Assembly (NCBI RefSeq): GCF_013248995.1
Contig: NZ_JABRPK010000001.1
Location: forward strand, 682,001-746,000
Source of the DNA: Frigoribacterium sp. VKM Ac-2836
Lineage (GTDB): Bacteria > Actinomycetota > Actinomycetes > Actinomycetales > Microbacteriaceae
Direction of reading: 5' to 3'
DNA: 64,000 nt
Part shown: positions 1-64,000 of the stretch, piece by piece
How positions within the stretch are numbered: the first letter of the stretch is position 1
How the letters are laid out: each line of letters opens with the position of its first letter
Program-made: the position numbers and the translations under genes
The notes under the pieces: generated by a model
What the model saw: only the letters and a program-made list of their open reading frames with translations
The model's database searches: none
What the model was told of the DNA's origin: nothing

Positions 1-1076
1 GCTCGTGGCGCGACAGGTGTTGCGTACTGCGAACGAGCTGGTGGGGTGACCGAGCTGCAGCACGTCCTGCAGGTCGGCAAGGCCGATCAGCACGTCGGTC
101 AGGCCGACGACGCCCCGAGGCCCAGCGTGTCAGCCAGGTGGGGCAGACGCAGGTCACCGTCGACCACGTCGACCACGTCGACCACGTCGACGGTGGCGCC
201 GGTCTCGGCGAGGGCCACCGCGAGGTTGGCCGTCGTGGTCGTCTTGCCCTCTCCGGGCAGCGACGACGTGACGACGAAGCAGCGACTGGCCGACTCCACG
301 TTGACGAACTGCAGGTTCGTGCGCAGGGTGCGGAACGACTCGGCGCGCGGGTTGCGCGGGTCGACGTGCACGATCAGCGGGTGCTTCTTCGCCCCGGGGT
401 CGTAGCAGATGCCGCCGACGATGGGGGCGTCGGTGACGAGCTCGACGTCGTGCGAACCGTGGATGCGCGTGTCGAGGGTGCTCCGCAGCACGGCGGCACC
501 GACACCCAGGGCGAGGCCGATCAGCAGGCCCAAACCGAGGTTCAGCGCCGTGCGGGGGGTCGAGGGCGCCGAGGCCACCGACCCGGGGACGATCGTGGCG
601 ATCTTGACCAGGCTCGCGCCTCCATCGGCGGGCGTCTCGAGCTCGTTGACGACGACCTCGGTAAGGGAGGTGCCCACCGCGTTGGCGACGTCGGCCGCCC
701 GCTGGGCATCGGTGTCGGTCACCGTGATGTTGATCAACACGGTGTTGAGGGGGGAATCGGCAGTGATCTGACCGGCCAGCGCCGCCGCGGTCGTGTCGAG
801 GCCGAGCTGGTCGATCACCGGGTCGAGAACGGCGTCGCTCGTCACGACGTCGACGTAAGACTGCACCTTCTGCTGTGCCGCGCTGCTGCCCTGGACCGCA
901 TCGCCCGTGGTCGACGAATCCTGGGCCTGCACCGAGACGAACAGCCGGGTCGACGACACGTAGGTCGGCGTGGCGAGAAGAGAGGCGAGGGCACCGACGG
1001 CGACGCCGGCGAGCGTGAGGGCGGCGATGAAGATCCAGCCCTTGCGGAGAATGCGGATGTAGTCACGGAGTTCCAC
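1..1076 (-). pseudogene. Wzz/BY-type tyrosine autokinase, frameshifted and cut by window edge
   Basis: This resembles an exopolysaccharide chain-length determinant fused to a bacterial tyrosine kinase, acting at the inner membrane. From a GTG at 1076 the protein begins VELRDYIRILRKGW, then has a membrane segment (about residues 14-36), a Wzz extracytoplasmic domain, a second membrane segment near 180-200, and a P-loop PGEGKTTTT. The open frame ends at 99, just after the Walker A' region. Reading one base differently, the next codons continue as VVGLTDVLIGLADLQDVLQ, which is the expected family continuation. A single missing C in the CCCC run at 113-116 explains the break. The last 15 codons to the window edge fit the family poorly. 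Walker A' is expanded by a 9-bp tandem repeat at 161-191. Either a real pseudogene or a base-calling error in the homopolymer; the rest lies outside the window. Confidence 0.7.
161..191. repeat. 9-bp tandem repeat in the kinase Walker A' region
   Basis: The unit cgaccacgt is repeated three times plus four bases. On the minus coding strand it yields a V-D-V repeat immediately before the D-G-D of the Walker A' motif. The period keeps the reading frame, so copy number can change without a frameshift. Confidence 0.85.
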
Positions 1077-1396
1077 GTGGCTGAGGTCCTGTCCTGATCG
1101 GGTGCGAGCACCGTCGCAGGTACCCGGGCATACGCCGCGCGGACCATGCCTCCCGGCACCCTGATGGCTCCCCGCGGCTCTGCGCCGTGACCAATACTCA
1201 CACATGTGCCGCCCAGGCGGGGTACATATGTTGCGTCATCCGCTGAAGTGGCCCCCGAAGGGGGGTCGACTGCGACACCCGTCGTCCAACGAGCAGGCTG
1301 GGTGCTCGCTGAGATTCGGTCGTGCCTCGTGCCGGGCGCAATAGCGTGACGACGACGGGCACGCCCCGTGCTCGCATGTGATCAAGGAGGATCACC
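1077..1396. promoter_or_regulatory. Divergent intergenic region between EPS gene and formaldehyde dehydrogenase
   Basis: This 320-bp region separates two divergent genes and has no credible ORF. It holds short hairpins (CCCCC-GAA-GGGGG near 1251-1265) and an AT-richer patch around 1224-1235. A TAGCGT hexamer at 1342-1347 is a plausible -10 for the plus-strand gene, but no convincing -35 is visible. An AAGGAGG-type ribosome-binding site at 1383-1389 precedes the ATG at 1397. Confidence 0.4.
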
Positions 1397-2617
1397 ATGG
1401 CAACGAATCACGCGGTCGCTTACAAGGGCCCCGGCCAGGTCGAGGTCATCGACACCGAGTACCCGACCTTCGAGCTGAAGGACGGCCCGGGCGTCAATCC
1501 CGCGAACGTCGGCCGCAAGGTCAACCACGGCGCGATCCTGCGCACGATCGCGACGAACATCTGCGGCTCCGACCAGCACATGGTCCGCGGTCGCACCACG
1601 GCCCCGTCGAATCTCGTCCTCGGCCACGAGATCACCGGCGAGGTGGTCGAGGTCGGCCCCGACGTCGAGTTCATCAAGGTCGGCGACATCGTCTCGGTGC
1701 CCTTCAACATCGCCTGTGGCCGCTGTCGCAACTGCAAGGAGCGCAAGACCGGCATCTGCCTCAACGTCAACCCCGACCGTCCGGGCAGCGCCTACGGGTA
1801 CGTCGACATGGGCGGCTGGGTCGGCGGCCAGGCCGAGTTCGTGCTCGTGCCCTACGCCGACTGGAACCTGCTGAAGTTCCCCGACCGCGACCAGGCCATG
1901 GAGAAGATCCTCGACCTGGCGATGCTCTCCGACATCTTCCCGACCGGGTTCCACGGCGCCGTCACCGCCGGGGTCGAGGTCGGCTCGACCGTCTACGTCG
2001 CCGGAGCCGGCCCCGTCGGCCTCGCCGCCGCCACCGGAGCCCTGCTGCTCGGTGCCAGCGTCGTCATCGTCGGCGACATGAACGCCGACCGGCTCGCCCA
2101 GGCCCGCAGCTTCGGCTGCGAGACCGTCGACCTGACCAAGGGCGAACCGGGCGAGCAGATCGACCAGATCCTCGGCGAACCCCTCGTCGACTGCGCCGTG
2201 GACGCCGTGGGCTTCGAGGCGAAGGGCCACGGAGGCGGATCGGGCGAGGAAGCACCGGCCACCGTGCTCAACTCGTTGATGGACATCACCGCGGCCGGCG
2301 GCGCCATGGGCATCCCGGGGCTCTACGTCACGGGCGACCCGGGCGGCATCGACGCCGCGGCCCAGAAGGGGTCGCTCTCGCTCAGCCTCGGCACCGGTTG
2401 GGCCAAGTCGCTGTCGTTCACCACGGGCCAGTGCCCGGTGATGAAGTACAACCGGCAGCTGATGATGGCGATCCTCCACGACCGTACGAGCATCGCGAAG
2501 AACGTCCACGCGCAGGCCATCAGCCTCGCGGACGCCCCGCGTGGCTACGCCGAGTTCGACAAGGGCGCCGCCACGAAGTACGTCCTGAACCCGAACGACC
2601 TGATCAAGGCGGCCTAG
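1397..2617 (+). CDS. fdhA: Glutathione-independent formaldehyde dehydrogenase (Zn, NAD)
   Basis: This 406-residue zinc-dependent medium-chain dehydrogenase matches the glutathione-independent formaldehyde dehydrogenase family (Pseudomonas putida type), which oxidises formaldehyde to formate with NAD in the cytoplasm. Visible motifs are the catalytic zinc residues in NICGSDQH (C56) and LGHE (H77), a four-cysteine structural zinc loop CGRCRNCKERKTGIC (C107, C110, C113, C121), and a Rossmann motif VAGAGPVGLAAA near residue 200. The ATG follows a strong AAGGAGG. Length is normal for the family. It stands alone as a transcription unit ending in the 2627-2686 hairpin. Detoxification is the family role; the substrate is inferred. 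Confidence 0.9.
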   Translation: MATNHAVAYKGPGQVEVIDTEYPTFELKDGPGVNPANVGRKVNHGAILRTIATNICGSDQHMVRGRTTAPSNLVLGHEITGEVVEVGPDVEFIKVGDIVSVPFNIACGRCRNCKERKTGICLNVNPDRPGSAYGYVDMGGWVGGQAEFVLVPYADWNLLKFPDRDQAMEKILDLAMLSDIFPTGFHGAVTAGVEVGSTVYVAGAGPVGLAAATGALLLGASVVIVGDMNADRLAQARSFGCETVDLTKGEPGEQIDQILGEPLVDCAVDAVGFEAKGHGGGSGEEAPATVLNSLMDITAAGGAMGIPGLYVTGDPGGIDAAAQKGSLSLSLGTGWAKSLSFTTGQCPVMKYNRQLMMAILHDRTSIAKNVHAQAISLADAPRGYAEFDKGAATKYVLNPNDLIKAA

Positions 2618-2626
2618 CGGTCGTCG

Positions 2627-2686
2627 CGACCCGCGCCTCCTCGGCTCTCGGCCCACCGGCCGACACAGCCCGGGAGGCGCGGGTCG
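2627..2686. terminator. Hairpin built from an inverted pair of the 12-bp word
   Basis: A perfect 14-bp inverted repeat (arms 2627-2640 and 2673-2686, 32-nt loop) lies 10 bp after the fdhA stop. Both arms contain the exact word ACCCGCGCCTCC or its complement. There is no T-tract, which is common for actinobacterial terminators. It is probably the fdhA terminator. Confidence 0.65.
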
Positions 2687-2727
2687 GCCCACCCGGGCCG
2701 GCCGCGTTCCGCAGGCACGCGCGTCGT

Positions 2728-2740
2728 TGCACGTCGTGCA
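2728..2740. promoter_or_regulatory. Short perfect palindrome upstream of MFS gene
   Basis: TGCACGTCGTGCA is a perfect palindrome around a central base, ending 22 bp before the MFS start codon. It could be an operator for the efflux gene; no regulator gene is adjacent, so this is only a candidate. Confidence 0.3.
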
Positions 2741-2762
2741 CGGTGTATGACGGAACGATCCC

Positions 2763-4283
2763 ATGACGAAGACATCCGACACCCCTGCCTCGGGCCGCTC
2801 CGACGCCGCCCGCCCCGCCTCCGGCCCCCGATCCGACGAGGAGCGCCAGAAGTGGCGCGCCTTCGCCGTCTGTGTCGGCGTCGCCGCCCTGACGATCCTC
2901 GACCTGTCGAAGGTCAACGTGGGCCTGCCCAGCATCGAGGCCTCGCTCGGTGCCGGCCCCACCGCCCTGCAGCTGATCGTCGCCGGCTACGCGCTCGCCT
3001 TCGGCCTGTCGCTCGTGCCCTCCGGGCGGCTCGGCGACCTCAAGTCGCGCCGCATGATGTTCGTCATCGGCCTGACCTCGTTCACCGTCGCCAGCCTGCT
3101 CTGCGCCCTCGCGCCCACCATCGAGCTGCTCGTCGCCGCTCGCATCCTGCAGGGCGTCGCCGCCGGCATCCAGATGCCTCAGGTGCTCGGGCTGATCCAA
3201 CAGCTCTTCCAGGGCAAGGAGCGCGGGCGGGCCTTCGGTTTCTTCGGCGCCATCATCGGCGTCAGCACGGCGTTCGGCCCCACCCTCGGCGGCCTGCTCA
3301 TCGCGATCGGCGGGCCTGAGGACGGGTGGCGGCTGCTGTTCTGGATGAACATCCCGCTCGGCCTGATCGCCATCTTCTTCGCGCTCAAGCTGCTGCCGAA
3401 GACCCGCACGGCCTCGAACGGACACAACGAGCTCGACCTCTTCGGCATCGTGCTGCTCGGCTTGACGATCTTCACCCTGATGCTGCCGTTCGTGCTGACG
3501 ACCGGCCAGGGCGACGATCCGCTGCGCTGGCTGTTCTTGATCGGCTTCGTCGGCTTCGGCGCCGCCTTCGTCTGGTGGGAGCAGCGCTACAAGGCCCGGG
3601 GCAAGTCACCGGTCGTGCACTTCAGCCTCTTCTCGCTCGCGTCGTACCGCAACGGCACGCTGATCGCCACGGTGTACTTCTGCGCCCTGCCCGCGACCTT
3701 CCTGCTGACGACGCTCTACCTGCAGCAGGGGCTCGGCCTCGAGCCCGTCTACGCCGGCATGGTGACGATCCCGTTCGCCCTGACCAGCGCCGTCGCCGCC
3801 TTCTACGGCGGACGCCTGGTCGACCGTTTCGGCCGCAGCCTCGTCGTGCTCGGCCTGGTCCTCGTGGCGGTGGGTTTCGTCGCCCTGCTCCTCGCGGCCG
3901 TGCTCACCCCCCGCGAGATCACGCCGTACGCGATGGGCGTCGGCATGCTGATCGCCGGTACGGGTGGTGGCTTCGTCATCTCGCCGAACCAGACGCTGAC
4001 CCTGGCCGAGGTGCCCGTCGAGATGGGTGGCGTCGCCGGCTCGATGGGCCAGGTCGGTCAGCGCGCCGGCACGGCCATCGGCACCGCGGCGGCGGTCTCG
4101 ACGTTCTATTCGGTGATCGCCGGGGCCGGGGGAGCCGCAGGCTCGAATCTCGACGTCTACCACGAGGCCTACCGCAACGGCTTCTTCGTCACGATCGCCC
4201 TGGTGGCCGTGGCGCTCGCGCTCGGCCTGATGGACCTGCGGGCTCGCAAGAAGGGCCGCGTGGGCGAGGCGGCGGAGGCGTAG
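2763..4283 (+). CDS. MFS transporter, DHA2 (EmrB/QacA-like) family
   Basis: A 506-residue polytopic membrane protein of the major facilitator superfamily with about 14 predicted hydrophobic segments, as expected for the DHA2 drug:H+ antiporter branch. The loop 2-3 motif appears as GRLGDLKSRRMM (about residue 90), and the segment LDLSKVNVGLPSIEASLGAG near residue 50 matches the first-helix signature of the branch. The N-terminal 40 residues are hydrophilic and low in complexity. It probably exports a toxic compound; the substrate cannot be read from sequence. The ATG at 2763 has only a weak upstream ribosome site. A small palindrome at 2728-2740 is the only regulatory candidate. Confidence 0.85.
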   Translation: MTKTSDTPASGRSDAARPASGPRSDEERQKWRAFAVCVGVAALTILDLSKVNVGLPSIEASLGAGPTALQLIVAGYALAFGLSLVPSGRLGDLKSRRMMFVIGLTSFTVASLLCALAPTIELLVAARILQGVAAGIQMPQVLGLIQQLFQGKERGRAFGFFGAIIGVSTAFGPTLGGLLIAIGGPEDGWRLLFWMNIPLGLIAIFFALKLLPKTRTASNGHNELDLFGIVLLGLTIFTLMLPFVLTTGQGDDPLRWLFLIGFVGFGAAFVWWEQRYKARGKSPVVHFSLFSLASYRNGTLIATVYFCALPATFLLTTLYLQQGLGLEPVYAGMVTIPFALTSAVAAFYGGRLVDRFGRSLVVLGLVLVAVGFVALLLAAVLTPREITPYAMGVGMLIAGTGGGFVISPNQTLTLAEVPVEMGGVAGSMGQVGQRAGTAIGTAAAVSTFYSVIAGAGGAAGSNLDVYHEAYRNGFFVTIALVAVALALGLMDLRARKKGRVGEAAEA

Positions 4284-4290
4284 TCGGTGG

Positions 4291-4431
4291 TCAGAGGCGG
4301 GCGAAGGCCTCGACGACGTAGCTCGTGACGTCGACCTGACGTGTGCCCGGCAGGGCGATCGACGCGGGGTCGATCGAACCGGCGGCGGTGCTGGCGGTGG
4401 CGGTGGCGGAGACGACGGGCGTGACGAACAT
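4291..4431 (-). CDS. Probable 46-aa small protein of unknown function
   Basis: This short frame starts at ATG 4431 behind GAAAGG (4441-4446) with normal spacing and ends 8 bp from the MFS stop. Nearly every codon ends in G or C, which is the local signature of real coding sequence. The product begins MFVTPVVSATATAS and ends SYVVEAFARL. It is rich in Ala, Thr, Ser and Val, with no cysteine and no clear membrane helix. I recognise no family. It could be a small regulatory or precursor peptide; chance cannot be excluded at this length. Confidence 0.5.
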   Translation of the reverse strand: MFVTPVVSATATASTAAGSIDPASIALPGTRQVDVTSYVVEAFARL

Positions 4432-4692
4432 GGTGGGCCTTTCGGTCGGCTGGTGAGGCGGTTGGCGGGGCCCGGCCGCCCCTCACAGGGAGACGGGCGG
4501 CGGAGCCCCCGGCGCCCCTGCCCGAGATGCTCGGTGCTCCTGTCCGGAGCCGGTGACGTCGTGCGACCAGTCAAGCCGCCTCGACGTTGCGTGACCATGG
4601 GCGCAGGGCTGAGAGTCCCTCCGTCGGAGGGATGAACCTCGGCCCGGGCCCGGGACAATCGGGTGCACGGACGCACGCGCGCACGTTCATTT

Positions 4693-4831
4693 GCCGCGCC
4701 GCCGCCGCCGCCGCCGCCGCCTCGCCGCCGCGTCGCCGCGTCGCCGCCGCGTCGCCGCGTCGCCGCCGCGTCGCCGCGCCGCCGCCGCGTCGCCGCGTCG
4801 CCGCGCCGCCGCCGCGTAGCCGCGTCGCCGG
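4693..4831. repeat. GCC/CGTCG microsatellite tract
   Basis: About 140 bp made almost only of CGC, CGT and GCC triplets, including a run of about ten GCC units at the left and repeating CGCCGCGTCG blocks to the right. The tract is non-coding and should be prone to length change by slippage. Confidence 0.85.
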
Positions 4832-4847
4832 GTCCACTGTGGGCGTC

Positions 4848-4867
4848 GATCCGGTACGTACCGGATC
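4848..4867. promoter_or_regulatory. 20-bp perfect palindrome GATCCGGTAC/GTACCGGATC
   Basis: A perfect two-fold symmetric 20-mer sits 42 bp downstream of the hisN stop and beside the microsatellite. As RNA it would form an 8-bp stem with an ACGT loop. It may be a protein-binding site or part of the hisN transcript end. Confidence 0.4.
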
Positions 4868-4908
4868 ACACAAAGAGACGGATGCGTCCCTGGGCGGAAC
4901 GGCGCGAC

Positions 4909-5742
4909 TCAGGCAGGAGGCGCGGCCACGACCCCGAGGACGCTCTCGTGCAGCAGTCCGTTCGTCGCCATCGCGGTGCCGTGCCAGGGTCCCGGCTGCC
5001 CGTCGGCGCTCGTGAAGCGCCCACCGGCCTCCTCGACGACGACCGCCACGGCCGCCATGTCGTAGGGCTGCAGGTCGAACTCGCCCGCGACGTCGAGTGC
5101 GCCCTCGGCGACGAGCATGTACGACCAGAAGTCGCCGTACGCCCGCGTCCGCCAGACCCGGCTGGTCAGCTCGAGCAACTGCGGCAGGCGCCCGGCGTCG
5201 ATCCAGTACTCGAGCCCGTTGAAGCTGAGCGAGGCGTCGGCCAGGTCGCGCACGCCCGACACCCGCAGTGGGCCGTCGTGCTCGGTCGAGAACGCTCCGC
5301 CGCCCTGCGTCGCCCACCAGCGCCGTCCGAGGGCCGGAGCGCTCACCACGCCCACAACAGGCACCCCGTCGACGACCAGCGAAATCAACGCGGCCCAGAC
5401 CGGCACCCCGCGCAAGAAGTTGGCCGTGCCGTCGATCGGGTCGACCACCCACTGGCGGTGCGAGGGGGCGTCGTGGCCGTACTCCTCGCCGTAGAAGGTG
5501 TCGTCCGGACGCGCGGCCGCGACCCGCTCACGGATCGCCCGCTCGACGGCCCGATCGGCGTCGGTCACGTGCGAACGGTCGGGCTTGAGCGACACGTGCA
5601 GGTCGGCCGAGCGGTACCGCTCGGTGCTGATCGCGTCGGCCAAGTCGGCCAGCTCGAGCGCGAGCGCCAGGTCGTCCGCCCAGGGTGCCCCGGTCGATCG
5701 GTCGGACGAGGAGGCTCGGGTCGGCTCGGCAGCATCGGTCAC
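4909..5742 (-). CDS. hisN: Histidinol-phosphatase, inositol monophosphatase family
   Basis: This 277-residue protein of the Mg-dependent inositol-monophosphatase fold carries the hallmark metal-binding motif WVVDPIDGTANF (about residues 95-106) and a C-terminal segment FDLQPYDMAAVAVVVEEAGG. In actinobacteria the member adjacent to rsgA and aroA is HisN, which dephosphorylates L-histidinol phosphate in histidine synthesis. The start is GTG at 5742. A TACGCT hexamer (5749-5754, minus strand) lies exactly 6 bp before it, so the gene may have its own leaderless transcript. It is 53 bp downstream of rsgA. Another inositol-phosphatase substrate is possible, but context favours HisN. Confidence 0.88.
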   Translation of the reverse strand: MTDAAEPTRASSSDRSTGAPWADDLALALELADLADAISTERYRSADLHVSLKPDRSHVTDADRAVERAIRERVAAARPDDTFYGEEYGHDAPSHRQWVVDPIDGTANFLRGVPVWAALISLVVDGVPVVGVVSAPALGRRWWATQGGGAFSTEHDGPLRVSGVRDLADASLSFNGLEYWIDAGRLPQLLELTSRVWRTRAYGDFWSYMLVAEGALDVAGEFDLQPYDMAAVAVVVEEAGGRFTSADGQPGPWHGTAMATNGLLHESVLGVVAAPPA

Positions 5743-5795
5743 CCCGTCAGCGTACCCAGCCCGCCCTGCTCGTCCGGGCCCTGCGCGCCGGCGCG

Positions 5796-6926
5796 CTAGC
5801 CGAGCTCGTCGCTGCGTGCGTCGTCGGCGGCCGCGGCGAGGTCCCGACCGCTGACGCCGCCCTTGGACTGGAGCAGCGACTGCAGCGACTCGAGCCGTTC
5901 ACGGCCGACGTCGCCGAGCTCGCCGGCCTCGACGCGGTCGACGATCTCCCAGTCGTGGGCCTCGGCCAGGGGAATGCCGTCGACCGGCTCGCCCTCGGCC
6001 GGGATCGCGTGCGCCGCGAACGACTTGAGGATGTTCTCGGGGTCGACGTGCCCGAGCCCGAACGACCGGACGCCCGGGGTGTCGACGATCCAGCCGCCCG
6101 TCGGCACCTTGAACGACACCGTCGACGACGAGGTGTGCCGCCCGCGGCCGGTGACGGCGTTGACCACGCCCACCTCACGCCGCGACCCGGTCAGGGCGTT
6201 CACGAGCGTGGACTTGCCGACGCCAGAGTGGCCGACCGTCACCGTGACGTGACCGTCGAGGACGCCACGCAGTTCGTCGAGCGCGGGGGAGACCTGCCCG
6301 CCCGGCGCGACCTCGTCGAACGAAGTCGACGTCGTCGTGACGATGCGCAGGTCGAAACACGAGAAGTGCGCCGCGAACGGCGTCGGGTCGGCGAGGTCGG
6401 TTTTCGTGATGCAGAGGATCGGTTCGACCCCCGCGTCGAACGCGGCCACCATGTACCGGTCGACCAGGCGCGGGCGCGGTTCGGGGTCGGCCGCGGCCAC
6501 GACGATCAGCATCTGGTCGGCGTTGGCGACGATGACTCGCTCGACCGCGTCGCTGTCGTCGGCGCTGCGCCGCAGCAGCGTGGACCGCTCGTGCACCTTG
6601 ACGATGCGGGCGAGCGACCCCTCGGAGCCGCTCGTGTCGCCGACCACGCCGACGCGGTCGCCGGTCACGACGCTCTTCTTGCCGAGTTCGCGCGCCCGGG
6701 CCGTCGTGATCTCACGCTCGTCGGGCGTGCCCGCATCCATCAGCACGCCGTAGCGGCCGCGGTCCACCGTCCAGACGACGCCCTCCTCGGCGTTCGCGTA
6801 GGCGGGCCGCTGCTTGGTGCGCGGCTTGTTGCCCTTGGGGTTCGGGCGCACCCGCACCGAGCTCTCGTCGTACTCGCCGTAGTCGCGCTCGTCGTCGGCC
6901 TCGTCGCCGTCGGTCCACCAGCTCAT
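5796..6926 (-). CDS. rsgA: Ribosome small-subunit-dependent GTPase A
   Basis: RsgA is a circularly permuted GTPase that checks late 30S ribosome assembly. The 376-residue product shows an OB-like N-terminal half, the G4 motif as TKTDL, the P-loop GHSGVGKSTLVN and G3 as DTPGVRSF, in the permuted order G4-G1-G3. The N-terminal 55 residues are charged and low in complexity. The C-terminal zinc cluster (Cys-X4-Cys-X-His-X5-Cys in many homologues) is not present here; a helical tail is seen instead. It lies 52 bp downstream of aroA and upstream of hisN in the conserved aroA-rsgA-hisN order. Confidence 0.9.
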   Translation of the reverse strand: MSWWTDGDEADDERDYGEYDESSVRVRPNPKGNKPRTKQRPAYANAEEGVVWTVDRGRYGVLMDAGTPDEREITTARARELGKKSVVTGDRVGVVGDTSGSEGSLARIVKVHERSTLLRRSADDSDAVERVIVANADQMLIVVAAADPEPRPRLVDRYMVAAFDAGVEPILCITKTDLADPTPFAAHFSCFDLRIVTTTSTSFDEVAPGGQVSPALDELRGVLDGHVTVTVGHSGVGKSTLVNALTGSRREVGVVNAVTGRGRHTSSSTVSFKVPTGGWIVDTPGVRSFGLGHVDPENILKSFAAHAIPAEGEPVDGIPLAEAHDWEIVDRVEAGELGDVGRERLESLQSLLQSKGGVSGRDLAAAADDARSDELG

Positions 6927-6978
6927 CGTGTCCTGCCCATCGTCGACCGTGCCCTGCCCATCGTCGTCGGCCCGGCGC

Positions 6979-8394
6979 CTAGAGGAACCCGAGCAGGTCG
7001 ATGTCGGCGGGGCTCTGGTGGACGGCCCGACCGAGCATCTCGTCCCACAGCTCGACGAACTGCGGCAGGGTCTTGCCCACGACGCGGACGTCGTCGAGCT
7101 CGACCCCCTCGACCGCGAGGCCGATGATCGCCGCCGCGGTCGCCATGCGGTGGTCCTCGTAGGTGCGCCACTGGCCCGCGTGCAGCGGGGACGGCTCGAC
7201 GCGCAGGCCGTCCTCGAGTTCGGTCACCGCGCCTCCCAGGGCGTTGATCTCGGCCGCCAGGGCTGCGAGACGGTCCGTCTCGTGACCACGCAGGTGACCG
7301 ATGCCGGTGATCGTGCTCGGGCCCGACGCGAGGGCGGCGAGGGCGACCAGCGCGGGGGCGAGTTCGCCGCCGCGCGAGAGGTCGACGTCGACGCCGGGCA
7401 GTGAGCCGCCGCCGACGAGGCCGGGACCGCCGTCGACGGTGAGGGTGTCGCCGTCGAGCGTCACGGTCGCCCCCCAGAGCGGCAGCAGGTCGATCAGGTC
7501 GGCCCCGACCTGCGTCGTGTCGGCGGGCCAGTGGGCGATGGACACGGTGCCCCCGGCGACCAGGGCCGCCACGAGGAACGGCGCCGCGTTTGACAGGTCG
7601 GGCTCGATGACCACCTCGCGCCCCGCGATCGCGGTCGGCGGAACGATCCACGTGCCGGTGGAGGGCGACTCGACCTCGACCCCGCGCTGCGCGAGCGCGT
7701 CGATCGTCATCTCGATGTGCGGCAGGCTCGGCAGGCGTTCGCCGGTGTGGGTCAGGGTGAGGCCGCGCTCGAAGCGCGGCGCGGAGAGCAGCAGTCCCGA
7801 GACGAACTGGCTCGAGGCCGAGGCGTCGATCTCGACGTCACCGCCCTCGACCTCGCCGGTGCCGTAGAGGCTGAACGGCAGCATGCCCCGGCCGTCGTCG
7901 TTGACCTCGACGCCGAGGGAGCGCAGAGCCTCGATCGTGGTGCGCATCGGGCGCTTGCGGGCACCGGCGTCACCGTCGAACGTGACCGGTCCGAGCGCCA
8001 GCGCCGCGACCGGTGGCAGGAACCTCATGACCGTGCCGGCCAGGCCGCAGTCGATCGTGGCGCCGCCCTGCAGCTCGCCCGGCGTGACGACGAGGTCGGG
8101 CCCGAACGGGGAGTCCGACGGGAACTCGGTGACCGTCGTGCCGAGCGCCTTGAGCGCCTCGATCATCAGCGCCGTGTCGCGGGAGTGCAGCGGCAGGCGC
8201 AGCGTCGACGGCGACGACGCCAGCGCCGAGAGCACGAGTTCGCGGTTCGTGAGCGACTTCGACCCGGGCAGGGACGTCGAGGCGCGCAGCGGTCCGGAGG
8301 CGGTGGGCGCGACCCAGCGCCCCTCGTCGACCTCGGGAACCTTTCCGTCGCCGTAGGGAGAGAACTCGGGCCCGGAATACCTGTACACCTGCAT
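6979..8394 (-). CDS. aroA: 3-phosphoshikimate 1-carboxyvinyltransferase (EPSP synthase)
   Basis: This 471-residue enzyme catalyses the sixth step of the shikimate pathway, joining shikimate-3-phosphate and phosphoenolpyruvate. Family motifs include [17 protein letters not shown] near residue 40 and [10 protein letters not shown] near residue 145, plus a C-terminal [13 protein letters not shown] chose ATG 8394 ([15 protein letters not shown]); a TTG eight codons earlier is possible. The start region overlaps the divergent sigH promoter (8374-8399), so expression of the two may interfere. The aroA-sigH-rsrA divergence is conserved in many actinobacteria. Confidence 0.9.
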
Positions 8395-8399
8395 CGGTT
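8374..8399 (+). promoter_or_regulatory. SigR/SigH-class promoter for sigH-rsrA
   Basis: GGAAT at 8374-8378, a spacer of exactly 18 bp, then GTT at 8397-8399. This matches the published thiol-stress sigma SigR/SigH consensus GGAAT-N18-GTT. It points toward sigH and overlaps the first codons of the opposite-strand aroA. It predicts positive autoregulation of the sigma factor under disulfide stress. Predicted transcript start is near 8405. Confidence 0.8.
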
Positions 8400-8490
8400 C
8401 ACCACAGTAATGCAGCAAGAACCTGGAGGACCTGTGCCTGTCGCACTCGCACCGAGGGAAATCACCGTCGCCGAACTAGAATCGGCCCTG

Positions 8491-9180
8491 ATGAGCACCC
8501 CCGAGGGCCACGAGCCCACACCGACCGATGCCGCCGTCGAACCGACCGAGGCCGACGTCGACGCCGCCCTCGAGGCGATCGACGCCGACGCCGAGAAGCG
8601 CGCCCTGTTCGAAGAACAGGCGCTGCCCTTCATGGACCAGCTCTACGCCGCGGGCATGCGCATGACGCGCAACCCGGCCGACGCGAGCGACCTGGTGCAA
8701 GAGACGTTCGTCAAGGCCTACGCGGCGTTCGCGCAGTTCCAGCAGGGCACCAACCTGAAGGCCTGGCTGTACCGCATCCAGACCAACACGTTCATCAACA
8801 CGTACCGCAAGAAGCAGCGCGACCCCTACCAGGGCACGATCGACGAGTTGGAAGACTGGCAGATGGGCGGCGCCGAGTCGGCGACCCGCGCCTCCGGCTC
8901 GACGCGCTCGGCCGAGGCCGAAGCGATCGACCATCTCCCCGACAGCGCCGTGAAGGACGCCCTGCAGAAGGTCCCCGAGGACTTCCGCATGGCCGTGTAC
9001 TTCGCGGACGTCGAAGGCTTCTCGTACCAAGAGATCGCCGACATCATGAAGACCCCCGTGGGCACCGTGATGAGCCGCCTGCACCGCGGCCGTCGCCTGC
9101 TCCGTGAACTCCTCGCCGACTACGCACGCGATCGTGGCATCGCCGTTCCGGTCGGCTCGTCGAAGGGCGGAAAGAAATGA
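8491..9180 (+). CDS. sigH: ECF sigma factor SigH/SigR, thiol-oxidative stress
   Basis: A 229-residue group IV sigma factor. Region 2 (about residues 45-110) contains [14 protein letters not shown] and [20 protein letters not shown]. Region 4 (about 160-212) contains [20 protein letters not shown]. These match Mycobacterium SigH and Streptomyces SigR, which turn on thioredoxin and low-molecular-weight thiol genes under disulfide stress. The anti-sigma gene follows with an ATGA overlap. ATG 8491 has a weak ribosome site. A GTG at 8434, in frame and 4 bp after a strong GGAGG (8425-8429), would add 19 residues; an in-frame ATG at 8410 would be nearly leaderless. Two isoforms are possible, as known for Streptomyces SigR. 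Confidence 0.9.
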
Positions 9181-9422
9181 CCGACTGTGGTTGCACCAAA
9201 GCCAAGGCCGAGCTCGAGGACTACCTGCACAACGAGTTGTGCCGCGAGGACGCGGCCGACATCCGCGAGCACATGGCGAACTGCGGTGACTGCTCGGGCG
9301 AGCACAAGGTCGGCGTCGTGCTGACCGAGGCCGTCCAGCGGGCCTGCCGCGAGACGGCACCCGAAGACCTGCGTGCCACCGTGCTGGCGCGCCTGCGCGA
9401 GCTGCAATCGGCCCACCGCTAG
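9177..9422 (+). CDS. rsrA: Zinc anti-sigma factor, RsrA/RshA type
   Basis: An 81-residue ZAS-family anti-sigma factor that binds the upstream SigH in the cytoplasm and releases it when thiols are oxidised. The zinc motif His-X3-Cys-X2-Cys is H32, C36 and C39 (HMANCGDC). Additional cysteines at 4, 6 and 22 could supply the redox-sensing disulfide. Start ATG overlaps the sigH stop by 4 bp, implying translational coupling and fixed stoichiometry. Size and position are typical. Confidence 0.9.
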
Positions 9423-9481
9423 CCGCGGCCACCGGGGGCACCCGGTCGTCACACGCCGAGAGCCTGCGCTAGCGTCGTGGC

Positions 9482-9922
9482 ATGACCGCACCGGTGCAGC
9501 CCCTCGGCATCCCGACCACCAGCGACCTCGACGACCTCGTGTCGTTGATCGGACTGCTCGGCTACACGCTCGACACCGACGTCCTGTCGGCCCGCCTGAC
9601 GCGCTTGACGGCCGATGCGGGGCACGAGACCTGGGTCGTGCGCGGTGACGACGGGCGCATCACGGCGGTGGCCGGCGGTCACGTCGTGTGGGCGTACAAC
9701 GACGATGCACCGACAGCCGAATTGTTGTTGCTCGTGGTGTCCGCCGAGGCCCGTCGTGACGGCGTCGGATCGTACCTGCTCGGGCACTTCGAGGCCTGGG
9801 CCCGGGGCCACCAGGCGCGTGTGCTCAACGCGGTCTCGGCCGCGGCCACGGACTCGGCCAACCGCTTCTACCGCAAGCGCGGCTACCACGAGGCCGGCGT
9901 CCGCTACTCGAAGCTGATCTGA
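9482..9922 (+). CDS. GNAT-family N-acetyltransferase
   Basis: A 146-residue GCN5-related acetyltransferase fold. The acetyl-CoA loop region reads RRDGVGSYLLGHFEAWARG (about residues 98-116), followed by the conserved AANRFYRKRGY-like segment, here DSANRFYRKRGYHE. The substrate is unknown. TAGCGT at 9470-9475 lies exactly 6 bp before ATG 9482, suggesting a leaderless mRNA. It is a single gene between rsrA and a long non-coding interval. Confidence 0.8.
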   Translation: MTAPVQPLGIPTTSDLDDLVSLIGLLGYTLDTDVLSARLTRLTADAGHETWVVRGDDGRITAVAGGHVVWAYNDDAPTAELLLLVVSAEARRDGVGSYLLGHFEAWARGHQARVLNAVSAAATDSANRFYRKRGYHEAGVRYSKLI

Positions 9923-10274
9923 CCGCCGGGACGGATGTTCCCGCCGCCTGCGGCTCCTTAGGCCCCTGCGGCCCCTGCGGCCGGTCGGCGATTCGGGCCC
10001 CCCGTCCTGCCGGGTGATCGACATTCCCCTGGGCGTACCTGTCCTGGTCGGCGAGCCCGTGACGGGTGGTCGCCCGGTTCCCTGGGCGGCGACCACCGCC
10101 TCCGGCACCGCCCCGCTCGAGCATCGTCGTGGGTCGTGGGTCGGTAATTCAGGGCTGCTGCTTCGGATCGGGTCCCCGGCGCGGGACGGGGTGACAGGAG
10201 CCCTGAATTGCCGACGCGCAGGGCGAGGCGGCGCTGCCGCGACAGCGAGCCAGGGCCGACGGATCGCGGTGAGA
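9923..10274. other. Non-coding interval with an imperfect inverted repeat
   Basis: This interval of about 350 bp has no credible gene. It contains a 16-bp inverted repeat (10141-10156 and 10199-10214, 15 of 16 paired), whose core AATTCAGGGCT is much richer in A+T than the surroundings, and ends at the kgd terminator hairpin. Confidence 0.6.
10141..10214. repeat. 16-bp inverted repeat with 42-bp spacer
   Basis: Left arm 10141-10156 and right arm 10199-10214 match at 15 of 16 positions. The AT-rich arm sequence is unlike local composition. It may be a small repetitive palindromic element or an RNA hairpin; only one copy is seen in this window. Confidence 0.6.
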
Positions 10275-10316
10275 CGACCGTGGCCGCGCCTCCCGTAGGA
10301 GGCGCGGCCACGGTCG
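10275..10316. terminator. Bidirectional terminator hairpin between GNAT and kgd
   Basis: A perfect 19-bp inverted repeat (10275-10293 and 10298-10316) with a 4-nt CGTA loop begins 17 bp beyond the kgd stop. The stem contains the core CCGCGCCTCC shared with the dispersed word. It can terminate kgd on the minus strand. Confidence 0.8.
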
Positions 10317-10332
10317 TTCGATCGGTGGCCGT

Positions 10333-13300
10333 CTACAGGTCGAGCGCCTCGGCGATCAGAGCCGCCTGCTGCACCGCGCTCGCCTTGTTCGACCCGGCGG
10401 CCGGCGAGGCCGACGCGGGGCGCGAGGCCACGCGGATCTGTCGGTCGAGGTGCTTCTGCAGCTCGAGCACGACGAAGGGCCAGGCCCCCTGGTTCTCTGG
10501 CTCCTCTTGCGCCCAGACCAGTTCGGCGGACGGGTACCGGTCGAGCACGCGGCGGATCTCGTCGAGGGGCAGCGGGTAGAGCTGCTCGAGGCGGACCAGC
10601 GCGACGTCGTTCTGCACGTCACGCTTGTCGAGCTCGGTCGCCAGGTCGTAGTGGATCTTGCCGCTGTGCAGCACGACACGCTTCGTCGACTCGGGCTCGG
10701 TGACCCGGGTGCAGTCGAGCACCGGCTCGAAGCGCCCCGAGGTGAACGCGTCGACCCCGCTGGTCGCTCCCCGGAGGCGCAGCATGGCCTTCGGGGTGAA
10801 GACCACGAGGGGGCGACGCGGGCGGGCGTAGGCCTGACGACGCAGCAGGTGGAAGTACGACGCAGGCGTCGACGGCCGCGCGATCGTCATGTTGTCCTCG
10901 GCGCAGAGCTGCAAGAAGCGTTCCATGCGGGCCGAGGAGTGGTCGGGGCCCTGACCCTCGTAACCGTGCGGCAGCAGCAGCACCACGCTCGAGCGCTGGC
11001 CCCATTTCTGCTCGGCCGACGAGATGAATTCGTCGATGACGGTCTGGGCGCCGTTGCTGAAGTCACCGAACTGGGCCTCCCACAGCACGAGCGCGTCGGC
11101 CCGTTCGACCGAATAGCCGTACTCGAACGCCATGGCCGCGTACTCGCTGAGCAGCGAGTCGTAGATCCAGAGCTTCGCCTGGTTGTCGGCGATGTTCTGC
11201 AACGGCAGCCATTCTTGGCCGTTCTCGCGGTCGTGCAGCACCGAGTGCCGCTGCACGAAAGTGCCGCGACGGCTGTCCTGCCCGGCGAGGCGCACGGGGG
11301 TGCCCTCGGTGAGCAGCGAACCGAAGGCGAGCAACTCGGCGAAGGCCCAGTCGATGCCGCCGTTGCGGCTCATGTCGACGCGCTTCTTGAGCAGCTGTTG
11401 CAGCTTGGGGTGGACCGAGAACCCGGCCGGCGGGTTGTCGTGGGCGTCGCCGATGTCGTGCACGAGTTCGAGCGAGACGCCCGTGCTCTCGGGCTCGCCG
11501 CGGGCGTCGTCCTGCTGGGCGACGGGCCGCTCGAGGTCGGCCACGTCGCCGTCGTCGTTCGTCACCACCGGGATCGACCCGGTCTGCGCGGCGTGCGTCT
11601 CGGCGAAGGCCCGCTCGAGTCGGTCCTGGAAGTCGCGGTGGGCGCCGTCGTACTCGTCTTGCGTGATGTCGCCGCGACCGACGAGGGCCTCGGTGTAGAG
11701 GGTGCGCACCGAGCGCTTCTGCTCGATCAGGTTGTACATCAGCGGTTGGGTCATCGACGGGTCGTCGCCCTCGTTGTGACCGCGTCGGCGGTAGCAGACG
11801 AGGTCGATGACGACGTCGCGCTTGAACTGCTGACGGTACGAGAACGCCAGCTCGGCCACGCGGGCCACGGCCTCGGGGTCGTCGCCGTTCACGTGGAAGA
11901 TCGGCGCCTGGATCGTCTTGGCGACGTCGGTCGAGTACACCGACGTCCGCGACTCGGACGGCGGCGTCGTGAAGCCCACCTGGTTGTTGATGACGACGTG
12001 GATGGTTCCCCCGACGCGGTAGCCCCGCAACTGCGACATCTGCAGCGTCTCGACCACGACGCCCTGGCCGGCCATGGCCGCGTCACCGTGGATCAGGATC
12101 GGCAGCGTGCTGAACGCACCGGCCGTCCCCCTGTCTTGCTTGGCGCGCACGATGCCCTCGAGGACGCCGTCACCGGCCTCGAGGTGCGAGGGGTTCGCGG
12201 CCAGGTACACCGGGATGGTCTCGCCGACGGCACTGGTGAATTCGCCCTCGGTACCGAGGTGGTACTTTACGTCGCCCGACCCCTGGACGGTCTTGGGGTC
12301 CTGGGTGCCCTCGAACTCACGGAAGATCTGGCCGTAGGTCTTGCCGGCGATGTTCGTCAGCACGTTGAGGCGGCCACGGTGGGCCATGCCGATCGCGACC
12401 TCGTCGAGACCCTCGCGGGCGGCGTGCTGCATGACCGTGTCGAGCAGCGAGATGGTGGATTCGCCGCCCTCGAGGCTGAACCGCTTCTGGCCCACGTACT
12501 TCGTCTGCAGGAAGGTCTCGAACGCCTCGGCCTCGTTGAGCTTCGCGAGGATGCGCATCTGCTCGTCGTGCGAAGGCTTCGTGTACGGCACCTCGAGGTG
12601 GTCCTGGATCCACGTGCGCTGCGCGGGATCTTGGATGTGCATGTACTCGACGCCGATCGTGCGGCAGTACGAGTCGCGCAGGATGCCGAGGATGTCGCGC
12701 AGCAGGGCGTGCGTCCGACCGCCCAGGCCACCGGTCACGAACTCGCGGTCGAGGTCCCAGAAGGTGAGCCCGTGGCTCTCGATCGCGAGGTCGGGGTGGG
12801 TGCGCTGCCGGTACTCGAGCGGGTCGATGTCGGCCATCAGGTGGCCGCGGACCCGGTAGCTGTTGATGAGTTCTTGTACGCGGGCCGTCTTGCTGACGCG
12901 CTCGGCCAGGTTGACGTTGATGTCGGCGTTCCAGTGGATGGGCTCGTACGGGATGCGCAACGCCGCGAAGATGTCCTCGTAGAAGCCCCGCTGCCCGATC
13001 AGCAGCTCGTGCACCTTCTTGAGGAACTCGCCCGACCCCGCGCCCTGGATGACCCGGTGGTCGTAGGTGCTGGTCAGCGTGATGGTCTTGCCGATGCCCA
13101 GTTCGACGAGCGTCTTCGAGGCCGAACCCTGGAACTCGGCCGGGTAGTCGAGCGCGCCGGCACCGATGATGGCCCCCGCGCCCTTCATCAGGCGGGGCAC
13201 GCTGTGCACGGTGCCGATGCCGCCGGGGTTGGTCAGCGAGATCGTGTTGCCCTGGAAGTCGGCGGCGGCGAGCTTGTTGTCGCGGGCGCGCTTGACGATG

Positions 13301-14091
13301 TCCTCGTAGGCGGTGAGGAACTCGCCGAAGTGCATCTCTTCGGCCTTCTTGATGCCGGGCACGAGCAGGGCACGGGTGCCGTCGGGCTTCGGGATGTCGA
13401 TCGCGAGGCCGAGGTTGACGTGAGCCGGTGTGACGACCGACGGCTTGCCGTCGACCTCGTCGTAGTAGACGTTCTGGCTGGGGAACTCTTTCAGCGCCTG
13501 CACCAGTGCCCAGCCGATGAGGTGCGTGAACGACACCTTGCCGCCGCGGGCCCGCTTGAGGTGGTTGTTGATGACGATGCGGTTGTCGATCATCAACTTC
13601 GCCGGGATCGTGCGGACGCTGGTCGCGGTGGGGACGGTCAGGCTGGCGTCCATGTTGGTCGCGAGCGACTTGGCCATGCCGCGCAGCGGCGAGACGACGT
13701 TCTCGGCCTCGGGTGTGGGCTGCTCACCGGGGGTCGCGGGCTTCGCCTTGGCTTTGTCGGGCACCTGGGCCGGGATCGGCTTCGCCGCCGGCTCGACCGA
13801 CGTGGTGCGCGCGGCGGCCTTCTGGCCGGCGGGCGCAGCGGCCTCGGCCGGAGCGCCGGCGCCAGAGGACGCAGGAGGCGCGGGTGCGGTCGCGACGGAC
13901 GGCTCGGCGGGCGACGTGGGGGCGGACCCGCCCTCGGGCGGCGTGTAGGCCTCGAGGATCGGCCACCACGATTCGTCGACCGAGTTCTTGTCGACCACCC
14001 ACTGCTCGTAGAGCTCGTCGACGAGCCATTCGTTGGCCCCGAACTCCGCCGCAGCGCCGTCGTCAGTTGTACCGGTCACGTGGCTTGACAC
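10333..14091 (-). CDS. kgd: Fused 2-oxoglutarate decarboxylase / E1o / succinyltransferase-like E2 (Kgd)
   Basis: This 1252-residue actinobacterial Kgd/OdhA-type protein feeds 2-oxoglutarate into the TCA cycle. The N-terminal segment FGANEWLVDELYEQW is followed by a proline/alanine-rich linker, then an acyltransferase domain without a lipoyl domain (about 110-370) with catalytic STYDHRVIQGA, and the ThDP-dependent E1 module (about 400-1252). E1 motifs include FSLEGGEST, AHRGRLNVL, HGDAAMAGQG and RRRGHNEGDDPSM. The predicted start is GTG 14091 (an in-frame GTG at 14076 is possible). Length equals that of mycobacterial Kgd. It is monocistronic, ending at the 10275-10316 hairpin. Confidence 0.95.
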   Translation of the reverse strand: MSSHVTGTTDDGAAAEFGANEWLVDELYEQWVVDKNSVDESWWPILEAYTPPEGGSAPTSPAEPSVATAPAPPASSGAGAPAEAAAPAGQKAAARTTSVEPAAKPIPAQVPDKAKAKPATPGEQPTPEAENVVSPLRGMAKSLATNMDASLTVPTATSVRTIPAKLMIDNRIVINNHLKRARGGKVSFTHLIGWALVQALKEFPSQNVYYDEVDGKPSVVTPAHVNLGLAIDIPKPDGTRALLVPGIKKAEEMHFGEFLTAYEDIVKRARDNKLAAADFQGNTISLTNPGGIGTVHSVPRLMKGAGAIIGAGALDYPAEFQGSASKTLVELGIGKTITLTSTYDHRVIQGAGSGEFLKKVHELLIGQRGFYEDIFAALRIPYEPIHWNADINVNLAERVSKTARVQELINSYRVRGHLMADIDPLEYRQRTHPDLAIESHGLTFWDLDREFVTGGLGGRTHALLRDILGILRDSYCRTIGVEYMHIQDPAQRTWIQDHLEVPYTKPSHDEQMRILAKLNEAEAFETFLQTKYVGQKRFSLEGGESTISLLDTVMQHAAREGLDEVAIGMAHRGRLNVLTNIAGKTYGQIFREFEGTQDPKTVQGSGDVKYHLGTEGEFTSAVGETIPVYLAANPSHLEAGDGVLEGIVRAKQDRGTAGAFSTLPILIHGDAAMAGQGVVVETLQMSQLRGYRVGGTIHVVINNQVGFTTPPSESRTSVYSTDVAKTIQAPIFHVNGDDPEAVARVAELAFSYRQQFKRDVVIDLVCYRRRGHNEGDDPSMTQPLMYNLIEQKRSVRTLYTEALVGRGDITQDEYDGAHRDFQDRLERAFAETHAAQTGSIPVVTNDDGDVADLERPVAQQDDARGEPESTGVSLELVHDIGDAHDNPPAGFSVHPKLQQLLKKRVDMSRNGGIDWAFAELLAFGSLLTEGTPVRLAGQDSRRGTFVQRHSVLHDRENGQEWLPLQNIADNQAKLWIYDSLLSEYAAMAFEYGYSVERADALVLWEAQFGDFSNGAQTVIDEFISSAEQKWGQRSSVVLLLPHGYEGQGPDHSSARMERFLQLCAEDNMTIARPSTPASYFHLLRRQAYARPRRPLVVFTPKAMLRLRGATSGVDAFTSGRFEPVLDCTRVTEPESTKRVVLHSGKIHYDLATELDKRDVQNDVALVRLEQLYPLPLDEIRRVLDRYPSAELVWAQEEPENQGAWPFVVLELQKHLDRQIRVASRPASASPAAGSNKASAVQQAALIAEALDL

Positions 14092-14213
14092 AGCCGATCG
14101 CCCACTCTCCGTTGATTGTTGATCAGTGCGTGGGCAGCGATGCCCACCTCGCCCAGCTTAAGCGCAAAGGGTCGGTCCTCGGCGGGACGACTCACAGGGA
14201 TTACCGTGGACCC

Positions 14214-15650
14214 ATGCGGTTCTACGAGACGACCCCCACACACGATCTGACCTACTCCGACGTGTTCCTCGTCCCGAGCCGGTCCTCGATCACCAGCAGG
14301 CTCGACGTGTCCCTCGCTCCGGGCGACGGCACCGGCGCCACGATCCCGATCGTGTCGGCCAACATGAACTCGGTCACGGGGCCCCGCCTCGCGGCGACCC
14401 TGGCCCGCCGCGGCGGCCTCGGTGTGCTGCCGCAGGACATGCACCTGCAAGACCTCGACGCCGCCATCCGGTGGGTCAAGGCGCAGCCCGTCGAGTACGA
14501 CACCCCGTACTCGTTGGACGCCGGGCAGACCGTCGAGCAGGCGCTCTCGGTCGTCCCGGCCGTCGAGGGCCACGGCATCGTGCTGCACGACGGCACGGGT
14601 GCCTACCTCGGCTGCATCGCCACCTCGCGCCTGGCCACGGCCCCGCGTGACGCCCTGCTCGGCGACCTGCTGCACGGGGCGCTGACCTCGCTCGACGCCG
14701 ATGACGTCGAGAGCCCGCGCGACGCGTTCGACCGCATGGTCGCGGCCGACATCCACTTCGCCCCCGTGCTGCGGCACGGTCAGGTCGTCGGCACGGTCAG
14801 CCGCAAGAGCGCGCTGCGGTCGACGGTCTACCAGCCCGCCGTCGACGCCGACGGTCGGCTGCGGGTCGCCGCGGCGATCGGCATCAACGGCGACGTCGCG
14901 GGCAAGGCGAAGGCCCTCGCCGCGGCGGGTGTGGACGTGCTCGTGATCGACACGGCGCACGGTGACCAGGACGGCATGATCCGGGCCGTGCAGGCGGTGG
15001 CCGCCCTCGGCCTGGGCCTGCCGATCGTCGCGGGCAACGTCGTCACCGAAGAGGCCGTGCGGCACCTCGTCGCGGCCGGCGCGTCGATCGTCAAGGTGGG
15101 CGTCGGACCGGGCGCCATGTGCACCACGCGCATGATGACCGCCGTGGGACGCCCCCAGTTCTCGGCCGTGCTCGAGACGGCCGCCACCGCCCGCGCCCTC
15201 GGTGCCCACGTCTGGGCCGACGGTGGCGTGCGGTACCCGCGCGACGTGGCGCTGGCGCTCGCGGCGGGCGCCTCGTCGGTGATGATCGGCTCGTGGTTCG
15301 CCGGCACGATCGAGGCGCCGGGCGAGCTGGCGAGCGACGAGCGGGGACTCTACAAAGAGAGCTGGGGCATGGCCTCGACCAAGGCCGTCCGCGGTCGGTT
15401 CGAGCGCCTCGATCCGTACGAACTGGCTCGCAAGACGCTCTTCGCCGAGGGCATCTCGTCCTCGAAGATCTACCTCGACCCGCTCCGCCCCGGCGTCGAG
15501 GACCTCCTCGACATGATCACCTCGGGGGTTCGCAGCTCGTTCACGTACGCCGGGGCCACGTCCCTCCCCGAGTTCGCCGAGCGCGCGCTCGTCGGGGTGC
15601 AGTCGGCGGCCGGTTACGAAGAGGGCAAGGCGCTCCCCGTCAGCTGGTGA
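14214..15650 (+). CDS. guaB1: GuaB1-family IMP dehydrogenase-related protein (GMP reductase)
   Basis: A 478-residue TIM-barrel protein of the IMPDH/GMPR family with an inserted CBS pair (about residues 95-225). The nucleotide-binding cysteine loop is GPGAMCTTRMMTAVGRPQ (about residues 300-317). An actinobacterial GuaB1 has been shown in mycobacteria to be a GMP reductase converting GMP to IMP. TACCGT at 14202-14207 is 6 bp before ATG 14214, so the transcript is probably leaderless. It diverges from kgd across 122 bp. Confidence 0.88.
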   Translation: MRFYETTPTHDLTYSDVFLVPSRSSITSRLDVSLAPGDGTGATIPIVSANMNSVTGPRLAATLARRGGLGVLPQDMHLQDLDAAIRWVKAQPVEYDTPYSLDAGQTVEQALSVVPAVEGHGIVLHDGTGAYLGCIATSRLATAPRDALLGDLLHGALTSLDADDVESPRDAFDRMVAADIHFAPVLRHGQVVGTVSRKSALRSTVYQPAVDADGRLRVAAAIGINGDVAGKAKALAAAGVDVLVIDTAHGDQDGMIRAVQAVAALGLGLPIVAGNVVTEEAVRHLVAAGASIVKVGVGPGAMCTTRMMTAVGRPQFSAVLETAATARALGAHVWADGGVRYPRDVALALAAGASSVMIGSWFAGTIEAPGELASDERGLYKESWGMASTKAVRGRFERLDPYELARKTLFAEGISSSKIYLDPLRPGVEDLLDMITSGVRSSFTYAGATSLPEFAERALVGVQSAAGYEEGKALPVSW

Positions 15651-15705
15651 GACCGCGTGACGTCGAACCACGGGAATCGTGCACGTGCCGTAAGATCTCC
15701 CGTCT

Positions 15706-15810
15706 ATGGATGACCCTCCGTCTCAGACGACCGCACCCTCGCACCATCGCACGCCGCGCCTCCTGACCACGGGCCCCACGACCTCCGAGCGGGGTGAGGG
15801 CACCCGGTGA
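15706..15810 (+). CDS. Possible 34-aa leader peptide before CNNM gene
   Basis: A short frame MDDPPSQTTAPSHHRT... begins 9 bp after TAAGAT (15691-15696) and its TGA overlaps the GTG start of the next gene (bases GTGA). It is proline-, threonine- and histidine-rich with no recognisable domain. It could be a leaderless peptide that couples translation into the CNNM gene, or simply a 5' leader. Support is positional only. Confidence 0.25.
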   Translation: MDDPPSQTTAPSHHRTPRLLTTGPTTSERGEGTR

Positions 15811-17267
15811 ACGAGTGGATACTGCTCGCCTTCGGCCTGTTGCTCACCGTCGGCACCGGTCTCTTCGTGGCCAGCGAGTTCTCGCTGGTCAACCTCGACC
15901 GGTCCGACCTCGAGGCCCGTCAGTCGCGGGGTGAGAAGGGGCTCGCCCCGACCATCGGCGCGTTGCGCATCACCTCGACCCACCTGTCGAGCGCCCAGCT
16001 CGGCATCACCTTGACCACCCTGCTGACCGGCTACACGATGGAGCCCGCGATCTCGAGGCTCCTCTCGCCGCCGCTCACCGCCGTCGGCGTGCCCGAGGGG
16101 GTCGTCGCGGTCGGCGCACCGATCGTCTCGATCGTCGTCGCCACCCTGCTGTCGATGATCATCGGCGAGCTCGTGCCCAAGAACTTCGCGCTCGCCCTGC
16201 CGCTCCAGACGGCCAAGCTGGTCATCCCGTTCCAGGTGCTGTTCACCACGGTGTTCAAGCCCGCCGTCGCCCTGCTGAACAACACGGCCAACGGGGTGTT
16301 GCGCGCCATGGGCATCGAACCGAAAGAAGAGCTGTCGGGTGCTCGCACGGCCGAAGAGCTCTCGTCGCTCGTCCGTCGCTCGGCGACCGAGGGCAGCCTC
16401 GACCGCGACACGGCGACCCTGCTGGCCCGGACGCTCGTCTTCAGCGACCACACCGCCTCCGACGTCATGACGCCGCGACCCCGCCTGTCGACCGTCGCGC
16501 GTGGCGACTCGGCCGAGACCGTGCTCGAGTTGGCGCGGCGCACCGGCTATTCACGGTTCCCGGTGACCGACGACGGGATCGACGACGTCGTGGGCCTCGT
16601 GCACGTCAAGCAGGCCGTCTCGGTGCCGCGTGAGAAGCGGGCCGACGTGCCCGTCTCGGCCTTGTTGACCGATGCCGTCCGTGTTCCCGAGACGATGACT
16701 CTCGACAACCTGCTGGGCGAGGTCCGAGGTCGCGGCTACCAGATGGCCGTCGTGGTCGACGAGTACGGCGGCACCGCCGGCGTGGTCACCCTCGAGGACC
16801 TCATCGAAGAGCTGGTCGGCGAGGTCAGCGACGAGCACGACCGCAGCCGCGTCGACGTGGTGCGGTCGCGCAACTGGCTGACGTTCCCCGGTCTGCTGCG
16901 GCCCGACGAGCTGCTCGAGCGCGCCTCGGTCAAGGTGCCGGAGGACGGCCCGTACGAGACGGTCGGCGGCTGGCTGATGAGCGAACTCGGACGTGTGCCG
17001 AAGGTCGGCGACGTGGTCGAGACCGACGACGGGGTCTTCCGCGTCGAACGGCTCGACGGCCGACGCATCGACCGCATCCGCTTCACACCCACGCCCGACG
17101 AGGTGGTCGAGCCGACCGCGACGGAGCCTGGCCGACGAGACGGACGAGACGGCCGAGACGGCCGCGACCGTTCGGGCCGACGCGACCCGAAGGTGTTGCC
17201 CGACAAGGTGCGCACGGGTGTCGAGGACGACCGGCGTGCCGTCCGCACGAAAGAGGTGACGCGATGA
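15807..17267 (+). CDS. CNNM/HlyC-CorC family membrane protein with CBS pair (first copy)
   Basis: This 486-residue protein has an N-terminal DUF21/CNNM membrane domain (about residues 1-190, with LLTVGTGLFVASEFSLVNLD and the GELVPKNFAL signature), a CBS pair (about 205-335) with VVDEYGGTAGVVTLEDLIEEL, and a C-terminal CorC_HlyC domain (about 345-425). Such proteins are linked to magnesium or cobalt transport; the old name hemolysin is historical. The charged tail has DGRDGRDGRD repeats. GTG 15807 follows GGTGAGG. It overlaps the next, paralogous gene by 4 bp. Confidence 0.85.
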   Translation: MNEWILLAFGLLLTVGTGLFVASEFSLVNLDRSDLEARQSRGEKGLAPTIGALRITSTHLSSAQLGITLTTLLTGYTMEPAISRLLSPPLTAVGVPEGVVAVGAPIVSIVVATLLSMIIGELVPKNFALALPLQTAKLVIPFQVLFTTVFKPAVALLNNTANGVLRAMGIEPKEELSGARTAEELSSLVRRSATEGSLDRDTATLLARTLVFSDHTASDVMTPRPRLSTVARGDSAETVLELARRTGYSRFPVTDDGIDDVVGLVHVKQAVSVPREKRADVPVSALLTDAVRVPETMTLDNLLGEVRGRGYQMAVVVDEYGGTAGVVTLEDLIEELVGEVSDEHDRSRVDVVRSRNWLTFPGLLRPDELLERASVKVPEDGPYETVGGWLMSELGRVPKVGDVVETDDGVFRVERLDGRRIDRIRFTPTPDEVVEPTATEPGRRDGRDGRDGRDRSGRRDPKVLPDKVRTGVEDDRRAVRTKEVTR

Positions 17268-18304
17268 GCAGCGACTGGTGGGGCATCGTCTGGCTCGTCG
17301 TGCTGCTCGCCGGCAACGCGTTCTTCGTGGCCGCGGAGTTCGCCGTCATCTCGGCTCGGCGGTCGCAGATCGAGCCCAAGGCCGAGGCCGGCAGCCGTGC
17401 CGCCAAGACCACGTTGTGGGCCATGGAGCACGCGACGATGATGCTCGCGACCACGCAGCTCGGCATCACCATCTGTTCGCTCTTGATCCTCAACGTGTCC
17501 GAGCCGTCGATTCACCACCTGCTCGAGGGGCCGCTCGGCTGGACGGGGCTCAGCCCCGAGCTGGTCAGCGTCGTCGGCTTCGTCATCACGCTGGTTCTCG
17601 TGTCGTTCCTGCACGTGGTGTTCGGCGAGATGGTGCCCAAGAACATCTCGTTCTCGCTGCCCGACCGCGCCGCACTGCTGCTCGCCCCGCCGCTCGTCGC
17701 GATCGCCCGTGTGCTGCACGTGGTCGTGTTGGCCCTCAACCACTCGGCCAACGCCGTGTTGCGGGCCTTCAAGGTCGAGCCGAAGGACGAGGCGACGAGC
17801 GCGTACACGGTCGACGAGGTCGCGACCATCGTCGCCCAGTCGCAACGCGAGGGCATGATCACCGATGCCACCGGCACGGTGCGGGCCGCGTTCGAGTTCA
17901 CCGAGAAGACCGTCGCCCAGACGGCCGTCCCGATGGACCAGCTCGTCACCCTGCCCGAGGACGCGACGCCGCACGACGTCGAGCGCGCGGTCGCCCAGCG
18001 CGGCTTCTCGCGGTACGTGCTCGTGGACGACGGCGGTGACCCCACCGGCTACCTGCACCTGAAGGACGTCATCGACCTCGACGAGGACGAGTTCGCCGAT
18101 CCGGTGCCCCCGAAGCGCATCCGCCAGTTGATCTCCATCTTCCAGGGCACCGAGCTCGAGGACGCCCTGGCGACCATGCGTCGCAGCGGGGTGCACGTCG
18201 CGCGGTCCTTCGACGAGTCCGGCGCCACGCGAGGCGTGCTCTTCCTCGAGGACATCCTCGAAGAGCTCATCGGCGAGGTGCAGGACGCGACCAGGCGTCG
18301 CTGA
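17264..18304 (+). CDS. CNNM/HlyC-CorC family membrane protein with CBS pair (second copy)
   Basis: A 346-residue paralogue of the preceding gene. It has the DUF21 membrane domain (NAFFVAAEFAVISARRSQIE near the N terminus and FGEMVPKNISFSLP near residue 125) and two CBS repeats to about residue 345. It lacks the C-terminal CorC_HlyC domain, so the pair is one long and one short form. The ATGA overlap indicates an operon and possibly a heteromeric transporter. The transcript ends at a perfect 21-bp hairpin 14 bp past the stop. Confidence 0.85.
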   Translation: MSSDWWGIVWLVVLLAGNAFFVAAEFAVISARRSQIEPKAEAGSRAAKTTLWAMEHATMMLATTQLGITICSLLILNVSEPSIHHLLEGPLGWTGLSPELVSVVGFVITLVLVSFLHVVFGEMVPKNISFSLPDRAALLLAPPLVAIARVLHVVVLALNHSANAVLRAFKVEPKDEATSAYTVDEVATIVAQSQREGMITDATGTVRAAFEFTEKTVAQTAVPMDQLVTLPEDATPHDVERAVAQRGFSRYVLVDDGGDPTGYLHLKDVIDLDEDEFADPVPPKRIRQLISIFQGTELEDALATMRRSGVHVARSFDESGATRGVLFLEDILEELIGEVQDATRRR

Positions 18305-18318
18305 CCGGGCCCGACGCA

Positions 18319-18377
18319 GACGACGCGACCCGCGCCTCCTGACCCCGAGAGGGTACGGAGGCGCGGGTCGCGTCGTC
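18319..18377. terminator. 21-bp perfect hairpin between convergent genes
   Basis: Arms 18319-18339 and 18357-18377 are fully complementary, with a 17-nt loop. Both arms contain an exact copy of the 12-bp word. It can terminate the CNNM operon (plus) and the ene-reductase gene (minus). Confidence 0.8.
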
Positions 18378-18400
18378 CGCGAGGCCGCGGCCCCTGCGGC

Positions 18401-19534
18401 TCAGCGCCCGCGGAACGGTGCGCGCTGGTACTGCGGCGGGGTGTAGTCGAGGTCGATCCCGAGCTCGGCCGCGGCGCGCAGGGGGAAGTGCGGGTCACGC
18501 AAGAACTCGCGGGCCATCAGCACGACGTCGGCTCGCCCGCTCGCGACCACCTCGCTCGCCTGCTCGGCTCCGACGATGAGGCCGACGGCGCCGGTCTCGA
18601 CGCGGCCCTGCGTGCGGACGTGCTCGGCGAAGCGCACCTGGTAGCCGAGGCCGACCGGGATGCTGACGCCGGCGACGAGGCCGCCGGTCGAGATGTCGAA
18701 CAGGTCGGCGCCCGCGTCGCGCGCCCAGGCGGCGACGGTCGCGGTGTCGTCCTCGTTCCAGCCGCCGTCGGCCCAGTCGGTCGCCGAGAAGCGGACGAGC
18801 AGCGGATACTCCTCGCCGACCTCGGCTCGGACCGCCGCGACGACCTCGAGCAGGAAGCGCGCACGGTTCTCGAGCGAGCCGCCGTACCGGTCGTCGCGCC
18901 GGTTGCTCAGCGGCGAGAGGAACTGGTGCAGCAGGTAGCCATGGGCGGCGTGCAGCTCGATCAGCTCGAAGCCGGCGTCGATCGAGCGGCGCGCGGCGAC
19001 CCGGAACGCCTCGACGAGGTCGCTCACCGCCTCGGTGGTCAGGGCGACGGGCTCGTCGTAGCCCTCGAAGGCAACGGCCGAGGGGGCCACGGTGGTCCAG
19101 CCGCCCTGGTCGGCGGGGACGGTGCCCTGCGTCTCGCTCCACGGGCGGAAGGTCGAGGCCTTGCGGCCCGCGTGCGCGAGCTGCACGCCCGGCACCGAGC
19201 CCTGCGAGCGGATGAAGGCCGTGATCGGGCGGAACGCCTCGACCTGGGCGTCGTTCCAGAGGCCCAGGTCCTGCGGCGAGATGCGTCCCTCGGGTGTGAC
19301 CGACGTGGCCTCGGCGATCACCGCACCCGCGCCTCCTCGGGCGAGCGAGCCCAGGTGCACGAGGTGCCAGTCGGTGGGGACGCCGTCCTCGAGCTCGGCC
19401 GAGTACTGGCACATGGGCGCCACCCAGAGCCGGTTGCGGAAGGCCTGCCCCCGGAGGGTGATGGGGTCGAAGAGGCCGACGGGGGCGTCGGAGGGGGTCG
19501 TGGGGGCGGGTGCCGTCTGTGCTGCGTTCGTCAC
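18401..19534 (-). CDS. NADH:flavin oxidoreductase, Old Yellow Enzyme (YqjM-like)
   Basis: A 377-residue FMN-dependent TIM-barrel ene-reductase. The YqjM-like class is suggested by NRLWVAPMCQYSAELEDG near residue 35 (Cys in the FMN pocket), the substrate-binding His pair in FELIELHAAHGYLLHQFLSP, and SNRRDDRYGGSLENRARFLLE. It reduces activated C=C bonds and often acts in electrophile or xenobiotic stress. The start is GTG 19534, with no clear ribosome site. The HAD remnant stops 9 bp upstream, suggesting they once shared a transcript. Confidence 0.88.
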   Translation of the reverse strand: MTNAAQTAPAPTTPSDAPVGLFDPITLRGQAFRNRLWVAPMCQYSAELEDGVPTDWHLVHLGSLARGGAGAVIAEATSVTPEGRISPQDLGLWNDAQVEAFRPITAFIRSQGSVPGVQLAHAGRKASTFRPWSETQGTVPADQGGWTTVAPSAVAFEGYDEPVALTTEAVSDLVEAFRVAARRSIDAGFELIELHAAHGYLLHQFLSPLSNRRDDRYGGSLENRARFLLEVVAAVRAEVGEEYPLLVRFSATDWADGGWNEDDTATVAAWARDAGADLFDISTGGLVAGVSIPVGLGYQVRFAEHVRTQGRVETGAVGLIVGAEQASEVVASGRADVVLMAREFLRDPHFPLRAAAELGIDLDYTPPQYQRAPFRGR

Positions 19535-19542
19535 GAGGGGGG

Positions 19543-19722
19543 TCAGCGCCTTTCGGTGGGGTGGGCCGCGAGTTCTTCGACGAAGCGTCGGAGGGGCTCG
19601 GGCCCGGTGGACAGGTGCCCGATGATGCCGAGCTCCTGGGCGGCCTCGACGTCGTCGGACCTGTTGTCGATGAACACCGCGCCGGCGGCCGTTGTTCCGA
19701 GTTCAGCCAGCGGGGTACGTGT
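19543..19722 (-). pseudogene. C-terminal fragment of a HAD-superfamily hydrolase
   Basis: A 59-codon open frame reads AVFIDNRSDDVEAAQELG followed by IIGHL and a helical end FVEELAAH. This matches the last quarter of HAD-IA phosphatases, where motif IV (usually DD) sits just before the final helix. The nucleophile DxD motif, the cap and motifs II-III are absent. A stop codon (19723-19725) blocks the frame upstream and no suitable start is visible. It lies 9 bp upstream of the ene-reductase. I infer a deletion remnant. Confidence 0.6.
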
Positions 19723-19779
19723 TCATCGCTCCACCGTATCGGCGGACCCGGCGCAGGCGGGCCCGACTACCGTCGAGGC

Positions 19780-20613
19780 GTGACCATCGAAACCCGCTTC
19801 GCCGACTGGACCCCCTCCGACGCCTCCGACTGGATCGCCGTCCCCTCCGAGAACGACGACAAGTACAGCCGCGGCGTGCTCGGCGTCGTGACCGGTTCGA
19901 GCGCGTACCCGGGGGCCGCCGTGCTCGGCGTCGAGGCCGCGCTGCACACCGGGGTCGGCATGCTGCGCTACCTCGGCCCGGCCCGCGCCTCCGACTTCGT
20001 GCTGCACCGTCGGCCCGAGGCCGTGACGAGCCCGGGTCGCGTGCAGGCGTGGTTGCTCGGCTCGGGTGTCGACCCGGACGATCTCGACGCCGAGACGCGC
20101 GACGGGTTCGCGACCGGCGCCTCCTCGGGGCTGCCACTCGTGCTCGACGCCGGTGCGCTGGCGCTGCGCGAGCAGGCGACCGGGCCGGTCGTGCTGACGC
20201 CGCACTTCCGTGAGCTGGCGAAGGCCTCGGGGCGTGAGGTCGACGAGGTCGCCGCCGATCCGGCCGGCGCCGCCGAACGGGCCGCGGGGGAGTGGGGCTG
20301 CACCGTGCTCGTCAAGGGCCACCGCACGTACGTCGCCTCGCCCGGCGGCGCGAGGCTCGTCGCGGCCAGCGCCCCGTCGTGGCTCGCGACCGCGGGCGCA
20401 GGTGACGCCCTCGGGGGAGTCCTGGGCGCGCTGGTCGCGACACACGCCGACGAGGTCGCCGAGGACGAGGAGGCGCTGGCCCGGTTGGCCGCGACGGCCG
20501 CGGTGGTCCACGGCCTCGCCGCGTCCCGCGCCAGCGCCGGGGGCCCCGTCACCGTGCTCGGCCTGATCGACGCCCTGCCCGCCACGATCGCCGAGCTGCT
20601 GAGCCGGGCCTGA
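19780..20613 (+). CDS. nnrD: ADP-dependent NAD(P)H-hydrate dehydratase
   Basis: A 277-residue ribokinase-like enzyme that repairs hydrated NADH and NADPH. Visible are YSRGVLGVVTGSSAYPGAA (about residues 28-46), VLTPHFRELAKASGR (about 136-150) and the nucleotide-site WLATAGAGDALGGVLGALVA near 205-224. Only the dehydratase domain is present; the NnrE epimerase domain found fused in many bacteria is missing. Start GTG 19780 has TACCGT 6 bp upstream (19768-19773), a leaderless arrangement. Confidence 0.88.
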   Translation: MTIETRFADWTPSDASDWIAVPSENDDKYSRGVLGVVTGSSAYPGAAVLGVEAALHTGVGMLRYLGPARASDFVLHRRPEAVTSPGRVQAWLLGSGVDPDDLDAETRDGFATGASSGLPLVLDAGALALREQATGPVVLTPHFRELAKASGREVDEVAADPAGAAERAAGEWGCTVLVKGHRTYVASPGGARLVAASAPSWLATAGAGDALGGVLGALVATHADEVAEDEEALARLAATAAVVHGLAASRASAGGPVTVLGLIDALPATIAELLSRA

Positions 20614-20645
20614 GCCGGGCCCGACCCGGGCCGTGGGACACCGCG

Positions 20646-20699
20646 CCACGAAGTGAGCGTCGCACCACCAAACTCGGTGGTGCGACGCTCGGTTCGTGG
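20646..20699. terminator. Two-part hairpin between nnrD and YceI gene
   Basis: An inner perfect 15-bp stem (20655-20669 with 20676-20690, 6-nt loop) is extended by an outer 7-bp stem (20646-20652 with 20693-20699) across a 2x2 internal loop. It lies between convergent genes and can terminate both. Confidence 0.75.
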
Positions 20700-20727
20700 T
20701 GCGACGCCCGCCGACGTGCGCGGAGGG

Positions 20728-21420
20728 TCAGGAGGCGGGGGTGGCGGCCACGAGGAACTCGACCGTTCCTTGGTCTTCGACCTTGACGAAGCCGAGGCTC
20801 GGCGCCTCGACGCCGTAGTCCGAGAAGGTCACCGGGATCGAACCGCTCACCTGCACGCCGTCGCCCGAGAGCGCCGCCTGCAACGGGACGGTGACCGTCT
20901 TCGTGACGCCGTGCATGGTCAGCTCGCCGGTCGCGTCGACGCTCGCGACCTCGCCGTCGGCCGGAACCGCGGCCTCGATCGGCTGGGTCAGCGTGAAGGT
21001 GGCCGTCGGGTACTGGTTCACCTGCATGGCGGTGCCCCGGAAGTAGTCGTCGCGGTTGCCGCTGTCGGTGGCGATCGAGGCCACGTCGACGTCGATGGTC
21101 GCGGCCGAGATGGTCGTCCCGTCCACGGTGACGGTGCCGGAGACCTGGTCGGTCTTGCCGACGACGGTGACGTCGGTGCCGTTCAGCACCTCGTCGACCC
21201 GGTACCCGGCCGTGCTGCCGTCCCCGATGTTCCAGTCACCCGAGAGCTGGTCGGGGTCGAGCGTGCTCGTCCCGGGGGTGAGGGCGGCGGTGGGCGCGGC
21301 CTCGGGTTCACCGACGATCACGTCGCGGTAGAAGGCCGGCCCGGCGAAGGCCGCGGTGGCCCCCAGGACGACGACGACGGCTGCGGCGATGCCGAGCCCG
21401 ATGGTGGTCTTCTTCTTCAT
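20728..21420 (-). CDS. YceI-family protein with N-terminal membrane anchor
   Basis: A 230-residue protein: residues 3-28 form a lysine-capped hydrophobic signal or anchor (MKKKTTIGLGIAAAVVVVLG). The remainder is a YceI/lipocalin-like beta barrel with DQVSGTVTVDG, NRDDYFRGTAMQVNQYPTAT and a C-terminal PSLGFVKVEDQGTVEFLVAA. YceI proteins bind polyisoprenoids or other amphiphiles outside the membrane. ATG 21420 follows AAGGAC. It is alone, with convergent nnrD downstream. Confidence 0.85.
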   Translation of the reverse strand: MKKKTTIGLGIAAAVVVVLGATAAFAGPAFYRDVIVGEPEAAPTAALTPGTSTLDPDQLSGDWNIGDGSTAGYRVDEVLNGTDVTVVGKTDQVSGTVTVDGTTISAATIDVDVASIATDSGNRDDYFRGTAMQVNQYPTATFTLTQPIEAAVPADGEVASVDATGELTMHGVTKTVTVPLQAALSGDGVQVSGSIPVTFSDYGVEAPSLGFVKVEDQGTVEFLVAATPAS

Positions 21421-21534
21421 GATGGTCGTCCTTCGGAGGGGTCGGCGTGACGCGCGGCGAGTCCACGGGGCTGACCCGATGGTGACGCGTCACCCTCGCA
21501 GGAACCTGGGAGGCGCGGGTGAAGACGGTGGGGG

Positions 21535-22356
21535 TCAGGGCGCGGTGAAGCGGGTGAGGAATTCGCGCGTTCTGGCCTCGCGGGGCGCCGTGAAGAGCTG
21601 GTCAGGCGGCCCCTGCTCGGCGATGCGGCCCCGGTCGAGGAAGACGACCCGATCGGCGACGTCGCGGGCGAAGGCCATCTCGTGCGTCGCCATCAGGATC
21701 GTCGTGCCGACCTCTTTCAGCGTGCGCACGAGGTCGAGCACCTCGCCCACCAGCTCGGGGTCGAGCGCGCTCGTGATCTCGTCGAGCAGCAGGACGGCGG
21801 GGCGCGGGGCCAAGGCCCTGGCGATGGCGACCCGCTGCTGCTGCCCGCCGGAGAGGCGGTCGGGGTAGGCGCCGGCCTTGTCGCCGAGGCCCACGCGCTC
21901 GAGGACCTCGAGGGCGCGCTCGTTCGCGGCGGCCTTGGGCTGGCGCAGCACGTGGCGACTGGCCAGTGCGACGTTGTCGAGCACGGTCAGGTGTGGGAAG
22001 AGGTTGAAGTGCTGGAACACGACTCCGATGCGGGCCCGCACGGCGTCGACGCGCACCCGGGGATCGGTGATGTCGTCGCCGCCGAGCACGATGCGGCCGT
22101 CGTCGACCTGCTCGAGCAGGTTCACGGTGCGGAGCAGTGTCGACTTGCCCGAGCCGCTGGCGCCGATCAGAGCCACGACCTCGTCCCGTGCGACCTCCAG
22201 GTCGATGCCGTCGAGCACGACCGTGTCGCCGAACGACTTGCGCACGCCGTCGAGCCGCAGCACGGTCTCGGGGGGCCGGACCGTCTCGGGGCCGGTGGCA
22301 GCGGGTGCGTCGGGAACCGTGCCTCCTGAGGTGGTGTCGGGGGTGTGTGCGGTCAT
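21535..22356 (-). CDS. Polar amino-acid ABC transporter, ATP-binding subunit
   Basis: A 273-residue ATPase of the GlnQ/HisP class. Walker A is IGASGSGKSTLLRTVNLLE, the Q loop is VVFQHFNLFPHLTVLDNV, the signature is LSGGQQQRVAIARALA, and Walker B is VLLLDEITSALDPE with the switch His in MATHEMAFA. The ATG overlaps the permease stop by 4 bp. The N-terminal 35 residues are a Pro/Thr-rich extension. It energises uptake by the permease and lipoprotein encoded upstream. The amino acid is unknown. Confidence 0.9.
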   Translation of the reverse strand: MTAHTPDTTSGGTVPDAPAATGPETVRPPETVLRLDGVRKSFGDTVVLDGIDLEVARDEVVALIGASGSGKSTLLRTVNLLEQVDDGRIVLGGDDITDPRVRVDAVRARIGVVFQHFNLFPHLTVLDNVALASRHVLRQPKAAANERALEVLERVGLGDKAGAYPDRLSGGQQQRVAIARALAPRPAVLLLDEITSALDPELVGEVLDLVRTLKEVGTTILMATHEMAFARDVADRVVFLDRGRIAEQGPPDQLFTAPREARTREFLTRFTAP

Positions 22357-23195
22357 ACGACGCTGCCCGCCTGTTCGCGACGACGGAGGCGCGCCGACAG
22401 CCAGTCGGTCAGCCAGATGGTGGGCAGGGCGAGCAGCACGAAGAGCAGCCCGGCGAGCACGTAAGGCGTGAAGTTCGCCGCGGTGGCCGTCTCGATCTGC
22501 GCGGCGCGGACGGCGTCGACGGCACCGAGCACCGAGATGAGACCGACGTCTTTCTGCATCGAGACGAAGTCGTTCATCAGGGCGGGCGTCACCTTGCGCA
22601 GGGCCTGGGGGAACACGACGAGGCGCAGCGTCTTGGCGTGGCTGAGGCCGAGCGACCGGGCCGCCAGGCGCTGCGACGGGTGCACGGCGTCGATGCCGGC
22701 GCGGATGACCTCGGACACGTAGGCCGAGTAGGTGAGGATGAGCGCGATCGTGCCCCAGAACTCGGCGGGGAGGCGCGGAATGCCGAGGCCCAGGCCCGGC
22801 ACGCCGAAGCCGACGAGGTAGAGCACGATGATCAGCGGCATGCCGCGGAACAGGTCGGTGTAGCCGCGCACCAGGGCCCTGACCGGGAAGAACACAGCCC
22901 CCCGGAGGGTGCGGAGGGCGGACAGGACCGTGCTCAGGACGGCCACGCCGACGGCCGCGACCAGCAGTACCCGGACGTTGAGCCAGAGGCCCTCGACGAC
23001 GCGCGGCCAGGCCGAGGCGAAGGTGGCGCCGTCGAAGAAGCTGAACTGCACGCGGGACCAGCCGGGCGTGCTCGTGACCGCCCACCAGGCAAGTGCGGCG
23101 AAGGCGACCGTGCTGACGGCGGCGATCACGACGGAGCGGGTCGACTGCCGTCGACGGAAGGCTCGACGGTCTAGTTCGAGGTCGCTGACCACCAC
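22353..23195 (-). CDS. Polar amino-acid ABC transporter, permease
   Basis: A permease of about 280 residues in the HisM/GlnP family: a first helix near residues 20-40, a periplasmic stretch, then several helices, with the ATPase-coupling EAA loop in AARSLGLSHAKTLRLVVFPQALR. FRGMPLIIVLYLVGFG is the family signature. No ATG is available in the 5' part; GTG 23195 (VVVSDLELDRRAFRR) is the most plausible start, though GTG 23192 is equally possible. It lies 26 bp after the binding-protein gene and overlaps the ATPase gene. Confidence 0.85.
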   Translation of the reverse strand: MVVSDLELDRRAFRRRQSTRSVVIAAVSTVAFAALAWWAVTSTPGWSRVQFSFFDGATFASAWPRVVEGLWLNVRVLLVAAVGVAVLSTVLSALRTLRGAVFFPVRALVRGYTDLFRGMPLIIVLYLVGFGVPGLGLGIPRLPAEFWGTIALILTYSAYVSEVIRAGIDAVHPSQRLAARSLGLSHAKTLRLVVFPQALRKVTPALMNDFVSMQKDVGLISVLGAVDAVRAAQIETATAANFTPYVLAGLLFVLLALPTIWLTDWLSARLRRREQAGSVV

Positions 23196-23221
23196 GGGGT
23201 CGGCAGCGACCGTGCGAGGCG

Positions 23222-24055
23222 CTACGACAGCTCTTTCACGTCGTAGTCGGCGAGCCACTGCTGCTGCAGCTCGGCGAGCGTGCCGTCGGCCTGGAGGTCG
23301 TCGACGGCCTTCGTGACGTCGGCGGTCAACGAGCTGCCGAGCGGCAGGACGATTCCGAGCTGGTCGCTCGCACCGTCGATCGCGGGCAACTGGCCGAGCA
23401 CGACGCCGTCCTCGACGAAGTAGGTGGCGGTGGGGACGTCGAGCACGATGGCGTCGACCTGACCGGCCTCGAGCGCCGCTTTGGCGTCGTCGTTGGAGTT
23501 GTACGCCTGGACGCCGTCGTCGGGATCGATCGCGTTCTCGGCGGCGGTGAAGCTCGTCGTGCCGCTCTGGGCTCCGATCGCGAGGCCCTTGAGCTCGGCG
23601 ATCGAGGTGGCGTCGGCTGCGGCCGTACCGGGCAGGGTGACGACCGCCTGGCGCGTCTCGTAGTAGGCGGGCGAGAAGTCCACGGCCTTCTTGCGCTGAT
23701 CGGTGATCGAGAACTGCTGCAGGTTGAGGTCGAAGGTCTTGGGGCCGGGCGCGATGGCCTCGTCGAAGGTCGTCCGCACCCAGACGACGTCGGAGTCGTC
23801 GTAGCCGAGCTTCTCGGCCACGGCGTAGGCCACGGCCGCCTCGTAGCCCTTGCCGGACGTCGGATCGTCGTCTTCGACCCACGGGCCGTAGGCCGGTTCG
23901 CCCGTCGCGACCGTGATCTTGCCGTCGGTGACGGGGCCGACGGCCGCCCCGTCGGTGCCCGAGCCCCCGCCGGACGAGCAGGCGGCGAGCGATCCGACCA
24001 GAACGAGGGTGGCGGCGGCGGTCGCGACGAGTCGGAGGGAGGCGGGTCTGCGCAT
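23222..24055 (-). CDS. Amino-acid ABC transporter substrate-binding lipoprotein
   Basis: A 277-residue family 3 solute-binding protein. The signal is MRRPASLRLVATAAATLVLV with lipobox SLAAC, so it is tethered outside the membrane. Conserved features are ATGEPAYGPW at the mature N terminus, GYEAAVAYAVAEKLGY, and LAIGAQSGTTS near residue 155. It captures a polar amino acid for the two downstream subunits. TACGAT lies 7 bp before ATG 24055, suggesting a leaderless operon mRNA. The start at 24097 would put 14 residues ahead of the signal peptide and is less likely. Confidence 0.9.
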   Translation of the reverse strand: MRRPASLRLVATAAATLVLVGSLAACSSGGGSGTDGAAVGPVTDGKITVATGEPAYGPWVEDDDPTSGKGYEAAVAYAVAEKLGYDDSDVVWVRTTFDEAIAPGPKTFDLNLQQFSITDQRKKAVDFSPAYYETRQAVVTLPGTAAADATSIAELKGLAIGAQSGTTSFTAAENAIDPDDGVQAYNSNDDAKAALEAGQVDAIVLDVPTATYFVEDGVVLGQLPAIDGASDQLGIVLPLGSSLTADVTKAVDDLQADGTLAELQQQWLADYDVKELS

Positions 24056-24134
24056 GAGAGGGATCGTAGCGGCGACGGACGACGTCGGCCGACGCATGAC
24101 GCCCGGTGTCGGGGTCGGCGGCTAGCCTGTGGGC

Positions 24135-25469
24135 ATGCCGACCTCCGTGCCGCCCGCGTCGGCCGATCCCGGGGCGCCGCCGGCCGTGCCCGACGCGGGC
24201 TCGCCGCGCACCCGTGCGGGGGCCGACGATCGCACCGCCCTCGTCGATCGGGCGAGGTCGCTCGCCGCGTCACCCGTGGTGCTCGGTATCGCCTTCGTGC
24301 TGGTTCACGCCTGGCTCGTCCGGCTGAACCTCGTCGGGGGCAACCGCACCCTGGGCGACGTGGACGTCGTCTACCGCACCTGGATGCAACAGGGCGTCGG
24401 GGGCGGCGACTGGGTGGGCGTCGACCGACCCTGGGTCTACCCCCTCCTCGCCGCGGTGCCGATGCTGGTCGCGCGCCTGGGGGGCGACTCGGGTTACGGA
24501 GCGGTCTGGCTCGTGCTGGTGTCCTTGCTGAACGCTGGTGCGTTCGTCGTGCTCCTCGCGCGACGACGCGTCGGGTCGGTGGTCGCCGCGTGGTGGTGGC
24601 TGGCGTTTCTCGTCGCCCTGGGGCCGATCGCCCTCGGCCGCATCGACGCCGTCACGGTCGCGCTCGCACTGGTGGGCCTCGTGCTCGTCTCCACCAGGCC
24701 CTCGCTGGCGTCCGCGCTGCTCACGATCGCGGCGTGGGTCAAGGTCTGGCCCGCCGCCCTCGTGGTGGTGGCCCTCCTCGCCGTGCGCCGTCGGGTCGAG
24801 GTCGCCGTGGCCGCCGCGGTGACGAGCGCCGTCGTGGTGTCCATCTCGCTCGTGCTCGGCAGCGGCTGGAACGTCGTCGGCTTCGTCGGCCAGCAGGCCG
24901 GTCGGGGGCTGCAGGTCGAGTCGCCGGCGGCGGTGCTCTGGCTCTGGCGGGCAGCCGCGGGGGCCCCCGGTACCTTCGTCTACTACGACCGCGAGATCCT
25001 CACCTACCAGATCGCCGGCGACGGGGTCGGCTTCGCGGCGAAGGCCATGAGCCTCGTGATGGCCGCCGTCGTGCTGGGCGTCGTGCTGCTGGGTCTGCGG
25101 GCGGTGCGCCGCGGGGTGACGGCCACGCGCCTCCTCGGCCCGTTGTCGCTGGCCGTCGTCGTCGCATTGATCGTGACCAACAAGGTCGGTTCGCCGCAGT
25201 TCGTGGCCTGGTTGGCGGTGCCCGTCATCGTCGGGCTCGTGCTCGCTCGCTCGGGTGGTCCGCGATTCGTCGTGCCGGCGGTGCTGGCCGTCGTCGTCGC
25301 GGGGTTGACGCAGGTGGTCTACCCGCTCGAGTACGACGCCCTGCTCGCCGCGCGGCCCGACCTGGTCGCCGTGGTCACCGTGCGGGCCCTGCTCGAGCTC
25401 GGGTTGCTGGCGTGGGCGGCCGTCACGCTCTGGCGTGTGCGGCCCGCACACGCGAGGATGGGCGCATGA
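24135..25469 (+). CDS. Polytopic membrane glycosyltransferase-like protein (GT87/DUF2029 type)
   Basis: A 444-residue integral membrane protein with about ten hydrophobic segments after a 45-residue Pro/Ala-rich cytoplasmic lead. The early loop GNRTLGDVDVVYRTWM contains the aspartate region typical of polyprenol-phosphate-sugar transferases (GT-C; PimE-like DUF2029). Topology and the DVDVVYRTW motif support a mannosyl- or arabinosyltransferase of the envelope, but substrate is unassigned. TAGCCT (24123-24128) is 6 bp before ATG 24135, a leaderless pattern. It overlaps the next gene by 4 bp. Confidence 0.7.
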   Translation: MPTSVPPASADPGAPPAVPDAGSPRTRAGADDRTALVDRARSLAASPVVLGIAFVLVHAWLVRLNLVGGNRTLGDVDVVYRTWMQQGVGGGDWVGVDRPWVYPLLAAVPMLVARLGGDSGYGAVWLVLVSLLNAGAFVVLLARRRVGSVVAAWWWLAFLVALGPIALGRIDAVTVALALVGLVLVSTRPSLASALLTIAAWVKVWPAALVVVALLAVRRRVEVAVAAAVTSAVVVSISLVLGSGWNVVGFVGQQAGRGLQVESPAAVLWLWRAAAGAPGTFVYYDREILTYQIAGDGVGFAAKAMSLVMAAVVLGVVLLGLRAVRRGVTATRLLGPLSLAVVVALIVTNKVGSPQFVAWLAVPVIVGLVLARSGGPRFVVPAVLAVVVAGLTQVVYPLEYDALLAARPDLVAVVTVRALLELGLLAWAAVTLWRVRPAHARMGA

Positions 25470-25795
25470 TCGTCGCGTTCTCCGTCTCGCCCAGTGGTGC
25501 CGCTCCCGAGGGCGGGCCCTCCGCCGGTTCCGAACCCGATTCGGTCCATTCGGCCGTGGCCGCCGCCGTCGCGGTGGTGCGCGCCTCAGGGTTGCCCAAC
25601 CACACCTCGTCGATGTTCACCGAAGTCGAGGGCGATTGGGACGAGGTGATGGCCGTGGTCAAGGCCGCGACCGAGGCCGTCGGCGCCTTCGGATCACGCG
25701 TGTCGCTCGTGCTCAAGGCCGACATCCGTCCGGGGCGCACCGGCGAGCTGAGCGGCAAGGTCGAACGGCTCGAGGCCGCGCTCGGCGACGTCTGA
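25466..25795 (+). CDS. Thiamine-binding protein, MTH1187/YkoF-like
   Basis: A 109-residue protein of the MTH1187/YkoF ferredoxin-like fold (DUF77), with an N-terminal IVAFSVSPSG strand and NHTSSMFTEVEGDWDEVMAV (about residues 45-64). Members bind thiamine or related pyrimidines in the cytoplasm. An insertion of about 15 residues (EGGPSAGSEPDS) is seen after the first strand. The start ATG overlaps the glycosyltransferase stop by 4 bp. No THI-box riboswitch is found nearby. Confidence 0.75.
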   Translation: MIVAFSVSPSGAAPEGGPSAGSEPDSVHSAVAAAVAVVRASGLPNHTSSMFTEVEGDWDEVMAVVKAATEAVGAFGSRVSLVLKADIRPGRTGELSGKVERLEAALGDV

Positions 25796-25808
25796 CCACG
25801 ACCGCCCC

Positions 25809-25836
25809 TTGAGTTCGGCCTCACGGGTCGTACACT
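25809..25836 (+). promoter_or_regulatory. Sigma-A-like promoter upstream of MFS gene
   Basis: TTGAGT (25809-25814), a 16-bp spacer and TACACT (25831-25836) give a good housekeeping promoter. It would produce a leader of about 100 nt before the GTG at 25942. Confidence 0.5.
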
Positions 25837-25941
25837 GGTTTCCGTACCGCGCGGTCGAATCGATACGACCCGGCGCAGAGCACCCGTCAGGGTGGCCGCG
25901 CCGTCTTCGGGCCCGCGCCCTTCCCAGCTCGACGGCGAGCC

Positions 25942-27240
25942 GTGGCAGGCTCCCTCGCTGACACCCCCTCGATCCTGAAGGCCCCGCTCGTGACCCATCT
26001 CTCCCGCCGTCGCCGCACGGCCGCCCTGATCGCCCTCGCCCTGGGCGGCTTCGGCATCGGTTCCACCGAGTTCGTGGCCATGGGCCTGCTGCCGAACATG
26101 GCCGGCGATCTGCTGCCCGATCTGTACTCCCGGTCGGCCGATGCCGGCATCGCCCAGGCCGGCTGGTTGATCAGCGCCTACGCCCTCGGCGTCGTCGTCG
26201 GGGCCCCGACCATCGCCGCGATGTCGTCGCACTTCCCGAAGAAGAAGCTCCTGCTCGCCCTGTTGGCGGCCTTCACCGTCGGCACGATCGCCTCGGCACT
26301 GCTGCCGTCGTTCGGTTGGGTGCTCGCCGCCCGCTTCGCCGCCGGTCTGCCTCACGGTGCCTACTTCGGCATCGCGTCCATCGTCGCCGCCTCGATCATG
26401 GGGCCGGGCAACCGCGGCAAGGGCGTCGCGCTCGTGCTCAGCGGCTTGACGATCGCCAACGTCATCGGCGTGCCCACGATCACCTGGCTCGGTCAGCAGG
26501 CCGGCTGGCGCGTCGCCTACCTCGCCGTCGCCCTGATCTTCGCCCTCACCTTCGCCGCCGTCGCCCTCGCGGTGCCGCACCAGGACGGCGACGCGTCCGC
26601 CTCGATGAAGCGTGAGCTCCGAGCCTTCAAGCAGCCCCAGGTGTGGTTGGTGATGGGCATCGGAGCCATCGGCTTCGGGGGGTTCTTCGCGGTGTACAGC
26701 TACATCGCCAACGCCGTGACCGAGGGCGCGGGTGTGTCCGAGGGAATCGTCCCCTGGGTGCTCGTCACGGTCGGCGTCGGCATGACGATCGGCAACCTGC
26801 TGGGCGGCTGGTTGGCCGACCGATCGCTCAAGCTCGCCATGTACCTCGGCTTCGTCGGCCTCATCGCCGCGCTCTCGGCCTACGCGCTCACCTCGAGCTC
26901 GATCGTCGGCATCTTCGTCAGCACGTTCTTCGTCGGCCTCGTCGGATCGAGCGTCGGCCCCTCGGTGCAGTCCCGCCTGATGGAGGTCGCCGGCGAGAGC
27001 CAGGTCATCGGCGCCGCCCTGAACCACTCGGCCATGAACCTCGGCAACAGCTTCGGCGCCTACCTCGGCGGCGCGGTCATCGCGGCCGGCCTCGGCTTCT
27101 CGGCACCCGGCTGGGTCGGCGTCGTGCTGGCCCTCGCCGGAGTCGTCCTCACCATGGTCAGCTTCGGCATGCAGCGCATCGACGACCGACGCGGCACGGC
27201 CCGGGCCAGGGCCGACGAACGCGAGTCGGTCTCGGCGTAG
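25942..27240 (+). CDS. MFS transporter, DHA1 (arabinose/chloramphenicol exporter-like)
   Basis: A 432-residue major facilitator with 12 predicted helices. After a short N-terminal lead the first helix reads ALGGFGIGSTEFVAMGLLPN, the hallmark of the AraJ/Cml-type DHA1 subfamily. Other motifs are GWLISAYALGVVVGAPT and LPHGAYFGIASIVAAS. The start is GTG 25942 by length; GTG 25990 would leave a 16-residue shorter N terminus and cannot be excluded. It probably exports a sugar, drug or metabolite; substrate unknown. Confidence 0.85.
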   Translation: MAGSLADTPSILKAPLVTHLSRRRRTAALIALALGGFGIGSTEFVAMGLLPNMAGDLLPDLYSRSADAGIAQAGWLISAYALGVVVGAPTIAAMSSHFPKKKLLLALLAAFTVGTIASALLPSFGWVLAARFAAGLPHGAYFGIASIVAASIMGPGNRGKGVALVLSGLTIANVIGVPTITWLGQQAGWRVAYLAVALIFALTFAAVALAVPHQDGDASASMKRELRAFKQPQVWLVMGIGAIGFGGFFAVYSYIANAVTEGAGVSEGIVPWVLVTVGVGMTIGNLLGGWLADRSLKLAMYLGFVGLIAALSAYALTSSSIVGIFVSTFFVGLVGSSVGPSVQSRLMEVAGESQVIGAALNHSAMNLGNSFGAYLGGAVIAAGLGFSAPGWVGVVLALAGVVLTMVSFGMQRIDDRRGTARARADERESVSA

Positions 27241-27579
27241 ACGTCCTCGGAACGCCGACCCGCGCCTCCTCGGGTCGTGCTCGACCTCTCGTGGACGAGG
27301 ATGCACCTGCTGTGCGCGTTCGGATGCGGGCTGCCGGCCCGGGATGACCTCTGGCCCGTGCGCCGTGCCGAACCCGACTCGCCTCGTGCCGTCAGGCGTG
27401 CCGAACCCGACTCGCCTCGTGCCGTCAGGCGTGCCGAACCCGACAGAAGGCGTCCGACTCGCCGCTCATCTCTGCCTGGAACCGCGCGTCGGCCGCAGAC
27501 TTGTCGCGATTTGCACAACGCAGGCGGGTGGGCAGGGCGGGGGAGTGCGGCTCAGGAGGCGCGGGGGACGCCGACGGCG
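27241..27579. other. Non-coding interval with 33-bp tandem repeat and copies of the 12-bp word
   Basis: About 340 bp without a credible gene. At 27256-27277 a 7-bp inverted repeat encloses the word region and may end the MFS transcript. A 33-bp tandem repeat occupies 27368-27444. A one-mismatch copy of the word is at 27555-27566. The open frames here follow the repeat and look unlike real local genes. Confidence 0.6.
27368..27444. repeat. 33-bp tandem repeat, 2.3 copies
   Basis: The unit begins CCGAACCCGACTCGCCTCGT at 27368 and again at 27401; a third, partial copy begins at 27434. The copies are identical over their overlap. A diverged partial copy may precede at about 27355. Confidence 0.85.
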
Positions 27580-27611
27580 GACGGCCCGGCCCAAGAAGGG
27601 GCCGGGCCGTC
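27580..27611. terminator. Terminator hairpin after the LuxR-type regulator
   Basis: A perfect 13-bp inverted repeat (27580-27592 and 27599-27611) with a 6-nt loop AAGAAG lies 21 bp beyond the response-regulator stop on the minus strand. Confidence 0.75.
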
Positions 27612-27631
27612 GCGCGGGGTCGCGCCGGGGG

Positions 27632-28309
27632 TCAGAAGCTGGTCTGGGCCGGGGTGTCGGTCTGCAACAGGATGCCGTCCTGGATGGCTCGCTTCCGCAG
27701 GGCCACCTTGGTGCCCACGTCGTAGCCGGCCACACGGTACTTCTCGCGGATGCGCTTGAGGTAGCTCTTGGCGGTCTCTTCGCTGATGCCGAGTTGGTAG
27801 GCGACGGCCTTGACGGGCTCGCCGCCGCCGTAGAGCGCCATGACACGACGTTCTTGCGCGCTGAGCTTGGGCACCCCGCCGATCTCGGCGGCGTTGAGGG
27901 CCAGGTCGAGCTCGGCCGAGATGTAGGACTCGCCCTTGGCGGCCGAGCGGATCGCCTCGACGATCATCTCGGCGTCCTCGCTCTTGACGAGGTAGCCCAG
28001 TGCACCGGCGGCGAGGGCTTCGCGCACGACGTTCGGCTCGGAGTAGGTGCTCATCAGCACGGTCTTGACGCCGGTGGTCTTGAGCGTGTTGATCTTGAGC
28101 GAGATCGGGATGTTGTCTTTCAGGTCGAGGTCGAGCAGCACGACGTCGACCGGGAACTCGGGGTGCGTCAGCAGCTCGGGCCAGGACGCGACGGCGGCGA
28201 CCATCGAGATGTCGCTCGCGGCTCCGCGGATCCATTCGCTGAGGGCGCCCAGCAGCATCTTGTGATCGTCTACGAGGGCGAGGCGGATGCGGTCGTCGGG
28301 GTCTGACAC
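27632..28309 (-). CDS. LuxR/NarL-family response regulator
   Basis: A 225-residue two-component response regulator. The receiver (about 8-125) has acidic residues D14-D15, the phospho-acceptor D60 in VVLLDLDL, and a conserved Lys in LGYLVKSED. The C-terminal LuxR helix-turn-helix (about 145-205) reads LSAQERRVMALYGGGEPVK and ISEETAKSYLKRIREKY. It binds DNA when phosphorylated by the upstream kinase. GTG 28309 follows a GAAGG site. It is the last gene of a three-gene minus-strand unit, 86 bp after the membrane protein. Confidence 0.9.
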   Translation of the reverse strand: MSDPDDRIRLALVDDHKMLLGALSEWIRGAASDISMVAAVASWPELLTHPEFPVDVVLLDLDLKDNIPISLKINTLKTTGVKTVLMSTYSEPNVVREALAAGALGYLVKSEDAEMIVEAIRSAAKGESYISAELDLALNAAEIGGVPKLSAQERRVMALYGGGEPVKAVAYQLGISEETAKSYLKRIREKYRVAGYDVGTKVALRKRAIQDGILLQTDTPAQTSF

Positions 28310-28395
28310 GTCGGGACCTTCTTTCAGGGCGGAGTGGTGTTCATGCTACGGGCGGAGGCGGTGATCGGGATCGACCACGCGGGGGACTCGTCGGC

Positions 28396-29646
28396 TCAGA
28401 CCTCGGCGGGGTTGTCGACGATGCAGCTGAGCGAGATCTTGACGCTGGACTCGTGGGACGACACGACGTATTCGCCGGCGCGCTCCAGGGCGTTCCAGGT
28501 CGCGGGTGTCACGCGGTTGCGGCGGATGCCCGTCGTCGAGATCACCACGGGCACGCACACACTGCGACCGGCGAACGACTGGGACGCCGCGGTGACCGGG
28601 CCGAGGGCCAGCTGGATCGTCGTGCCCGGGGCGCGGCTCTTCGAGTCGCCGAGCAGCAGCCAGACGCCCTGCAGCAGCCCGTCGCGCTGCGGCGGGGCCA
28701 GTAGGCCGGCCAACGACGAGGGGTCGACCAACGTGACCGACCGGCCGAGGTACTCGGACTCGGTGACGGCGTGGTGCAGCCAGGTCTCGCGTCGACCCTC
28801 GATGAGGTGCAGCCGGAGCTCGGTGGCGAGCGACGCGGCCTGCGAGGCGACCTTCGGGGCGAGAGGCAGCGGGACGTCGCCATTGGACACACCGTCGAGC
28901 AGCTTCTCGGCCGCGAGGTCGAGCCGTGCCAGCTCGTCGCTCGCGAGCATGCCCACCGCGAAGCGCGGTTGTGACACGTTGCTCTGCACGAGCACGCGGT
29001 CGAGCTCGACCTGCACCATGCGCCGGAACCGGTGCACCGCGAACGTGGCGATGGCGCTCGGCAGGACGGCCAGGGCCACGACGGTGATCTGCTGCGGGCC
29101 CGAGTCGCTGGTGACGGGGGTCGAGAGCGCCACCATGACGACGAGCGCCACGAACAGCAGAGCGGTGGCCACGACGACCTCGCGCACGGGCCTCAAGGTG
29201 ACGATCGGCAGCAGACCGAAGCCGACGGCCACGCTCGAGGTGGCGTAGGCGCCCACGTCGTGCAGCGGCCAGATGGCGACGAAGTCGAGCGCGACGACCA
29301 CGGCCAGCACGACCCCGATCACCGCGAAGACGCCCGTCGTCAGCCTCTCGCCCCGCACGGTCACGAGGACGGCCGTGCCGATGAAGGTCGCGACGTAGAG
29401 CAACCAGGAGACCAGCACCGGAGCGACGTCGGGATAGGTCGAGAGGTGGCTGAGGAAGAACGTGAGGCCGTACACGGCCTGGAGGGCTGCGACCACGGCC
29501 GCACCCACCCCGAGGTAGCCGGTGCCGAGCGTGGCTCCCGCCGCCCGGGCCTGGCGGAGCGAGCGCGCCCCGGTCGAACTGATCGGCAGGCCCCGAGCCG
29601 CCCGCCGGCCACGGACGACCCCGAAGGTGTTCTCGTCGACGCTCAA
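28396..29646 (-). CDS. Membrane protein with degenerate histidine-kinase-like cytoplasmic half
   Basis: This 416-residue protein starts at TTG 29646, whose last bases overlap the kinase stop (TTGA), 7 bp after a strong GGAGG. Residues 1-45 are polar, six or so membrane segments span about 45-205, and a soluble part of about 200 residues follows. The soluble part has a helical stretch (VELDRVLVQSN..., ATELRLHLIEG) and a beta-rich end. It is placed like a sensor kinase, but no phosphorylatable H-box or N/G boxes are seen. I infer an accessory or decoy sensor working with the adjacent kinase and regulator. No family is recognised with certainty. Confidence 0.65.
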   Translation of the reverse strand: MSVDENTFGVVRGRRAARGLPISSTGARSLRQARAAGATLGTGYLGVGAAVVAALQAVYGLTFFLSHLSTYPDVAPVLVSWLLYVATFIGTAVLVTVRGERLTTGVFAVIGVVLAVVVALDFVAIWPLHDVGAYATSSVAVGFGLLPIVTLRPVREVVVATALLFVALVVMVALSTPVTSDSGPQQITVVALAVLPSAIATFAVHRFRRMVQVELDRVLVQSNVSQPRFAVGMLASDELARLDLAAEKLLDGVSNGDVPLPLAPKVASQAASLATELRLHLIEGRRETWLHHAVTESEYLGRSVTLVDPSSLAGLLAPPQRDGLLQGVWLLLGDSKSRAPGTTIQLALGPVTAASQSFAGRSVCVPVVISTTGIRRNRVTPATWNALERAGEYVVSSHESSVKISLSCIVDNPAEV

Positions 29647-30800
29647 CGCGGTGCCTCCAGGACGACGGTCGTGCCCGAGCCGGGGGACGAGAACAGACGG
29701 GCGCTGCCGCCGACCTCGTGCAGTCGACCGACGACGGACTCCTTGAAACCGAGGCGTTCTTCGCTGATGCCGGCGAGATCGAATCCCACGCCGGCGTCGG
29801 TGACCATGGCGCGGACCATCGAGTCGTCGTGGATGATCGTGACGTGCGCCTCGGTGACGCCGGCGTGGCGTCGGACGTTCTCGAGGCACTCGGCGAGGGC
29901 CAGCAGGAACGCGTCGAGCACGTGCGTGGGCAGCAGCACCTGCCCGGTGCCGTGCCAGCTCACCTCGAGGCCCATACGGCCGAAGCGTTGCTTGACCGAC
30001 TCCAGGGTCTGGCCGAGCGGGGACTCCTCGACGGTCTCGAGGCTGTAATCGCCCGAGGCCTGGGGTTGGGGTGTGCCGCCGAGACGCAAGTGGCGAAGCA
30101 GGCGCGCGTCCTCGGCCGCCTGGTCCTGCAGGGCCTGGGGCGTGACCCCGAAGCCCGAGTGGGCGAGCAGCGTGAGCGTGGCCAGGACGGTGTCGTGCAG
30201 CAGTCGAGCACCCTGACGGCGTTGGGCCTCGGTCTCGCTGGCCTGGCGCTCGGCCCGGTGGGCGTTGCCGATGCTGTAGATGCGGCGGGCCGCCCGCGGG
30301 ACGGCGCGCCCGAGCCAGAGACCCGTGACGAAGCAGGACACCCAGCCGAGCAGGACGGCCGCCACGGGGAAGGTGAAGAGCGAGCCGGTGGCCAGGGCGA
30401 CCAGGGCGAGTTCGACGAGGAAGGCCACGACGGCCGTGGTCAGACGCGGTCGGCTCGACGAGAGCATCAGGCTGAAGGCGGCGGTCGCACCCCCGGCCAA
30501 GGGAATGATCGCGGTGGCGAGCGGGCCGTCGTCGGGGCCGCCGGCGGGCAGCAGGGCGACGACGGTCGCGGCGATGCCCGAGGCCAGCCCGACCGGCACC
30601 CAGACGCGGGCGCGGGGACCCGTGACGAACAGCAGCGACACGATGAGCAGCGCGGCGAGCGGTGCGATCGCCGCCAGGTGGAGGGGGTCGGTGACGCCGG
30701 GGATCGCCAGTGCCACGATCGAGACCGCCGCGCAGGCGAGACCCAGGGTGCGGGTCGTGCTGCTGAGCAGACGATCGCGCTCTTGGGCGAAGATGTCCAT
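29643..30800 (-). CDS. Membrane sensor histidine kinase (HisKA_3/NarX type)
   Basis: A 385-residue kinase. Four to six membrane segments fill residues 15-165. The dimerisation helix has LLHDTVLATLTLLAHSG with predicted phospho-acceptor H202, and the HATPase domain shows LAECLENVRRHAGV (N box), DAGVGF (G1) and GSGTTVVLE (G2). It should phosphorylate the LuxR-type regulator two genes downstream. I chose ATG 30800; an in-frame ATG at 30860 adds 20 polar residues. The signal sensed is unknown. The gene overlaps the membrane-protein gene through TTGA. Confidence 0.88.
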   Translation of the reverse strand: MDIFAQERDRLLSSTTRTLGLACAAVSIVALAIPGVTDPLHLAAIAPLAALLIVSLLFVTGPRARVWVPVGLASGIAATVVALLPAGGPDDGPLATAIIPLAGGATAAFSLMLSSSRPRLTTAVVAFLVELALVALATGSLFTFPVAAVLLGWVSCFVTGLWLGRAVPRAARRIYSIGNAHRAERQASETEAQRRQGARLLHDTVLATLTLLAHSGFGVTPQALQDQAAEDARLLRHLRLGGTPQPQASGDYSLETVEESPLGQTLESVKQRFGRMGLEVSWHGTGQVLLPTHVLDAFLLALAECLENVRRHAGVTEAHVTIIHDDSMVRAMVTDAGVGFDLAGISEERLGFKESVVGRLHEVGGSARLFSSPGSGTTVVLEAPR

Positions 30801-30975
30801 GGTTCGTGAGTGGCTTCCGACGGTGTCGTCGCTCCGGCCGGGTGGCTGGCGACCCCTCATGTTTTCATACCCAGCCCCCTCTCAGGGGGTCATGCAGGGA
30901 CCGAATCGCCGATCGGGAGGGTAACGATCCGGTCGCGGCGCGGAACTGTACCCCGAGGTGTCCACCGAAGTGGGG

Positions 30976-32175
30976 TCAGTCGAGCAGGCGGCGCAGATGT
31001 GCGCCCACCTCATCGCCTTCGATGAGGAAACCGTCGTGCCCGTACGGGCTCTCGACCACGGCCACGTCGTGGCCGTCCAGGCCGTGTCGCAGGTGTCGCG
31101 CGATCTCTCGCTGGTCGGCCACGGGGAACAACCGGTCGCTGTCGACGCCGAGGACGAGCGTCGGGGCCGTGACGCGGCTCAAAGCCGCGGCGACGCCACC
31201 CCGGTCGCGTCCCACGTCGTGCGAGTTCATCGCTCCCAGCAGCGTCACGTAGCTGCCCGCGTCGAAGCGGCGGGTGAACTTGTTGCCGTGGAAGTCCAGG
31301 TAGCTCTCGACCTGGAACCGCCCCGGACCGCCCAGCGGCGATATCTCGCTCTGCCAGTTGCGTCCGAACCGCGCGTTGAGCTCGTCGGGGGAGCGGTAGT
31401 TGAGCAGAGCCATGCGGCGCGCGAGGGCGAGGCCTCGGTAGGGGCCGTCGACGGCGTCGTAGTAGTCGCCGCCGTCGAAGGCGGAGTCCATGCGGATCGC
31501 CTCGTACTGCACGGTGTTCAGGGCGATCTGGTCGGCGCTCACGACGGGTGGTGCGGCCAGTACGGCGAGGCGGGCGACGCGCGACGGATGCGTGATCGCC
31601 CACTCGAGGGCGTGCATGCCACCCATCGAACCGCCGACGACGGCGGCCCACCGATCGATCCCGAGGCGGTCGGCGAGGGCGGCCTGGGCGGCGACCTGGT
31701 CGCGGATCGTCAGGTGCGGGAACCTCGAACCCCATTCGACGGCGTCGGGGGCGAACGACGAGGGGCCCGTGCTGCCCTGGCAGCCGCCGAGCACGTTCGG
31801 CGCGACCACGAACCACCGGTCGGTGTCGATCGCCAGGCCCGGACCGACGACGCCGTTCCACCAACCCGCCGTGGGGTGACCGCGCCCGGCCGAGCCGGCG
31901 ACGTGGCTGTCCCCGGTCAGGGCGTGTGACACCAGCACGGCGTTGCCGTGGTCGGCGTCGAGCTCGCCCCAGGTCTCGAACGCCAGTCGAGGCCGGGGCA
32001 GCACGACACCGCTCTCGAGCGCGAGGTCGTCCAGGGCCACGAACGATCGTCCCCCGGGGTCGTCGCCGTCGCGCCAGGCGCCGGTGACCGGCGGGCGCCC
32101 CAGCATCGCCAGCCGGGTGCGCTCGCTGACGACGCTCGACGGGACCGTGTCCTCGGGTGTGCTCTGCCAGTCCAT
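30976..32175 (-). CDS. metX: Homoserine O-acetyltransferase
   Basis: A 399-residue alpha/beta-hydrolase that acetylates L-homoserine from acetyl-CoA in methionine synthesis. The nucleophile elbow is VGGSMGGMHALEW (Ser near residue 180), with NVLGGCQGSTGPSS and the late GVDSDRLFP and SPYGHDGFL segments holding the catalytic Asp and His. Length is normal. ATG 32175 lies 22 bp after a large hairpin (32197-32241) that separates it from metY. It supplies O-acetylhomoserine to MetY. Confidence 0.92.
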   Translation of the reverse strand: MDWQSTPEDTVPSSVVSERTRLAMLGRPPVTGAWRDGDDPGGRSFVALDDLALESGVVLPRPRLAFETWGELDADHGNAVLVSHALTGDSHVAGSAGRGHPTAGWWNGVVGPGLAIDTDRWFVVAPNVLGGCQGSTGPSSFAPDAVEWGSRFPHLTIRDQVAAQAALADRLGIDRWAAVVGGSMGGMHALEWAITHPSRVARLAVLAAPPVVSADQIALNTVQYEAIRMDSAFDGGDYYDAVDGPYRGLALARRMALLNYRSPDELNARFGRNWQSEISPLGGPGRFQVESYLDFHGNKFTRRFDAGSYVTLLGAMNSHDVGRDRGGVAAALSRVTAPTLVLGVDSDRLFPVADQREIARHLRHGLDGHDVAVVESPYGHDGFLIEGDEVGAHLRRLLD

Positions 32176-32196
32176 GTGAGATCCATCCTGGACGAG

Positions 32197-32241
32197 CCGA
32201 GGAGGCGCGGCGCGTTTGTTACGCGCACCGCGCCTCCTCGG
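32197..32241 (-). terminator. Hairpin in the metY-metX intergenic region
   Basis: A 19-bp arm (32197-32215) pairs with 32221-32241 except for a 2-nt bulge; the loop is TTGTT. The stem contains the GGAGGCGCGG core. On the minus strand it lies 37 bp after the metY stop and 21 bp before the metX ATG, so it sits in the metX leader. It may terminate or attenuate read-through. Confidence 0.65.
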
Positions 32242-32277
32242 GGTTTCCGCGGCCGGTGTGGCCCCGTCGCGGTCGTC

Positions 32278-33609
32278 CTAGCTGCTGCTCAGCGACTCGC
32301 GGGTGACCGCGCGCGCAGCGGCGAAGCCCGCGTCGAGGTCGGCCTTCAGGTCGTCGACGTTCTCGAGGCCGACCGAGAGTCGGACGAGTCCCGGGGTGAC
32401 CCCGGTCGTCAATTGCTGCTCGGGGGTGAGCTGCGAGTGCGTCGTCGAGGCGGGGTGGATCACGAGGCTGCGCACGTCGCCGATGTTCGCGAGGTGGCTG
32501 AACAGGCGCAGGGCGTCGACGAGCGCCCGACCGGCATCGACACCGCCCTTCAATTCGAACGAGAGGACGGCCCCGACACCCCGGGGGGCGTACTTGTTCG
32601 CCGCGGCGTACCACGGGCTGGTCGGCAGTCCCGCGTAGTAGACCGCGGCGACGTCCTCCCGGGCGTCGAGCCACTCGGCCACCTCCTGCGCGTTCTGGAC
32701 GTGGCGCTCGATGCGCAGGCTGAGCGTCTCGATGCCCTGGATGAGCGAGAACGCGGTGTCGGGGCTGTTCGACGCCCCGAGGTCGCGCAGCAGTTGCACC
32801 CGGGCCTTGACGACGTAGGCGAGGCCGTCGCCGACCGCCTCCGTGTAGACGGCCCCGTGGTACGACGGGTCGGGCCGGGTCAACCCGGGGAAGCGGTCCG
32901 CGTTCGCCGACCACGGGAACGTGCCGCCGTCGACGACGAAGCCACCGATCACCGTGCCGTGTCCGCCGAGGAACTTGGTCGCCGAGTGCACCACGATGTC
33001 GGCCCCGTGCTCGAGGGGCCTGATCAGGTACGGCGTCGCGATCGTGTTGTCGACGATCAGGGGCACGCCCTCGGCGTGCGCCACGCCGGACACCTTCTCG
33101 AGGTCGAGGATGTTGATCTTCGGGTTGCCGATCGTCTCGGCGAAGAACAGTTTCGTGTTCGGACGGACGGCACGGCGCCACTCGTCGGCGTCGTCCTGGT
33201 TCTCGACGAAGGTCGTCTCGATGCCGAGCTTCGCGAGCGTGTACTTGAAGAGGTTGTAGGTGCCGCCGTAGATCGACGACGACGACACGATGTGGTCGCC
33301 CGCCTCGGCGATGTTCAGCACCGCGAAGGTCGACGCGGCCTGACCCGACGCCACCAGCAGGGCACCCGTCCCGCCCTCGAGCGCGGCGATGCGCTTCTCC
33401 ACGACGGCGTGGGTGGGGTTCATGATGCGCGAGTAGATGTTGCCGTTCTCGGCCAGGGCGAAGAGGTCCTGCGCGTGCTGCGCGTCCCGGAAGACGTACG
33501 AGGTCGTCTTGTAGATCGGCGTCGCACGGGCGTGGGTCGTGGGGTCGGGCTGGGCCCCGGCGTGAATCTGCTGCGTCTCGAACTTCCAGTCGGGCTGGGC
33601 GTCGGTCAT
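32278..33609 (-). CDS. metY: O-acetylhomoserine sulfhydrylase
   Basis: A 443-residue PLP enzyme of the Cys/Met metabolism family that makes homocysteine from O-acetylhomoserine and sulfide. The PLP lysine is in HSATKFLGGHGTVIGG (about residue 210), preceded by SSSIYGGTYNLFKYTL and VDNTIATPYLIRPLEHGAD. ATG 33609 follows AGGAG. It is upstream of metX in the same direction, so the two encode consecutive steps. No SAM riboswitch is recognised in the 180-bp leader. Confidence 0.92.
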   Translation of the reverse strand: MTDAQPDWKFETQQIHAGAQPDPTTHARATPIYKTTSYVFRDAQHAQDLFALAENGNIYSRIMNPTHAVVEKRIAALEGGTGALLVASGQAASTFAVLNIAEAGDHIVSSSSIYGGTYNLFKYTLAKLGIETTFVENQDDADEWRRAVRPNTKLFFAETIGNPKINILDLEKVSGVAHAEGVPLIVDNTIATPYLIRPLEHGADIVVHSATKFLGGHGTVIGGFVVDGGTFPWSANADRFPGLTRPDPSYHGAVYTEAVGDGLAYVVKARVQLLRDLGASNSPDTAFSLIQGIETLSLRIERHVQNAQEVAEWLDAREDVAAVYYAGLPTSPWYAAANKYAPRGVGAVLSFELKGGVDAGRALVDALRLFSHLANIGDVRSLVIHPASTTHSQLTPEQQLTTGVTPGLVRLSVGLENVDDLKADLDAGFAAARAVTRESLSSS

Positions 33610-33791
33610 GGTCTGCTCCTGCGGTCGGGGTGCGTTCGCCGGGGTGGTCGGCGGGGTCTGCGGTGCCAGCCACGGTACGGACCGTGCACCTTGGCGTCCA
33701 CGATGCCGGACACGGGGCGTAACCGGGGCCGCTAGCGTGGGCCGGGCGCGTCCGCGGTGGGCGACGACGAACGAGACAACAGGAGGCGCAC

Positions 33792-34568
33792 ATGGTGGGA
33801 CGGGTCGTGGTGACGGGAGCCAGCTCGGGCATCGGAGCGGCGACGGTGCGGCTGTTCCGCTCGCGCGGCTGGGACGTCCTGGCGGTCGCCCGGCGCGAGG
33901 ACCGCCTCCGCGCGCTCGCCGACGAGACGGGGGCGTCCTGGTTCCGGGCCGACCTCACGCGCGAGGACGACGTGGCCGCCCTGCGGGCCCACGTCGAGGC
34001 GACCGGGCCGTTGCACGCCCTGGTCAACAACGCCGGCGGTGCCTTCGGGCTCGACAGCGTCGAGAACGGCTCGATCGACGACTGGCAGCGCATGTTCGAC
34101 GTCAACGTGCTCGGCACCAAGCGCATGGTCACGGCCCTGTTGCCCTCGCTTCGCCGCGGTGCCGAGGAGGCGCGGGGCGCCGACATCGTGACGGTCACCT
34201 CGATCGCCGGTCACGTCGCCTACGAGAACGGCGGCGGATACAACGCCTCGAAGTTCGCCGAGCACGCCCTCGTGGCCGTGCTGCGACTCGAGCTGGCGGG
34301 GGAGCCGATCCGGGTGATCGAGATCGCGCCGGGCATGGTGCACACCGAGGAGTTCTCGCTCGTGCGCTTCGGCGGCGACCGGGACCGTGCGGACGCCGTG
34401 TACCGCGACGTCGAATCGCCGCTGACGGCCGACGACGTCGCCGAATCGATCGTGCACTCCGTCGAGCTGCCGGCCCACGTCAATCTCGACCTGGTGACGA
34501 TCAAGCCCGTGGCGCAGGCGGCCACCTACAAGGTCGCCAAGGGCGAGCTGAAGGTCAAGAAGGACTGA
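33792..34568 (+). CDS. Short-chain dehydrogenase/reductase (YdfG-like)
   Basis: A 258-residue classical SDR. The cofactor motif is VVTGASSGIGAATV at the N terminus, ALVNNAGGAFG is near residue 80, and the catalytic Tyr-X3-Lys is in GGGYNASKFAEHAL (about residue 150). The arrangement resembles YdfG-type 3-hydroxy-acid or serine dehydrogenases; the substrate is uncertain. ATG 33792 follows a full AGGAGG. Its 3' end overlaps the 3' end of the convergent hypothetical gene by 14 bp. Confidence 0.88.
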   Translation: MVGRVVVTGASSGIGAATVRLFRSRGWDVLAVARREDRLRALADETGASWFRADLTREDDVAALRAHVEATGPLHALVNNAGGAFGLDSVENGSIDDWQRMFDVNVLGTKRMVTALLPSLRRGAEEARGADIVTVTSIAGHVAYENGGGYNASKFAEHALVAVLRLELAGEPIRVIEIAPGMVHTEEFSLVRFGGDRDRADAVYRDVESPLTADDVAESIVHSVELPAHVNLDLVTIKPVAQAATYKVAKGELKVKKD

Positions 34569-35157
34569 GTCGGGACCGGTCGACCGGCACGGTGCCGTCG
34601 AACCGGGCCCGGCGCAGTGCCGCGAGATCACCTTCGACGAGGTCGCGCAACCGTTCGGGACGACCGTCGTCGTAGTCGTCGTCGGGACGAGCGGCCCAAC
34701 CGAGCCGATCGACGACGGTCTGTCCGACGTCGTCCCACGCCCGGGAGCGGGCGGCGGCCACGACCTCGGCCACGAAGTCGTCGTCGTCCCGCCGGGTGGC
34801 CAGAGCGCGGGCCACGCCCTTCGAGGCGGCCTCGCGCAGCTTCAACGCGTCGACGTCCTCCGGGCGGTAGTCGAACTGGTGGCGCGACTGGCCGTACGAC
34901 CGGCCCGTCATCCGTCGCAGGCGACGCACCCGGACGGCGGCCGCGGTCTGCTCGGCAATCAACCGGTCGATCTCGTCGCGCGCGGCCTCGGTGGCGACGG
35001 CCTCGTCGAACGGCAGGTGCTCCTGCAACGCCCGGCGGATGATGTGGTTCGTCACGGCGACGACCAGGGCCGACCGGACGATGAGCAGCCCCTCGTCGAC
35101 GGCGCGCTCCAGGGCGGTGCGTTCCGCGCGACGGCGGGTACCGGGGCCGTGGGGCAC
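34555..35157 (-). CDS. Conserved hypothetical, charged helical protein
   Basis: A 200-residue, strongly charged protein with no membrane segment and no cysteine. Residues about 45-80 (HLPFDEAVATEAARDEIDRL) look helical; the middle has RSYGQSRHQFDYRPEDVDALK and the end is rich in Arg and Asp. I recognise no named domain. GTG 35157 follows GAGAGG. Codon bias fits the neighbourhood, so it is likely real. It converges on the SDR gene with a 14-bp tail overlap. Confidence 0.65.
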   Translation of the reverse strand: MPHGPGTRRRAERTALERAVDEGLLIVRSALVVAVTNHIIRRALQEHLPFDEAVATEAARDEIDRLIAEQTAAAVRVRRLRRMTGRSYGQSRHQFDYRPEDVDALKLREAASKGVARALATRRDDDDFVAEVVAAARSRAWDDVGQTVVDRLGWAARPDDDYDDGRPERLRDLVEGDLAALRRARFDGTVPVDRSRLSPS

Positions 35158-35777
35158 TCGTCGACGTCCTCTCGTGCTGGTGGGTCAGGCCCCGACCCTA
35201 CCGGCGACGGGGTGGGTGTCGATCGGGTGAGGAGCCGAGCGGACGCCCGGGCGATCCACGCGTGGCACGGGTCACCAGAGGGTGGTTCCGGCGCGGAGTG
35301 ACCCGTCCGGGGGCCGGGCCGACGGTGCGGACGGCACCCGTGCCTCCTGCCGTTCCTGGCCTGGCCGGCCCTCGAACCGCACAGGACGGCGGGCCTCACC
35401 CGGAGCACGGCGACGCGGACCGGGCCCCACCCGGACGTCACCCGGGCGCGGCGTCCCTCGAAAGGGGGACCCCTGCGGGTCTCGTTTTCCCAGCCACCCC
35501 CGCGTACCGTTGACGGGGTCAGGACGTCCCGAACCCGAATCCGGGGCGAGCCTCTGCCACGGTCGCCCGAATCGACCGTCGGCCGACGACGCCGGGCCAC
35601 CCACCCATCGACGTCACCGAACGCACCCTCCGACGAGGGTCGCCACCCGAACGCGCCCTCCCGCGGCGTGCCGGCGACCGTCGACGAACCCAGAGGAACC
35701 CCCGTGACCCTCCGCGTCCGCCCGCCCCGGCCCGCCGTCCGCCTGTCCAGCTGCCGTCCCGTTCAGGGAGGCACCGC
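35158..35777. other. Long GC-rich interval without recognised gene
   Basis: About 620 bp between the divergent hypothetical and GT2 genes. It has a 9-bp inverted repeat (35267-35275 with 35298-35306) and a CCCTCGAAAGGGGG hairpin near 35455. Open frames on both strands are Arg/Pro-rich and unlike the neighbours. It is presumably a long regulatory leader, but no motif is assignable. Confidence 0.45.
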
Positions 35778-36746
35778 GTGAACCGCCCGGCCCCCCGTGT
35801 CAGCGTCGTCGTCTGCGCCGACGGCTCCACCCCGTTCGACGGCCTGACGGCCGCGCTCGACTCCGTCCTGCGCGACGGAGACGTGCACGACGTCCTGGTC
35901 GTCGTCGACAGGGCACCACGACTCCGCGACCACCTGCGCCACCGGTACGACGACCTCGTCGTCGTCGACAACACCCGCACCCCGGGGCTCGCCGGCAGCC
36001 GCGACACCGGGATCGAGTCCGCACGTGGTGACGTCGTGGCGTTCCTCGGCGCGGACTGCGTCGCCCACGCCGGCTGGGCCCGCGCGCTCGCCGCGCCCTT
36101 CGACCAGGTCGACGTGATCGCCGTCGTCGGTCGGACCGAACCGACCTGGCCCGGCACAGCCGCGTCGGCCCTGCCCGACGACCTGCTGTGGGCCGTCGAC
36201 TGCACTCCCCGCTGGCGACCCGACGGCCTCGTCGGGCTCGACGACGTGGCGGGGGCCACGGTCGCTTTCCGGCGGTGGGACCTGCTGCAGGTCGGCGGCC
36301 TGGCCAGCGGGGTCGACGCTCACGAGGGCGTGCCCCGCGGTGCCGAGTTCGTCGAGCTGTGCCTGCGTCTGGCGGCGGACGAGCCGGAGGCGCGGGTCGT
36401 CTCGACCTCGTCGGCCCGCGTCTCGCGCACCGTGCGTCCCGGCGAGACGCGTCCACGGTCCGTCGTGGCCGCCGCCGTCGACCGCGGTGTCGCCCACAGG
36501 GCACTGCGACGCTCGGTCGGAGGGGAGGGCGACTCCGGCACCGGCGCCCCCCGGGGCGTCACCTTCGGTCGACTGGCCTCGAGCGCGTGGCGGTCGTTCG
36601 TCGGTCGCCGTCGGGGAACGACGGTGCTGGCCGCCGCCGCGATCGCCCTGGCCACCGGTCACCTGCTCGGCCTGGTGCGGGGAACGCGCATCGGCCTGCC
36701 GGTCGACCAGCTCGTCCCGCTGCGCTCGGCCACCGTCCGCCGATGA
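35778..36746 (+). CDS. Glycosyltransferase family 2-like protein
   Basis: A 322-residue protein whose first 200 residues fit a GT-A/GT2 fold: VSVVVCADGS at the N terminus, TPGLAGSRDTGIESARGDVVAFLGADC (residues about 70-97) with an acidic metal-site-like DC in place of the usual DDD, then a TVAFRRWDLLQVGGL segment. The C-terminal 80 residues are basic with one possible hydrophobic helix. It may glycosylate a cell-surface polymer. GTG 35778 has GGGAGG upstream. Confidence 0.75.
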   Translation: MNRPAPRVSVVVCADGSTPFDGLTAALDSVLRDGDVHDVLVVVDRAPRLRDHLRHRYDDLVVVDNTRTPGLAGSRDTGIESARGDVVAFLGADCVAHAGWARALAAPFDQVDVIAVVGRTEPTWPGTAASALPDDLLWAVDCTPRWRPDGLVGLDDVAGATVAFRRWDLLQVGGLASGVDAHEGVPRGAEFVELCLRLAADEPEARVVSTSSARVSRTVRPGETRPRSVVAAAVDRGVAHRALRRSVGGEGDSGTGAPRGVTFGRLASSAWRSFVGRRRGTTVLAAAAIALATGHLLGLVRGTRIGLPVDQLVPLRSATVRR

Positions 36747-36851
36747 CCGCGGGCGCCCGGGGAGGGGCGCGTCGCGCGTTCCGGTGACGCCCCTCCGCGG
36801 CCTGTGGGACGACACCGGGCCCCACGGCCCACCGGGTCGCATGATGGAAGC

Positions 36852-38048
36852 GTGTTCATCGCCACCAGAGTCGCCGGTCTCGAAGCCCTCGACGAATTCC
36901 TGCCCCACGCCGGCTCCGCCTACGCCCGAGACCGGAACCACGACCTGGGGGCCTCGCGTCGTGCCGTCTCGGGACTGTCTCCCTACCTGCGGCACCGGCT
37001 CGTGACGGAACGCGAGGTCGTCGGCGCGGTCCTGGAGCGTCACACGCTCGGTGCCGCCGAGAAGTTCGTGCAGGAGGTGTTCTGGCGCACCTACTGGAAG
37101 GGATGGCTGGAACAGAACCCGGAGGTGTGGCGGCGGTACCGCCGGGACGTCGACCGTGTCGCCGACGAGGGCGTGCCCGCGGGGTACGACGAGGCGGTGG
37201 CCGGCCGGACCGGCATCGACGCGATGGACGCCTGGGTGCGCGAGCTGGTCGACACCGGGTACCTCCACAACCACGCGCGCATGTGGTTCGCCAGCATCTG
37301 GATCTTCACCCTCGGTCTGCCCTGGCACCTGGGTGCCGACTTCTTCCTCCGCCACCTGCTGGACGGGGACGCGGCCTCGAACACCCTGTCGTGGCGGTGG
37401 GTCGCGGGCTTGCAGACCGCCGGCAAGACCTACCTGGCGACGGCCGAGAACATCTCGCGCTTCACCGACGGGCGGTTCTCGCCCGCGGGCCTCGCCACCA
37501 CGGCCCGGGCGCTCGACGAGGAGCCGCTGCCGCCGCGGACCCCGGTCGAGCCGGCCGACGTCGTGGGGGCCCCGCGGTCCCGGGTCGGACTGTTGCTCCA
37601 CGACGAGGACCTCGAGCCCGAGAGCCTGCTCGCCGAACGCCCCGGCCTCGTCGCCCGGGTGACGGCCACCGCTGTGGTCGCCGACCCGGGAGCACGGTCC
37701 CCCCGGGAGGCATCCGCTGCGGTGGTGAGCTTCACCAGGGAGGCCGTCGACGACGCGGCGAGGCGCACGCCGGACTCCGACGGTCGTCCCGCCCGGACGC
37801 TGCCCGACGCGGGCTCCGACACCGTCGTGGACTGGGCGACCTCCGAGGGGCTCGACACGGTGCTCTCGCCGTACGCGCCGGTCGGTCCGGCCCAGGAGCG
37901 CCTGGCGACGGTGCGCCGTGCCCTCTCGGCCGAGGGGATCGACCTCGTCACCGTCCGCCGCCGGTGGGACGGCGAGGCCTGGCCGTCCGCCTCACGGGGT
38001 TTCTTCCCGTTCCGAGGGCGCATCCCGGAGCTCGTCCGCCAGCTCTGA
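36852..38048 (+). CDS. Photolyase/cryptochrome-like FAD protein with FAD domain first
   Basis: A 398-residue protein. Residues about 5-215 match the FAD-binding helical half of DNA photolyases: GASRRAVSGLSPYLRHRLVTE, FVQEVFWRTYWKGW, HARMWFASIWIFTLGLPW, and NTLSWRWVAGLQTAGKTYLA. The usual N-terminal antenna Rossmann domain is absent. Instead a Rossmann-like part follows the FAD domain (about 235-398), with VGLLLHDEDLEPESLL and VLSPYAPVGPAQERL and a conserved end RGFFPFRGRIPEL. It may repair or sense light; activity is unknown. GTG 36852 has CATGAT 6 bp upstream. Confidence 0.75.
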   Translation: MFIATRVAGLEALDEFLPHAGSAYARDRNHDLGASRRAVSGLSPYLRHRLVTEREVVGAVLERHTLGAAEKFVQEVFWRTYWKGWLEQNPEVWRRYRRDVDRVADEGVPAGYDEAVAGRTGIDAMDAWVRELVDTGYLHNHARMWFASIWIFTLGLPWHLGADFFLRHLLDGDAASNTLSWRWVAGLQTAGKTYLATAENISRFTDGRFSPAGLATTARALDEEPLPPRTPVEPADVVGAPRSRVGLLLHDEDLEPESLLAERPGLVARVTATAVVADPGARSPREASAAVVSFTREAVDDAARRTPDSDGRPARTLPDAGSDTVVDWATSEGLDTVLSPYAPVGPAQERLATVRRALSAEGIDLVTVRRRWDGEAWPSASRGFFPFRGRIPELVRQL

Positions 38049-38128
38049 CGAGGCTCGACACAGGGTCCGCCGACGACACCCGGGCCGAGATGTGGGTCGT
38101 TCAGGAGGGCATCCGTAGCGTGGCCTCC

Positions 38129-38893
38129 ATGGACCAGACCATGCCGGGGGCCGAGCCCGCTCCGGTGACCCGCATCGCGCCTCCGTTGCTCCGCCCGGCG
38201 TTCATCCGGCAGCACTGGGGCGGCCTGGCCTTCGCGCACTGGCGGGTCGAGCCCGACCGCGTCGCACCGCTGCTGCCGCCCGGCACCCGCCCCGACGTGT
38301 TCGACGGATCGACCTGGGTCGGGCTCATCCCGTTCAAGCTGACCGGCAGCGCCTTCGGGCCCTTGCCTGCGGTGCCCTGGGCCGGCGACTTCCTCGAGAC
38401 GAACGTGCGGCTGTACTCGGTCGACGCCCTGGGGCGTCGCGGCGTCGTGTTCCGCACCCTCGAGGCGCAGCGCCTCGTGTCGGTGCTCGCCGCCAACGTG
38501 GGGCTCGGCCTGCCGTACCGGTGGGCGTCGATGCACGAGACCAGGGAGGACGGGGTCGTGACGTATCGCAGCACGCGGCTCGGACCGGGCACGAACCCGT
38601 CGTCGCGCCTGGCCGTCCGCCCGACCGACGAGGTCGTCGACGGCGACCCGCTCGCCGAGTTCCTGACCGCCCGCTGGGGCATGCACGTCGCCCGGGGCGG
38701 TCGCACGCGGTACTGGCCGAACCACCACGACGCCTGGTCGCTGCGCCGGGCCGAGCTGGTCGACCTCGACGACGAACTGGTGTCCGACGGAGGCCTGCCG
38801 GGCGTCACCGACCGCGAGCCCGACTCGCTGCTCTGGTCCGATGGCGTCGACACCGTCTTCGCGCCTCCCGGGGGTGCCTGGGTCCCCGCGTGA
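38129..38893 (+). CDS. DUF2071 family protein (YqjF-like)
   Basis: A 254-residue soluble protein matching the DUF2071/YqjF family: FAHWRVEPDRVAPLLPPGTRPDVFDGSTWVGLIPF-like segments near residue 35 and a late FLTARWGMHVARG. The fold resembles acetoacetate decarboxylase-like proteins; the function is unknown. Start choice is uncertain: ATG 38129 is 20 bp from AGGAGG (38103-38108), while in-frame GTG 38120 is 11 bp from it and may be used. Confidence 0.75.
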   Translation: MDQTMPGAEPAPVTRIAPPLLRPAFIRQHWGGLAFAHWRVEPDRVAPLLPPGTRPDVFDGSTWVGLIPFKLTGSAFGPLPAVPWAGDFLETNVRLYSVDALGRRGVVFRTLEAQRLVSVLAANVGLGLPYRWASMHETREDGVVTYRSTRLGPGTNPSSRLAVRPTDEVVDGDPLAEFLTARWGMHVARGGRTRYWPNHHDAWSLRRAELVDLDDELVSDGGLPGVTDREPDSLLWSDGVDTVFAPPGGAWVPA

Positions 38894-38927
38894 CGCGCGG
38901 GGGCCTCCGCGCGTTACGGTTGTCGGC

Positions 38928-39476
38928 ATGGTCACCCCACCCGACGACAGCCAGGCCGCCCCCGCACGACCCGAGGTCGAGGCTCCCGAGAGAGAGGTGC
39001 TGGGCTGGCTCGAGTTCGGCGAGGCCGCTCGCCACCTGGCCTCGGACGTCGTCCAGGCGGGGTTCACGCCCGACGTCATCGTCGCCGTCGCCCGCGGCGG
39101 GCTCGTCCTCGCCGGGGCCGTGGCCTACGCCCTCGACACCAAGATGTGCGGCTCGATCAACGTCGAGTTCTACACGGGCGTCGACGAGCGGCTGCCCGAG
39201 CCCGTCCTGCTGCCACCGACCCTCGACGCGCCGTCGCTCGAGGGCAAGAAGGTGCTCGTCGTCGACGACGTGTCCGACTCGGGTCGCACCCTCGTGCTCG
39301 TGCGCGACCTGCTCGCCGAGGTCGCCGCCGAGGTGCGCACCGTCTGCCTGTACAGCAAGCCCCGGACCGTGCTCGAGCCCGACTTCGTCTGGAAGCGCAC
39401 GGATCAGTGGATCACCTTCCCGTGGAGCGCGCTGCCGCCCGTCACGCGCGAGGTCGGCTCGGGGGTCGGCGCGTGA
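38928..39476 (+). CDS. Phosphoribosyltransferase domain protein
   Basis: A 182-residue type I PRTase. The PRPP loop is KKVLVVDDVSDSGRTLVLVRDLL (about residues 104-126), and VIVAVARGGLVLAG gives the PPi loop. It resembles xanthine/hypoxanthine PRTases used in purine salvage; the base is not certain. TACGGT lies 7 bp before ATG 38928, so the mRNA is probably leaderless. It heads an operon with the next two genes through GTGA overlaps. Confidence 0.8.
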   Translation: MVTPPDDSQAAPARPEVEAPEREVLGWLEFGEAARHLASDVVQAGFTPDVIVAVARGGLVLAGAVAYALDTKMCGSINVEFYTGVDERLPEPVLLPPTLDAPSLEGKKVLVVDDVSDSGRTLVLVRDLLAEVAAEVRTVCLYSKPRTVLEPDFVWKRTDQWITFPWSALPPVTREVGSGVGA

Positions 39477-40216
39477 GCATCCACCTCGTGGGCGGCGGCT
39501 GGTCGCCCGACGACACCGAGCTCTACGACCTCTTCGTGGCCGAAGCCGCCGTTCGTGGCACCGCCGTGGGCCGGAGCGTGCCGCGCATCGCCGTGCTGAT
39601 CGTCGTGGCCGACGATTCGCCGTCCGCCGAGTTCCGGGACGGCTACCCCGCCATGATCGCCGCCGGCGGACGCTGCGAGGCGCTCACCACCGTCGTCACC
39701 GCGGGCGACGAGTTCGACACCCGCGTCCTCAGTGACGTCGACGGGTTGCTCGTCGCAGGCGGGGTCACCCCGGCCTACCTCGACGCCGTCGCACCGCTGA
39801 TCGACCAGGTGCGCCTGCTCGTCGCCGACGGGTTGCCCTACCTCGGCTTCTCGGCCGGGGCCATGATCGCCGCCGACCGCGCCCTTCTCGGCGGCTGGCT
39901 GATCGGTGACGTGCCGGTCTGCCCGGAGGACGCCGCCGAGGACCTCGACGAGGTGACCCTCGCCGACGGACTCGGCCTGGTCGACCTCGCCATCGACGTG
40001 CACGCCGCCCAGTGGGGCACCCTCACCCGGCTCATCGCCGCCACCGAGGCAGGCTTGGTCCGCGGCGGTGTCGCCATCGACGAGAACACGGCCCTGGTCG
40101 TCGGCGAGGGCGCCCTCGCGGTGCTCGGCACCGGCAGCGTCTGGCGGGTCGAACCGCAGCACGACGAGGACGGCGAGATCGTCGGCGTCTCCGTCGGCAC
40201 GCTCGGGGTCGAGTGA
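39473..40216 (+). CDS. S51-family peptidase / cyanophycinase-like protein
   Basis: A 247-residue protein of the class I glutamine-amidotransferase-like fold, S51 branch. The nucleophile elbow is [17 protein letters not shown] (Ser near residue 126), preceded by [15 protein letters not shown]51 enzymes hydrolyse Asp-containing dipeptides or cyanophycin. GTG 39473 overlaps the PRTase stop by 4 bp, and its stop overlaps the ung start. Its link to the neighbours' nucleotide roles is unclear. Confidence 0.75.
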
Positions 40217-40956
40217 CCCACGCGACCGGCCCCGGCGGGGGCGACGAGCAGGGCCGCGACGAGACACACGACCACCGTCGGCCGCTCTCCGAGCAGATCG
40301 ACCCGTCGTGGGCGTCCGCCCTCGAGCCCGTCGCCGACCGCATCGCCGACATGGGCGAGTACCTGCGCTCCGAGGTGCGTGCGGGGCGCGGCTACCTGCC
40401 CTCGGGCGAGAACGTGCTGCGGGCCTTCCGGCAGCCGCTCGAGGACGTCCGCGTCCTCGTCCTCGGGCAGGACCCCTACCCGACGCCCGGCCACCCGATC
40501 GGGTTGTCGTTCGCCGTCGACCCCCACGTCCGTCCGGTGCCGCGCAGCCTCGCGAACATCTACCGCGAACTGCACGACGACCTCGGCGTGCCGGTCGTCG
40601 AGCACGGCGACCTGACCTCGTGGTCTCGCCACGGCGTGCTACTGCTCAACCGCGTGCTGACGGTGCGCCCGGGCGAGACGGCATCGCACCGCGGCAAGGG
40701 CTGGGAGCCCGTCACGCAGCGCGCGATCGAGGTGCTGGCCGCCCGGGGAGGCCCCCTCGTGGCCATCCTGTGGGGCCGTGACGCTTCGGCGCTCAAGCCT
40801 CTGCTCGGCGACGTCCCCTCGATCGAGTCACCCCACCCGAGCCCCCTGTCGGCGTCGCGGGGGTTCTTCGGCTCGCGGCCGTTCAGCAGGGCGAACGAGC
40901 TGCTCGTCGCCCAGGGCGGCGAACCCGTCGACTGGACGCTTCCCCCCACGGTCTGA
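40213..40956 (+). CDS. ung: Uracil-DNA glycosylase, family 1
   Basis: A 247-residue enzyme that removes uracil from DNA to start base-excision repair. The catalytic water-activating motif is [19 protein letters not shown] (Asp near residue 85), then [14 protein letters not shown] and the late [17 protein letters not shown]. The Pro in place of the usual His after GQDPY is typical of actinobacterial Ung. The first 25 residues are polar and weakly conserved. GTG 40213 overlaps the S51 gene stop by 4 bp. Confidence 0.92.
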
Positions 40957-40996
40957 GCTGCGGGCCGGGCCCGCACAGGCATGACAGAGTGGGGCC

Positions 40997-41590
40997 GTGC
41001 TCGAAGAGGAATACCAGCCCCGGCGGCGACTGCCCCGCGCCCTGCGGCCCCCGGCCCCGGTCGAGCCCCCGTTCACGTTCGAGATTCGCCCGGCGACGAC
41101 CGCCGACCTGCCCTACGTACGAGAGATCTACAACCACTACGTCGCGAACTCGTCGGTCACCTTCGACGAGGACGCCATGACCCTCGCCGAATGGCGCCGC
41201 AAGCACGCCTTCGTCACCAGGCTCGGCATGCCCTTCCTGGTCGCGGTGAACCCCTCCGGCGAGGCCCTCGGTTACGCGGTCGCGACCCCGTGGGGTGGCA
41301 AGGCCGCCTACCGCTACACCGTCGAGAGCTCGATCTACCTCCGGGCCGCGTCGACGGGCAAGGGCCTCGGCCGTGCCTTGCTCGAGGCGCTCGTCGAGGC
41401 CTGCCGTGACGCGGGCATCCGAGAGATGATCGCCGTCATCGCCGACAAGAACGCCGAGGCCTCGATCGGCTTGCACGAACGGCTCGGTTTCTCCGAGGTC
41501 GGCCGCATGGGGCGGGTCGGCTTCAAGTTCGGTCGGTGGCTCGGCACGGTCACGATGCAGAAGTCGCTCAAGAAACGCCGCCGCGCCTGA
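40997..41590 (+). CDS. GNAT acetyltransferase, phosphinothricin/MnaT-like
   Basis: A 197-residue GNAT enzyme of the Pat/Bar/YncA branch: IRPATTADLPYVREIYNHYV at the N-terminal domain, SSIYLRAASTGKGLGRALLEAL for acetyl-CoA binding (about residues 113-134), and the late NAEASIGLHERLGFSEVGRM. Branch members acetylate phosphinothricin, methionine sulfoximine or related amines; the real substrate here is not known. A 25-residue basic lead precedes the domain. CAGAGT at 40985-40990 is 6 bp before GTG 40997. Confidence 0.85.
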   Translation: MLEEEYQPRRRLPRALRPPAPVEPPFTFEIRPATTADLPYVREIYNHYVANSSVTFDEDAMTLAEWRRKHAFVTRLGMPFLVAVNPSGEALGYAVATPWGGKAAYRYTVESSIYLRAASTGKGLGRALLEALVEACRDAGIREMIAVIADKNAEASIGLHERLGFSEVGRMGRVGFKFGRWLGTVTMQKSLKKRRRA

Positions 41591-41593
41591 GGC

Positions 41594-42175
41594 TCAGGGC
41601 AGCGGACCGACGATCTCGTCCAGCACCCGTGCCGTGGCGGCGACGGTGCCCGGTTCGCCACGCCAGAGCATGCGGACGATCAAGCCGTCGACCGCCAGGG
41701 CCACGACGTCGAGCCGCTCGGCCGGCACGCCGGCCCTCGTCAACACGTGCTCCAGTGAGGAGTACCAGAGCTCGGCGTCCTCACGCAACGACGCATCCCG
41801 CATGGCGGTGAAGAGCAGTTCGTACTGCGCCCGGGCCGACCCACGCTCGGTGATCGCGTACCGGACGAGCGTCTCGGCGAGGTCGCGTACGGAGGCGCGC
41901 TCGAGTCGGTCGAACGACCGCACCCAGTCGGTGGTCGCGTGGCGGAGCGCCGCACGCAGCAGGTCGTCCCGGCCGGCGAAGTAGTACGTGGCCGCCGACA
42001 CCGGGACACCGGCCGCACGGGCGACCGCCCGGTGCGTCACGGCCGAGGGGCCGCCCGCCTCGAGGACGGAGAGGACGCCGTCGAGCAGGGCGCGCCTCCT
42101 GGTCTCGCCCTTGGGGGTGAGGGCCGGACCCCCAGGGGACGGGGCCGGGTCGTGGCCCGACGTCGTGTCGGCCAC
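41594..42175 (-). CDS. TetR-family regulator, probably of the SMR gene
   Basis: A 193-residue TetR repressor. The N-terminal helix-turn-helix (about residues 25-70) reads GPSAVTHRAVARAAGVPVSAATYYFAGRDDLLRAAL. The C-terminal ligand domain ends AVDGLIVRMLWRGEP. GTG 42175 is 5 bp past the SMR stop, so it is the second gene of a two-gene efflux-regulator unit. A near-palindrome at 42582-42597 upstream of the SMR gene is a plausible operator, consistent with autoregulation. Confidence 0.85.
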   Translation of the reverse strand: MADTTSGHDPAPSPGGPALTPKGETRRRALLDGVLSVLEAGGPSAVTHRAVARAAGVPVSAATYYFAGRDDLLRAALRHATTDWVRSFDRLERASVRDLAETLVRYAITERGSARAQYELLFTAMRDASLREDAELWYSSLEHVLTRAGVPAERLDVVALAVDGLIVRMLWRGEPGTVAATARVLDEIVGPLP

Positions 42176-42180
42176 CGGCG

Positions 42181-42519
42181 TCAGGCCGTGACCTGGTGTC
42201 GGCCACCGAGCTCGAGCATCGTGACTCCACCGATGACGAGGACGATGCCGCCGAGTTGCACCAGCGTCAACGGTTCCTTGAAGAAGATCCAGCTGATGAG
42301 GGCGACCAGCACCACGCCGACGCCGGCCCAGATCGCGTAGGCGATGCCGAGCGGTACACCCTTGGTCAACGACTGCGAGAGCATGGCGAACGCGAAGACG
42401 TAGCCGACCACGACCGCCGCGTACTGCCACCATTTGGCGTCGGGGCTGCTGGTGACCTTGAGGAAGCTCGTGGCGAAGACCTCGCCGACGATGGCGAGCG
42501 CGAGGAAGAGGTAACCCAT
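42181..42519 (-). CDS. SMR-family quaternary-ammonium efflux protein
   Basis: A 112-residue small multidrug resistance protein with four membrane helices. The membrane glutamate essential for proton coupling is E13 in LALAIVGEVFATSFLKVT; the C-terminal GIVLVIGGVTMLEL helix is normal. It works as an EmrE/QacE-like dimer exporting cationic compounds, though the SugE/guanidinium branch cannot be ruled out. ATG 42519 follows CAGGAC. It is divergent from the amidase gene. Confidence 0.88.
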   Translation of the reverse strand: MGYLFLALAIVGEVFATSFLKVTSSPDAKWWQYAAVVVGYVFAFAMLSQSLTKGVPLGIAYAIWAGVGVVLVALISWIFFKEPLTLVQLGGIVLVIGGVTMLELGGRHQVTA

Positions 42520-42581
42520 GACGGTGTCCTGTCGAGACGTGCGGCGGTCCCGGTGGCGACCTGCGACCGGGGGAGCACGAA

Positions 42582-42597
42582 TGGGACAAATGTACCA
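42582..42597. promoter_or_regulatory. Candidate TetR operator upstream of SMR gene
   Basis: TGGGACA-AA-TGTACCA is a 7-bp inverted repeat with one mismatch. It is the only AT-richer symmetric element between the SMR and amidase genes and overlaps a TACATT hexamer reading toward the SMR gene. Confidence 0.45.
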
Positions 42598-42640
42598 GAA
42601 AAGGCAGTCGGTGGCGAGGGCCGCAGCCTAGGCTCGAGGG

Positions 42641-44065
42641 GTGTTCGAACTCCACCATCTGAGCGCCCACGAGCAGTGGGACTGGCTTCGCCGCGGCGAG
42701 GTCTCGCCCCGCGAACTGACCACCCACTACCTGGAGCGCATCGCGCGCCTCGACGGCGACCTCGGCGCCTTCGTCACGGTGACCGGCGGCGCCGCGCTCG
42801 AGCGGGCCGACGCCCTCGCCGCCGCCGGCCCGACGGTCGCGCCGCTCTGGGGGTTGCCGCTGGCCGACAAGGACCTCAGCGACCGTGCCGGCGTGCCGAC
42901 CTGGTCCGGTTCGCGCCTCAGCCGTGGGCGGGTGCCCGCGGCATCGTCCGAGATCACCGAGGTGCTCGACGAGGCCGGTGCCATCAGCCTCGGCAAGACG
43001 GCCACGCCCGAGTACGGGCTGACCGCCTACACCGAGACGCTCGTCGGTCCGCCGACGCGCAATCCGTGGTCACCCGAGACGGGCGCGGGCGGGTCGAGCG
43101 GCGGGGCCGCGGCCGCCGTGGCCGCGGGGCTGCTGCCCTTCGCTCCCGGGTCGGACGGCGGGGGCAGCATCCGCATCCCGGCCGCCGCCACCGGCCTGGT
43201 CGGCCTCAAACCCTCGCGGGGCCGGGTGCCGGCGCAGTCGGGGCTGACCAGCCTCGCGGGCCTTCCCGTCGGCGGTGCGCTGGCCCGATCGGTCGCCGAC
43301 GCCGCCTTGCTGCTCGACGCGATGGTGTCGCCCGACGGCCGTCCGCCGCGTCACCATCAGGCGCTCTCGGCTCCGCCGTCACCCGACGGGGCGTACCTCG
43401 GCACCGCCGTGCGGGGCGAGGGACGCTTCCAGGTCGCCGTGATGACGACCAGTCCGTGGGACGACACGTTCGACGTCCGGGTCGACCCGCGCCTCCTCGG
43501 CGTCCTCCACGAGACCGCCGACCTCTTGGCGACCACGGGGCACGGGGTCGACGAGACCAGCCTGCCTCCGTCGGACTACCCGGCGCTCTTCCGGACGATC
43601 TGGCAGGCCGGTGCGGCGGGCATCCCCGCCGAGACCGAGGCCGAGCTGGCGCTGCTCGAACCGATCACCCGATGGCTGGTCGAGCAGGGCCGACGCGTGA
43701 CGGGACGCGACCTCTCGGCCGCTCTCGTCGGGCTCGCGGCGTTCGAGCGCGACGTGATCGAGCGGTTCTCGGCGTTCGATGCCGTCGTGACGCCGACGCT
43801 GGCGATGCTGCCCCGACCGATCAGCTGGTACGACGCCGAGGACGCCGAGCGCAACTTCGAGCAGCAGTGCCTCTACTCGCCGTTCACGTCGTTCGTCAAC
43901 GTGGCCGGGCTGCCCGCGATCAGCCTGCCCGTGGGCGAAGTCGACGGCCTGCCGGCGGGCGTGCAGCTGATCGGTCGGCCGGGGCGCGAGGACGTCCTGC
44001 TCGCGATCGGCGCCCAGCTCGAGCGGCGGCTGCGGTGGCAGCGTCGGCATCCACCGATGTGGTGA
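42641..44065 (+). CDS. Amidase-signature family hydrolase
   Basis: A 474-residue amidase. The Ser-cisSer-Lys triad is visible: Lys in LPLADKDLSDRAG (about residue 75), and GGSSGGAAAAVAAGLLPF with SDGGGSIRIPAAATGLVGLKP (about residues 150-190). Family members hydrolyse amides such as glutamine, indoleacetamide or 6-aminohexanoate oligomers; the substrate is not assigned. It is a stand-alone gene, not part of a gatCAB operon. TAGGCT (42629-42634) lies 6 bp before GTG 42641, giving a leaderless transcript. Confidence 0.85.
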   Translation: MFELHHLSAHEQWDWLRRGEVSPRELTTHYLERIARLDGDLGAFVTVTGGAALERADALAAAGPTVAPLWGLPLADKDLSDRAGVPTWSGSRLSRGRVPAASSEITEVLDEAGAISLGKTATPEYGLTAYTETLVGPPTRNPWSPETGAGGSSGGAAAAVAAGLLPFAPGSDGGGSIRIPAAATGLVGLKPSRGRVPAQSGLTSLAGLPVGGALARSVADAALLLDAMVSPDGRPPRHHQALSAPPSPDGAYLGTAVRGEGRFQVAVMTTSPWDDTFDVRVDPRLLGVLHETADLLATTGHGVDETSLPPSDYPALFRTIWQAGAAGIPAETEAELALLEPITRWLVEQGRRVTGRDLSAALVGLAAFERDVIERFSAFDAVVTPTLAMLPRPISWYDAEDAERNFEQQCLYSPFTSFVNVAGLPAISLPVGEVDGLPAGVQLIGRPGREDVLLAIGAQLERRLRWQRRHPPMW

Positions 44066-44074
44066 GCCGGTCCG

Positions 44075-44881
44075 TCACTCGAGCGTCGGCACCGAGTCGA
44101 CGAGGGCGCGCGTGTAGTCGTGCCGTGGGCGACGCAGCACGTCGTCGGTGGGGCCCTGCTCGACGATGCGTCCGTCACGGAGCACCGCGACCCGGTCGGC
44201 GAGGTGCTGCACGAGCCCGATGTCGTGCGACACGAGCAGCAGCGACAGCCCCCGTTCGTCGCGCAGCTCGCGCAACAGCTCGAGGATCTGAGCCCGGACG
44301 GTGACGTCGAGCGCGCTCATCGGTTCGTCGCCGATCAGCAGCCGCGGCCGGTGCACGAGGGCCCGGGCCAGGGCGATGCGCTGGCGCTGTCCTCCGCTGA
44401 ACTCGTGTGGCCAGGCCCCGGCGTCGTGTGCCGCAAGCCCCACGCGGTCGAGCATCTCGGCCACCAGGCGGTCGTGGTCGCCCTCGACGCCGAGGGCGCG
44501 CAAGGGCTCGGCCACGATGTCACCGACACGCATGCGGGGGTCCAGCGAGCTGTAGGGGTCCTGCAGGACGATCCCGGTCTGCCGACGCAGCCAACGCAGA
44601 CGTGAGGCGCGGTCGGGAGCGACCGGTCGGCCGTCGAAGGTCACCGTGCCGGACGTCGCGTGGTCGAGGGCGAGCAGCAGGCGCACCAGCGTCGATTTGC
44701 CCGACCCGGACTCGCCGATCAGCGCGACGCTCTCGCCGGCCGCGACCTCGAGGTCGGCGTCGACCAGCGCGTGGCGCTGTGGGCCCGGCTGGAACGGCGA
44801 CCGGCGCGGCAGCGTGAACGTGCGGGTGAGGCCCCGGGCGATCAGCAGAGGAGGCACGGGTGCGGTGACGGGGTCGCTCAC
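44075..44881 (-). CDS. Oligo/dipeptide-type ABC transporter ATP-binding protein (OppF-like)
   Basis: A 268-residue ATPase of the nickel/peptide importer group. Walker A is [20 protein letters not shown], the Q-loop is VLQDPYSSLDPRM, the signature is FSGGQRQRIALARALVH, and Walker B is LLIGDEPMSALDVTVRAQIL. It pairs with the preceding OppD-like ATPase. GTG 44881 overlaps that gene's stop by 4 bp. It is the last gene of a five-gene operon. Confidence 0.9.
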   Translation of the reverse strand: MSDPVTAPVPPLLIARGLTRTFTLPRRSPFQPGPQRHALVDADLEVAAGESVALIGESGSGKSTLVRLLLALDHATSGTVTFDGRPVAPDRASRLRWLRRQTGIVLQDPYSSLDPRMRVGDIVAEPLRALGVEGDHDRLVAEMLDRVGLAAHDAGAWPHEFSGGQRQRIALARALVHRPRLLIGDEPMSALDVTVRAQILELLRELRDERGLSLLLVSHDIGLVQHLADRVAVLRDGRIVEQGPTDDVLRRPRHDYTRALVDSVPTLE

Positions 44882-45657
44882 GAGGCCCTCCAGGTCGTCG
44901 CCCTCGTGGCCTCGACGAGACCGCGGGTGACCTCGTGCTCGGGGCGGTGCAGCAGCTGCTCGACCGGGCCGCGCTCGACGACGCGGCCGTGCGACAGCAC
45001 CGCCGCGTGATCGGTGATGCGCGAGAGCACGGCGAGGTCGTGCGTCACGAAGAGCAGCGACGTGCGCTGCTCATCGACCAGACGTTGAAAAAGTGCGAGC
45101 ACCTCGGCCTGCGTCGTGACGTCGAGCGCCGTGGTCGGCTCGTCGGCGAGCACGAGGCCCGGGCGGTTGATCAGGGCCATCGCGATGCCGACGCGCTGTC
45201 GTTGGCCGCCCGAGAGCTGGTGTGGATAGAGGTCGACGACGGTCTCGGGGTCGGGCAGGCCGACCTCGGCGGCGGCCGCCACCGCCCGCGCGCGGGCGTC
45301 GCGCCGGCCGAGGCGACCGTGCAGGCGGAGGGGCTCGGCGATCTGCCGCCCGACCGTGACGACGGGGTCGAGGGCCGTGCGGGGGTCCTGGAACACCGTG
45401 CCCACCACACGGCCGCGGAGGCCCGCCAGTTCACGGTCGGGGGCCCCGAGCAGTTCGCGTCCGTCGAGCCGGATGCTGCCCGTGGCCCGCGCGCCGTCCG
45501 GGAGCAGGCCGAGCACCGCCAGCGTCGTGAGCGATTTGCCCGAGCCGGACTCGCCGATCAGCCCGACTCGTGCGCCGTCGGGCACGTCGAGCGAGAGGCC
45601 GTCGACGAGTCGGCGGTCGCCGATCGTCACCGTCAGGTCGTCGATCACGAGACTCAC
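44878..45657 (-). CDS. Oligo/dipeptide-type ABC transporter ATP-binding protein (OppD-like)
   Basis: A 259-residue ATPase with Walker [22 protein letters not shown]-loop [16 protein letters not shown], signature [16 protein letters not shown] and Walker [24 protein letters not shown] 45657 overlaps the permease stop (GTGA). It works with the OppF-like protein as a heterodimeric motor. The C-terminal zinc or Fe-S cysteine cluster of some OppD proteins is not seen. Confidence 0.9.
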
Positions 45658-46574
45658 GAGATGACCTCCGGTGCGACGGGCTGCGGGGGAGCGGTGCGCG
45701 GCGACGACCCGTCGGTGGGCGCCCCCCGACCGACTCGTCGTGACCGCAGCCGGGGGTCGGACGCATCGCGCACGGCGTCGCCCAGCAGGTTCAGGGCCAG
45801 CACGGTCAGCGTGATGGCGAGCCCCGGCCAGACGACCGAGCCGGGGTGGACGCCGATGAACTTCTGCAGGTCGCTCAGCAGGCGGCCCCACGATGCCGTG
45901 CCGGCCGGGGCTCCGTAGCCGAGGAACGACAGTCCGGCCTCGGCGAGCACGCTCGTGGCCATCGACAACGAGAGCTGGACGACGAAGACGGGCGCGATGT
46001 TCGGCAGCACGTGACGTCGCAGCACGGCCCCGGTGCCGAGTCCGTTGGCCCGGGCGGCCAGCACGTAGTCGGTCCGCACGACCTGACGGATCTCGGACCG
46101 ACTGACCCGGGCGATCGTCACGCCGTAGCCGATGCCGACCGCGACGACGACCACGGTGAGCGACCCGCCGAACGCCGCCGCGAGGGCCATGGCGATCAAC
46201 AGCGTCGGGAATGCCACGAGCACGTCGATCAGCACGGCGACCGACTCGCGTACCCAGCGGGCCGTCAACGAACCCAGGGCCGCGAGGCCCACACCGACGA
46301 CGGTCGCGACCACCCCCGAGGCGACGGCGACCACGACGGTGGTGCCGGTGGCGGCGAAGACGTAGCTGAAGATGTCGCGGCCGACCGAGTCGGTTCCGAA
46401 CGGGTGCGCGAGCGACGGCGTGAGCCAGGCCGCGTACGGGTCGGTGTCGAACGGGTCGAGCGGGGTCCAGAACCGGCTCACCAGGGCCGACGCCACGATC
46501 AGGGCCAGCCAGCCGACGCCGAAGGCGCCCTGCGGCCGCCGCAGCAGGTCGAGGACGAACGAGCCGCGCCTCAT
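45654..46574 (-). CDS. Oligo/dipeptide-type ABC transporter permease (OppC-like)
   Basis: A 306-residue inner-membrane permease. After a 40-residue lead the first helix and loop read FGTDSVGRDIFSYVFAATG, the OppC signature, and the coupling EAA loop is DYVLAARANGLGTGAVLRRHVLPN (about residues 180-203). C-terminal LAITLTVLALNLLGDAVRDASDPR is typical. ATG 46574 overlaps the OppB-like stop by 4 bp. Confidence 0.9.
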   Translation of the reverse strand: MRRGSFVLDLLRRPQGAFGVGWLALIVASALVSRFWTPLDPFDTDPYAAWLTPSLAHPFGTDSVGRDIFSYVFAATGTTVVVAVASGVVATVVGVGLAALGSLTARWVRESVAVLIDVLVAFPTLLIAMALAAAFGGSLTVVVVAVGIGYGVTIARVSRSEIRQVVRTDYVLAARANGLGTGAVLRRHVLPNIAPVFVVQLSLSMATSVLAEAGLSFLGYGAPAGTASWGRLLSDLQKFIGVHPGSVVWPGLAITLTVLALNLLGDAVRDASDPRLRSRRVGRGAPTDGSSPRTAPPQPVAPEVIS

Positions 46575-47524
46575 CGGTCGCCCTCGCGCAGGCGCGGGTC
46601 GAGTCGTCGGTGCACGACGTCGATCACGAGCCCGATGAACAGCACGAGCGTGGTCAGCGTCATCAGTTCACCCTGCACCTTGGTCAGGTCGCGGCGACCG
46701 ACGTCCGTCACGAGCATGCGGCCGAGCCCCGGCAGCGTGAACAACTGCTCGATGACGACGGCCGACACGATGAGGCCCGCCACCTGCAGGCCGAGGATCG
46801 ACACCACGCTGAGCATGACGTTCGGCAGTCCGTGCCGCACGAGGGCACGCGACCGAGTCATGCCGTTGGCGGCGGCCGTCCGCACGTAGTCCTGATCGAG
46901 GGCGCCGAGCGCCGCCGAGCGCGTGAAGCGCAGCAGCACGGCTCCCTCGACGATGCCGATCGTGAGCGCCGGCAGCACGAGCGAGCGGAGTGCGGGCCCG
47001 GGTTCGCTCCAGCCGTTGGCCGGGAAGCCCTGCGTGGGCAGCAGCCGCAGGGTCACGGCGAAGACGCCGATCAGCAGCATGCCCGCCCAGACGGCGGGTA
47101 CGGCCGCCAACACCTGGGCACCCGTGCCGAGGACGACGCCGGAGGCGCGGCCGCGGCGGAGCGCGCTCGTCACGCCGAGCGGGATGCCGATCAGCAACCC
47201 GAAGACCAGCGAGAGGCCGGCGAGCGGCAGGGTGACGGCGAGCTTGTCGAGCACCTCGTCGACCACCGGCGTCCCCGTGACGAGCGACTCGCCGAGGTCG
47301 AGGCGCAGCAGCCCGTCGGCCCAGTCGAGGTACTGCACCACGACGGGCCGGTCGAGACCGAGCTGCTGACGGAGGGCGGCGACCTGTTCGGGCGAGCCGG
47401 TGGTCCCCGCGATCGCCTGGGCGACGTCGCCCGGCAGCAGGCGCAGGGTGGCGAAGATCAGCACGCTCGCGACGGCCAGCCCCCCGACGAAGAGGAGCAG
47501 GCGGCCGACGACGAAGCGGGTCAC
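46571..47524 (-). CDS. Oligo/dipeptide-type ABC transporter permease (OppB-like)
   Basis: A 317-residue permease of the OppB/DppB family: six helices; a first helix from about residue 10, the extracytoplasmic LPGDVAQAIAGTTGSPEQVA, and the EAA-type loop DYVRTAAANGMTRSRALVRHGLPN near residue 215. GTG 47524 overlaps the binding-protein stop by 4 bp. With OppC it forms the translocation pore. Confidence 0.9.
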   Translation of the reverse strand: MTRFVVGRLLLFVGGLAVASVLIFATLRLLPGDVAQAIAGTTGSPEQVAALRQQLGLDRPVVVQYLDWADGLLRLDLGESLVTGTPVVDEVLDKLAVTLPLAGLSLVFGLLIGIPLGVTSALRRGRASGVVLGTGAQVLAAVPAVWAGMLLIGVFAVTLRLLPTQGFPANGWSEPGPALRSLVLPALTIGIVEGAVLLRFTRSAALGALDQDYVRTAAANGMTRSRALVRHGLPNVMLSVVSILGLQVAGLIVSAVVIEQLFTLPGLGRMLVTDVGRRDLTKVQGELMTLTTLVLFIGLVIDVVHRRLDPRLREGDR

Positions 47525-49020
47525 TCCGCCGTGGCCAGGTCAGCCAGGTCGAGGCGGGTCGTGGTCGAACTCGTCGGGAACCCGCTCACGCCGTCGTGGA
47601 CGGCCGTCAGGGTGGTCGCCGTGTAGAGCCACTCGGCGGGGGCGTCGTCCGAGACGATCGCCGCGGCCTCGGCGAGCTTCTCGTCGGCGACCTGCGGGTC
47701 GGTCGCGGCGATCGACTCGGCGTAGAGCTGCTGGACGGGCGCGCTGTCGTAGCCCCAGTAGTAATCCGGGTTCGCCCAGTTCGCGAAGTCGTGGGTCTCG
47801 GCGTGGTTGACCATGCTGAGCTCGAAGTCCTTATTCGAGTAGACGTCGTCGAGCCAGGTGCTGAAGTCGACCTGCTGGACGGTCAGCGTGACGCCGACCG
47901 CCTTGAGCTGGGTGGTGAGCACGTCGCCGATCGCGGTCGGGTAGACGTTGGGGTACTCGAGCGTCAGCGACAGGTCACCGTCGTGGCCGGCCTCGGCGAG
48001 CAGGCTCTTCGCCTCGTCGGGGTCGTAGGCGTCGACGCTCGTGAGGTCTCGGTAGCCGGGGTCGAGCTCGGGGATCGGACCGCCCTGGTCGACCGCCGAG
48101 CCCCCGACTGCAGCGATCAGCGCGTCGTTGTCGATCGCGAGCCGCAGGGCCTTGCGGACCTTGGCGTCGGTGAACGGCGCAGCGGCGTTGTTGAACGCGA
48201 GGGTGTACTTGTCGGTCGTCTTGCCCTTCTCGACCGTGATGCCGTCGACGCCGTCGAGCTGGCTCGACAGCGTCGCGTCGACCGCGGTCTGCACGTCGAC
48301 GTCGCCCGAGATCGAGGCGTTGATCGCCGCGGACGGGTCGGTCACGTAGCGGAAGGTGACGCCCGCGACCTTCGCCGGAGTGCCCCAGTAGTCGTCGAAG
48401 CGCCCGAGCTGCAGGTTGTCGCCCTGTCGCCAGCTCGTCAGCTCGAAGGGCCCGGTGCCGTTCGCCGTGGTCGAGAGGTCGTTCGTCGCCGACTGCTGCA
48501 GCACGAGACCCGCCCGCCCCGTGAGGTTGAACAGCAGGGACGAGTCGGGTCGCGAGAGCGTGAGCACGACGGTGTCGGTGGCGGGCGCCGTGATGGTCGA
48601 GACGGCGGCGAGGTCGGCGTGGTTCGCGAGCGAGGCGTCGTCCTTGACCTGCGACAGCGACCAGACGACGTCGGCGGCCGTCATCGCGGCACCGTCGTGG
48701 AAGGTCACACCGTCGTTCAGGGTGAACGTGTAGGTGAGTCCGTCGTCGCTCAGGGTGTGGCTCGCGGCCAGCACGTCGCGGATCTCGTTGTCCTGCGTGC
48801 GGCCGACGAGGCCCTGGTACACGTTGTCGATCAGCACCTGGTCGAGCGCGATGCCCGCCGTGCTCCGGATGTCGAGGTCGCTCGGCTCGAGCACGAGACC
48901 GACCGTGACGGTCGCCTCGGGGTCGGGGGTGCCCGACCCGTCGGGGGACGAGGTGGACGAGCAGCCCGTCACGACGAGCAACAGCGCGGCGACGGCGGCG
49001 GAGAGAGGGAGGGTGCGCAC
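47521..49020 (-). CDS. Family 5 ABC substrate-binding lipoprotein (DppA/OppA-like)
   Basis: A 499-residue lipoprotein. From GTG 49020 (VRTLPLSAAVAALLLV) the signal ends with lipobox VVTGC. The mature protein matches family 5 binding proteins: GLVLEPSDLDIRSTAGIAL, YTFTLNDGVTFHDGAAMTA near residue 110, and WGYDSAPVQQLYAES near the end. A GGAAGG site is 9 bp upstream. It is first of the five-gene importer operon. Divergent siderophore-reductase genes raise the possibility of a siderophore or metal-chelate ligand rather than peptides, but this is inference. Confidence 0.88.
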   Translation of the reverse strand: MRTLPLSAAVAALLLVVTGCSSTSSPDGSGTPDPEATVTVGLVLEPSDLDIRSTAGIALDQVLIDNVYQGLVGRTQDNEIRDVLAASHTLSDDGLTYTFTLNDGVTFHDGAAMTAADVVWSLSQVKDDASLANHADLAAVSTITAPATDTVVLTLSRPDSSLLFNLTGRAGLVLQQSATNDLSTTANGTGPFELTSWRQGDNLQLGRFDDYWGTPAKVAGVTFRYVTDPSAAINASISGDVDVQTAVDATLSSQLDGVDGITVEKGKTTDKYTLAFNNAAAPFTDAKVRKALRLAIDNDALIAAVGGSAVDQGGPIPELDPGYRDLTSVDAYDPDEAKSLLAEAGHDGDLSLTLEYPNVYPTAIGDVLTTQLKAVGVTLTVQQVDFSTWLDDVYSNKDFELSMVNHAETHDFANWANPDYYWGYDSAPVQQLYAESIAATDPQVADEKLAEAAAIVSDDAPAEWLYTATTLTAVHDGVSGFPTSSTTTRLDLADLATAE

Positions 49021-49274
49021 CTGGTGGGGCCTTCCGGGGATGGCCGTGGCGGATCGTCCACGGCGACGAGGGACCGGAGGCACGAAGGAGGCACCCGGTC
49101 GTTCGGCGGGGGAGTCCCGGTCGCTGCTGAACCGGTCCACGCGATCCGCCACCGTGTTGCTGTCGGACACGGCACGGCCCCTTGCGCCGGGCGTCGCTGA
49201 CGGACTCCCGAACCCGTGAGAACTTACCATCACGGCAGCGAGGTCGCTGTCAATCGAGAGACCCGTGTGGCGGT

Positions 49275-49293
49275 TGAGGCAAGCCTTACCTAT
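49275..49293 (+). promoter_or_regulatory. DtxR/IdeR-like iron box
   Basis: TGAGGCAAGCCTTACCTAT agrees at 14 of 19 positions with the DtxR/IdeR consensus TTAGGTTAGSCTAACCTWA, and AGGCAAGCCTTACCT is one pair short of a perfect palindrome. It overlaps a TATATT -10-like hexamer and ends 12 bp before the ATG of the first siderophore-interacting gene, so iron repression is expected. Confidence 0.75.
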
Positions 49294-49305
49294 ATTGGAG
49301 GGGTC

Positions 49306-49734
49306 ATGCTCCTCGTAGACCAGAACTCGCCCCTGCCGCACGACGCCCTCCGCGTCCTGTTCGCCGCAGACGCGTCGTCGATCCCCGTCCTGCGAGAGAT
49401 GCTCTCGGTCCTGCCGATCTGTGCCCGGGGCCAGGTGTTCGTCGAGGTCGACAGCGTCGACGACATCGTCCCGTTGGCCTCGCCGGGTCGCGTGACCGTG
49501 ACCTGGCTCGCCCGAGACCGCCGTTCGGGTGTGCCCGGCACGAGCACCGCCTGCGCCCCCGGCCAGGCCCTCGAGCGGGCGGTGCGAGCCTGGCTCGGTG
49601 AGATGTACGTCGAGCCCGAGACCGTGGCGACGGGTGACCACGTCGTGTGGATCAGCGGCCCGCCCTCGTTCGCGTACGACCTGCGCCACGACCTGCATCA
49701 GCTCTTCCGTGTCGGCACCCCCGCCGCCGCCTGA
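49306..49734 (+). CDS. Stand-alone SIP (siderophore-interacting protein) C-terminal domain
   Basis: A 142-residue protein that corresponds to only the NAD(P)H-binding half of siderophore-interacting proteins: LRVLFAADASSIPVLREML resembles the ADETALPAI region, RGQVFVEVDSVDDIV matches the following strand, and AVRAWLGEMYVEPE is the late helix. The flavin-binding barrel is missing. ATG 49306 follows GGAGGGG, with an iron box just upstream. It may assist the full SIP encoded next; redox activity alone is unlikely. Confidence 0.75.
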   Translation: MLLVDQNSPLPHDALRVLFAADASSIPVLREMLSVLPICARGQVFVEVDSVDDIVPLASPGRVTVTWLARDRRSGVPGTSTACAPGQALERAVRAWLGEMYVEPETVATGDHVVWISGPPSFAYDLRHDLHQLFRVGTPAAA

Positions 49735-49747
49735 CCGGCGAACCTCG

Positions 49748-50695
49748 ATGACCGCCACGGCCGGCACGGCCACCACCACCGTCGAGCGCCCCGCGAAGCC
49801 GGCGCACCGTCCCTACCGAGTCCGGGTCTCGGCCGTGCGCCGACTCGCCCCCTCCTTCGTGCGCGTCACGTTCACGGGCGACGACCTCGGCGACTTCGGC
49901 GTCGACGGACTGGACCAGCGCATCAAGGTCGTCCTTCCCCTCGAGGGCCGCGGCTACGACACGTTCCCCACCGACGACTGGTACGCCTCGTGGCGGGCGC
50001 TTCCGCCCGAGCAGCAGAACACGTTCCGCACGTACACCGCGCGAGCCGCCCGACCCGCACTGCGCGAGGTCGACGTCGACTTCGTCTGCCACGGCGACAC
50101 CGGTCCGGCCTCGGCCTGGGCCGGTCGTGCGCGCGTCGGCGACGAACTCCTGCTGATCGGGCCCGATGCGACCAGCGGCGTCACGGGCAGTGGGGTCGAG
50201 TGGTCGCCGGGTGACGCCCGCACGCTGCTGCTGGCCGGCGACGAGACGGCGGCCCCGGCGATCTGCTCCATCGTCGAAGCGTTGCCGCCCGACGCCCGGG
50301 GGTGCGTCTTCATCGAGATCCCGACGGCAGCCGACGAGCTCGACCTCGTTGCGCCTCCCGGGGTCGACGTGCACTGGCTACCGCGACGCGAGGCGTCCTC
50401 CGGCCACGGCGAGGCCTTGGTCGTCGCCGTCCGCCGCTGGACCGCCCGCTACGTCACGGCATGGCACCACGGAGTCGAGGTGAGCGAGGTCGACGTCGAC
50501 CACGACCTCCTGTGGGACGTCCCGCACGGCGACGACCCGCACGGTGCGGCCGTCAGTGCCGACCTCTACGCGTGGTTCGCGGGCGAGGCGGGCGCCATCA
50601 AGACTCTCCGTCGCTTCCTCGTCAGCGAGGTCGGCATCGACCGCCGCCAGGTCGCCTTCATGGGCTACTGGCGGGTCGGCAAGTCCGAGTCCTGA
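49748..50695 (+). CDS. Siderophore-interacting protein (ViuB/SIP flavoreductase)
   Basis: A 315-residue flavoprotein that releases iron from imported ferric siderophores in the cytoplasm. The FAD barrel includes LAPSFVRVTFTGDDLGDFG and the FAD motif FRTYTARAARPALREVDVDFV (R-x-Y-T, about residues 97-117); the NAD(P)H domain has LLLAGDETAAPAICSI, and the C-terminal signature is GIDRRQVAFMGYWRVGKSE. It follows the stand-alone SIP domain by 13 bp and is probably under the same iron box. Length is typical. Confidence 0.9.
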   Translation: MTATAGTATTTVERPAKPAHRPYRVRVSAVRRLAPSFVRVTFTGDDLGDFGVDGLDQRIKVVLPLEGRGYDTFPTDDWYASWRALPPEQQNTFRTYTARAARPALREVDVDFVCHGDTGPASAWAGRARVGDELLLIGPDATSGVTGSGVEWSPGDARTLLLAGDETAAPAICSIVEALPPDARGCVFIEIPTAADELDLVAPPGVDVHWLPRREASSGHGEALVVAVRRWTARYVTAWHHGVEVSEVDVDHDLLWDVPHGDDPHGAAVSADLYAWFAGEAGAIKTLRRFLVSEVGIDRRQVAFMGYWRVGKSES

Positions 50696-50713
50696 CGCGA
50701 GGCCCACGAGAAC

Positions 50714-50749
50714 GCGGGAGGCGCGCCCCTGTCGGTCGCGCCTCCTGCG
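50714..50749. terminator. Hairpin between SIP and SDR genes
   Basis: GGAGGCGCG (50717-50725) pairs with CGCGCCTCC (50737-50745), and the stem extends outward with one mismatch to 50714/50748. It lies between convergent genes and shares the GGAGGCGCG core. Confidence 0.65.
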
Positions 50750-50779
50750 TGTCGTCCTCGGACCGCTCCTAGACCTCGG

Positions 50780-51601
50780 CTAGACCTCGGCGGGCAGGCC
50801 CACGAGTTCGGAGCTGCGCTCCCAGAGGGCCTCGGCGAGCAGAGGGTCGGTCGCCTGACGATGCAGGCGACCGTCTGCCTTCAGCTGGTCGAAGTAGGTG
50901 CCGCTCTCGACCGCGATCGTCGTCGGGCCGGCGAGCTGGATCAACGGCACGGCGCCGGCCGACGCCGAGATGCCGTAGTTGCCGTTGGTCAGCACGTTCG
51001 CGACCCGCATCGAGCGTGAATCCGAGCCGAAGCCGGTCATCACGACGCCCGGGTGGAACGAGAACGCGTCGAGCCCCGTGCGCTTCGCCAGCTCGCGGAT
51101 GAACAGCACGGTCTCGATCTTGGTCGTGCCGTACTGACGCCAGCCCCCGGCCCATCGGCGCTTCGACCAGTTGAGGTCGTCCAGTCGGACGTGCCCGAGC
51201 AGATTGGCCGCACTGGCCGTCGAGACGACACGGCCGCCGCTCTCGACGAGGCGAGGCAGGAGCAGCCGGGTCAACAAGAACGGTGCGAGGTGGTTCGACT
51301 GGAGGGTGCGCTCGAAACCGTCCGCTGTGACGCCCCGTTCGCTGACGAGACCGCCGGCGTTGTTCGCGAGGGCGTCGATTCGGGGGTAGCGCTCGAGCAG
51401 GCGGTCGGCCAACGACCGGACGTCGTCGAGCCTGTCGTAGTCGACCAGGAAGGCCGTTCCGCCCACCTCGTCGGCCACGGCCTGCGTGCGCTCGGGGTTG
51501 CGTCCGACCACGCCGATCTCGGCGCCGCCCTTCGCGAGCTCGCGGGCTGCCTCGCGGCCGATGCCGCTGCTCGCCCCGGTGATGATCACGGTGCGGGTCA
51601 T
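50780..51601 (-). CDS. SDR-family oxidoreductase
   Basis: A 273-residue classical SDR with VIITGASSGIGREAARELA at the N terminus, ALANNAGG near residue 80, and the catalytic QYGTTKIETVLF (Tyr-X3-Lys, about residue 155). It resembles retinol/WW-domain-oxidoreductase-like SDRs. ATG 51601 overlaps the HExxH gene stop by 4 bp. It is the third gene of an operon with a flavin reductase and a small HExxH protein. The substrate is not known. Confidence 0.85.
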   Translation of the reverse strand: MTRTVIITGASSGIGREAARELAKGGAEIGVVGRNPERTQAVADEVGGTAFLVDYDRLDDVRSLADRLLERYPRIDALANNAGGLVSERGVTADGFERTLQSNHLAPFLLTRLLLPRLVESGGRVVSTASAANLLGHVRLDDLNWSKRRWAGGWRQYGTTKIETVLFIRELAKRTGLDAFSFHPGVVMTGFGSDSRSMRVANVLTNGNYGISASAGAVPLIQLAGPTTIAVESGTYFDQLKADGRLHRQATDPLLAEALWERSSELVGLPAEV

Positions 51602-51954
51602 CGATATCCGCCCTTCTCGAGGCCGGCCTCGATTTCGAATCTGTTCGACAGCGGGTCGCTGCCAGCCAAGAAGTACAGTACGGGCATCAGCATGCCGTAC
51701 TTCCGCCACTGACGGACGTGCACGGCCTCGTGTTCGAGGACGCGCGGCCCGTCGTTGTCCCGGGTGAGGTACACCCGACCGACGCACGTTCCCCCGCGTT
51801 TGAACGCCCAACGGGGCAGTCCCCGGCACACGATCAGGTCACCGACCACGCGGACGCGCCCGACGCTGAGCGGCACGCCGACCGCGAGGCCGACGGCCGT
51901 CGCCCAGGCGCAACCGAGCCTCGAGACAGGGGAGTCGAGCAGGGGGTTCTTCAC
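51598..51954 (-). CDS. Small HExxH-motif membrane-associated protein
   Basis: A 118-residue protein. A hydrophobic stretch (about residues 13-30, CAWATAVGLAVGVPLSVG) precedes a short domain with LEHEAVHVRQWRKYGMLM, containing the zinc-metallopeptidase motif HEAVH (about residues 77-81). The third metal ligand may be a Glu in the tail FEIEAGLE. It is sandwiched by 4-bp overlaps between the flavoprotein and SDR genes. It could be a minimal metallopeptidase; I know no characterised homologue. Confidence 0.65.
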   Translation of the reverse strand: MKNPLLDSPVSRLGCAWATAVGLAVGVPLSVGRVRVVGDLIVCRGLPRWAFKRGGTCVGRVYLTRDNDGPRVLEHEAVHVRQWRKYGMLMPVLYFLAGSDPLSNRFEIEAGLEKGGYR

Positions 51955-53351
51955 GGACGGCCGTATGCGTCGAGCAGGCGCAGCCAGACCTCGCTGACCG
52001 TGGGGTACGAGGGCACGGCGTGCCACAGGCGGTCGATCGGCACCTCGCCGACGACCGCGATCGTGGCGGCGTGCAGCAGGTCGCTGACGTCCGGGCCGAC
52101 GAAGGTCGCGCCGACGATCACCTTGCGGGACTCGTCGACGACCAGGCGGGCCTGGCCCTCGTACTCGTCCGAGTGGAGGGCCGAACCGGCCACGGCGGCG
52201 AGGTCGTAGTCGACGACCTTCACGTCGATGCCACGCTTGCCGGCGGCGTCGGCGGTGAGGCCGACGCTCGCGACCTCGGGATTCGTGAAGGTGACCTGGG
52301 GCACGGCTGCGTCGTCGGCGGTGGCGACGTGGGCACCCCACGGCTCTGCGTGCACGGGCTTGCCGAACGCACGAGCGGCGATGACCTCGCCGGCGGCACG
52401 CGCCTGGTACTTGCCCTGGTGGGTGAGCAAGGCGCGGTGGTTGACGTCGCCCACGCCGTAGAGCCAATCGGTGCCCTTCACGAGCATGGTGTCGTCGACG
52501 TCGAGCCAGTCGCCGGGGGTGAGGCCGACGTTCTCGAGGCCGAGGTCGGAGGTGCGGGGCACGCGTCCGGTCGCGACGATGATCTCGTCGGCGATGACCG
52601 TCGAGTCGTCGTCGAGACCGACCTCGACCGTGTCGTGCTCGGTGCGCAGCACGGTCGAGGGCGAGACGCCGAGGCGTACGTCCACGCCGAGTCCTCTCAG
52701 CGAGTCGGCGACGAGTTCGCCGGCGAAGGGCTCCTGCCCGCCCAGCAGACCGCTGCGGGCGATCACGGTGACGGTCGAGCCGAGCTGCTGGTAGGCCGTG
52801 GCCATCTCGGCCGCCACCACGCCGCCGCCGACGATGACGACGCTCTGCGGCAGCGACTTCACGCTGGTGGCCTCGCGGCTGGTCCAGGGGTTCGCCTCGG
52901 CGAGGCCGGGGATGTCGGGCAGAAGGGCCGACGAGCCGGTCACGGCGGCCACGGCGTACGTGGCCCGGTGCACCTCGCCGTTCACCGTCACTTCCTTGAC
53001 GCCGGTGATGGTGGCGTGACCGCGGATCAGGTCGATGCCGGCACCCTCGACCCAGTCGGCCTGACCCGAGTCGTCCCAGTTGCTGGTGAACGAGTCGCGC
53101 CGGCGCAGGACGGCCGCGACGTCGACGTCGCCGGTCACGGCCTGCTTGGCTCCGTCGAGCGACTTCGCCGCGCGGACGACCGCGCTCGAGCGCAGCAGCG
53201 CCTTGGAGGGCATGCAGGCCCAGTACGAGCACTCGCCACCGACCAGTTCGGCTTCGACGAGAGCTACCTTGAGGCCGTTGCGGGTGGCGTAGTCGGCCAC
53301 GTTCTCGCCGACAGCGCCGGCTCCGATCACGATGAGGTCATAAGTCGTCAT
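51951..53351 (-). CDS. Class I pyridine nucleotide-disulfide oxidoreductase
   Basis: A 466-residue flavoenzyme. FAD site: LIVIGAGAVGENVADYA. The redox-active Cys-X4-Cys is GGECSYWACMPSKALLR (Cys 42 and 47). NAD(P) site: VVIVGGGVVAAEMATAY. FAD motif 2: WLYGVGDVNH. The C-terminal HAVPSYPTVSEVWLR has Tyr where dihydrolipoamide dehydrogenases have the active-site His of HPT, so a different disulfide or quinone substrate is likely. TAGCGT is 6 bp before ATG 53351. It heads the operon with the HExxH and SDR genes. Confidence 0.85.
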   Translation of the reverse strand: MTTYDLIVIGAGAVGENVADYATRNGLKVALVEAELVGGECSYWACMPSKALLRSSAVVRAAKSLDGAKQAVTGDVDVAAVLRRRDSFTSNWDDSGQADWVEGAGIDLIRGHATITGVKEVTVNGEVHRATYAVAAVTGSSALLPDIPGLAEANPWTSREATSVKSLPQSVVIVGGGVVAAEMATAYQQLGSTVTVIARSGLLGGQEPFAGELVADSLRGLGVDVRLGVSPSTVLRTEHDTVEVGLDDDSTVIADEIIVATGRVPRTSDLGLENVGLTPGDWLDVDDTMLVKGTDWLYGVGDVNHRALLTHQGKYQARAAGEVIAARAFGKPVHAEPWGAHVATADDAAVPQVTFTNPEVASVGLTADAAGKRGIDVKVVDYDLAAVAGSALHSDEYEGQARLVVDESRKVIVGATFVGPDVSDLLHAATIAVVGEVPIDRLWHAVPSYPTVSEVWLRLLDAYGRP

Positions 53352-53544
53352 GGCCCGACGCTAGTCGCCCCGCCGACCGCGTTCTCAGGCGGCCTCGTTC
53401 GGGCGACATGGCCGTTTCGTGAAACCCTGCTGAGTTTTCTCTGGACGCCGCGAGCGAGACCGAGGAGGCGCGGGTAACGTCCTTCCCATCAGCGCAACTC
53501 CGCGATCGTTGCGGCGGAGCGCGTCAACCTACGAGGAGGCACAC

Positions 53545-53715
53545 ATGGGACTCGACGACAAGATCAAGAACGCCGCTCAGGACATCGCCGGCAAGGCGAA
53601 AGAGGCTCTCGGCGACCGCAAGGGCGACGACGAGCTGAAGGCCGAAGGTCAGAAAGACCAGGCCGGTGCCTCCGCCAAGAAGGTCGGCGAAGACGTCAAG
53701 GACGTCTTCAAGTAG
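53545..53715 (+). CDS. CsbD-family stress protein
   Basis: A 56-residue CsbD protein: GLDDKIKNAAQDIAGKAKEA then DDELKAEGQKDQAG and a Lys/Val-rich end. CsbD proteins are abundant small general-stress proteins of unknown mechanism. A GAGGAGG site precedes ATG 53545. The 190-bp upstream region holds a 12-bp-word copy (53464-53475) and GGGTAA, but no paired -35 was found for a SigB promoter. The gene ends at a strong terminator. Confidence 0.9.
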   Translation: MGLDDKIKNAAQDIAGKAKEALGDRKGDDELKAEGQKDQAGASAKKVGEDVKDVFK

Positions 53716-53734
53716 GCCGATCCGCCTCGTTCTC

Positions 53735-53766
53735 GAACCCGTCCACCCTTCGGGGTGGGCGGGTTC
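53735..53766 (+). terminator. Rho-independent terminator of csbD gene
   Basis: A 14-bp stem (53735-53748 and 53753-53766, one G-U pair) with a UUCG tetraloop is followed by TTTCGT. It is 20 bp after the CsbD stop. Confidence 0.9.
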
Positions 53767-53796
53767 TTTCGTGCGTCCCCCGTCGGCGAGGCGCGG

Positions 53797-54663
53797 TCAG
53801 CGTCCCGTGAACTCGGCGGTGGTGCGGCTGACGAAGGCCTCGAAGCCGATCCGCGCGTCGTCGGAGGCGAGCAACCGCACGAGCTCGGGCTGGAGGCGGG
53901 CCTCGGCTGCGGCGTCGCCCTCGCGAACGGCCAGCCGGGAGTTCGCGAGCGTGGCCTGCACGGCCAGAGGCGCTTGGGCGGCGATCCGCCGGGCGAGGTC
54001 GAGGGCGTGGTCGAAAGAAGACCCGACGTCGACCAGGTCTTGCACGATGCCGATGCGCCGAGCCTCCTCGGCGTCGAGGAGGTCGCCCGTCAACAGGTAC
54101 CGCATGGCGTCACCCCAGCCGACCCGACGGGGCAACCTGATCGTCGCGCCACCGAACGGCAGGATGGCGCGGGTCACCTCGATCTGGCCGAAACGGGCGT
54201 CGCGGCTCGCCACCACGACGTCGCTCGCCAGCGCGAGCTCGACACCGAGCGTCAGGCACGTCCCCTGCACGGCCATCACGACGGGTTTGGACACCTGGCG
54301 TCCGTGGACCTGCCACGGATCGAGGCCACCCTCGGGGACGACGTCCAAGCCCTCGGCGGTCACCGCGGGCACGACGTCGCCGAGGTCGAGGCCGGCGGTG
54401 AAGTGGTCGCCGTGGGCGAAGAGCAATCCGACGCGCAGCTCGGGGTCGCGGTCCAGCTCGCCGTAGGCCAGTGCCAGCTCGCGCAGCATCCGCAGGTCGG
54501 CCGCGTTGCGTTTCTCGGGTCGGTCGAGGCCGATCAGCAGCACGTGGCCGTCACGCTCGACGGTGACGCGCGGACGCTCGTCATTCGAATCGACGGCATC
54601 GGTCGGGTCCGAGCCCGTCGGGAGTCCGCTCGACCGATCGGTGCCCGTCTGACCTGCGCTCAT
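53797..54663 (-). CDS. Enoyl-CoA hydratase/isomerase family (crotonase-like)
   Basis: A 288-residue crotonase-fold protein: LLIGLDRPEKRNAADLRML (about residues 45-63), HGDHFTAGLDLGDVVP for the oxyanion hole, and VQGTCLTLGVELALASDVVVA. The usual catalytic Glu near the second oxyanion loop is not obvious (REARFGQIEVTRAILP-like region, here SRDARFGQIEVTRAILP), so it may be an isomerase or hydrolase. ATG 54663 overlaps the arginase-fold gene stop by 4 bp. Confidence 0.85.
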   Translation of the reverse strand: MSAGQTGTDRSSGLPTGSDPTDAVDSNDERPRVTVERDGHVLLIGLDRPEKRNAADLRMLRELALAYGELDRDPELRVGLLFAHGDHFTAGLDLGDVVPAVTAEGLDVVPEGGLDPWQVHGRQVSKPVVMAVQGTCLTLGVELALASDVVVASRDARFGQIEVTRAILPFGGATIRLPRRVGWGDAMRYLLTGDLLDAEEARRIGIVQDLVDVGSSFDHALDLARRIAAQAPLAVQATLANSRLAVREGDAAAEARLQPELVRLLASDDARIGFEAFVSRTTAEFTGR

Positions 54664-55487
54664 CGGGCCAGTGCCCCGAGGATGCGCAGGATCGTTCCCA
54701 TGTCGTCGGAAGCAGCCTCGGCGTCGACCGGTGCGAACGAACACAGGCCCGCGCCGACGAGGGCGAAGCGCTCCTTCAGGGCCGTGATGGTCTCGATCAA
54801 CACGCCGAGCTCGAGGCCGAACGGCTGGGGATCGAGCAAGCCCTCGATCACTCCCGGGTCGAGGACGTCGAGGTCGACGTGCAGGTAGACCTCGGTGGCC
54901 CCCGACTGCTCGACGGCGGCGAGGACCTCGGCGGGGTCGAAGTCCAGGGACGAGACCGTGCGGACGTGGCGGCTCTCGATGTAGCGGTCTTCCGCGTCGT
55001 CGTAGCTGCGCGCCCCCGCGAGGACCACTCGAGCGGGGTCGAGCGGCTCGGAGGTCGGACCGGAGCCGATGGTCGGGAGGTCCTCGCCCGTGTCTCCGAT
55101 CAGGGCCCGCAGCACCATGCCGCTGAACGCGCCGCTCTCGCTGCTGCGAGGGCTGTGCAGGTCGGGGTGGGCATCGAACCAGACGACCGCCGTGCGGGGC
55201 GTGACGGCATGACGGACGGCTGCGAACTCGACGCCGCAGTCACCGCCCACGACGACGGCAGGGGAGTCGTCGGTGCGCAGTTCGCGTCCGACCGACTCGG
55301 CGATGGTGAGCACCGACGAGAGCCGGTGCACCCGCGTGCCCAACGAGTCGCCCGCGCCCACCGGGACCTCGACCAGGGTGGTGGCGGTCGACGGCAGGTC
55401 GCCCAGGACGGCGTACGCCCCCTCGGCGAGCCGCATGGCCCTCGACGACGGAGAACCCTGCCACTGTGGAACCACGACGAACCTCAC
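54660..55487 (-). CDS. Arginase/agmatinase/formiminoglutamase-fold protein
   Basis: A 275-residue ureohydrolase-fold protein. Metal motifs are VVGGDCGVE (usually GGDHS), VVWFDAHPDLHSP and LHVDLDVLDPG. The first metal-ligand His is replaced by Cys, as in a divergent actinobacterial branch, so arginase activity is uncertain. GTG 55487 has CAGACT 7 bp upstream. It is followed, with a 4-bp overlap, by the crotonase gene; the pair may degrade an unknown amine or acid. Confidence 0.75.
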   Translation of the reverse strand: MRFVVVPQWQGSPSSRAMRLAEGAYAVLGDLPSTATTLVEVPVGAGDSLGTRVHRLSSVLTIAESVGRELRTDDSPAVVVGGDCGVEFAAVRHAVTPRTAVVWFDAHPDLHSPRSSESGAFSGMVLRALIGDTGEDLPTIGSGPTSEPLDPARVVLAGARSYDDAEDRYIESRHVRTVSSLDFDPAEVLAAVEQSGATEVYLHVDLDVLDPGVIEGLLDPQPFGLELGVLIETITALKERFALVGAGLCSFAPVDAEAASDDMGTILRILGALAR

Positions 55488-55500
55488 GGGCGTCAGTCTG

Positions 55501-56640
55501 TCACGGTCGGGCGCCCGTGCTCCAGGCCCAGGGGCGACTCAGCGCACCGATCGCGCGCTCGAGGGGCCCGCGCCCGACGAACCGTTGCCAGAGGGTCGCG
55601 TAGACGAGCGTGAGGACGACGGCGGCGACCAGGTGGCCGAGGGGCAGACCGTAGGCGGCGGCCGGGTCGGACAGACGGTACACGGTGAACAGGGGGGCCG
55701 TCACGAGCACGTGGGCCGTGTAGACGGTCAGGGGTTGCGCGCCCGTCGCCGCGAGGGGACGCAGGACGGTGCGGACGACCGCGGCCGCGCCTCCTCGTCC
55801 CCGGCTCTCCGGCGTCATCGGGCGATGCGCGGTGGTGGCGAGCAGGAGGCATCCGAGCACGGCGGCGGCGACGCCACCCGAGCCCACGATCTCGGCCGGC
55901 ATGCCCTCGTGGTCGGCCGGGTCGAACCAGGGGACCGAGGAGGCACCGGGCAGGAAGCGCGCCGAGTACCCCACGATCGCGGCCGACGTCCCGACGACGA
56001 GCAGCGTGACCTGGGTGCGGGTACGAGTCAGGTCGGAGCGCGCCGCGGCGACTCCGACGAGCAGGAAGGGCGTCCAGACCAGCGCCGGGTAGGCGCCGAC
56101 CAACAGGGCCTGGGTGGCGAGACCGCCGGCGCCGGACAACGCGGTGTCACCGTAGGCGTCGACGGGGACGGACGAGGCCAGCCACGGAGCCACGACGGCG
56201 AGCAGTGCTGCGGCCGCGAGCAACACGGCCCGAGGGGCGAAGAGCAGCCCCAGCACGAGGACGAACATGACGCCGTAGTACGGCAGGATCACGAGCAGGT
56301 AGGGGTTCCAGGCCTGGAGTGCGAGGCCCAGGACGACCAACAGGCCGCCCCGGATGGCGATGCCCCCGAGAGTTCGGCCCCGACGGCCGCGGGGCGTCGG
56401 CCTGGCGCCACCGGACATGAGCCCGAGCGAGACCCCGGCGAGGGTGGCGAACAGGATCGCGGACCGGCCGTCGAAGATGCGCTCGTCGAGCAGCGGCCGA
56501 GGCCACATGTGGGCGGCGAACATGCCCAGCACGGCGAGGCCGCGGGCGATGTCGACGCCCATGAGGCGCGGCGCCGCCCCACGCCCCTGCACCGGCGGGG
56601 TCACCGACGGAGCAGGCAGGCGGGGCGGCGGGTGGCTCAC
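55501..56640 (-). CDS. Multi-pass acyltransferase, HGSNAT/DUF1624-like
   Basis: A 379-residue polytopic protein with about ten membrane segments. The N-terminal RLMGVDIARGLAVLGMFAAHM is the signature of the heparan-alpha-glucosaminide N-acetyltransferase/DUF1624-DUF418 group, which acylates extracytoplasmic sugars; the catalytic His would be that of AAHM. The final GAQPLTVYTAHVL and LGHLVAAVVLTLVYATLW fit the DUF418 end. GTG 56640 overlaps the PspA stop by 4 bp, so it is co-translated with the stress protein. Confidence 0.75.
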   Translation of the reverse strand: MSHPPPRLPAPSVTPPVQGRGAAPRLMGVDIARGLAVLGMFAAHMWPRPLLDERIFDGRSAILFATLAGVSLGLMSGGARPTPRGRRGRTLGGIAIRGGLLVVLGLALQAWNPYLLVILPYYGVMFVLVLGLLFAPRAVLLAAAALLAVVAPWLASSVPVDAYGDTALSGAGGLATQALLVGAYPALVWTPFLLVGVAAARSDLTRTRTQVTLLVVGTSAAIVGYSARFLPGASSVPWFDPADHEGMPAEIVGSGGVAAAVLGCLLLATTAHRPMTPESRGRGGAAAVVRTVLRPLAATGAQPLTVYTAHVLVTAPLFTVYRLSDPAAAYGLPLGHLVAAVVLTLVYATLWQRFVGRGPLERAIGALSRPWAWSTGARP

Positions 56641-57359
56641 TTGTCGAGCGCGCCGAGCTTGAGGGCCGCGAGGCGGGCGTCGACCTCGGTCTGCTCCCCG
56701 AGGTCGTCGAGGTTCTCGAACTGGGCGTCGAGGCTCGAGGCCGCGAGCTCTTGACGACCGAGCATCTTGGCCTCTTCGCGGCGGACCTTGTCCTCGAAGC
56801 GGCTGATCTCGCTCGTCGGGTCGAGGATGTCGATGCTCTGAACGGCGTCGGCGACCTTGGTCTGGGCCTCGACGGTCTTCGAGCGGGCGTTCAGTTCGTC
56901 GCGCTTGGCGGCGAGCTGGTCGAGCTTGGACCGCATGCCGCTCAGCCCCGTCTTGAGCTTGTCGACGACGTCCGTCTGGGAGGCGATCTGCGGCTCGGCC
57001 GTCTTCGCCTCCTTCTCGCTCTGCAGCTGCTTGCCCAGGGCCACACGGGCGAGGGCGTCGAACTTGTCGGCGTCGACCGTGTTGCCCGACGAGCGCAGCT
57101 CGTCGGCCTTGTTGCTCGCCGCGAGGGCCTTGCGCTCCCAGTCCGCGGCCGCGGCGACGTCCTCGGCGTGGTCCTGCTCGAGGAGGCGCAGGTTGCCGAT
57201 GGTGGTCGCGACGGCCTCCTCGGCCTCGGCGATGCTGTTCGTGTAGTCGCGGACCATCTGGTCGAGCATCTTGCTGGGGTCCTCGGCCTGGTCGAGCAGG
57301 CTGTTGATGTTCGCCCGGGTCAGTTGCGCGATGCGTCCGAAGATCGACTGCTTTGCCAT
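56637..57359 (-). CDS. pspA: PspA/IM30-family membrane-protection protein
   Basis: A 240-residue, almost fully helical coiled-coil protein of the PspA/Vipp1 (IM30) family: KQSIFGRIAQLTRANINSLL and LDQMVRDYTNSIAEAEEAV at the N terminus, and QSIDILDPTSEISRFEDKVRREEAKM in the late helix. Such proteins assemble rods or rings on damaged membranes. ATG 57359 follows AAAGGA. It lies between the TPM gene (upstream) and the acyltransferase gene, suggesting one membrane-stress operon. There is no PspC/PspB or RsbW-like gene nearby. Confidence 0.9.
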   Translation of the reverse strand: MAKQSIFGRIAQLTRANINSLLDQAEDPSKMLDQMVRDYTNSIAEAEEAVATTIGNLRLLEQDHAEDVAAAADWERKALAASNKADELRSSGNTVDADKFDALARVALGKQLQSEKEAKTAEPQIASQTDVVDKLKTGLSGMRSKLDQLAAKRDELNARSKTVEAQTKVADAVQSIDILDPTSEISRFEDKVRREEAKMLGRQELAASSLDAQFENLDDLGEQTEVDARLAALKLGALDK

Positions 57360-57474
57360 GGTGCGTCCTTTCGAGAGGTGGTGCGGTGGGGTGGTGCTCG
57401 TCGTAGTCGTCGTGCTGCTGGTTCGGGGCGGGGCGGGGCGGGGCGAGGCAGGGCGGGGACGGTGACGGACGGGC

Positions 57475-59496
57475 CTAGAACCGGCCGCCGCCGGAGCTGC
57501 GGCCGCCCCCTCCGCCTCCGCCTCCGCCGCCGAAGCCGCCTCCGCCACCGAAGCCGCCTCCGCCGCCCCCGCCACCGAAGCCTCCGCCGCCCCCGCCACC
57601 GAAGCCTCCGCCGCCCCCGCTGAACAGGCCACCGAGCAGCATGCCGGTGACGATCCCGCCGAGGTCGGCGCCGGCCGACCCGCGGCTGCGGACGCCGCCT
57701 CCGAACGGGCTCGCCTGCTGGTACGACGAGACCTCTGCCTCGGCGCCGGCCGCTGCGGCCTGCGACAGTTGGACGGCCTGGTGGGCCTCGAACAGGGCTG
57801 CGTCGCGGTCGGACGTTGCGAGGGCCACCGCGGTGGCCAGGTGGCGCTCGGCCTCGGACAAGCGGGTGCGCGGCTGCGGACCGATGCCGCCCCGACGAGT
57901 CTCGATGAAGTCACGGGTGGCGCTGATCTGGCTGCGGGCGGTCAGCAGCGCCTGGTCGAGGGCAGCCTGCGCCCGGCGCTGTTTCTCGGTGTCTTCGCGG
58001 ACGGCGGCCAGCACCCGGTCGATGCGGTCGTTGGCGGCACCGAGCGAGGCGACGACGGCGAGCGGGTCGTCGGTCGTCGTCTCGGCCAGGGCCACGGAGT
58101 CCCGTGCGGCCGAGACGGAGCCGGCGACGTCGACTCCCTGGGGAGCCGCGCCGTCGGGTAGGCGCTCGGCCGTCTCGATGTCCCTCCGTAGGTCGAGGGT
58201 CATCGCCGAGATCGTGCTGCCCGCCGTCCGCAGCGACTCGGCGGCACCGTCGATCGCGGTCAGCAGCTGGTCGACCTGTGCCAGTGCCTGACGGGCCTCA
58301 CGGATGGCGACGACGGCTTCCGAGGTGGCCGACGAGCTCACCGCAGCAGCAGCCGTGCCCCTCCGCTCGTCGGCGAACTCGAGGAGGCGGTCGGCCTGGT
58401 CGTCGTTCTGGTCGATCGACGCGACCGCTCGCGCCGAGTAGAGGGTGGTCAGCTCACCGATCGTCGAGCGAGCCGTCACGAGGCGGGCCCGTCGGCTCTC
58501 GATCTCGCCCGGCAGGGCCTGGAGGTCGCGCGGTGCCCTGCTCTCGGCCTCGCGCAGCTCGTCGAACGCGGCGGACTGCTCGGCGAGCGAAGCGTCGGCC
58601 GCCTCGCACAACTCGATGATGCGGGTGGTCCACTCGCGGCGTTGCTCGGGGGAGTCGGGAACGGAGTCGTCGAGCTTCTGCTGCAGGGCGAACGCTTCGC
58701 GAGCCTGCACCCGGGCCGCGTCGAGTGCCTCGGCGAACGGCTTGGCCGCATCGTCGCCGAACTGCGCGGCGGCGAAGCCGACCTCGTGCGCGCCGGCGGT
58801 CAGTTCGTCGTCGAGGGCGACCAACACCCGGGCGGCGCGTCGGTCGAGCTCGTCCTGGTCGGCCTTCTGTGCGTCGACCTCACGGCGGCGGCGTCGTGCC
58901 CGGCGGATGACGGCGACCACGACGACGGCCGCCACGACGAGCAACAGCACGAGCAGCGCCCACAACACCCAGCTGAGGTGGGGACCCGCCTCGTCGCTGC
59001 GGATGCCGTCGGCCAGGGCCACGGCGGCGCCGGCCCAATCGCCGTCGCGCAGCTGCGGCAGGACCACGTCGGTCTGAAGAGCCTGGCGGTCGGACTCCGA
59101 CAGGACGGAGGTGTCGGCCGAGAGGTCGTAGAACTGGTCGTCCACCGAGACCGAGAGCAACACGTCGTTCGTGCCGAGCTGGTTCAACGATGCCGTGGCC
59201 TCACCCCAGGCCGTGCGGTCGGAGGGGGAGGTGAACGAATCGACGTAGACGACGAAGAGATTGACGCCGGTGTCGGCCGAGAGCGAGTCCAGCGCGTCGG
59301 TGACGTGACGTTCGTCGGCGCCCGAGAGGACGTCGGCCTGGTCGACCACGTAGGCACCGGAGAGTTCGACCGGTTCGACCGCCTGAGCAGGGCCCCCTCC
59401 GACGACGATGCCGCCCACCAGGGTCAGGACGGCCGTCACGGCAGCGACCAGGGCCCACCTCGTCGGTCGTCGGCCGGTCGTTGCGCTCGTTCTCAC
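57475..59496 (-). CDS. TPM-domain protein with long coiled coil and poly-Gly tail
   Basis: A 673-residue protein. Signal peptide (about residues 15-40), then an extracytoplasmic TPM domain (about 45-170) with SGAYVVDQADVLSGADERHV and NDVLLSVSVDDQFYDL, a membrane helix (about 178-200, VLWALLVLLLVVAAVVVVAV) with an RRARRRRR stop, a cytoplasmic helical region of 400 residues, and a final Gly/Phe-rich tail of 50 residues. GTG 59496 has GGGGAG 6 bp upstream. It is first of an operon with pspA. TPM domains appear in membrane-stress and photosystem-repair proteins; its enzymatic role here is unproven. Confidence 0.85.
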   Translation of the reverse strand: MRTSATTGRRPTRWALVAAVTAVLTLVGGIVVGGGPAQAVEPVELSGAYVVDQADVLSGADERHVTDALDSLSADTGVNLFVVYVDSFTSPSDRTAWGEATASLNQLGTNDVLLSVSVDDQFYDLSADTSVLSESDRQALQTDVVLPQLRDGDWAGAAVALADGIRSDEAGPHLSWVLWALLVLLLVVAAVVVVAVIRRARRRRREVDAQKADQDELDRRAARVLVALDDELTAGAHEVGFAAAQFGDDAAKPFAEALDAARVQAREAFALQQKLDDSVPDSPEQRREWTTRIIELCEAADASLAEQSAAFDELREAESRAPRDLQALPGEIESRRARLVTARSTIGELTTLYSARAVASIDQNDDQADRLLEFADERRGTAAAAVSSSATSEAVVAIREARQALAQVDQLLTAIDGAAESLRTAGSTISAMTLDLRRDIETAERLPDGAAPQGVDVAGSVSAARDSVALAETTTDDPLAVVASLGAANDRIDRVLAAVREDTEKQRRAQAALDQALLTARSQISATRDFIETRRGGIGPQPRTRLSEAERHLATAVALATSDRDAALFEAHQAVQLSQAAAAGAEAEVSSYQQASPFGGGVRSRGSAGADLGGIVTGMLLGGLFSGGGGGFGGGGGGGFGGGGGGGGFGGGGGFGGGGGGGGGGRSSGGGRF
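57481..57625. repeat. Low-complexity GCCGCC/GAAGCCTCC tract encoding poly-Gly tail
   Basis: About 145 bp of imperfect GCCGCC, CCGCCCCCGCCACCGAAG repeats. On the minus strand it gives runs of 5-10 glycines with occasional Phe in the TPM protein tail. It is probably slippage-prone in frame. Confidence 0.8.
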
Positions 59497-59554
59497 GACG
59501 CTCCCCTCGCTCGTTGCGGGGAGTCTATCGACGGCCCCTGTCGGAGCGCCCGGG

Positions 59555-59962
59555 TCACGAGACGAAGAGCAGGCCCACCGAGGCGACGGCGCAGACGGCC
59601 CCGACGGAGCACAGGACGACGCCCACCGTCCGGGGTGCCCGACCGTCGTCGTGGGGCGGGTGGACCCGGGCCCGGTGCGGGCGGTCGGGGTCGTAGTGCA
59701 CGGTGAGCTCGGTCTCGAGCGGCGTGGTGACCGGGATCTCGCCGAACTGCGTCTCGTGCAGCTGCCCGTCGACGTCCATCCAGCGGGCGGTCGCGGCACG
59801 GGCCCACTCGGGTGGCGGGATGACCACGCCCACGGTGCTCTCGAGGCGGGTCGCCCGGCGGCGCAGCAGCCAACCGGCCAGGAGGAAGGGGGTGCCCACG
59901 ACGAATCCGAACCAGCCGAAGAGCTCCACCACCGGCGCGATGACGGAGAAGGCGTCGCTCAT
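59555..59962 (-). CDS. DUF3592-like small membrane protein
   Basis: A 135-residue protein with an N-terminal membrane segment (about residues 12-35, VVELFGWFGFVVGTPFLLAG), a soluble middle with YDPDRPHRARVHPP and a C-terminal helix (about 112-134). The hairpin topology and the TVHYDPDRPHRA segment fit DUF3592 proteins of unknown role. TACGAT (59969-59974) is exactly 6 bp before ATG 59962 on the minus strand, so it is probably transcribed leaderless. It is upstream of the TPM gene by 58 bp. Confidence 0.7.
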   Translation of the reverse strand: MSDAFSVIAPVVELFGWFGFVVGTPFLLAGWLLRRRATRLESTVGVVIPPPEWARAATARWMDVDGQLHETQFGEIPVTTPLETELTVHYDPDRPHRARVHPPHDDGRAPRTVGVVLCSVGAVCAVASVGLLFVS

Positions 59963-60013
59963 GCCACGATCGTACTGTGCCGCCGCGCACCCCGTGACGC
60001 ACATTGGAGCCCC

Positions 60014-60904
60014 GTGAACCCCAGCCCCCTCGGCCGTGTGCCGGCGCCCCTGCTCGCCGTGGCGGCGATCGTGTCGGTGCAGTTCGGGGCCGCTCTCGCT
60101 AAGACGCACTTCGAGGCCCTGGGGCCCACGGGCGCGGCCGCCCTGCGCCTCGCCTTCGGGGCCGCGCTGCTGCTCGTGGTCTTCCGTCCGCGCCCCTGGC
60201 GGTGGCCGGGCCGGACGTGGCTCGGAGTGGTCCTGCTCGGCCTCGCCCTCGCGGGAATGAACTCGTTGATCTACCTCGCGATCGACGTCGTGCCGCTCGG
60301 GGTGGCGGTCACCCTCGAGTTCCTCGGTCCGCTCGTCGTGGCGCTCGTGCAGACCAGACGCTGGTGGGACGCGGCCTGGGCATTACTCGCTCTCGCGGGA
60401 GTCGTGCTGCTCGGTTCCGACTCGACCGGGGCGATCCCCACCGCCGGTGTGCTGCTCGCCCTCGGGGCGGGGGCTTTCTGGGCGTGTTACATCCTGGCCA
60501 ACGCCTCGCTCGGACGAGGCCGTGACCCTATGGGCACCCTGGCGACCGCGATGCTCGTCGCCGCGGTCGTCGTGGTGCCCTTCGGCGCGCACGACGCGAC
60601 GGTCGCGGTGCGGGCCGACCCGCGCCTCCTGGTGATCTTCCTGGTGGTGGCCGCCCTGACCTCGGCGATCCCGTACGCCCTCGAGTCCGTGGCGCTGCGG
60701 CGGCTGCCCACGAGGGTGTTCGGGGTGCTGTCGAGTCTGGGGCCGGCGGTGGCCGCCGTGGCCGGGCTCGTCGTGTTGCGTGAGGCCCTCGGAGTGCGCG
60801 AGGTCGTGGCTCTCGCCTGCGTGACGACGGCGAGCGTGGGGGTCACGGTCGCGGCCGGTCGGCGACGGCGTCCGGGGCCCCTCCCCGAGGCTCCGACGGC
60901 CTGA
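60014..60904 (+). CDS. EamA-family transporter (RhtA/threonine-homoserine exporter-like)
   Basis: A 296-residue protein with ten membrane helices in two EamA repeats. QFGAALAKTHFEALGPTGAAALRLAFGAAL begins the first repeat; LGVAVTLEFLGPLVVAL and the second-repeat AIPYALESVALRRLPTRVFGVLSSLGPAVAA match the RhtA subgroup, which exports threonine and homoserine. The substrate is inferred. GTG 60014 follows GGAG. It is divergent from the DUF3592 gene and stands alone. Confidence 0.85.
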   Translation: MNPSPLGRVPAPLLAVAAIVSVQFGAALAKTHFEALGPTGAAALRLAFGAALLLVVFRPRPWRWPGRTWLGVVLLGLALAGMNSLIYLAIDVVPLGVAVTLEFLGPLVVALVQTRRWWDAAWALLALAGVVLLGSDSTGAIPTAGVLLALGAGAFWACYILANASLGRGRDPMGTLATAMLVAAVVVVPFGAHDATVAVRADPRLLVIFLVVAALTSAIPYALESVALRRLPTRVFGVLSSLGPAVAAVAGLVVLREALGVREVVALACVTTASVGVTVAAGRRRRPGPLPEAPTA

Positions 60905-60984
60905 ACGGACGCAGATCCCCGCCCGGCGCGACGTCTGTCCGCAGTGCGAACGAGAGGACGATCCTGAGCGCTCGGGGGCACCGT

Positions 60985-61004
60985 GTACCCCCCTCGCGGG
61001 GTAC
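60985..61004. promoter_or_regulatory. Inverted repeat upstream of small unknown gene
   Basis: GTACCCC (60985-60991) and GGGGTAC (60998-61004) flank a 6-nt loop and overlap the TACGCT hexamer at 61002-61007, a possible -10 for the gene starting at 61055. It could be an operator. Confidence 0.4.
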
Positions 61005-61054
61005 GCTGCGATCACGGTCCACCTGACGGGCCGGAGAACGATGAAGGAGACATC

Positions 61055-61270
61055 ATGGGTGCTGTCTTGGAGCGTACGTCCCGAGCCGAGGTCATCCCGC
61101 TGGGTGACGGATTCCACCGTGTGTCGACACCGACCGCCGGAGTGATCGGGTTCGTGCACGAGACCGAGGGCCTCTTCGAGGTGCTGCGTGGTCGCGTCCG
61201 GACCGCCGTCCGTCGAGAGGGCTCGTACCGCACGCTCGACGTCGCAGTGATCGCTCTGACCTACAGTTGA
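61055..61270 (+). CDS. Small conserved-looking protein of unknown function
   Basis: A 71-residue soluble protein beginning MGAVLERTSRAEVIPLGDGF and containing VSTPTAGVIGFVHETEGLF, with no membrane segment, cysteine or recognisable domain. ATG 61055 has an AAGGAG site at good spacing and codon use matches the chromosome, so it is likely real. An inverted repeat overlaps its possible promoter, and a hairpin (61311-61335) follows. It is directly upstream of the serine recombinase, but separated by a terminator. Confidence 0.7.
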   Translation: MGAVLERTSRAEVIPLGDGFHRVSTPTAGVIGFVHETEGLFEVLRGRVRTAVRREGSYRTLDVAVIALTYS

Positions 61271-61310
61271 GAACGACCGTCCACTGACGCGGCCACCGGC
61301 AGGCGTCACC

Positions 61311-61335
61311 GAGGCCTCGCCACCGGCGAGGCCTC
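61311..61335 (+). terminator. Terminator hairpin after the small unknown gene
   Basis: A perfect 11-bp stem (61311-61321 and 61325-61335) with a 3-nt loop is followed by a pyrimidine-rich TCCTCTCTCC. It is about 40 bp after the 71-aa gene and 31 bp before the recombinase start. Confidence 0.75.
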
Positions 61336-61366
61336 TCCTCTCTCCACCGTCGTCGGAAGGCCTCCC

Positions 61367-61951
61367 GTGACCGTCGTCGGGTACGCCCGAATCTCGCGAG
61401 ACGACCCGTCGTCCGACCGGCAGGTCGACCGCCTCCGGGCCACCGGGTGCGACGAGGTCTTCGTCGATCACGCCACCGGTACCCGGCAGCCCCGCCCCGA
61501 GTTCGCCAAGGCCATCGGCAGCCTGCGCGAGGGCGACGTGTTCGTCGTGGTGAACGTCGACCGCATCGGGCGCTCGGTCGCCGAGCTGGTCGGCGTGATG
61601 GCGACGCTCGACGCCCTGGGCGTGGCCTTCCGCTCGATCGACGAGCAGATCGACGAGCTGAACGCGTACGGCCGTTTCTTCTTCCGGGTCACCGCCGCCC
61701 TGGCCCGCTTCGACGAGCAGGTCGGCGGCGAGCTGCACCGTGCCGAGACCCGCAGACGTCAGGAGGCGCGGGTCGCGCAGACCCCGAAACCCCCGGTCTC
61801 GAGGCGCCGTCTCGATGCCGCCCGTCAGCTGCGCGCGGGGGGAGCGAGCATGCGCGAGGCCGCCGAGCACGTCGCCGTGCCCGAGCGCGTCCTCCGCCGC
61901 GAACTCGAGCGCGACGACGCCGATCGTGCCCGGCGGCAGCAGCCCGACTGA
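61367..61951 (+). CDS. Serine site-specific recombinase (resolvase/invertase type)
   Basis: A 194-residue serine recombinase. The catalytic domain begins VVGYARISRDDPSSDRQVDRL with nucleophile Ser10, continues with VVVNVDRIGRSVAELVGVM and DEQIDELNAYGRFFFRVTAALARFDE, and ends with a short HTH (about 145-185, SRRRLDAARQLRAGGASMREAA). All key residues (S10, R8, R68-R71 region) are present. GTG 61367 follows GGAAGG. It has no neighbouring transposon or inverted cassette but lies 65 bp from tRNA-Arg, which may be a remnant integration site. Confidence 0.88.
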   Translation: MTVVGYARISRDDPSSDRQVDRLRATGCDEVFVDHATGTRQPRPEFAKAIGSLREGDVFVVVNVDRIGRSVAELVGVMATLDALGVAFRSIDEQIDELNAYGRFFFRVTAALARFDEQVGGELHRAETRRRQEARVAQTPKPPVSRRRLDAARQLRAGGASMREAAEHVAVPERVLRRELERDDADRARRQQPD

Positions 61952-62015
61952 CTCCCGGCGCTGAGAGGACCGGCGCGCACGGGATGGAATGGACCAGCAT
62001 TCGGCCGAGAGAACG

Positions 62016-62090
62016 TGGTGCCCCCAGGCAGATTCGAACTGCCGCCCCTGCCTCCGGAGGGCAGTGCTCTATCCCCTGAGCTATGGGGGC
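62016..62090 (-). tRNA. tRNA-Arg (anticodon CCG)
   Basis: On the minus strand the 72-nt cloverleaf runs 62090-62019: acceptor GCCCCCA/TGGGGGC, D arm GCTC-8 nt-GAGC, anticodon stem CTGCC/GGCAG with loop CTCCGGA (anticodon CCG), 4-nt variable region, and T arm GGCAG-TTCGAAT-CTGCC. The discriminator is A and a genomically encoded CCA follows (62018-62016). It decodes CGG. Confidence 0.95.
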
Positions 62091-62167
62091 CCGGGAACGT
62101 CGTCAAGGTTAGCAGCGAATCGGTGCCGTCTGGAACGACGACGCCGGGCAGGGTGCATCGTGGGGGA

Positions 62168-62887
62168 GTGACCGACGACAAGCACACCGACCCAGCCGAC
62201 CGCGACGCTCGCTCCGACCGCACCGATCCCGACGGCCCGACGCTGCGCGAGCGCCTCCGCTCGGCCAAGGTCTTCCATCCCGAGCTGCCCACCTTCGACG
62301 TCGACGCCGTGGCCGACGACGCGGTCGACCAGTTCGTCGCCTGGCTCGTGGAGGCCGTCGACCAGGACGTGGCCCAGCCGCACGCCATGGTGATCTCGAC
62401 CTCGTCGTCCGACGGTGACGTCACCGCCCGCACCCTGCTGCTCAAGGACGTCGACGACGGCGCCCTCTGGTTCGCCACCTCCTCGATCAGCCCGAAGGGA
62501 CGGCAGATCGCCGAGAACCCCCGGGTGGCCCTCACCCTCTACTGGCGGGAGCAGGGCCGCCAGGTCCGGGTGCTCGGTCGGGCGACGCCAGGACCGCGCG
62601 ACGTCAGCGAGAAGGACTTCACCGCGCGCCACCCGGACTCGCGCGCCGTGGCCATGACGCAGCCGCAGAGCAGCCCGATCACCGACGAGGCCGAGACGCG
62701 TCGTCGCCTCGCCGAGGCCAAGGCCGCGATCGAGTCCGACGACACCCTCGTCCCCGAGGACTGGACGGCCTGGCGGGTCGACCCCACCTCGATCGAGTTC
62801 TGGCAGGCGACCACGGGCCGCAACCAGGTGCGTCTGCGGTACGACCGCGACGGAGACGGCTGGACCCGCGCCTCCTTGTGGCCCTGA
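62168..62887 (+). CDS. pdxH: Pyridoxamine 5'-phosphate oxidase family protein
   Basis: A 239-residue FMN-binding split-barrel protein. The PNPOx FMN and substrate pocket appear as QPHAMVISTSSSDGDVTARTLLLKDVDDGALWFATSSISPKGRQIAENP-like segments, and the C-terminal signature is WTAWRVDPTSIEFWQATTGRNQVR (about residues 195-218). It makes pyridoxal phosphate from pyridoxine or pyridoxamine phosphate. GTG 62168 has CATCGT 6 bp upstream, suggesting a leaderless mRNA. The C-terminal codons contain an exact copy of the 12-bp word. Confidence 0.85.
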   Translation: MTDDKHTDPADRDARSDRTDPDGPTLRERLRSAKVFHPELPTFDVDAVADDAVDQFVAWLVEAVDQDVAQPHAMVISTSSSDGDVTARTLLLKDVDDGALWFATSSISPKGRQIAENPRVALTLYWREQGRQVRVLGRATPGPRDVSEKDFTARHPDSRAVAMTQPQSSPITDEAETRRRLAEAKAAIESDDTLVPEDWTAWRVDPTSIEFWQATTGRNQVRLRYDRDGDGWTRASLWP

Positions 62888-62988
62888 CGACCACGGAGGT
62901 CGTCGACGGCGTGACCTCGACGGTCGAGCGGACGTAACGCGACGACACGCACCTGGCAGACCGTCGGCGCCGACGGCAGCATGGGGGC

Positions 62989-63789
62989 ATGACCTCGTAC
63001 GCCGCCCCGACGACCCGCCCGAGCGACCCCGCCGTCGCCTCGATGCGCCTCGCGGTGGTCGAGGTCACCCGGCACCGGCCGCATGCTCCCGAGTACCACG
63101 CCTACGTCGAAGAGATGAACTCCCGCGTTCGGGAGACCGCCGCCGCGGCGGGCTGGCGGGCGACGCGGTTCGCAGCCGGCGACCTCGGCGTCGACGAGCT
63201 GCTCCGCCTGACCGTCGACCACGACGCGATCGTGGTGCTCGGCGGAGAAGATCTGTCGCCCCGCCACTACGGAGGCGCGACCGGCTACCCGGGAGAAGGC
63301 CGCCACGACCCGGTGGCCGACGAGGCCCAGCTCGCCCTCGTCCGGCGGGCCGTCGCCCGACGCACCCCGCTGCTCGGCGTCTGCCGCGGCCATCAACTGA
63401 TCAACGTCGCGCTCGGCGGCGACCTCGTGCAGCACCTCGACGACGAGGACGGCCTGCACCGCACCCCCGAGGCACCGGTCGCAGAGCTGATGCACCCACA
63501 CGGCGTGCGGCTCGAACCCGGCAGCCGTCTCGCCCAGGTCCTGGGTGCCGCGCCCGTGGTCCAGAGCGCGCACCACCAAGCCGTCGGTCGGGTGGGCGAC
63601 GGTCTCCGCGTCGTCGGTCGGGCCGCGGACGGCACCGTCGAGGCCGTCGAGCACGACTCGGCCCCGATCCTCGGTGTCCAATGGCACCCCGAAGACCGCG
63701 GGGCGCCGGTGGGCCAGCTCGAGGCGTTGTTGGCCTCCTTGGCCGAGACCGTCGCCACGCGAGCCGACCAGGAGGCGCTGGTCGCCTAG
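62989..63789 (+). CDS. Class I glutamine amidotransferase-like hydrolase (PuuD-type)
   Basis: A 266-residue gamma-glutamyl-gamma-aminobutyrate hydrolase family protein. The nucleophile elbow is TPLLGVCRGHQLINVALGG (Cys near residue 129), and the His/Glu pair is in GVQWHPED near residue 230; VVLGGEDLSPRHYGG is typical of PuuD. It could act in putrescine degradation, but no puu genes are adjacent. CAGCAT is 6 bp before ATG 62989, a leaderless pattern. Confidence 0.85.
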   Translation: MTSYAAPTTRPSDPAVASMRLAVVEVTRHRPHAPEYHAYVEEMNSRVRETAAAAGWRATRFAAGDLGVDELLRLTVDHDAIVVLGGEDLSPRHYGGATGYPGEGRHDPVADEAQLALVRRAVARRTPLLGVCRGHQLINVALGGDLVQHLDDEDGLHRTPEAPVAELMHPHGVRLEPGSRLAQVLGAAPVVQSAHHQAVGRVGDGLRVVGRAADGTVEAVEHDSAPILGVQWHPEDRGAPVGQLEALLASLAETVATRADQEALVA

Positions 63790-63828
63790 GACGCGCCCCT
63801 CACCCGAGCGCGCCTCCTGCCCGTCGGC

Positions 63829-64000
63829 TCAGCCGTCCTGCCGCAGTGCGGAGAGCACGGCCGACACGACGGGTTCGGCGTCGCCCGGTTCGAGGAACGT
63901 CGTCGATCGGGCCACGACGAACGCCGGCGAGGAGAACGCCTCGGCCGTCCCCACCCGACCGGTCGTGTCGAAGTAGCCTTCGACGCCGTACGTGGGCACC
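63829..64000 (-). CDS. C-terminal part of an unidentified protein (cut by window edge)
   Basis: A frame of 57 codons runs from the window edge to a stop at 63829, reading PTYGVEGYFDTTGRVGTAE and SPAFVVARSTTFLEPGDAE with a last helix VVSAVLSALRQDG. Third-position GC is high, so it is probably real. No domain is recognisable from so little. The 5' end lies beyond the window. Confidence 0.5.
   Translation of the reverse strand, partial: VPTYGVEGYFDTTGRVGTAEAFSSPAFVVARSTTFLEPGDAEPVVSAVLSALRQDG

Follow-up and report, generated by a model that had tools for sequence, protein, structure and literature searches.

To our knowledge, only two bacterial families, both Gram-negative, are known to have uptake sequences. 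The DNA uptake sequence (DUS) of the Neisseriaceae occurs in about 1,900 copies in 2.2–2.3 Mb, lies in genes and also in terminator-linked inverted pairs, and has a core common to the dialects of related species (PMC3630211). The uptake signal sequence (USS) of the Pasteurellaceae has no general orientation bias but is biased to gene termini, with 59 or 65% of copies in genes versus 84 or 86% coding sequence in H. influenzae (PMC2346458).

In the window, by which we mean the whole 64-kb stretch of actinobacterial DNA analysed, the 12-mer ACCCGCGCCTCC is present in 15 copies, where 0.03–0.05 would be expected (mean 0.05 and largest value 1 in 100 dinucleotide shuffles; 0.03 under a third-order Markov model of the window). 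Every one of the 15 starts listed in the initial annotation was recovered exactly, its estimate that composition predicts less than one copy agrees with these expectations, and the sequence contexts confirm that the same 18-mer, CGACCCGCGCCTCCTCGG, starts at 2627, 27256 and 43483. The actual unit is the 9-mer CGCGCCTCC, contained in the 12-mer. By our own approximate gene calls, its 39 copies in the window divide into 23 in genes and 16 intergenic, including five close inverted pairs rather than the two first noted. They are listed below, with the 12-mer given where the core forms part of one.

615–623, + strand: core, antisense in gene 99–1076 (−)
2632–2640, + strand: core and 12-mer 2629–2640, intergenic, arm of inverted pair
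2673–2681, − strand: core and 12-mer 2673–2684, intergenic, arm of inverted pair
4916–4924, − strand: core in gene 4909–5742 (−)
7228–7236, + strand: core, antisense in gene 6979–8394 (−)
8887–8895, + strand: core and 12-mer 8884–8895 in gene 8434–9180 (+)
10285–10293, + strand: core, intergenic, arm of perfect 19-bp hairpin, convergent genes either side
10298–10306, − strand: core, intergenic, second arm of the 19-bp hairpin with 10285–10293
13874–13882, − strand: core and 12-mer 13874–13885 in gene 10333–14079 (−)
15755–15763, + strand: core, intergenic
18331–18339, + strand: core and 12-mer 18328–18339, inverted pair between convergent genes
18357–18365, − strand: core and 12-mer 18357–18368, inverted pair between convergent genes
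19328–19336, + strand: core and 12-mer 19325–19336, antisense in gene 18401–19534 (−)
19984–19992, + strand: core in gene 19561–20613 (+)
21509–21517, − strand: core and 12-mer 21509–21520, intergenic
22385–22393, − strand: core in gene 22353–23129 (−)
22769–22777, − strand: core in gene 22353–23129 (−)
25126–25134, + strand: core in gene 24129–25469 (+)
27261–27269, + strand: core and 12-mer 27258–27269, intergenic (convergent genes)
27555–27563, − strand: core, intergenic (convergent genes)
32201–32209, − strand: core, intergenic, arm of inverted pair
32229–32237, + strand: core, intergenic, arm of inverted pair
34166–34174, − strand: core, antisense in gene 33792–34568 (+)
36386–36394, − strand: core and 12-mer 36386–36397, antisense in gene 35778–36746 (+)
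38176–38184, + strand: core in gene 38090–38893 (+)
38860–38868, + strand: core in gene 38090–38893 (+)
41891–41899, − strand: core in gene 41594–42175 (−)
42091–42099, + strand: core, antisense in gene 41594–42175 (−)
43488–43496, + strand: core and 12-mer 43485–43496 in gene 42641–44065 (+)
47141–47149, − strand: core in gene 46571–47524 (−)
50717–50725, − strand: core, intergenic, arm of inverted pair, convergent genes
50737–50745, + strand: core, intergenic, arm of inverted pair, convergent genes
53464–53472, − strand: core and 12-mer 53464–53475, intergenic (divergent genes)
55786–55794, + strand: core, antisense in gene 55501–56562 (−)
60621–60629, + strand: core and 12-mer 60618–60629 in gene 60014–60904 (+)
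61762–61770, − strand: core and 12-mer 61762–61773, antisense in gene 61367–61951 (+)
62867–62875, + strand: core and 12-mer 62864–62875 in gene 62168–62887 (+)
63271–63279, − strand: core, antisense in gene 62989–63789 (+)
63809–63817, + strand: core, intergenic (convergent genes)

By the same approximate calls, eight of the 15 12-mers are genic and seven intergenic, and the genic copies occupy several frames and either strand, as had been claimed. Across the 3.27-Mb genome there are 1,875 copies of CGCGCCTCC (953 forward, 922 reverse), compared to 100 of the reversed word, and 446 of the 12-mer (215 + 231), compared to four for the reversed 12-mer, in the genome-wide count that the initial annotation had set as a refuting check. 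All 16 members of the genus carry CGCGCCTCC at 1,355–2,305 copies per genome, with the strands nearly equal, and it is equally dense in the sister species. Expected values in this work come from shuffles, from the reversed word, and from Markov models trained on the window or on an 830-kb sample of the genome. In that sample CGCGCCTCC, which is non-palindromic, is the top-ranked 9-mer, with 480 copies versus 25 under an order-4 Markov model. The core is sharp: under the same model, 17 of its 27 one-base variants fall below expectation, only three (A or T at base 1, T at base 3) exceed it more than 2.5-fold, and together the variants are at background (674 observed, ∼689 expected). The flanks are weaker, giving an extended consensus of about gACC-CGCGCCTCC-T(C/G)G.

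Placement of the word resembles that of the known uptake sequences. Genes hold 317 of the 480 sample copies (66%) although 87% of the sample is coding, a genic shortfall like that of the USS, itself an over-represented non-palindromic word. The USS bias to gene termini also has a counterpart here, the first tenth of complete genes holding 48 of their 306 copies. With the DUS, CGCGCCTCC shares a similar copy number, genic copies and inverted pairs. It differs from both in the word and the organism, and from the DUS in phylum and cell wall as well. Within genes, 180 copies are sense and 137 antisense, and all six frame classes are occupied. Enrichment is not limited to terminators: genes contain 316 copies versus 60 (sd 8) under synonymous shuffling, five times more, and of the 1,062 places that the proteins permit, 316 are filled, compared to 2–11% for six permuted words. 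Density between genes is 3.6-fold that within them, at 3.0 copies per kb of convergent, 1.9 of tandem and 0.7 of divergent spacer. Spacer copies are often paired, forming hairpins at the ends of genes, and 46 of 163 intergenic copies in the sample form inverted pairs within 60 nt. Density is over-dispersed: counts in 20-kb stretches range from 0 to 24, with a mean of 11.6 and a variance of 28. We also considered a Shine-Dalgarno site; the complement does hold AGGAGG, yet the 25 nt upstream of 796 gene starts contain only seven copies that way round and five the other, and this candidate was rejected.

To assess conservation and turnover, we considered motif copies with complete alignment only. 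Third codon positions inside CGCGCCTCC diverge by 3.3%, compared to 18.4% nearby, in four relatives (90–93% identical). Where one of these relatives has a copy that the window lacks, a single substitution accounts for the difference in 7/8, 9/10, 9/11 and 9/11 cases, and the core columns of the window's own copies contain no gaps in any of the four, although insertions present only in relatives are invisible to this alignment. The turnover seen is by substitution. In the more distant G357 it is less clean, with only two of seven such copies one substitution away, which counts against an uptake tag.

The host encodes the genes that natural transformation would use: a type IV pilus operon, a ComEA-like gene and a ComEC gene. 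ComEC and dprA are found in all 16 genus genomes (dprA is split in two of them), and PilM in all four examined. ComEC is present in 166 of 169 family genomes and was rejected as a discriminator because it is nearly universal. Prepilin-like genes are candidates for a ComP-like minor pilin that would bind the word; for one further prepilin, a search against solved structures returned weak pilin matches and no known DNA receptor. A 15.8-kb prophage has no copy of CGCGCCTCC, where ∼9 would be expected at sample density, but this is not decisive because the adjoining 4.2 kb is also empty and some housekeeping stretches are poor in the word too (one copy in L041, three in L042).

We think it probable, with real room for doubt, that throughout the genus CGCGCCTCC serves as a self tag in natural transformation, working like the DUS and USS. 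A surface DNA receptor, for which a minor pilin of the type IV machinery is the likeliest candidate, would bind DNA carrying the word whichever way round it lies; the pilus would retract, one strand would be imported by ComEA/ComEC, and recombination would install the imported DNA. DNA bearing the word would be taken up more often, and the word would build up wherever genes and spacers tolerate it, maintained either by this drive or by selection favouring exchange among kin. The initial annotation had likened the 12-mer to the uptake sequences of Neisseria and Pasteurellaceae. That likeness holds in copy number, occurrence on both strands, absence of replication bias, genic copies together with inverted pairs at gene ends, the sharp core, conservation, related words in related genera, and the presence of a pilus and ComEC; against it, the GCATCC-type word of related genera follows type IV pili only loosely.

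In the main rival, which we consider rather unlikely and which takes in the nucleoid motif suggested previously, an abundant protein would bind the chromosome at the word. Such a protein might organise the nucleoid, partner a condensin or act in repair, and would need a site every one or two kb regardless of orientation. Genome-wide spread, lack of strand bias and strong conservation in genes and spacers would all fit such a site, as would GCATCC-rich genomes without PilM. Alone, however, it predicts neither inverted pairs at gene ends nor a change of word between related genera. Chi and KOPS signals are strand-biased relative to replication. They are short over-represented words, and a Chi-like recombination signal or KOPS-like orienting sequence would suit a short GC-rich word over-represented in one genus. 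But CGCGCCTCC shows no strand bias of the replichore type (the two large contigs give best single-switch fractions of 0.53 and 0.54; the strand table omits L045, which is all N) and inverted pairs are common, making these readings, including the recombination motif suggested previously if taken as Chi-type, very improbable.

A family of terminator hairpins, acting at the RNA level through arms that share the word, would account for the spacer enrichment near gene ends, the strong hairpins and the word of one g32 genome, G105, which is nearly confined to spacers (21/25), mostly as pairs; this last observation also counts against an uptake tag. Terminator hairpins had been proposed at 2627–2686 and 18319–18377, and slightly longer stretches there do fold strongly (z = −5.8 and −7.9), but a scan of window positions 1–20000, which takes in three of the five inverted pairs, scored no U-tailed terminator at the hairpins there. 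Most copies, moreover, are genic, in both senses and with conserved third codon positions, and just the 46 of 163 intergenic ones are closely paired, so we regard this explanation as improbable. REP/BIME elements likewise form spacer hairpins at gene ends, unlike CGCGCCTCC, which consists mostly of single 9-mers in genes and turns over by substitution. Thousands of copies in a GC-rich genome might suggest a mobile short repeat (REP/MITE type) or an artefact, which together are barely credible. The ungapped core columns and single-substitution gains argue against mobility, within the limit that relative-only insertions go unseen, and an artefact of composition or codon use is ruled out by the synonymous shuffles (316 versus 60) and reversed-word controls (1,875 versus 100).

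We then turn to related genera; one part of this survey covered 19 of 20 chosen genomes, the other being G043, a short contig. GCCTCC words occur in g32 and one g55 genome, and GCATCC words in many genera of the family. Conservation of GGATGCC was above control in only one of six locus pairs (25/35 versus 46%, P = 0.003). For the comparison with PilM, 37 of 169 genomes were dropped as under 2.4 Mb and then nine more as belonging to g1, g32 and g55; G073 (PilM E = 0.001, under the cut-off) was scored PilM-negative. The CGGCATCC word of other genera is only loosely tied to PilM (P = 2e-4 for medians of 473 and 247 per Mb, no phylogenetic correction), also when g1, g32 and g55 are included (423 and 247 per Mb, P = 0.004). 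The genome richest in it, G106 (4,491 copies), is without PilM. This loose tie, with its clear exceptions, counts against the uptake-tag reading.

We infer that these related words may be dialects of one system of preferential, receptor-mediated uptake. Tentatively, much of the Microbacteriaceae might have its own uptake-sequence system, with a shared core GC(A/C)TCC and a dialect for each genus: CGCGCCTCC in this one, CGCGCCTCCAGTCC and CGAGCCTCCCGTCC for g32, and GGCATCC or CGCATCC elsewhere. Such a system would have arisen in Gram-positive bacteria independently of the Neisseriaceae and Pasteurellaceae and would hinder the passage of genes from one genus to another. Should the word instead mark a chromosome-binding protein, it would be a new, strongly constrained site found throughout the genome, and likewise of interest. 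If CGCGCCTCC is a self tag, adding it to donor DNA could help to engineer such bacteria, and the question of drive versus selection would become testable in a new clade. It would then be a third independent case, in actinobacteria and perhaps with family-wide dialects, indicating that DNA self-tagging evolves repeatedly.

The initial annotation had claimed 15 exact copies of the 12-mer ACCCGCGCCTCC in the window, and every one was verified at its position. This number is far above chance, with means of 0.05 in 100 dinucleotide shuffles and 0.03 under a third-order Markov model of the window; when up to one mismatch is allowed, there are 26 copies versus 2.35 expected. The genome-wide count that had been proposed as a check, made over 3,273,901 bases in 10 contigs (the window being positions 682001–746000 of contig 1), gave 446 copies (215 on the forward and 231 on the reverse strand) and 4 of the reversed word.

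We then considered an 830-kb sample, a quarter of the genome, consisting of the window and 40 scattered stretches of the same genome (one all N). The top 9-mer is CGCGCCTCC, which lies inside ACCCGCGCCTCC and has 480 copies compared to 25 expected from an order-4 Markov model. The true unit is this 9-mer core rather than the 12-mer. Seventeen of its 27 one-base variants fall below expectation, and three (base 1 A, base 1 T and base 3 T) exceed it at least 2.5-fold. The flanks are softer than the core, with GACC on the 5′ side and T, then C or G, then G on the 3′ side. Genome-wide, the core occurs 953 + 922 times on the two strands, or once per 1.75 kb, versus 54 + 46 for the reversed control. 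All 16 genomes of the genus included in the count carry 1,355–2,305 copies each, nearly equally divided between strands.

To place the copies, we called genes in the sample with an approximate, purpose-built codon-model caller (818 genes, 87.4% coding). Genes hold 317 of the 480 cores and spacers 163, corresponding to 0.44 versus 1.56 per kb. Density is highest in convergent spacers (3.0 per kb), intermediate in tandem (1.9) and lowest in divergent (0.7). The convergent and tandem classes together contain 142 copies, of which 105 have a gene 3′ end no more than 60 nt away. Genic copies represent all six orientation-frame classes, one of them scarcely (8/317). Synonymous shuffling of the genes left 60 cores versus 316 observed; of 1,062 sites at which the encoded protein would allow the core, 316 have it, compared to 2–11% for six permuted words. 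Copies per gene are approximately Poisson distributed, and counts per 20 kb are over-dispersed (0–24, mean 11.6, variance 28). Inverted pairs within 60 nt account for 46 of the 163 intergenic copies, i.e. 23 pairs, with 7 reading word-then-complement and 16 the opposite. The five inverted pairs of the window fold with z values of −4.4 to −8.8, and none of the three within window positions 1–20000 was scored as a U-tailed terminator in a scan of that stretch. One spacer elsewhere in the sample (L062, ~6844–6962) contains four tandem cores in the same orientation, spaced 33–41 nt apart. Separately, positions 4693–4838 and 57467–57635 of the window hold short GC-rich repeats whose units are closely spaced.

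Conservation was assessed by aligning the window with the same region of its relatives, and hence is based on 39 cores in one 64-kb region. In four close relatives, 90–93% identical to the window and not mutually independent, 20–22 of 23 genic cores are intact (same-composition words, 43–54%), as are 12–15 of the 15–16 aligned intergenic cores (24–36%). Divergence in these relatives is 0.7–2.6% in the nine core columns, 6.5% at the base before, 21.7% at the base after, and 3.2 to 24.5% in columns −26 to +34 outside the core. At third codon positions of genic copies, 9 of 276 sites (3.3%) diverged inside the core versus 419 of 2,276 (18.4%) nearby, and random in-phase 9-mers equalled the conservation of the core in at most 0.3% of draws. 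No gaps were found in the core columns of the window's copies in the four relatives, in an alignment to which insertions confined to a relative are invisible. Relatives at 78–81% identity kept 6/11, 2/5 and 2/4 genic cores and 2/5, 1/2 and 2/2 intergenic cores. Cores present in a close relative and absent from the window are one base off in the window in 7/8, 9/10, 9/11 and 9/11 cases; for a distant relative (G357), the figure is 2/7.

Among known systems, the nearest kind to CGCGCCTCC is the uptake sequence. The Neisseriaceae DUS, in the part of Frye et al. 2013 (PMC3630211) consulted, has ~1,900 copies in 2.2–2.3 Mb; it comes in eight dialects and also forms inverted pairs associated with terminators. 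For the USS of H. influenzae, sections of van Passel 2008 (PMC2346458) place 59 or 65% of copies in genes, in a genome that is 84 or 86% coding, and report that orientation shows no general bias. The likeness to uptake sequences put forward in the initial annotation holds in the sequence features tested, apart from scarcity in foreign DNA and dialects, which speak neither for nor against it. By this analogy, CGCGCCTCC probably works like a DNA uptake sequence, though we do not claim membership of that class. The main rival is that CGCGCCTCC is the site of a chromosome-binding protein. Because a replichore bias could hide under whole-genome strand equality, the two large contigs were each scanned, over the stretches sampled, for the one strand switch that fits best; the fractions were 0.53 and 0.54, and counts split by GC skew of the stretch were near even (114/129 and 125/112). 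Chi- or KOPS-like polarity was not seen. Among the open-licence papers listed, in one case 15 of 2,404 matches, none reports an uptake word for this phylum in its title or the opening of its abstract. Excerpts of a review (PMC6370729) describe how the actinobacterium Micrococcus luteus is naturally transformed by means of Flp/Tad pili, and mention no uptake word for this species.

A type IV pilus operon lies on contig 3 (~483–496 kb), encoding PilB, PilT, PilC, a major pilin, two prepilin-like proteins, PilD and PilM, plus one further gene in the PilX place and two in the PilN and PilO places, these three assigned by position only. Only the major pilin passed the Pfam pilin-signal cut-off; the two prepilin-like genes were identified from an N-terminal motif. 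In searches against solved structures, the major pilin is similar to known pilins and the second prepilin gave weak pilin matches only. The pilC-to-pilD order is the same in three members of the genus and one g32 genome (g32 being another genus of the family), and the two prepilin-like genes change fast, with 38–57% identity within the genus versus 92–96% for the compared part of PilC. A Tad-type ATPase locus is also present. ComEC was found in all 16 genomes of the genus; in the window's own genome it is preceded by a ComEA-like gene (SLBB and helix-hairpin-helix domains). The 1,156-residue frame of ComEC (L175, 7797–11267) ends in a DNA polymerase III delta C-terminal domain, such that ComEC and HolA look fused or in one shared open frame.

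A prophage with serine integrase, terminase, portal and capsid genes (L038, 4243–20000; contig 1, from ~604.2 kb) starts directly after a truncated copy of dprA, whose product handles incoming DNA. The remainder of dprA lies 18.5 kb further along, the final 2.7 kb of this interval being outside the sequence read. Two pieces ~18 kb apart are also seen in G357, and the other 14 of the 16 genomes of the genus have a single match. The portal shares 48% identity with its counterpart in 17-kb Microbacterium phages, and the arrangement is reminiscent of prophages at competence genes in pneumococci, as described in part of PMC12637031.

ACCCGCGCCTCC was also counted in 398 genomes from 85 genera of Microbacteriaceae, the family to which named best matches point for the window. 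ACCCGCGCCTCC is abundant in all ten genomes drawn from the window's genus (178–533 copies each) and raised in most of nine from g32 (6–64), which we take perhaps to be Curtobacterium; elsewhere it has at most 14 copies per genome, close to the reversed-word control as read by eye from the table. The 9-mer exceeds its reversed control in seven of the nine g32 genomes and falls below it in two, and one genome of a third genus (g55) has 1,064 copies versus 337 reversed. Related words occur in g32: 100 kb of G105 shows the word lengthened to CGCGCCTCCAGTCC, with 21 of 25 copies in spacers and 8 pairs forming palindromes, and 40 kb of G354 carries it as CGAGCCTCCCGTCC.

At least threefold enrichment of GGATGCC (complement GGCATCC), on both strands, was seen in five of the 11 Microbacteriaceae loci with names (Rhodoglobus, one Agromyces, M105 and two Microbacterium) and in none of five loci from other families. 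A survey of 7-mers took 20 kb of each of 19 additional genomes. GCATCC-type words were among the two strongest in eight of ten genomes with PilM (score at least 8.4) and, weakly (6.2), in two of nine without. Separately, CGGATCC is strongly raised in one PilM-lacking genome (G034, L246; 59 vs ~16 in 20 kb) and is possibly another dispersed word; the 26 copies of AGCGGGGATG inside one 20-kb stretch of G024 (L245) could form a repeat array, for example CRISPR.

Across 169 genomes, CGGCATCC has 30 to 4,491 copies, with a strand difference beyond 3 sd in five. Among genomes of at least 2.4 Mb, leaving out the window's genus, g32 and g55, the median per Mb is 473 with PilM (68 genomes) versus 247 without (55; P = 2e-4, no phylogenetic correction); when these genera are kept, the medians are 423 (77) and 247 (55; P = 0.004, likewise uncorrected). 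A clear exception is G106, which lacks PilM and has the 4,491 copies. GGATGCC was kept above same-composition words in one close locus pair (25/35 vs 46%, P = 0.003) and not clearly better in five more distant pairs. Given this mixed PilM association and conservation in one locus pair, family-wide dialects of one word system are plausible, not established. G106 and G164, two species of one genus (g85), differ about ninefold in CGGCATCC (4,491 vs 485 copies), indicating that such words can expand or vanish inside a genus.
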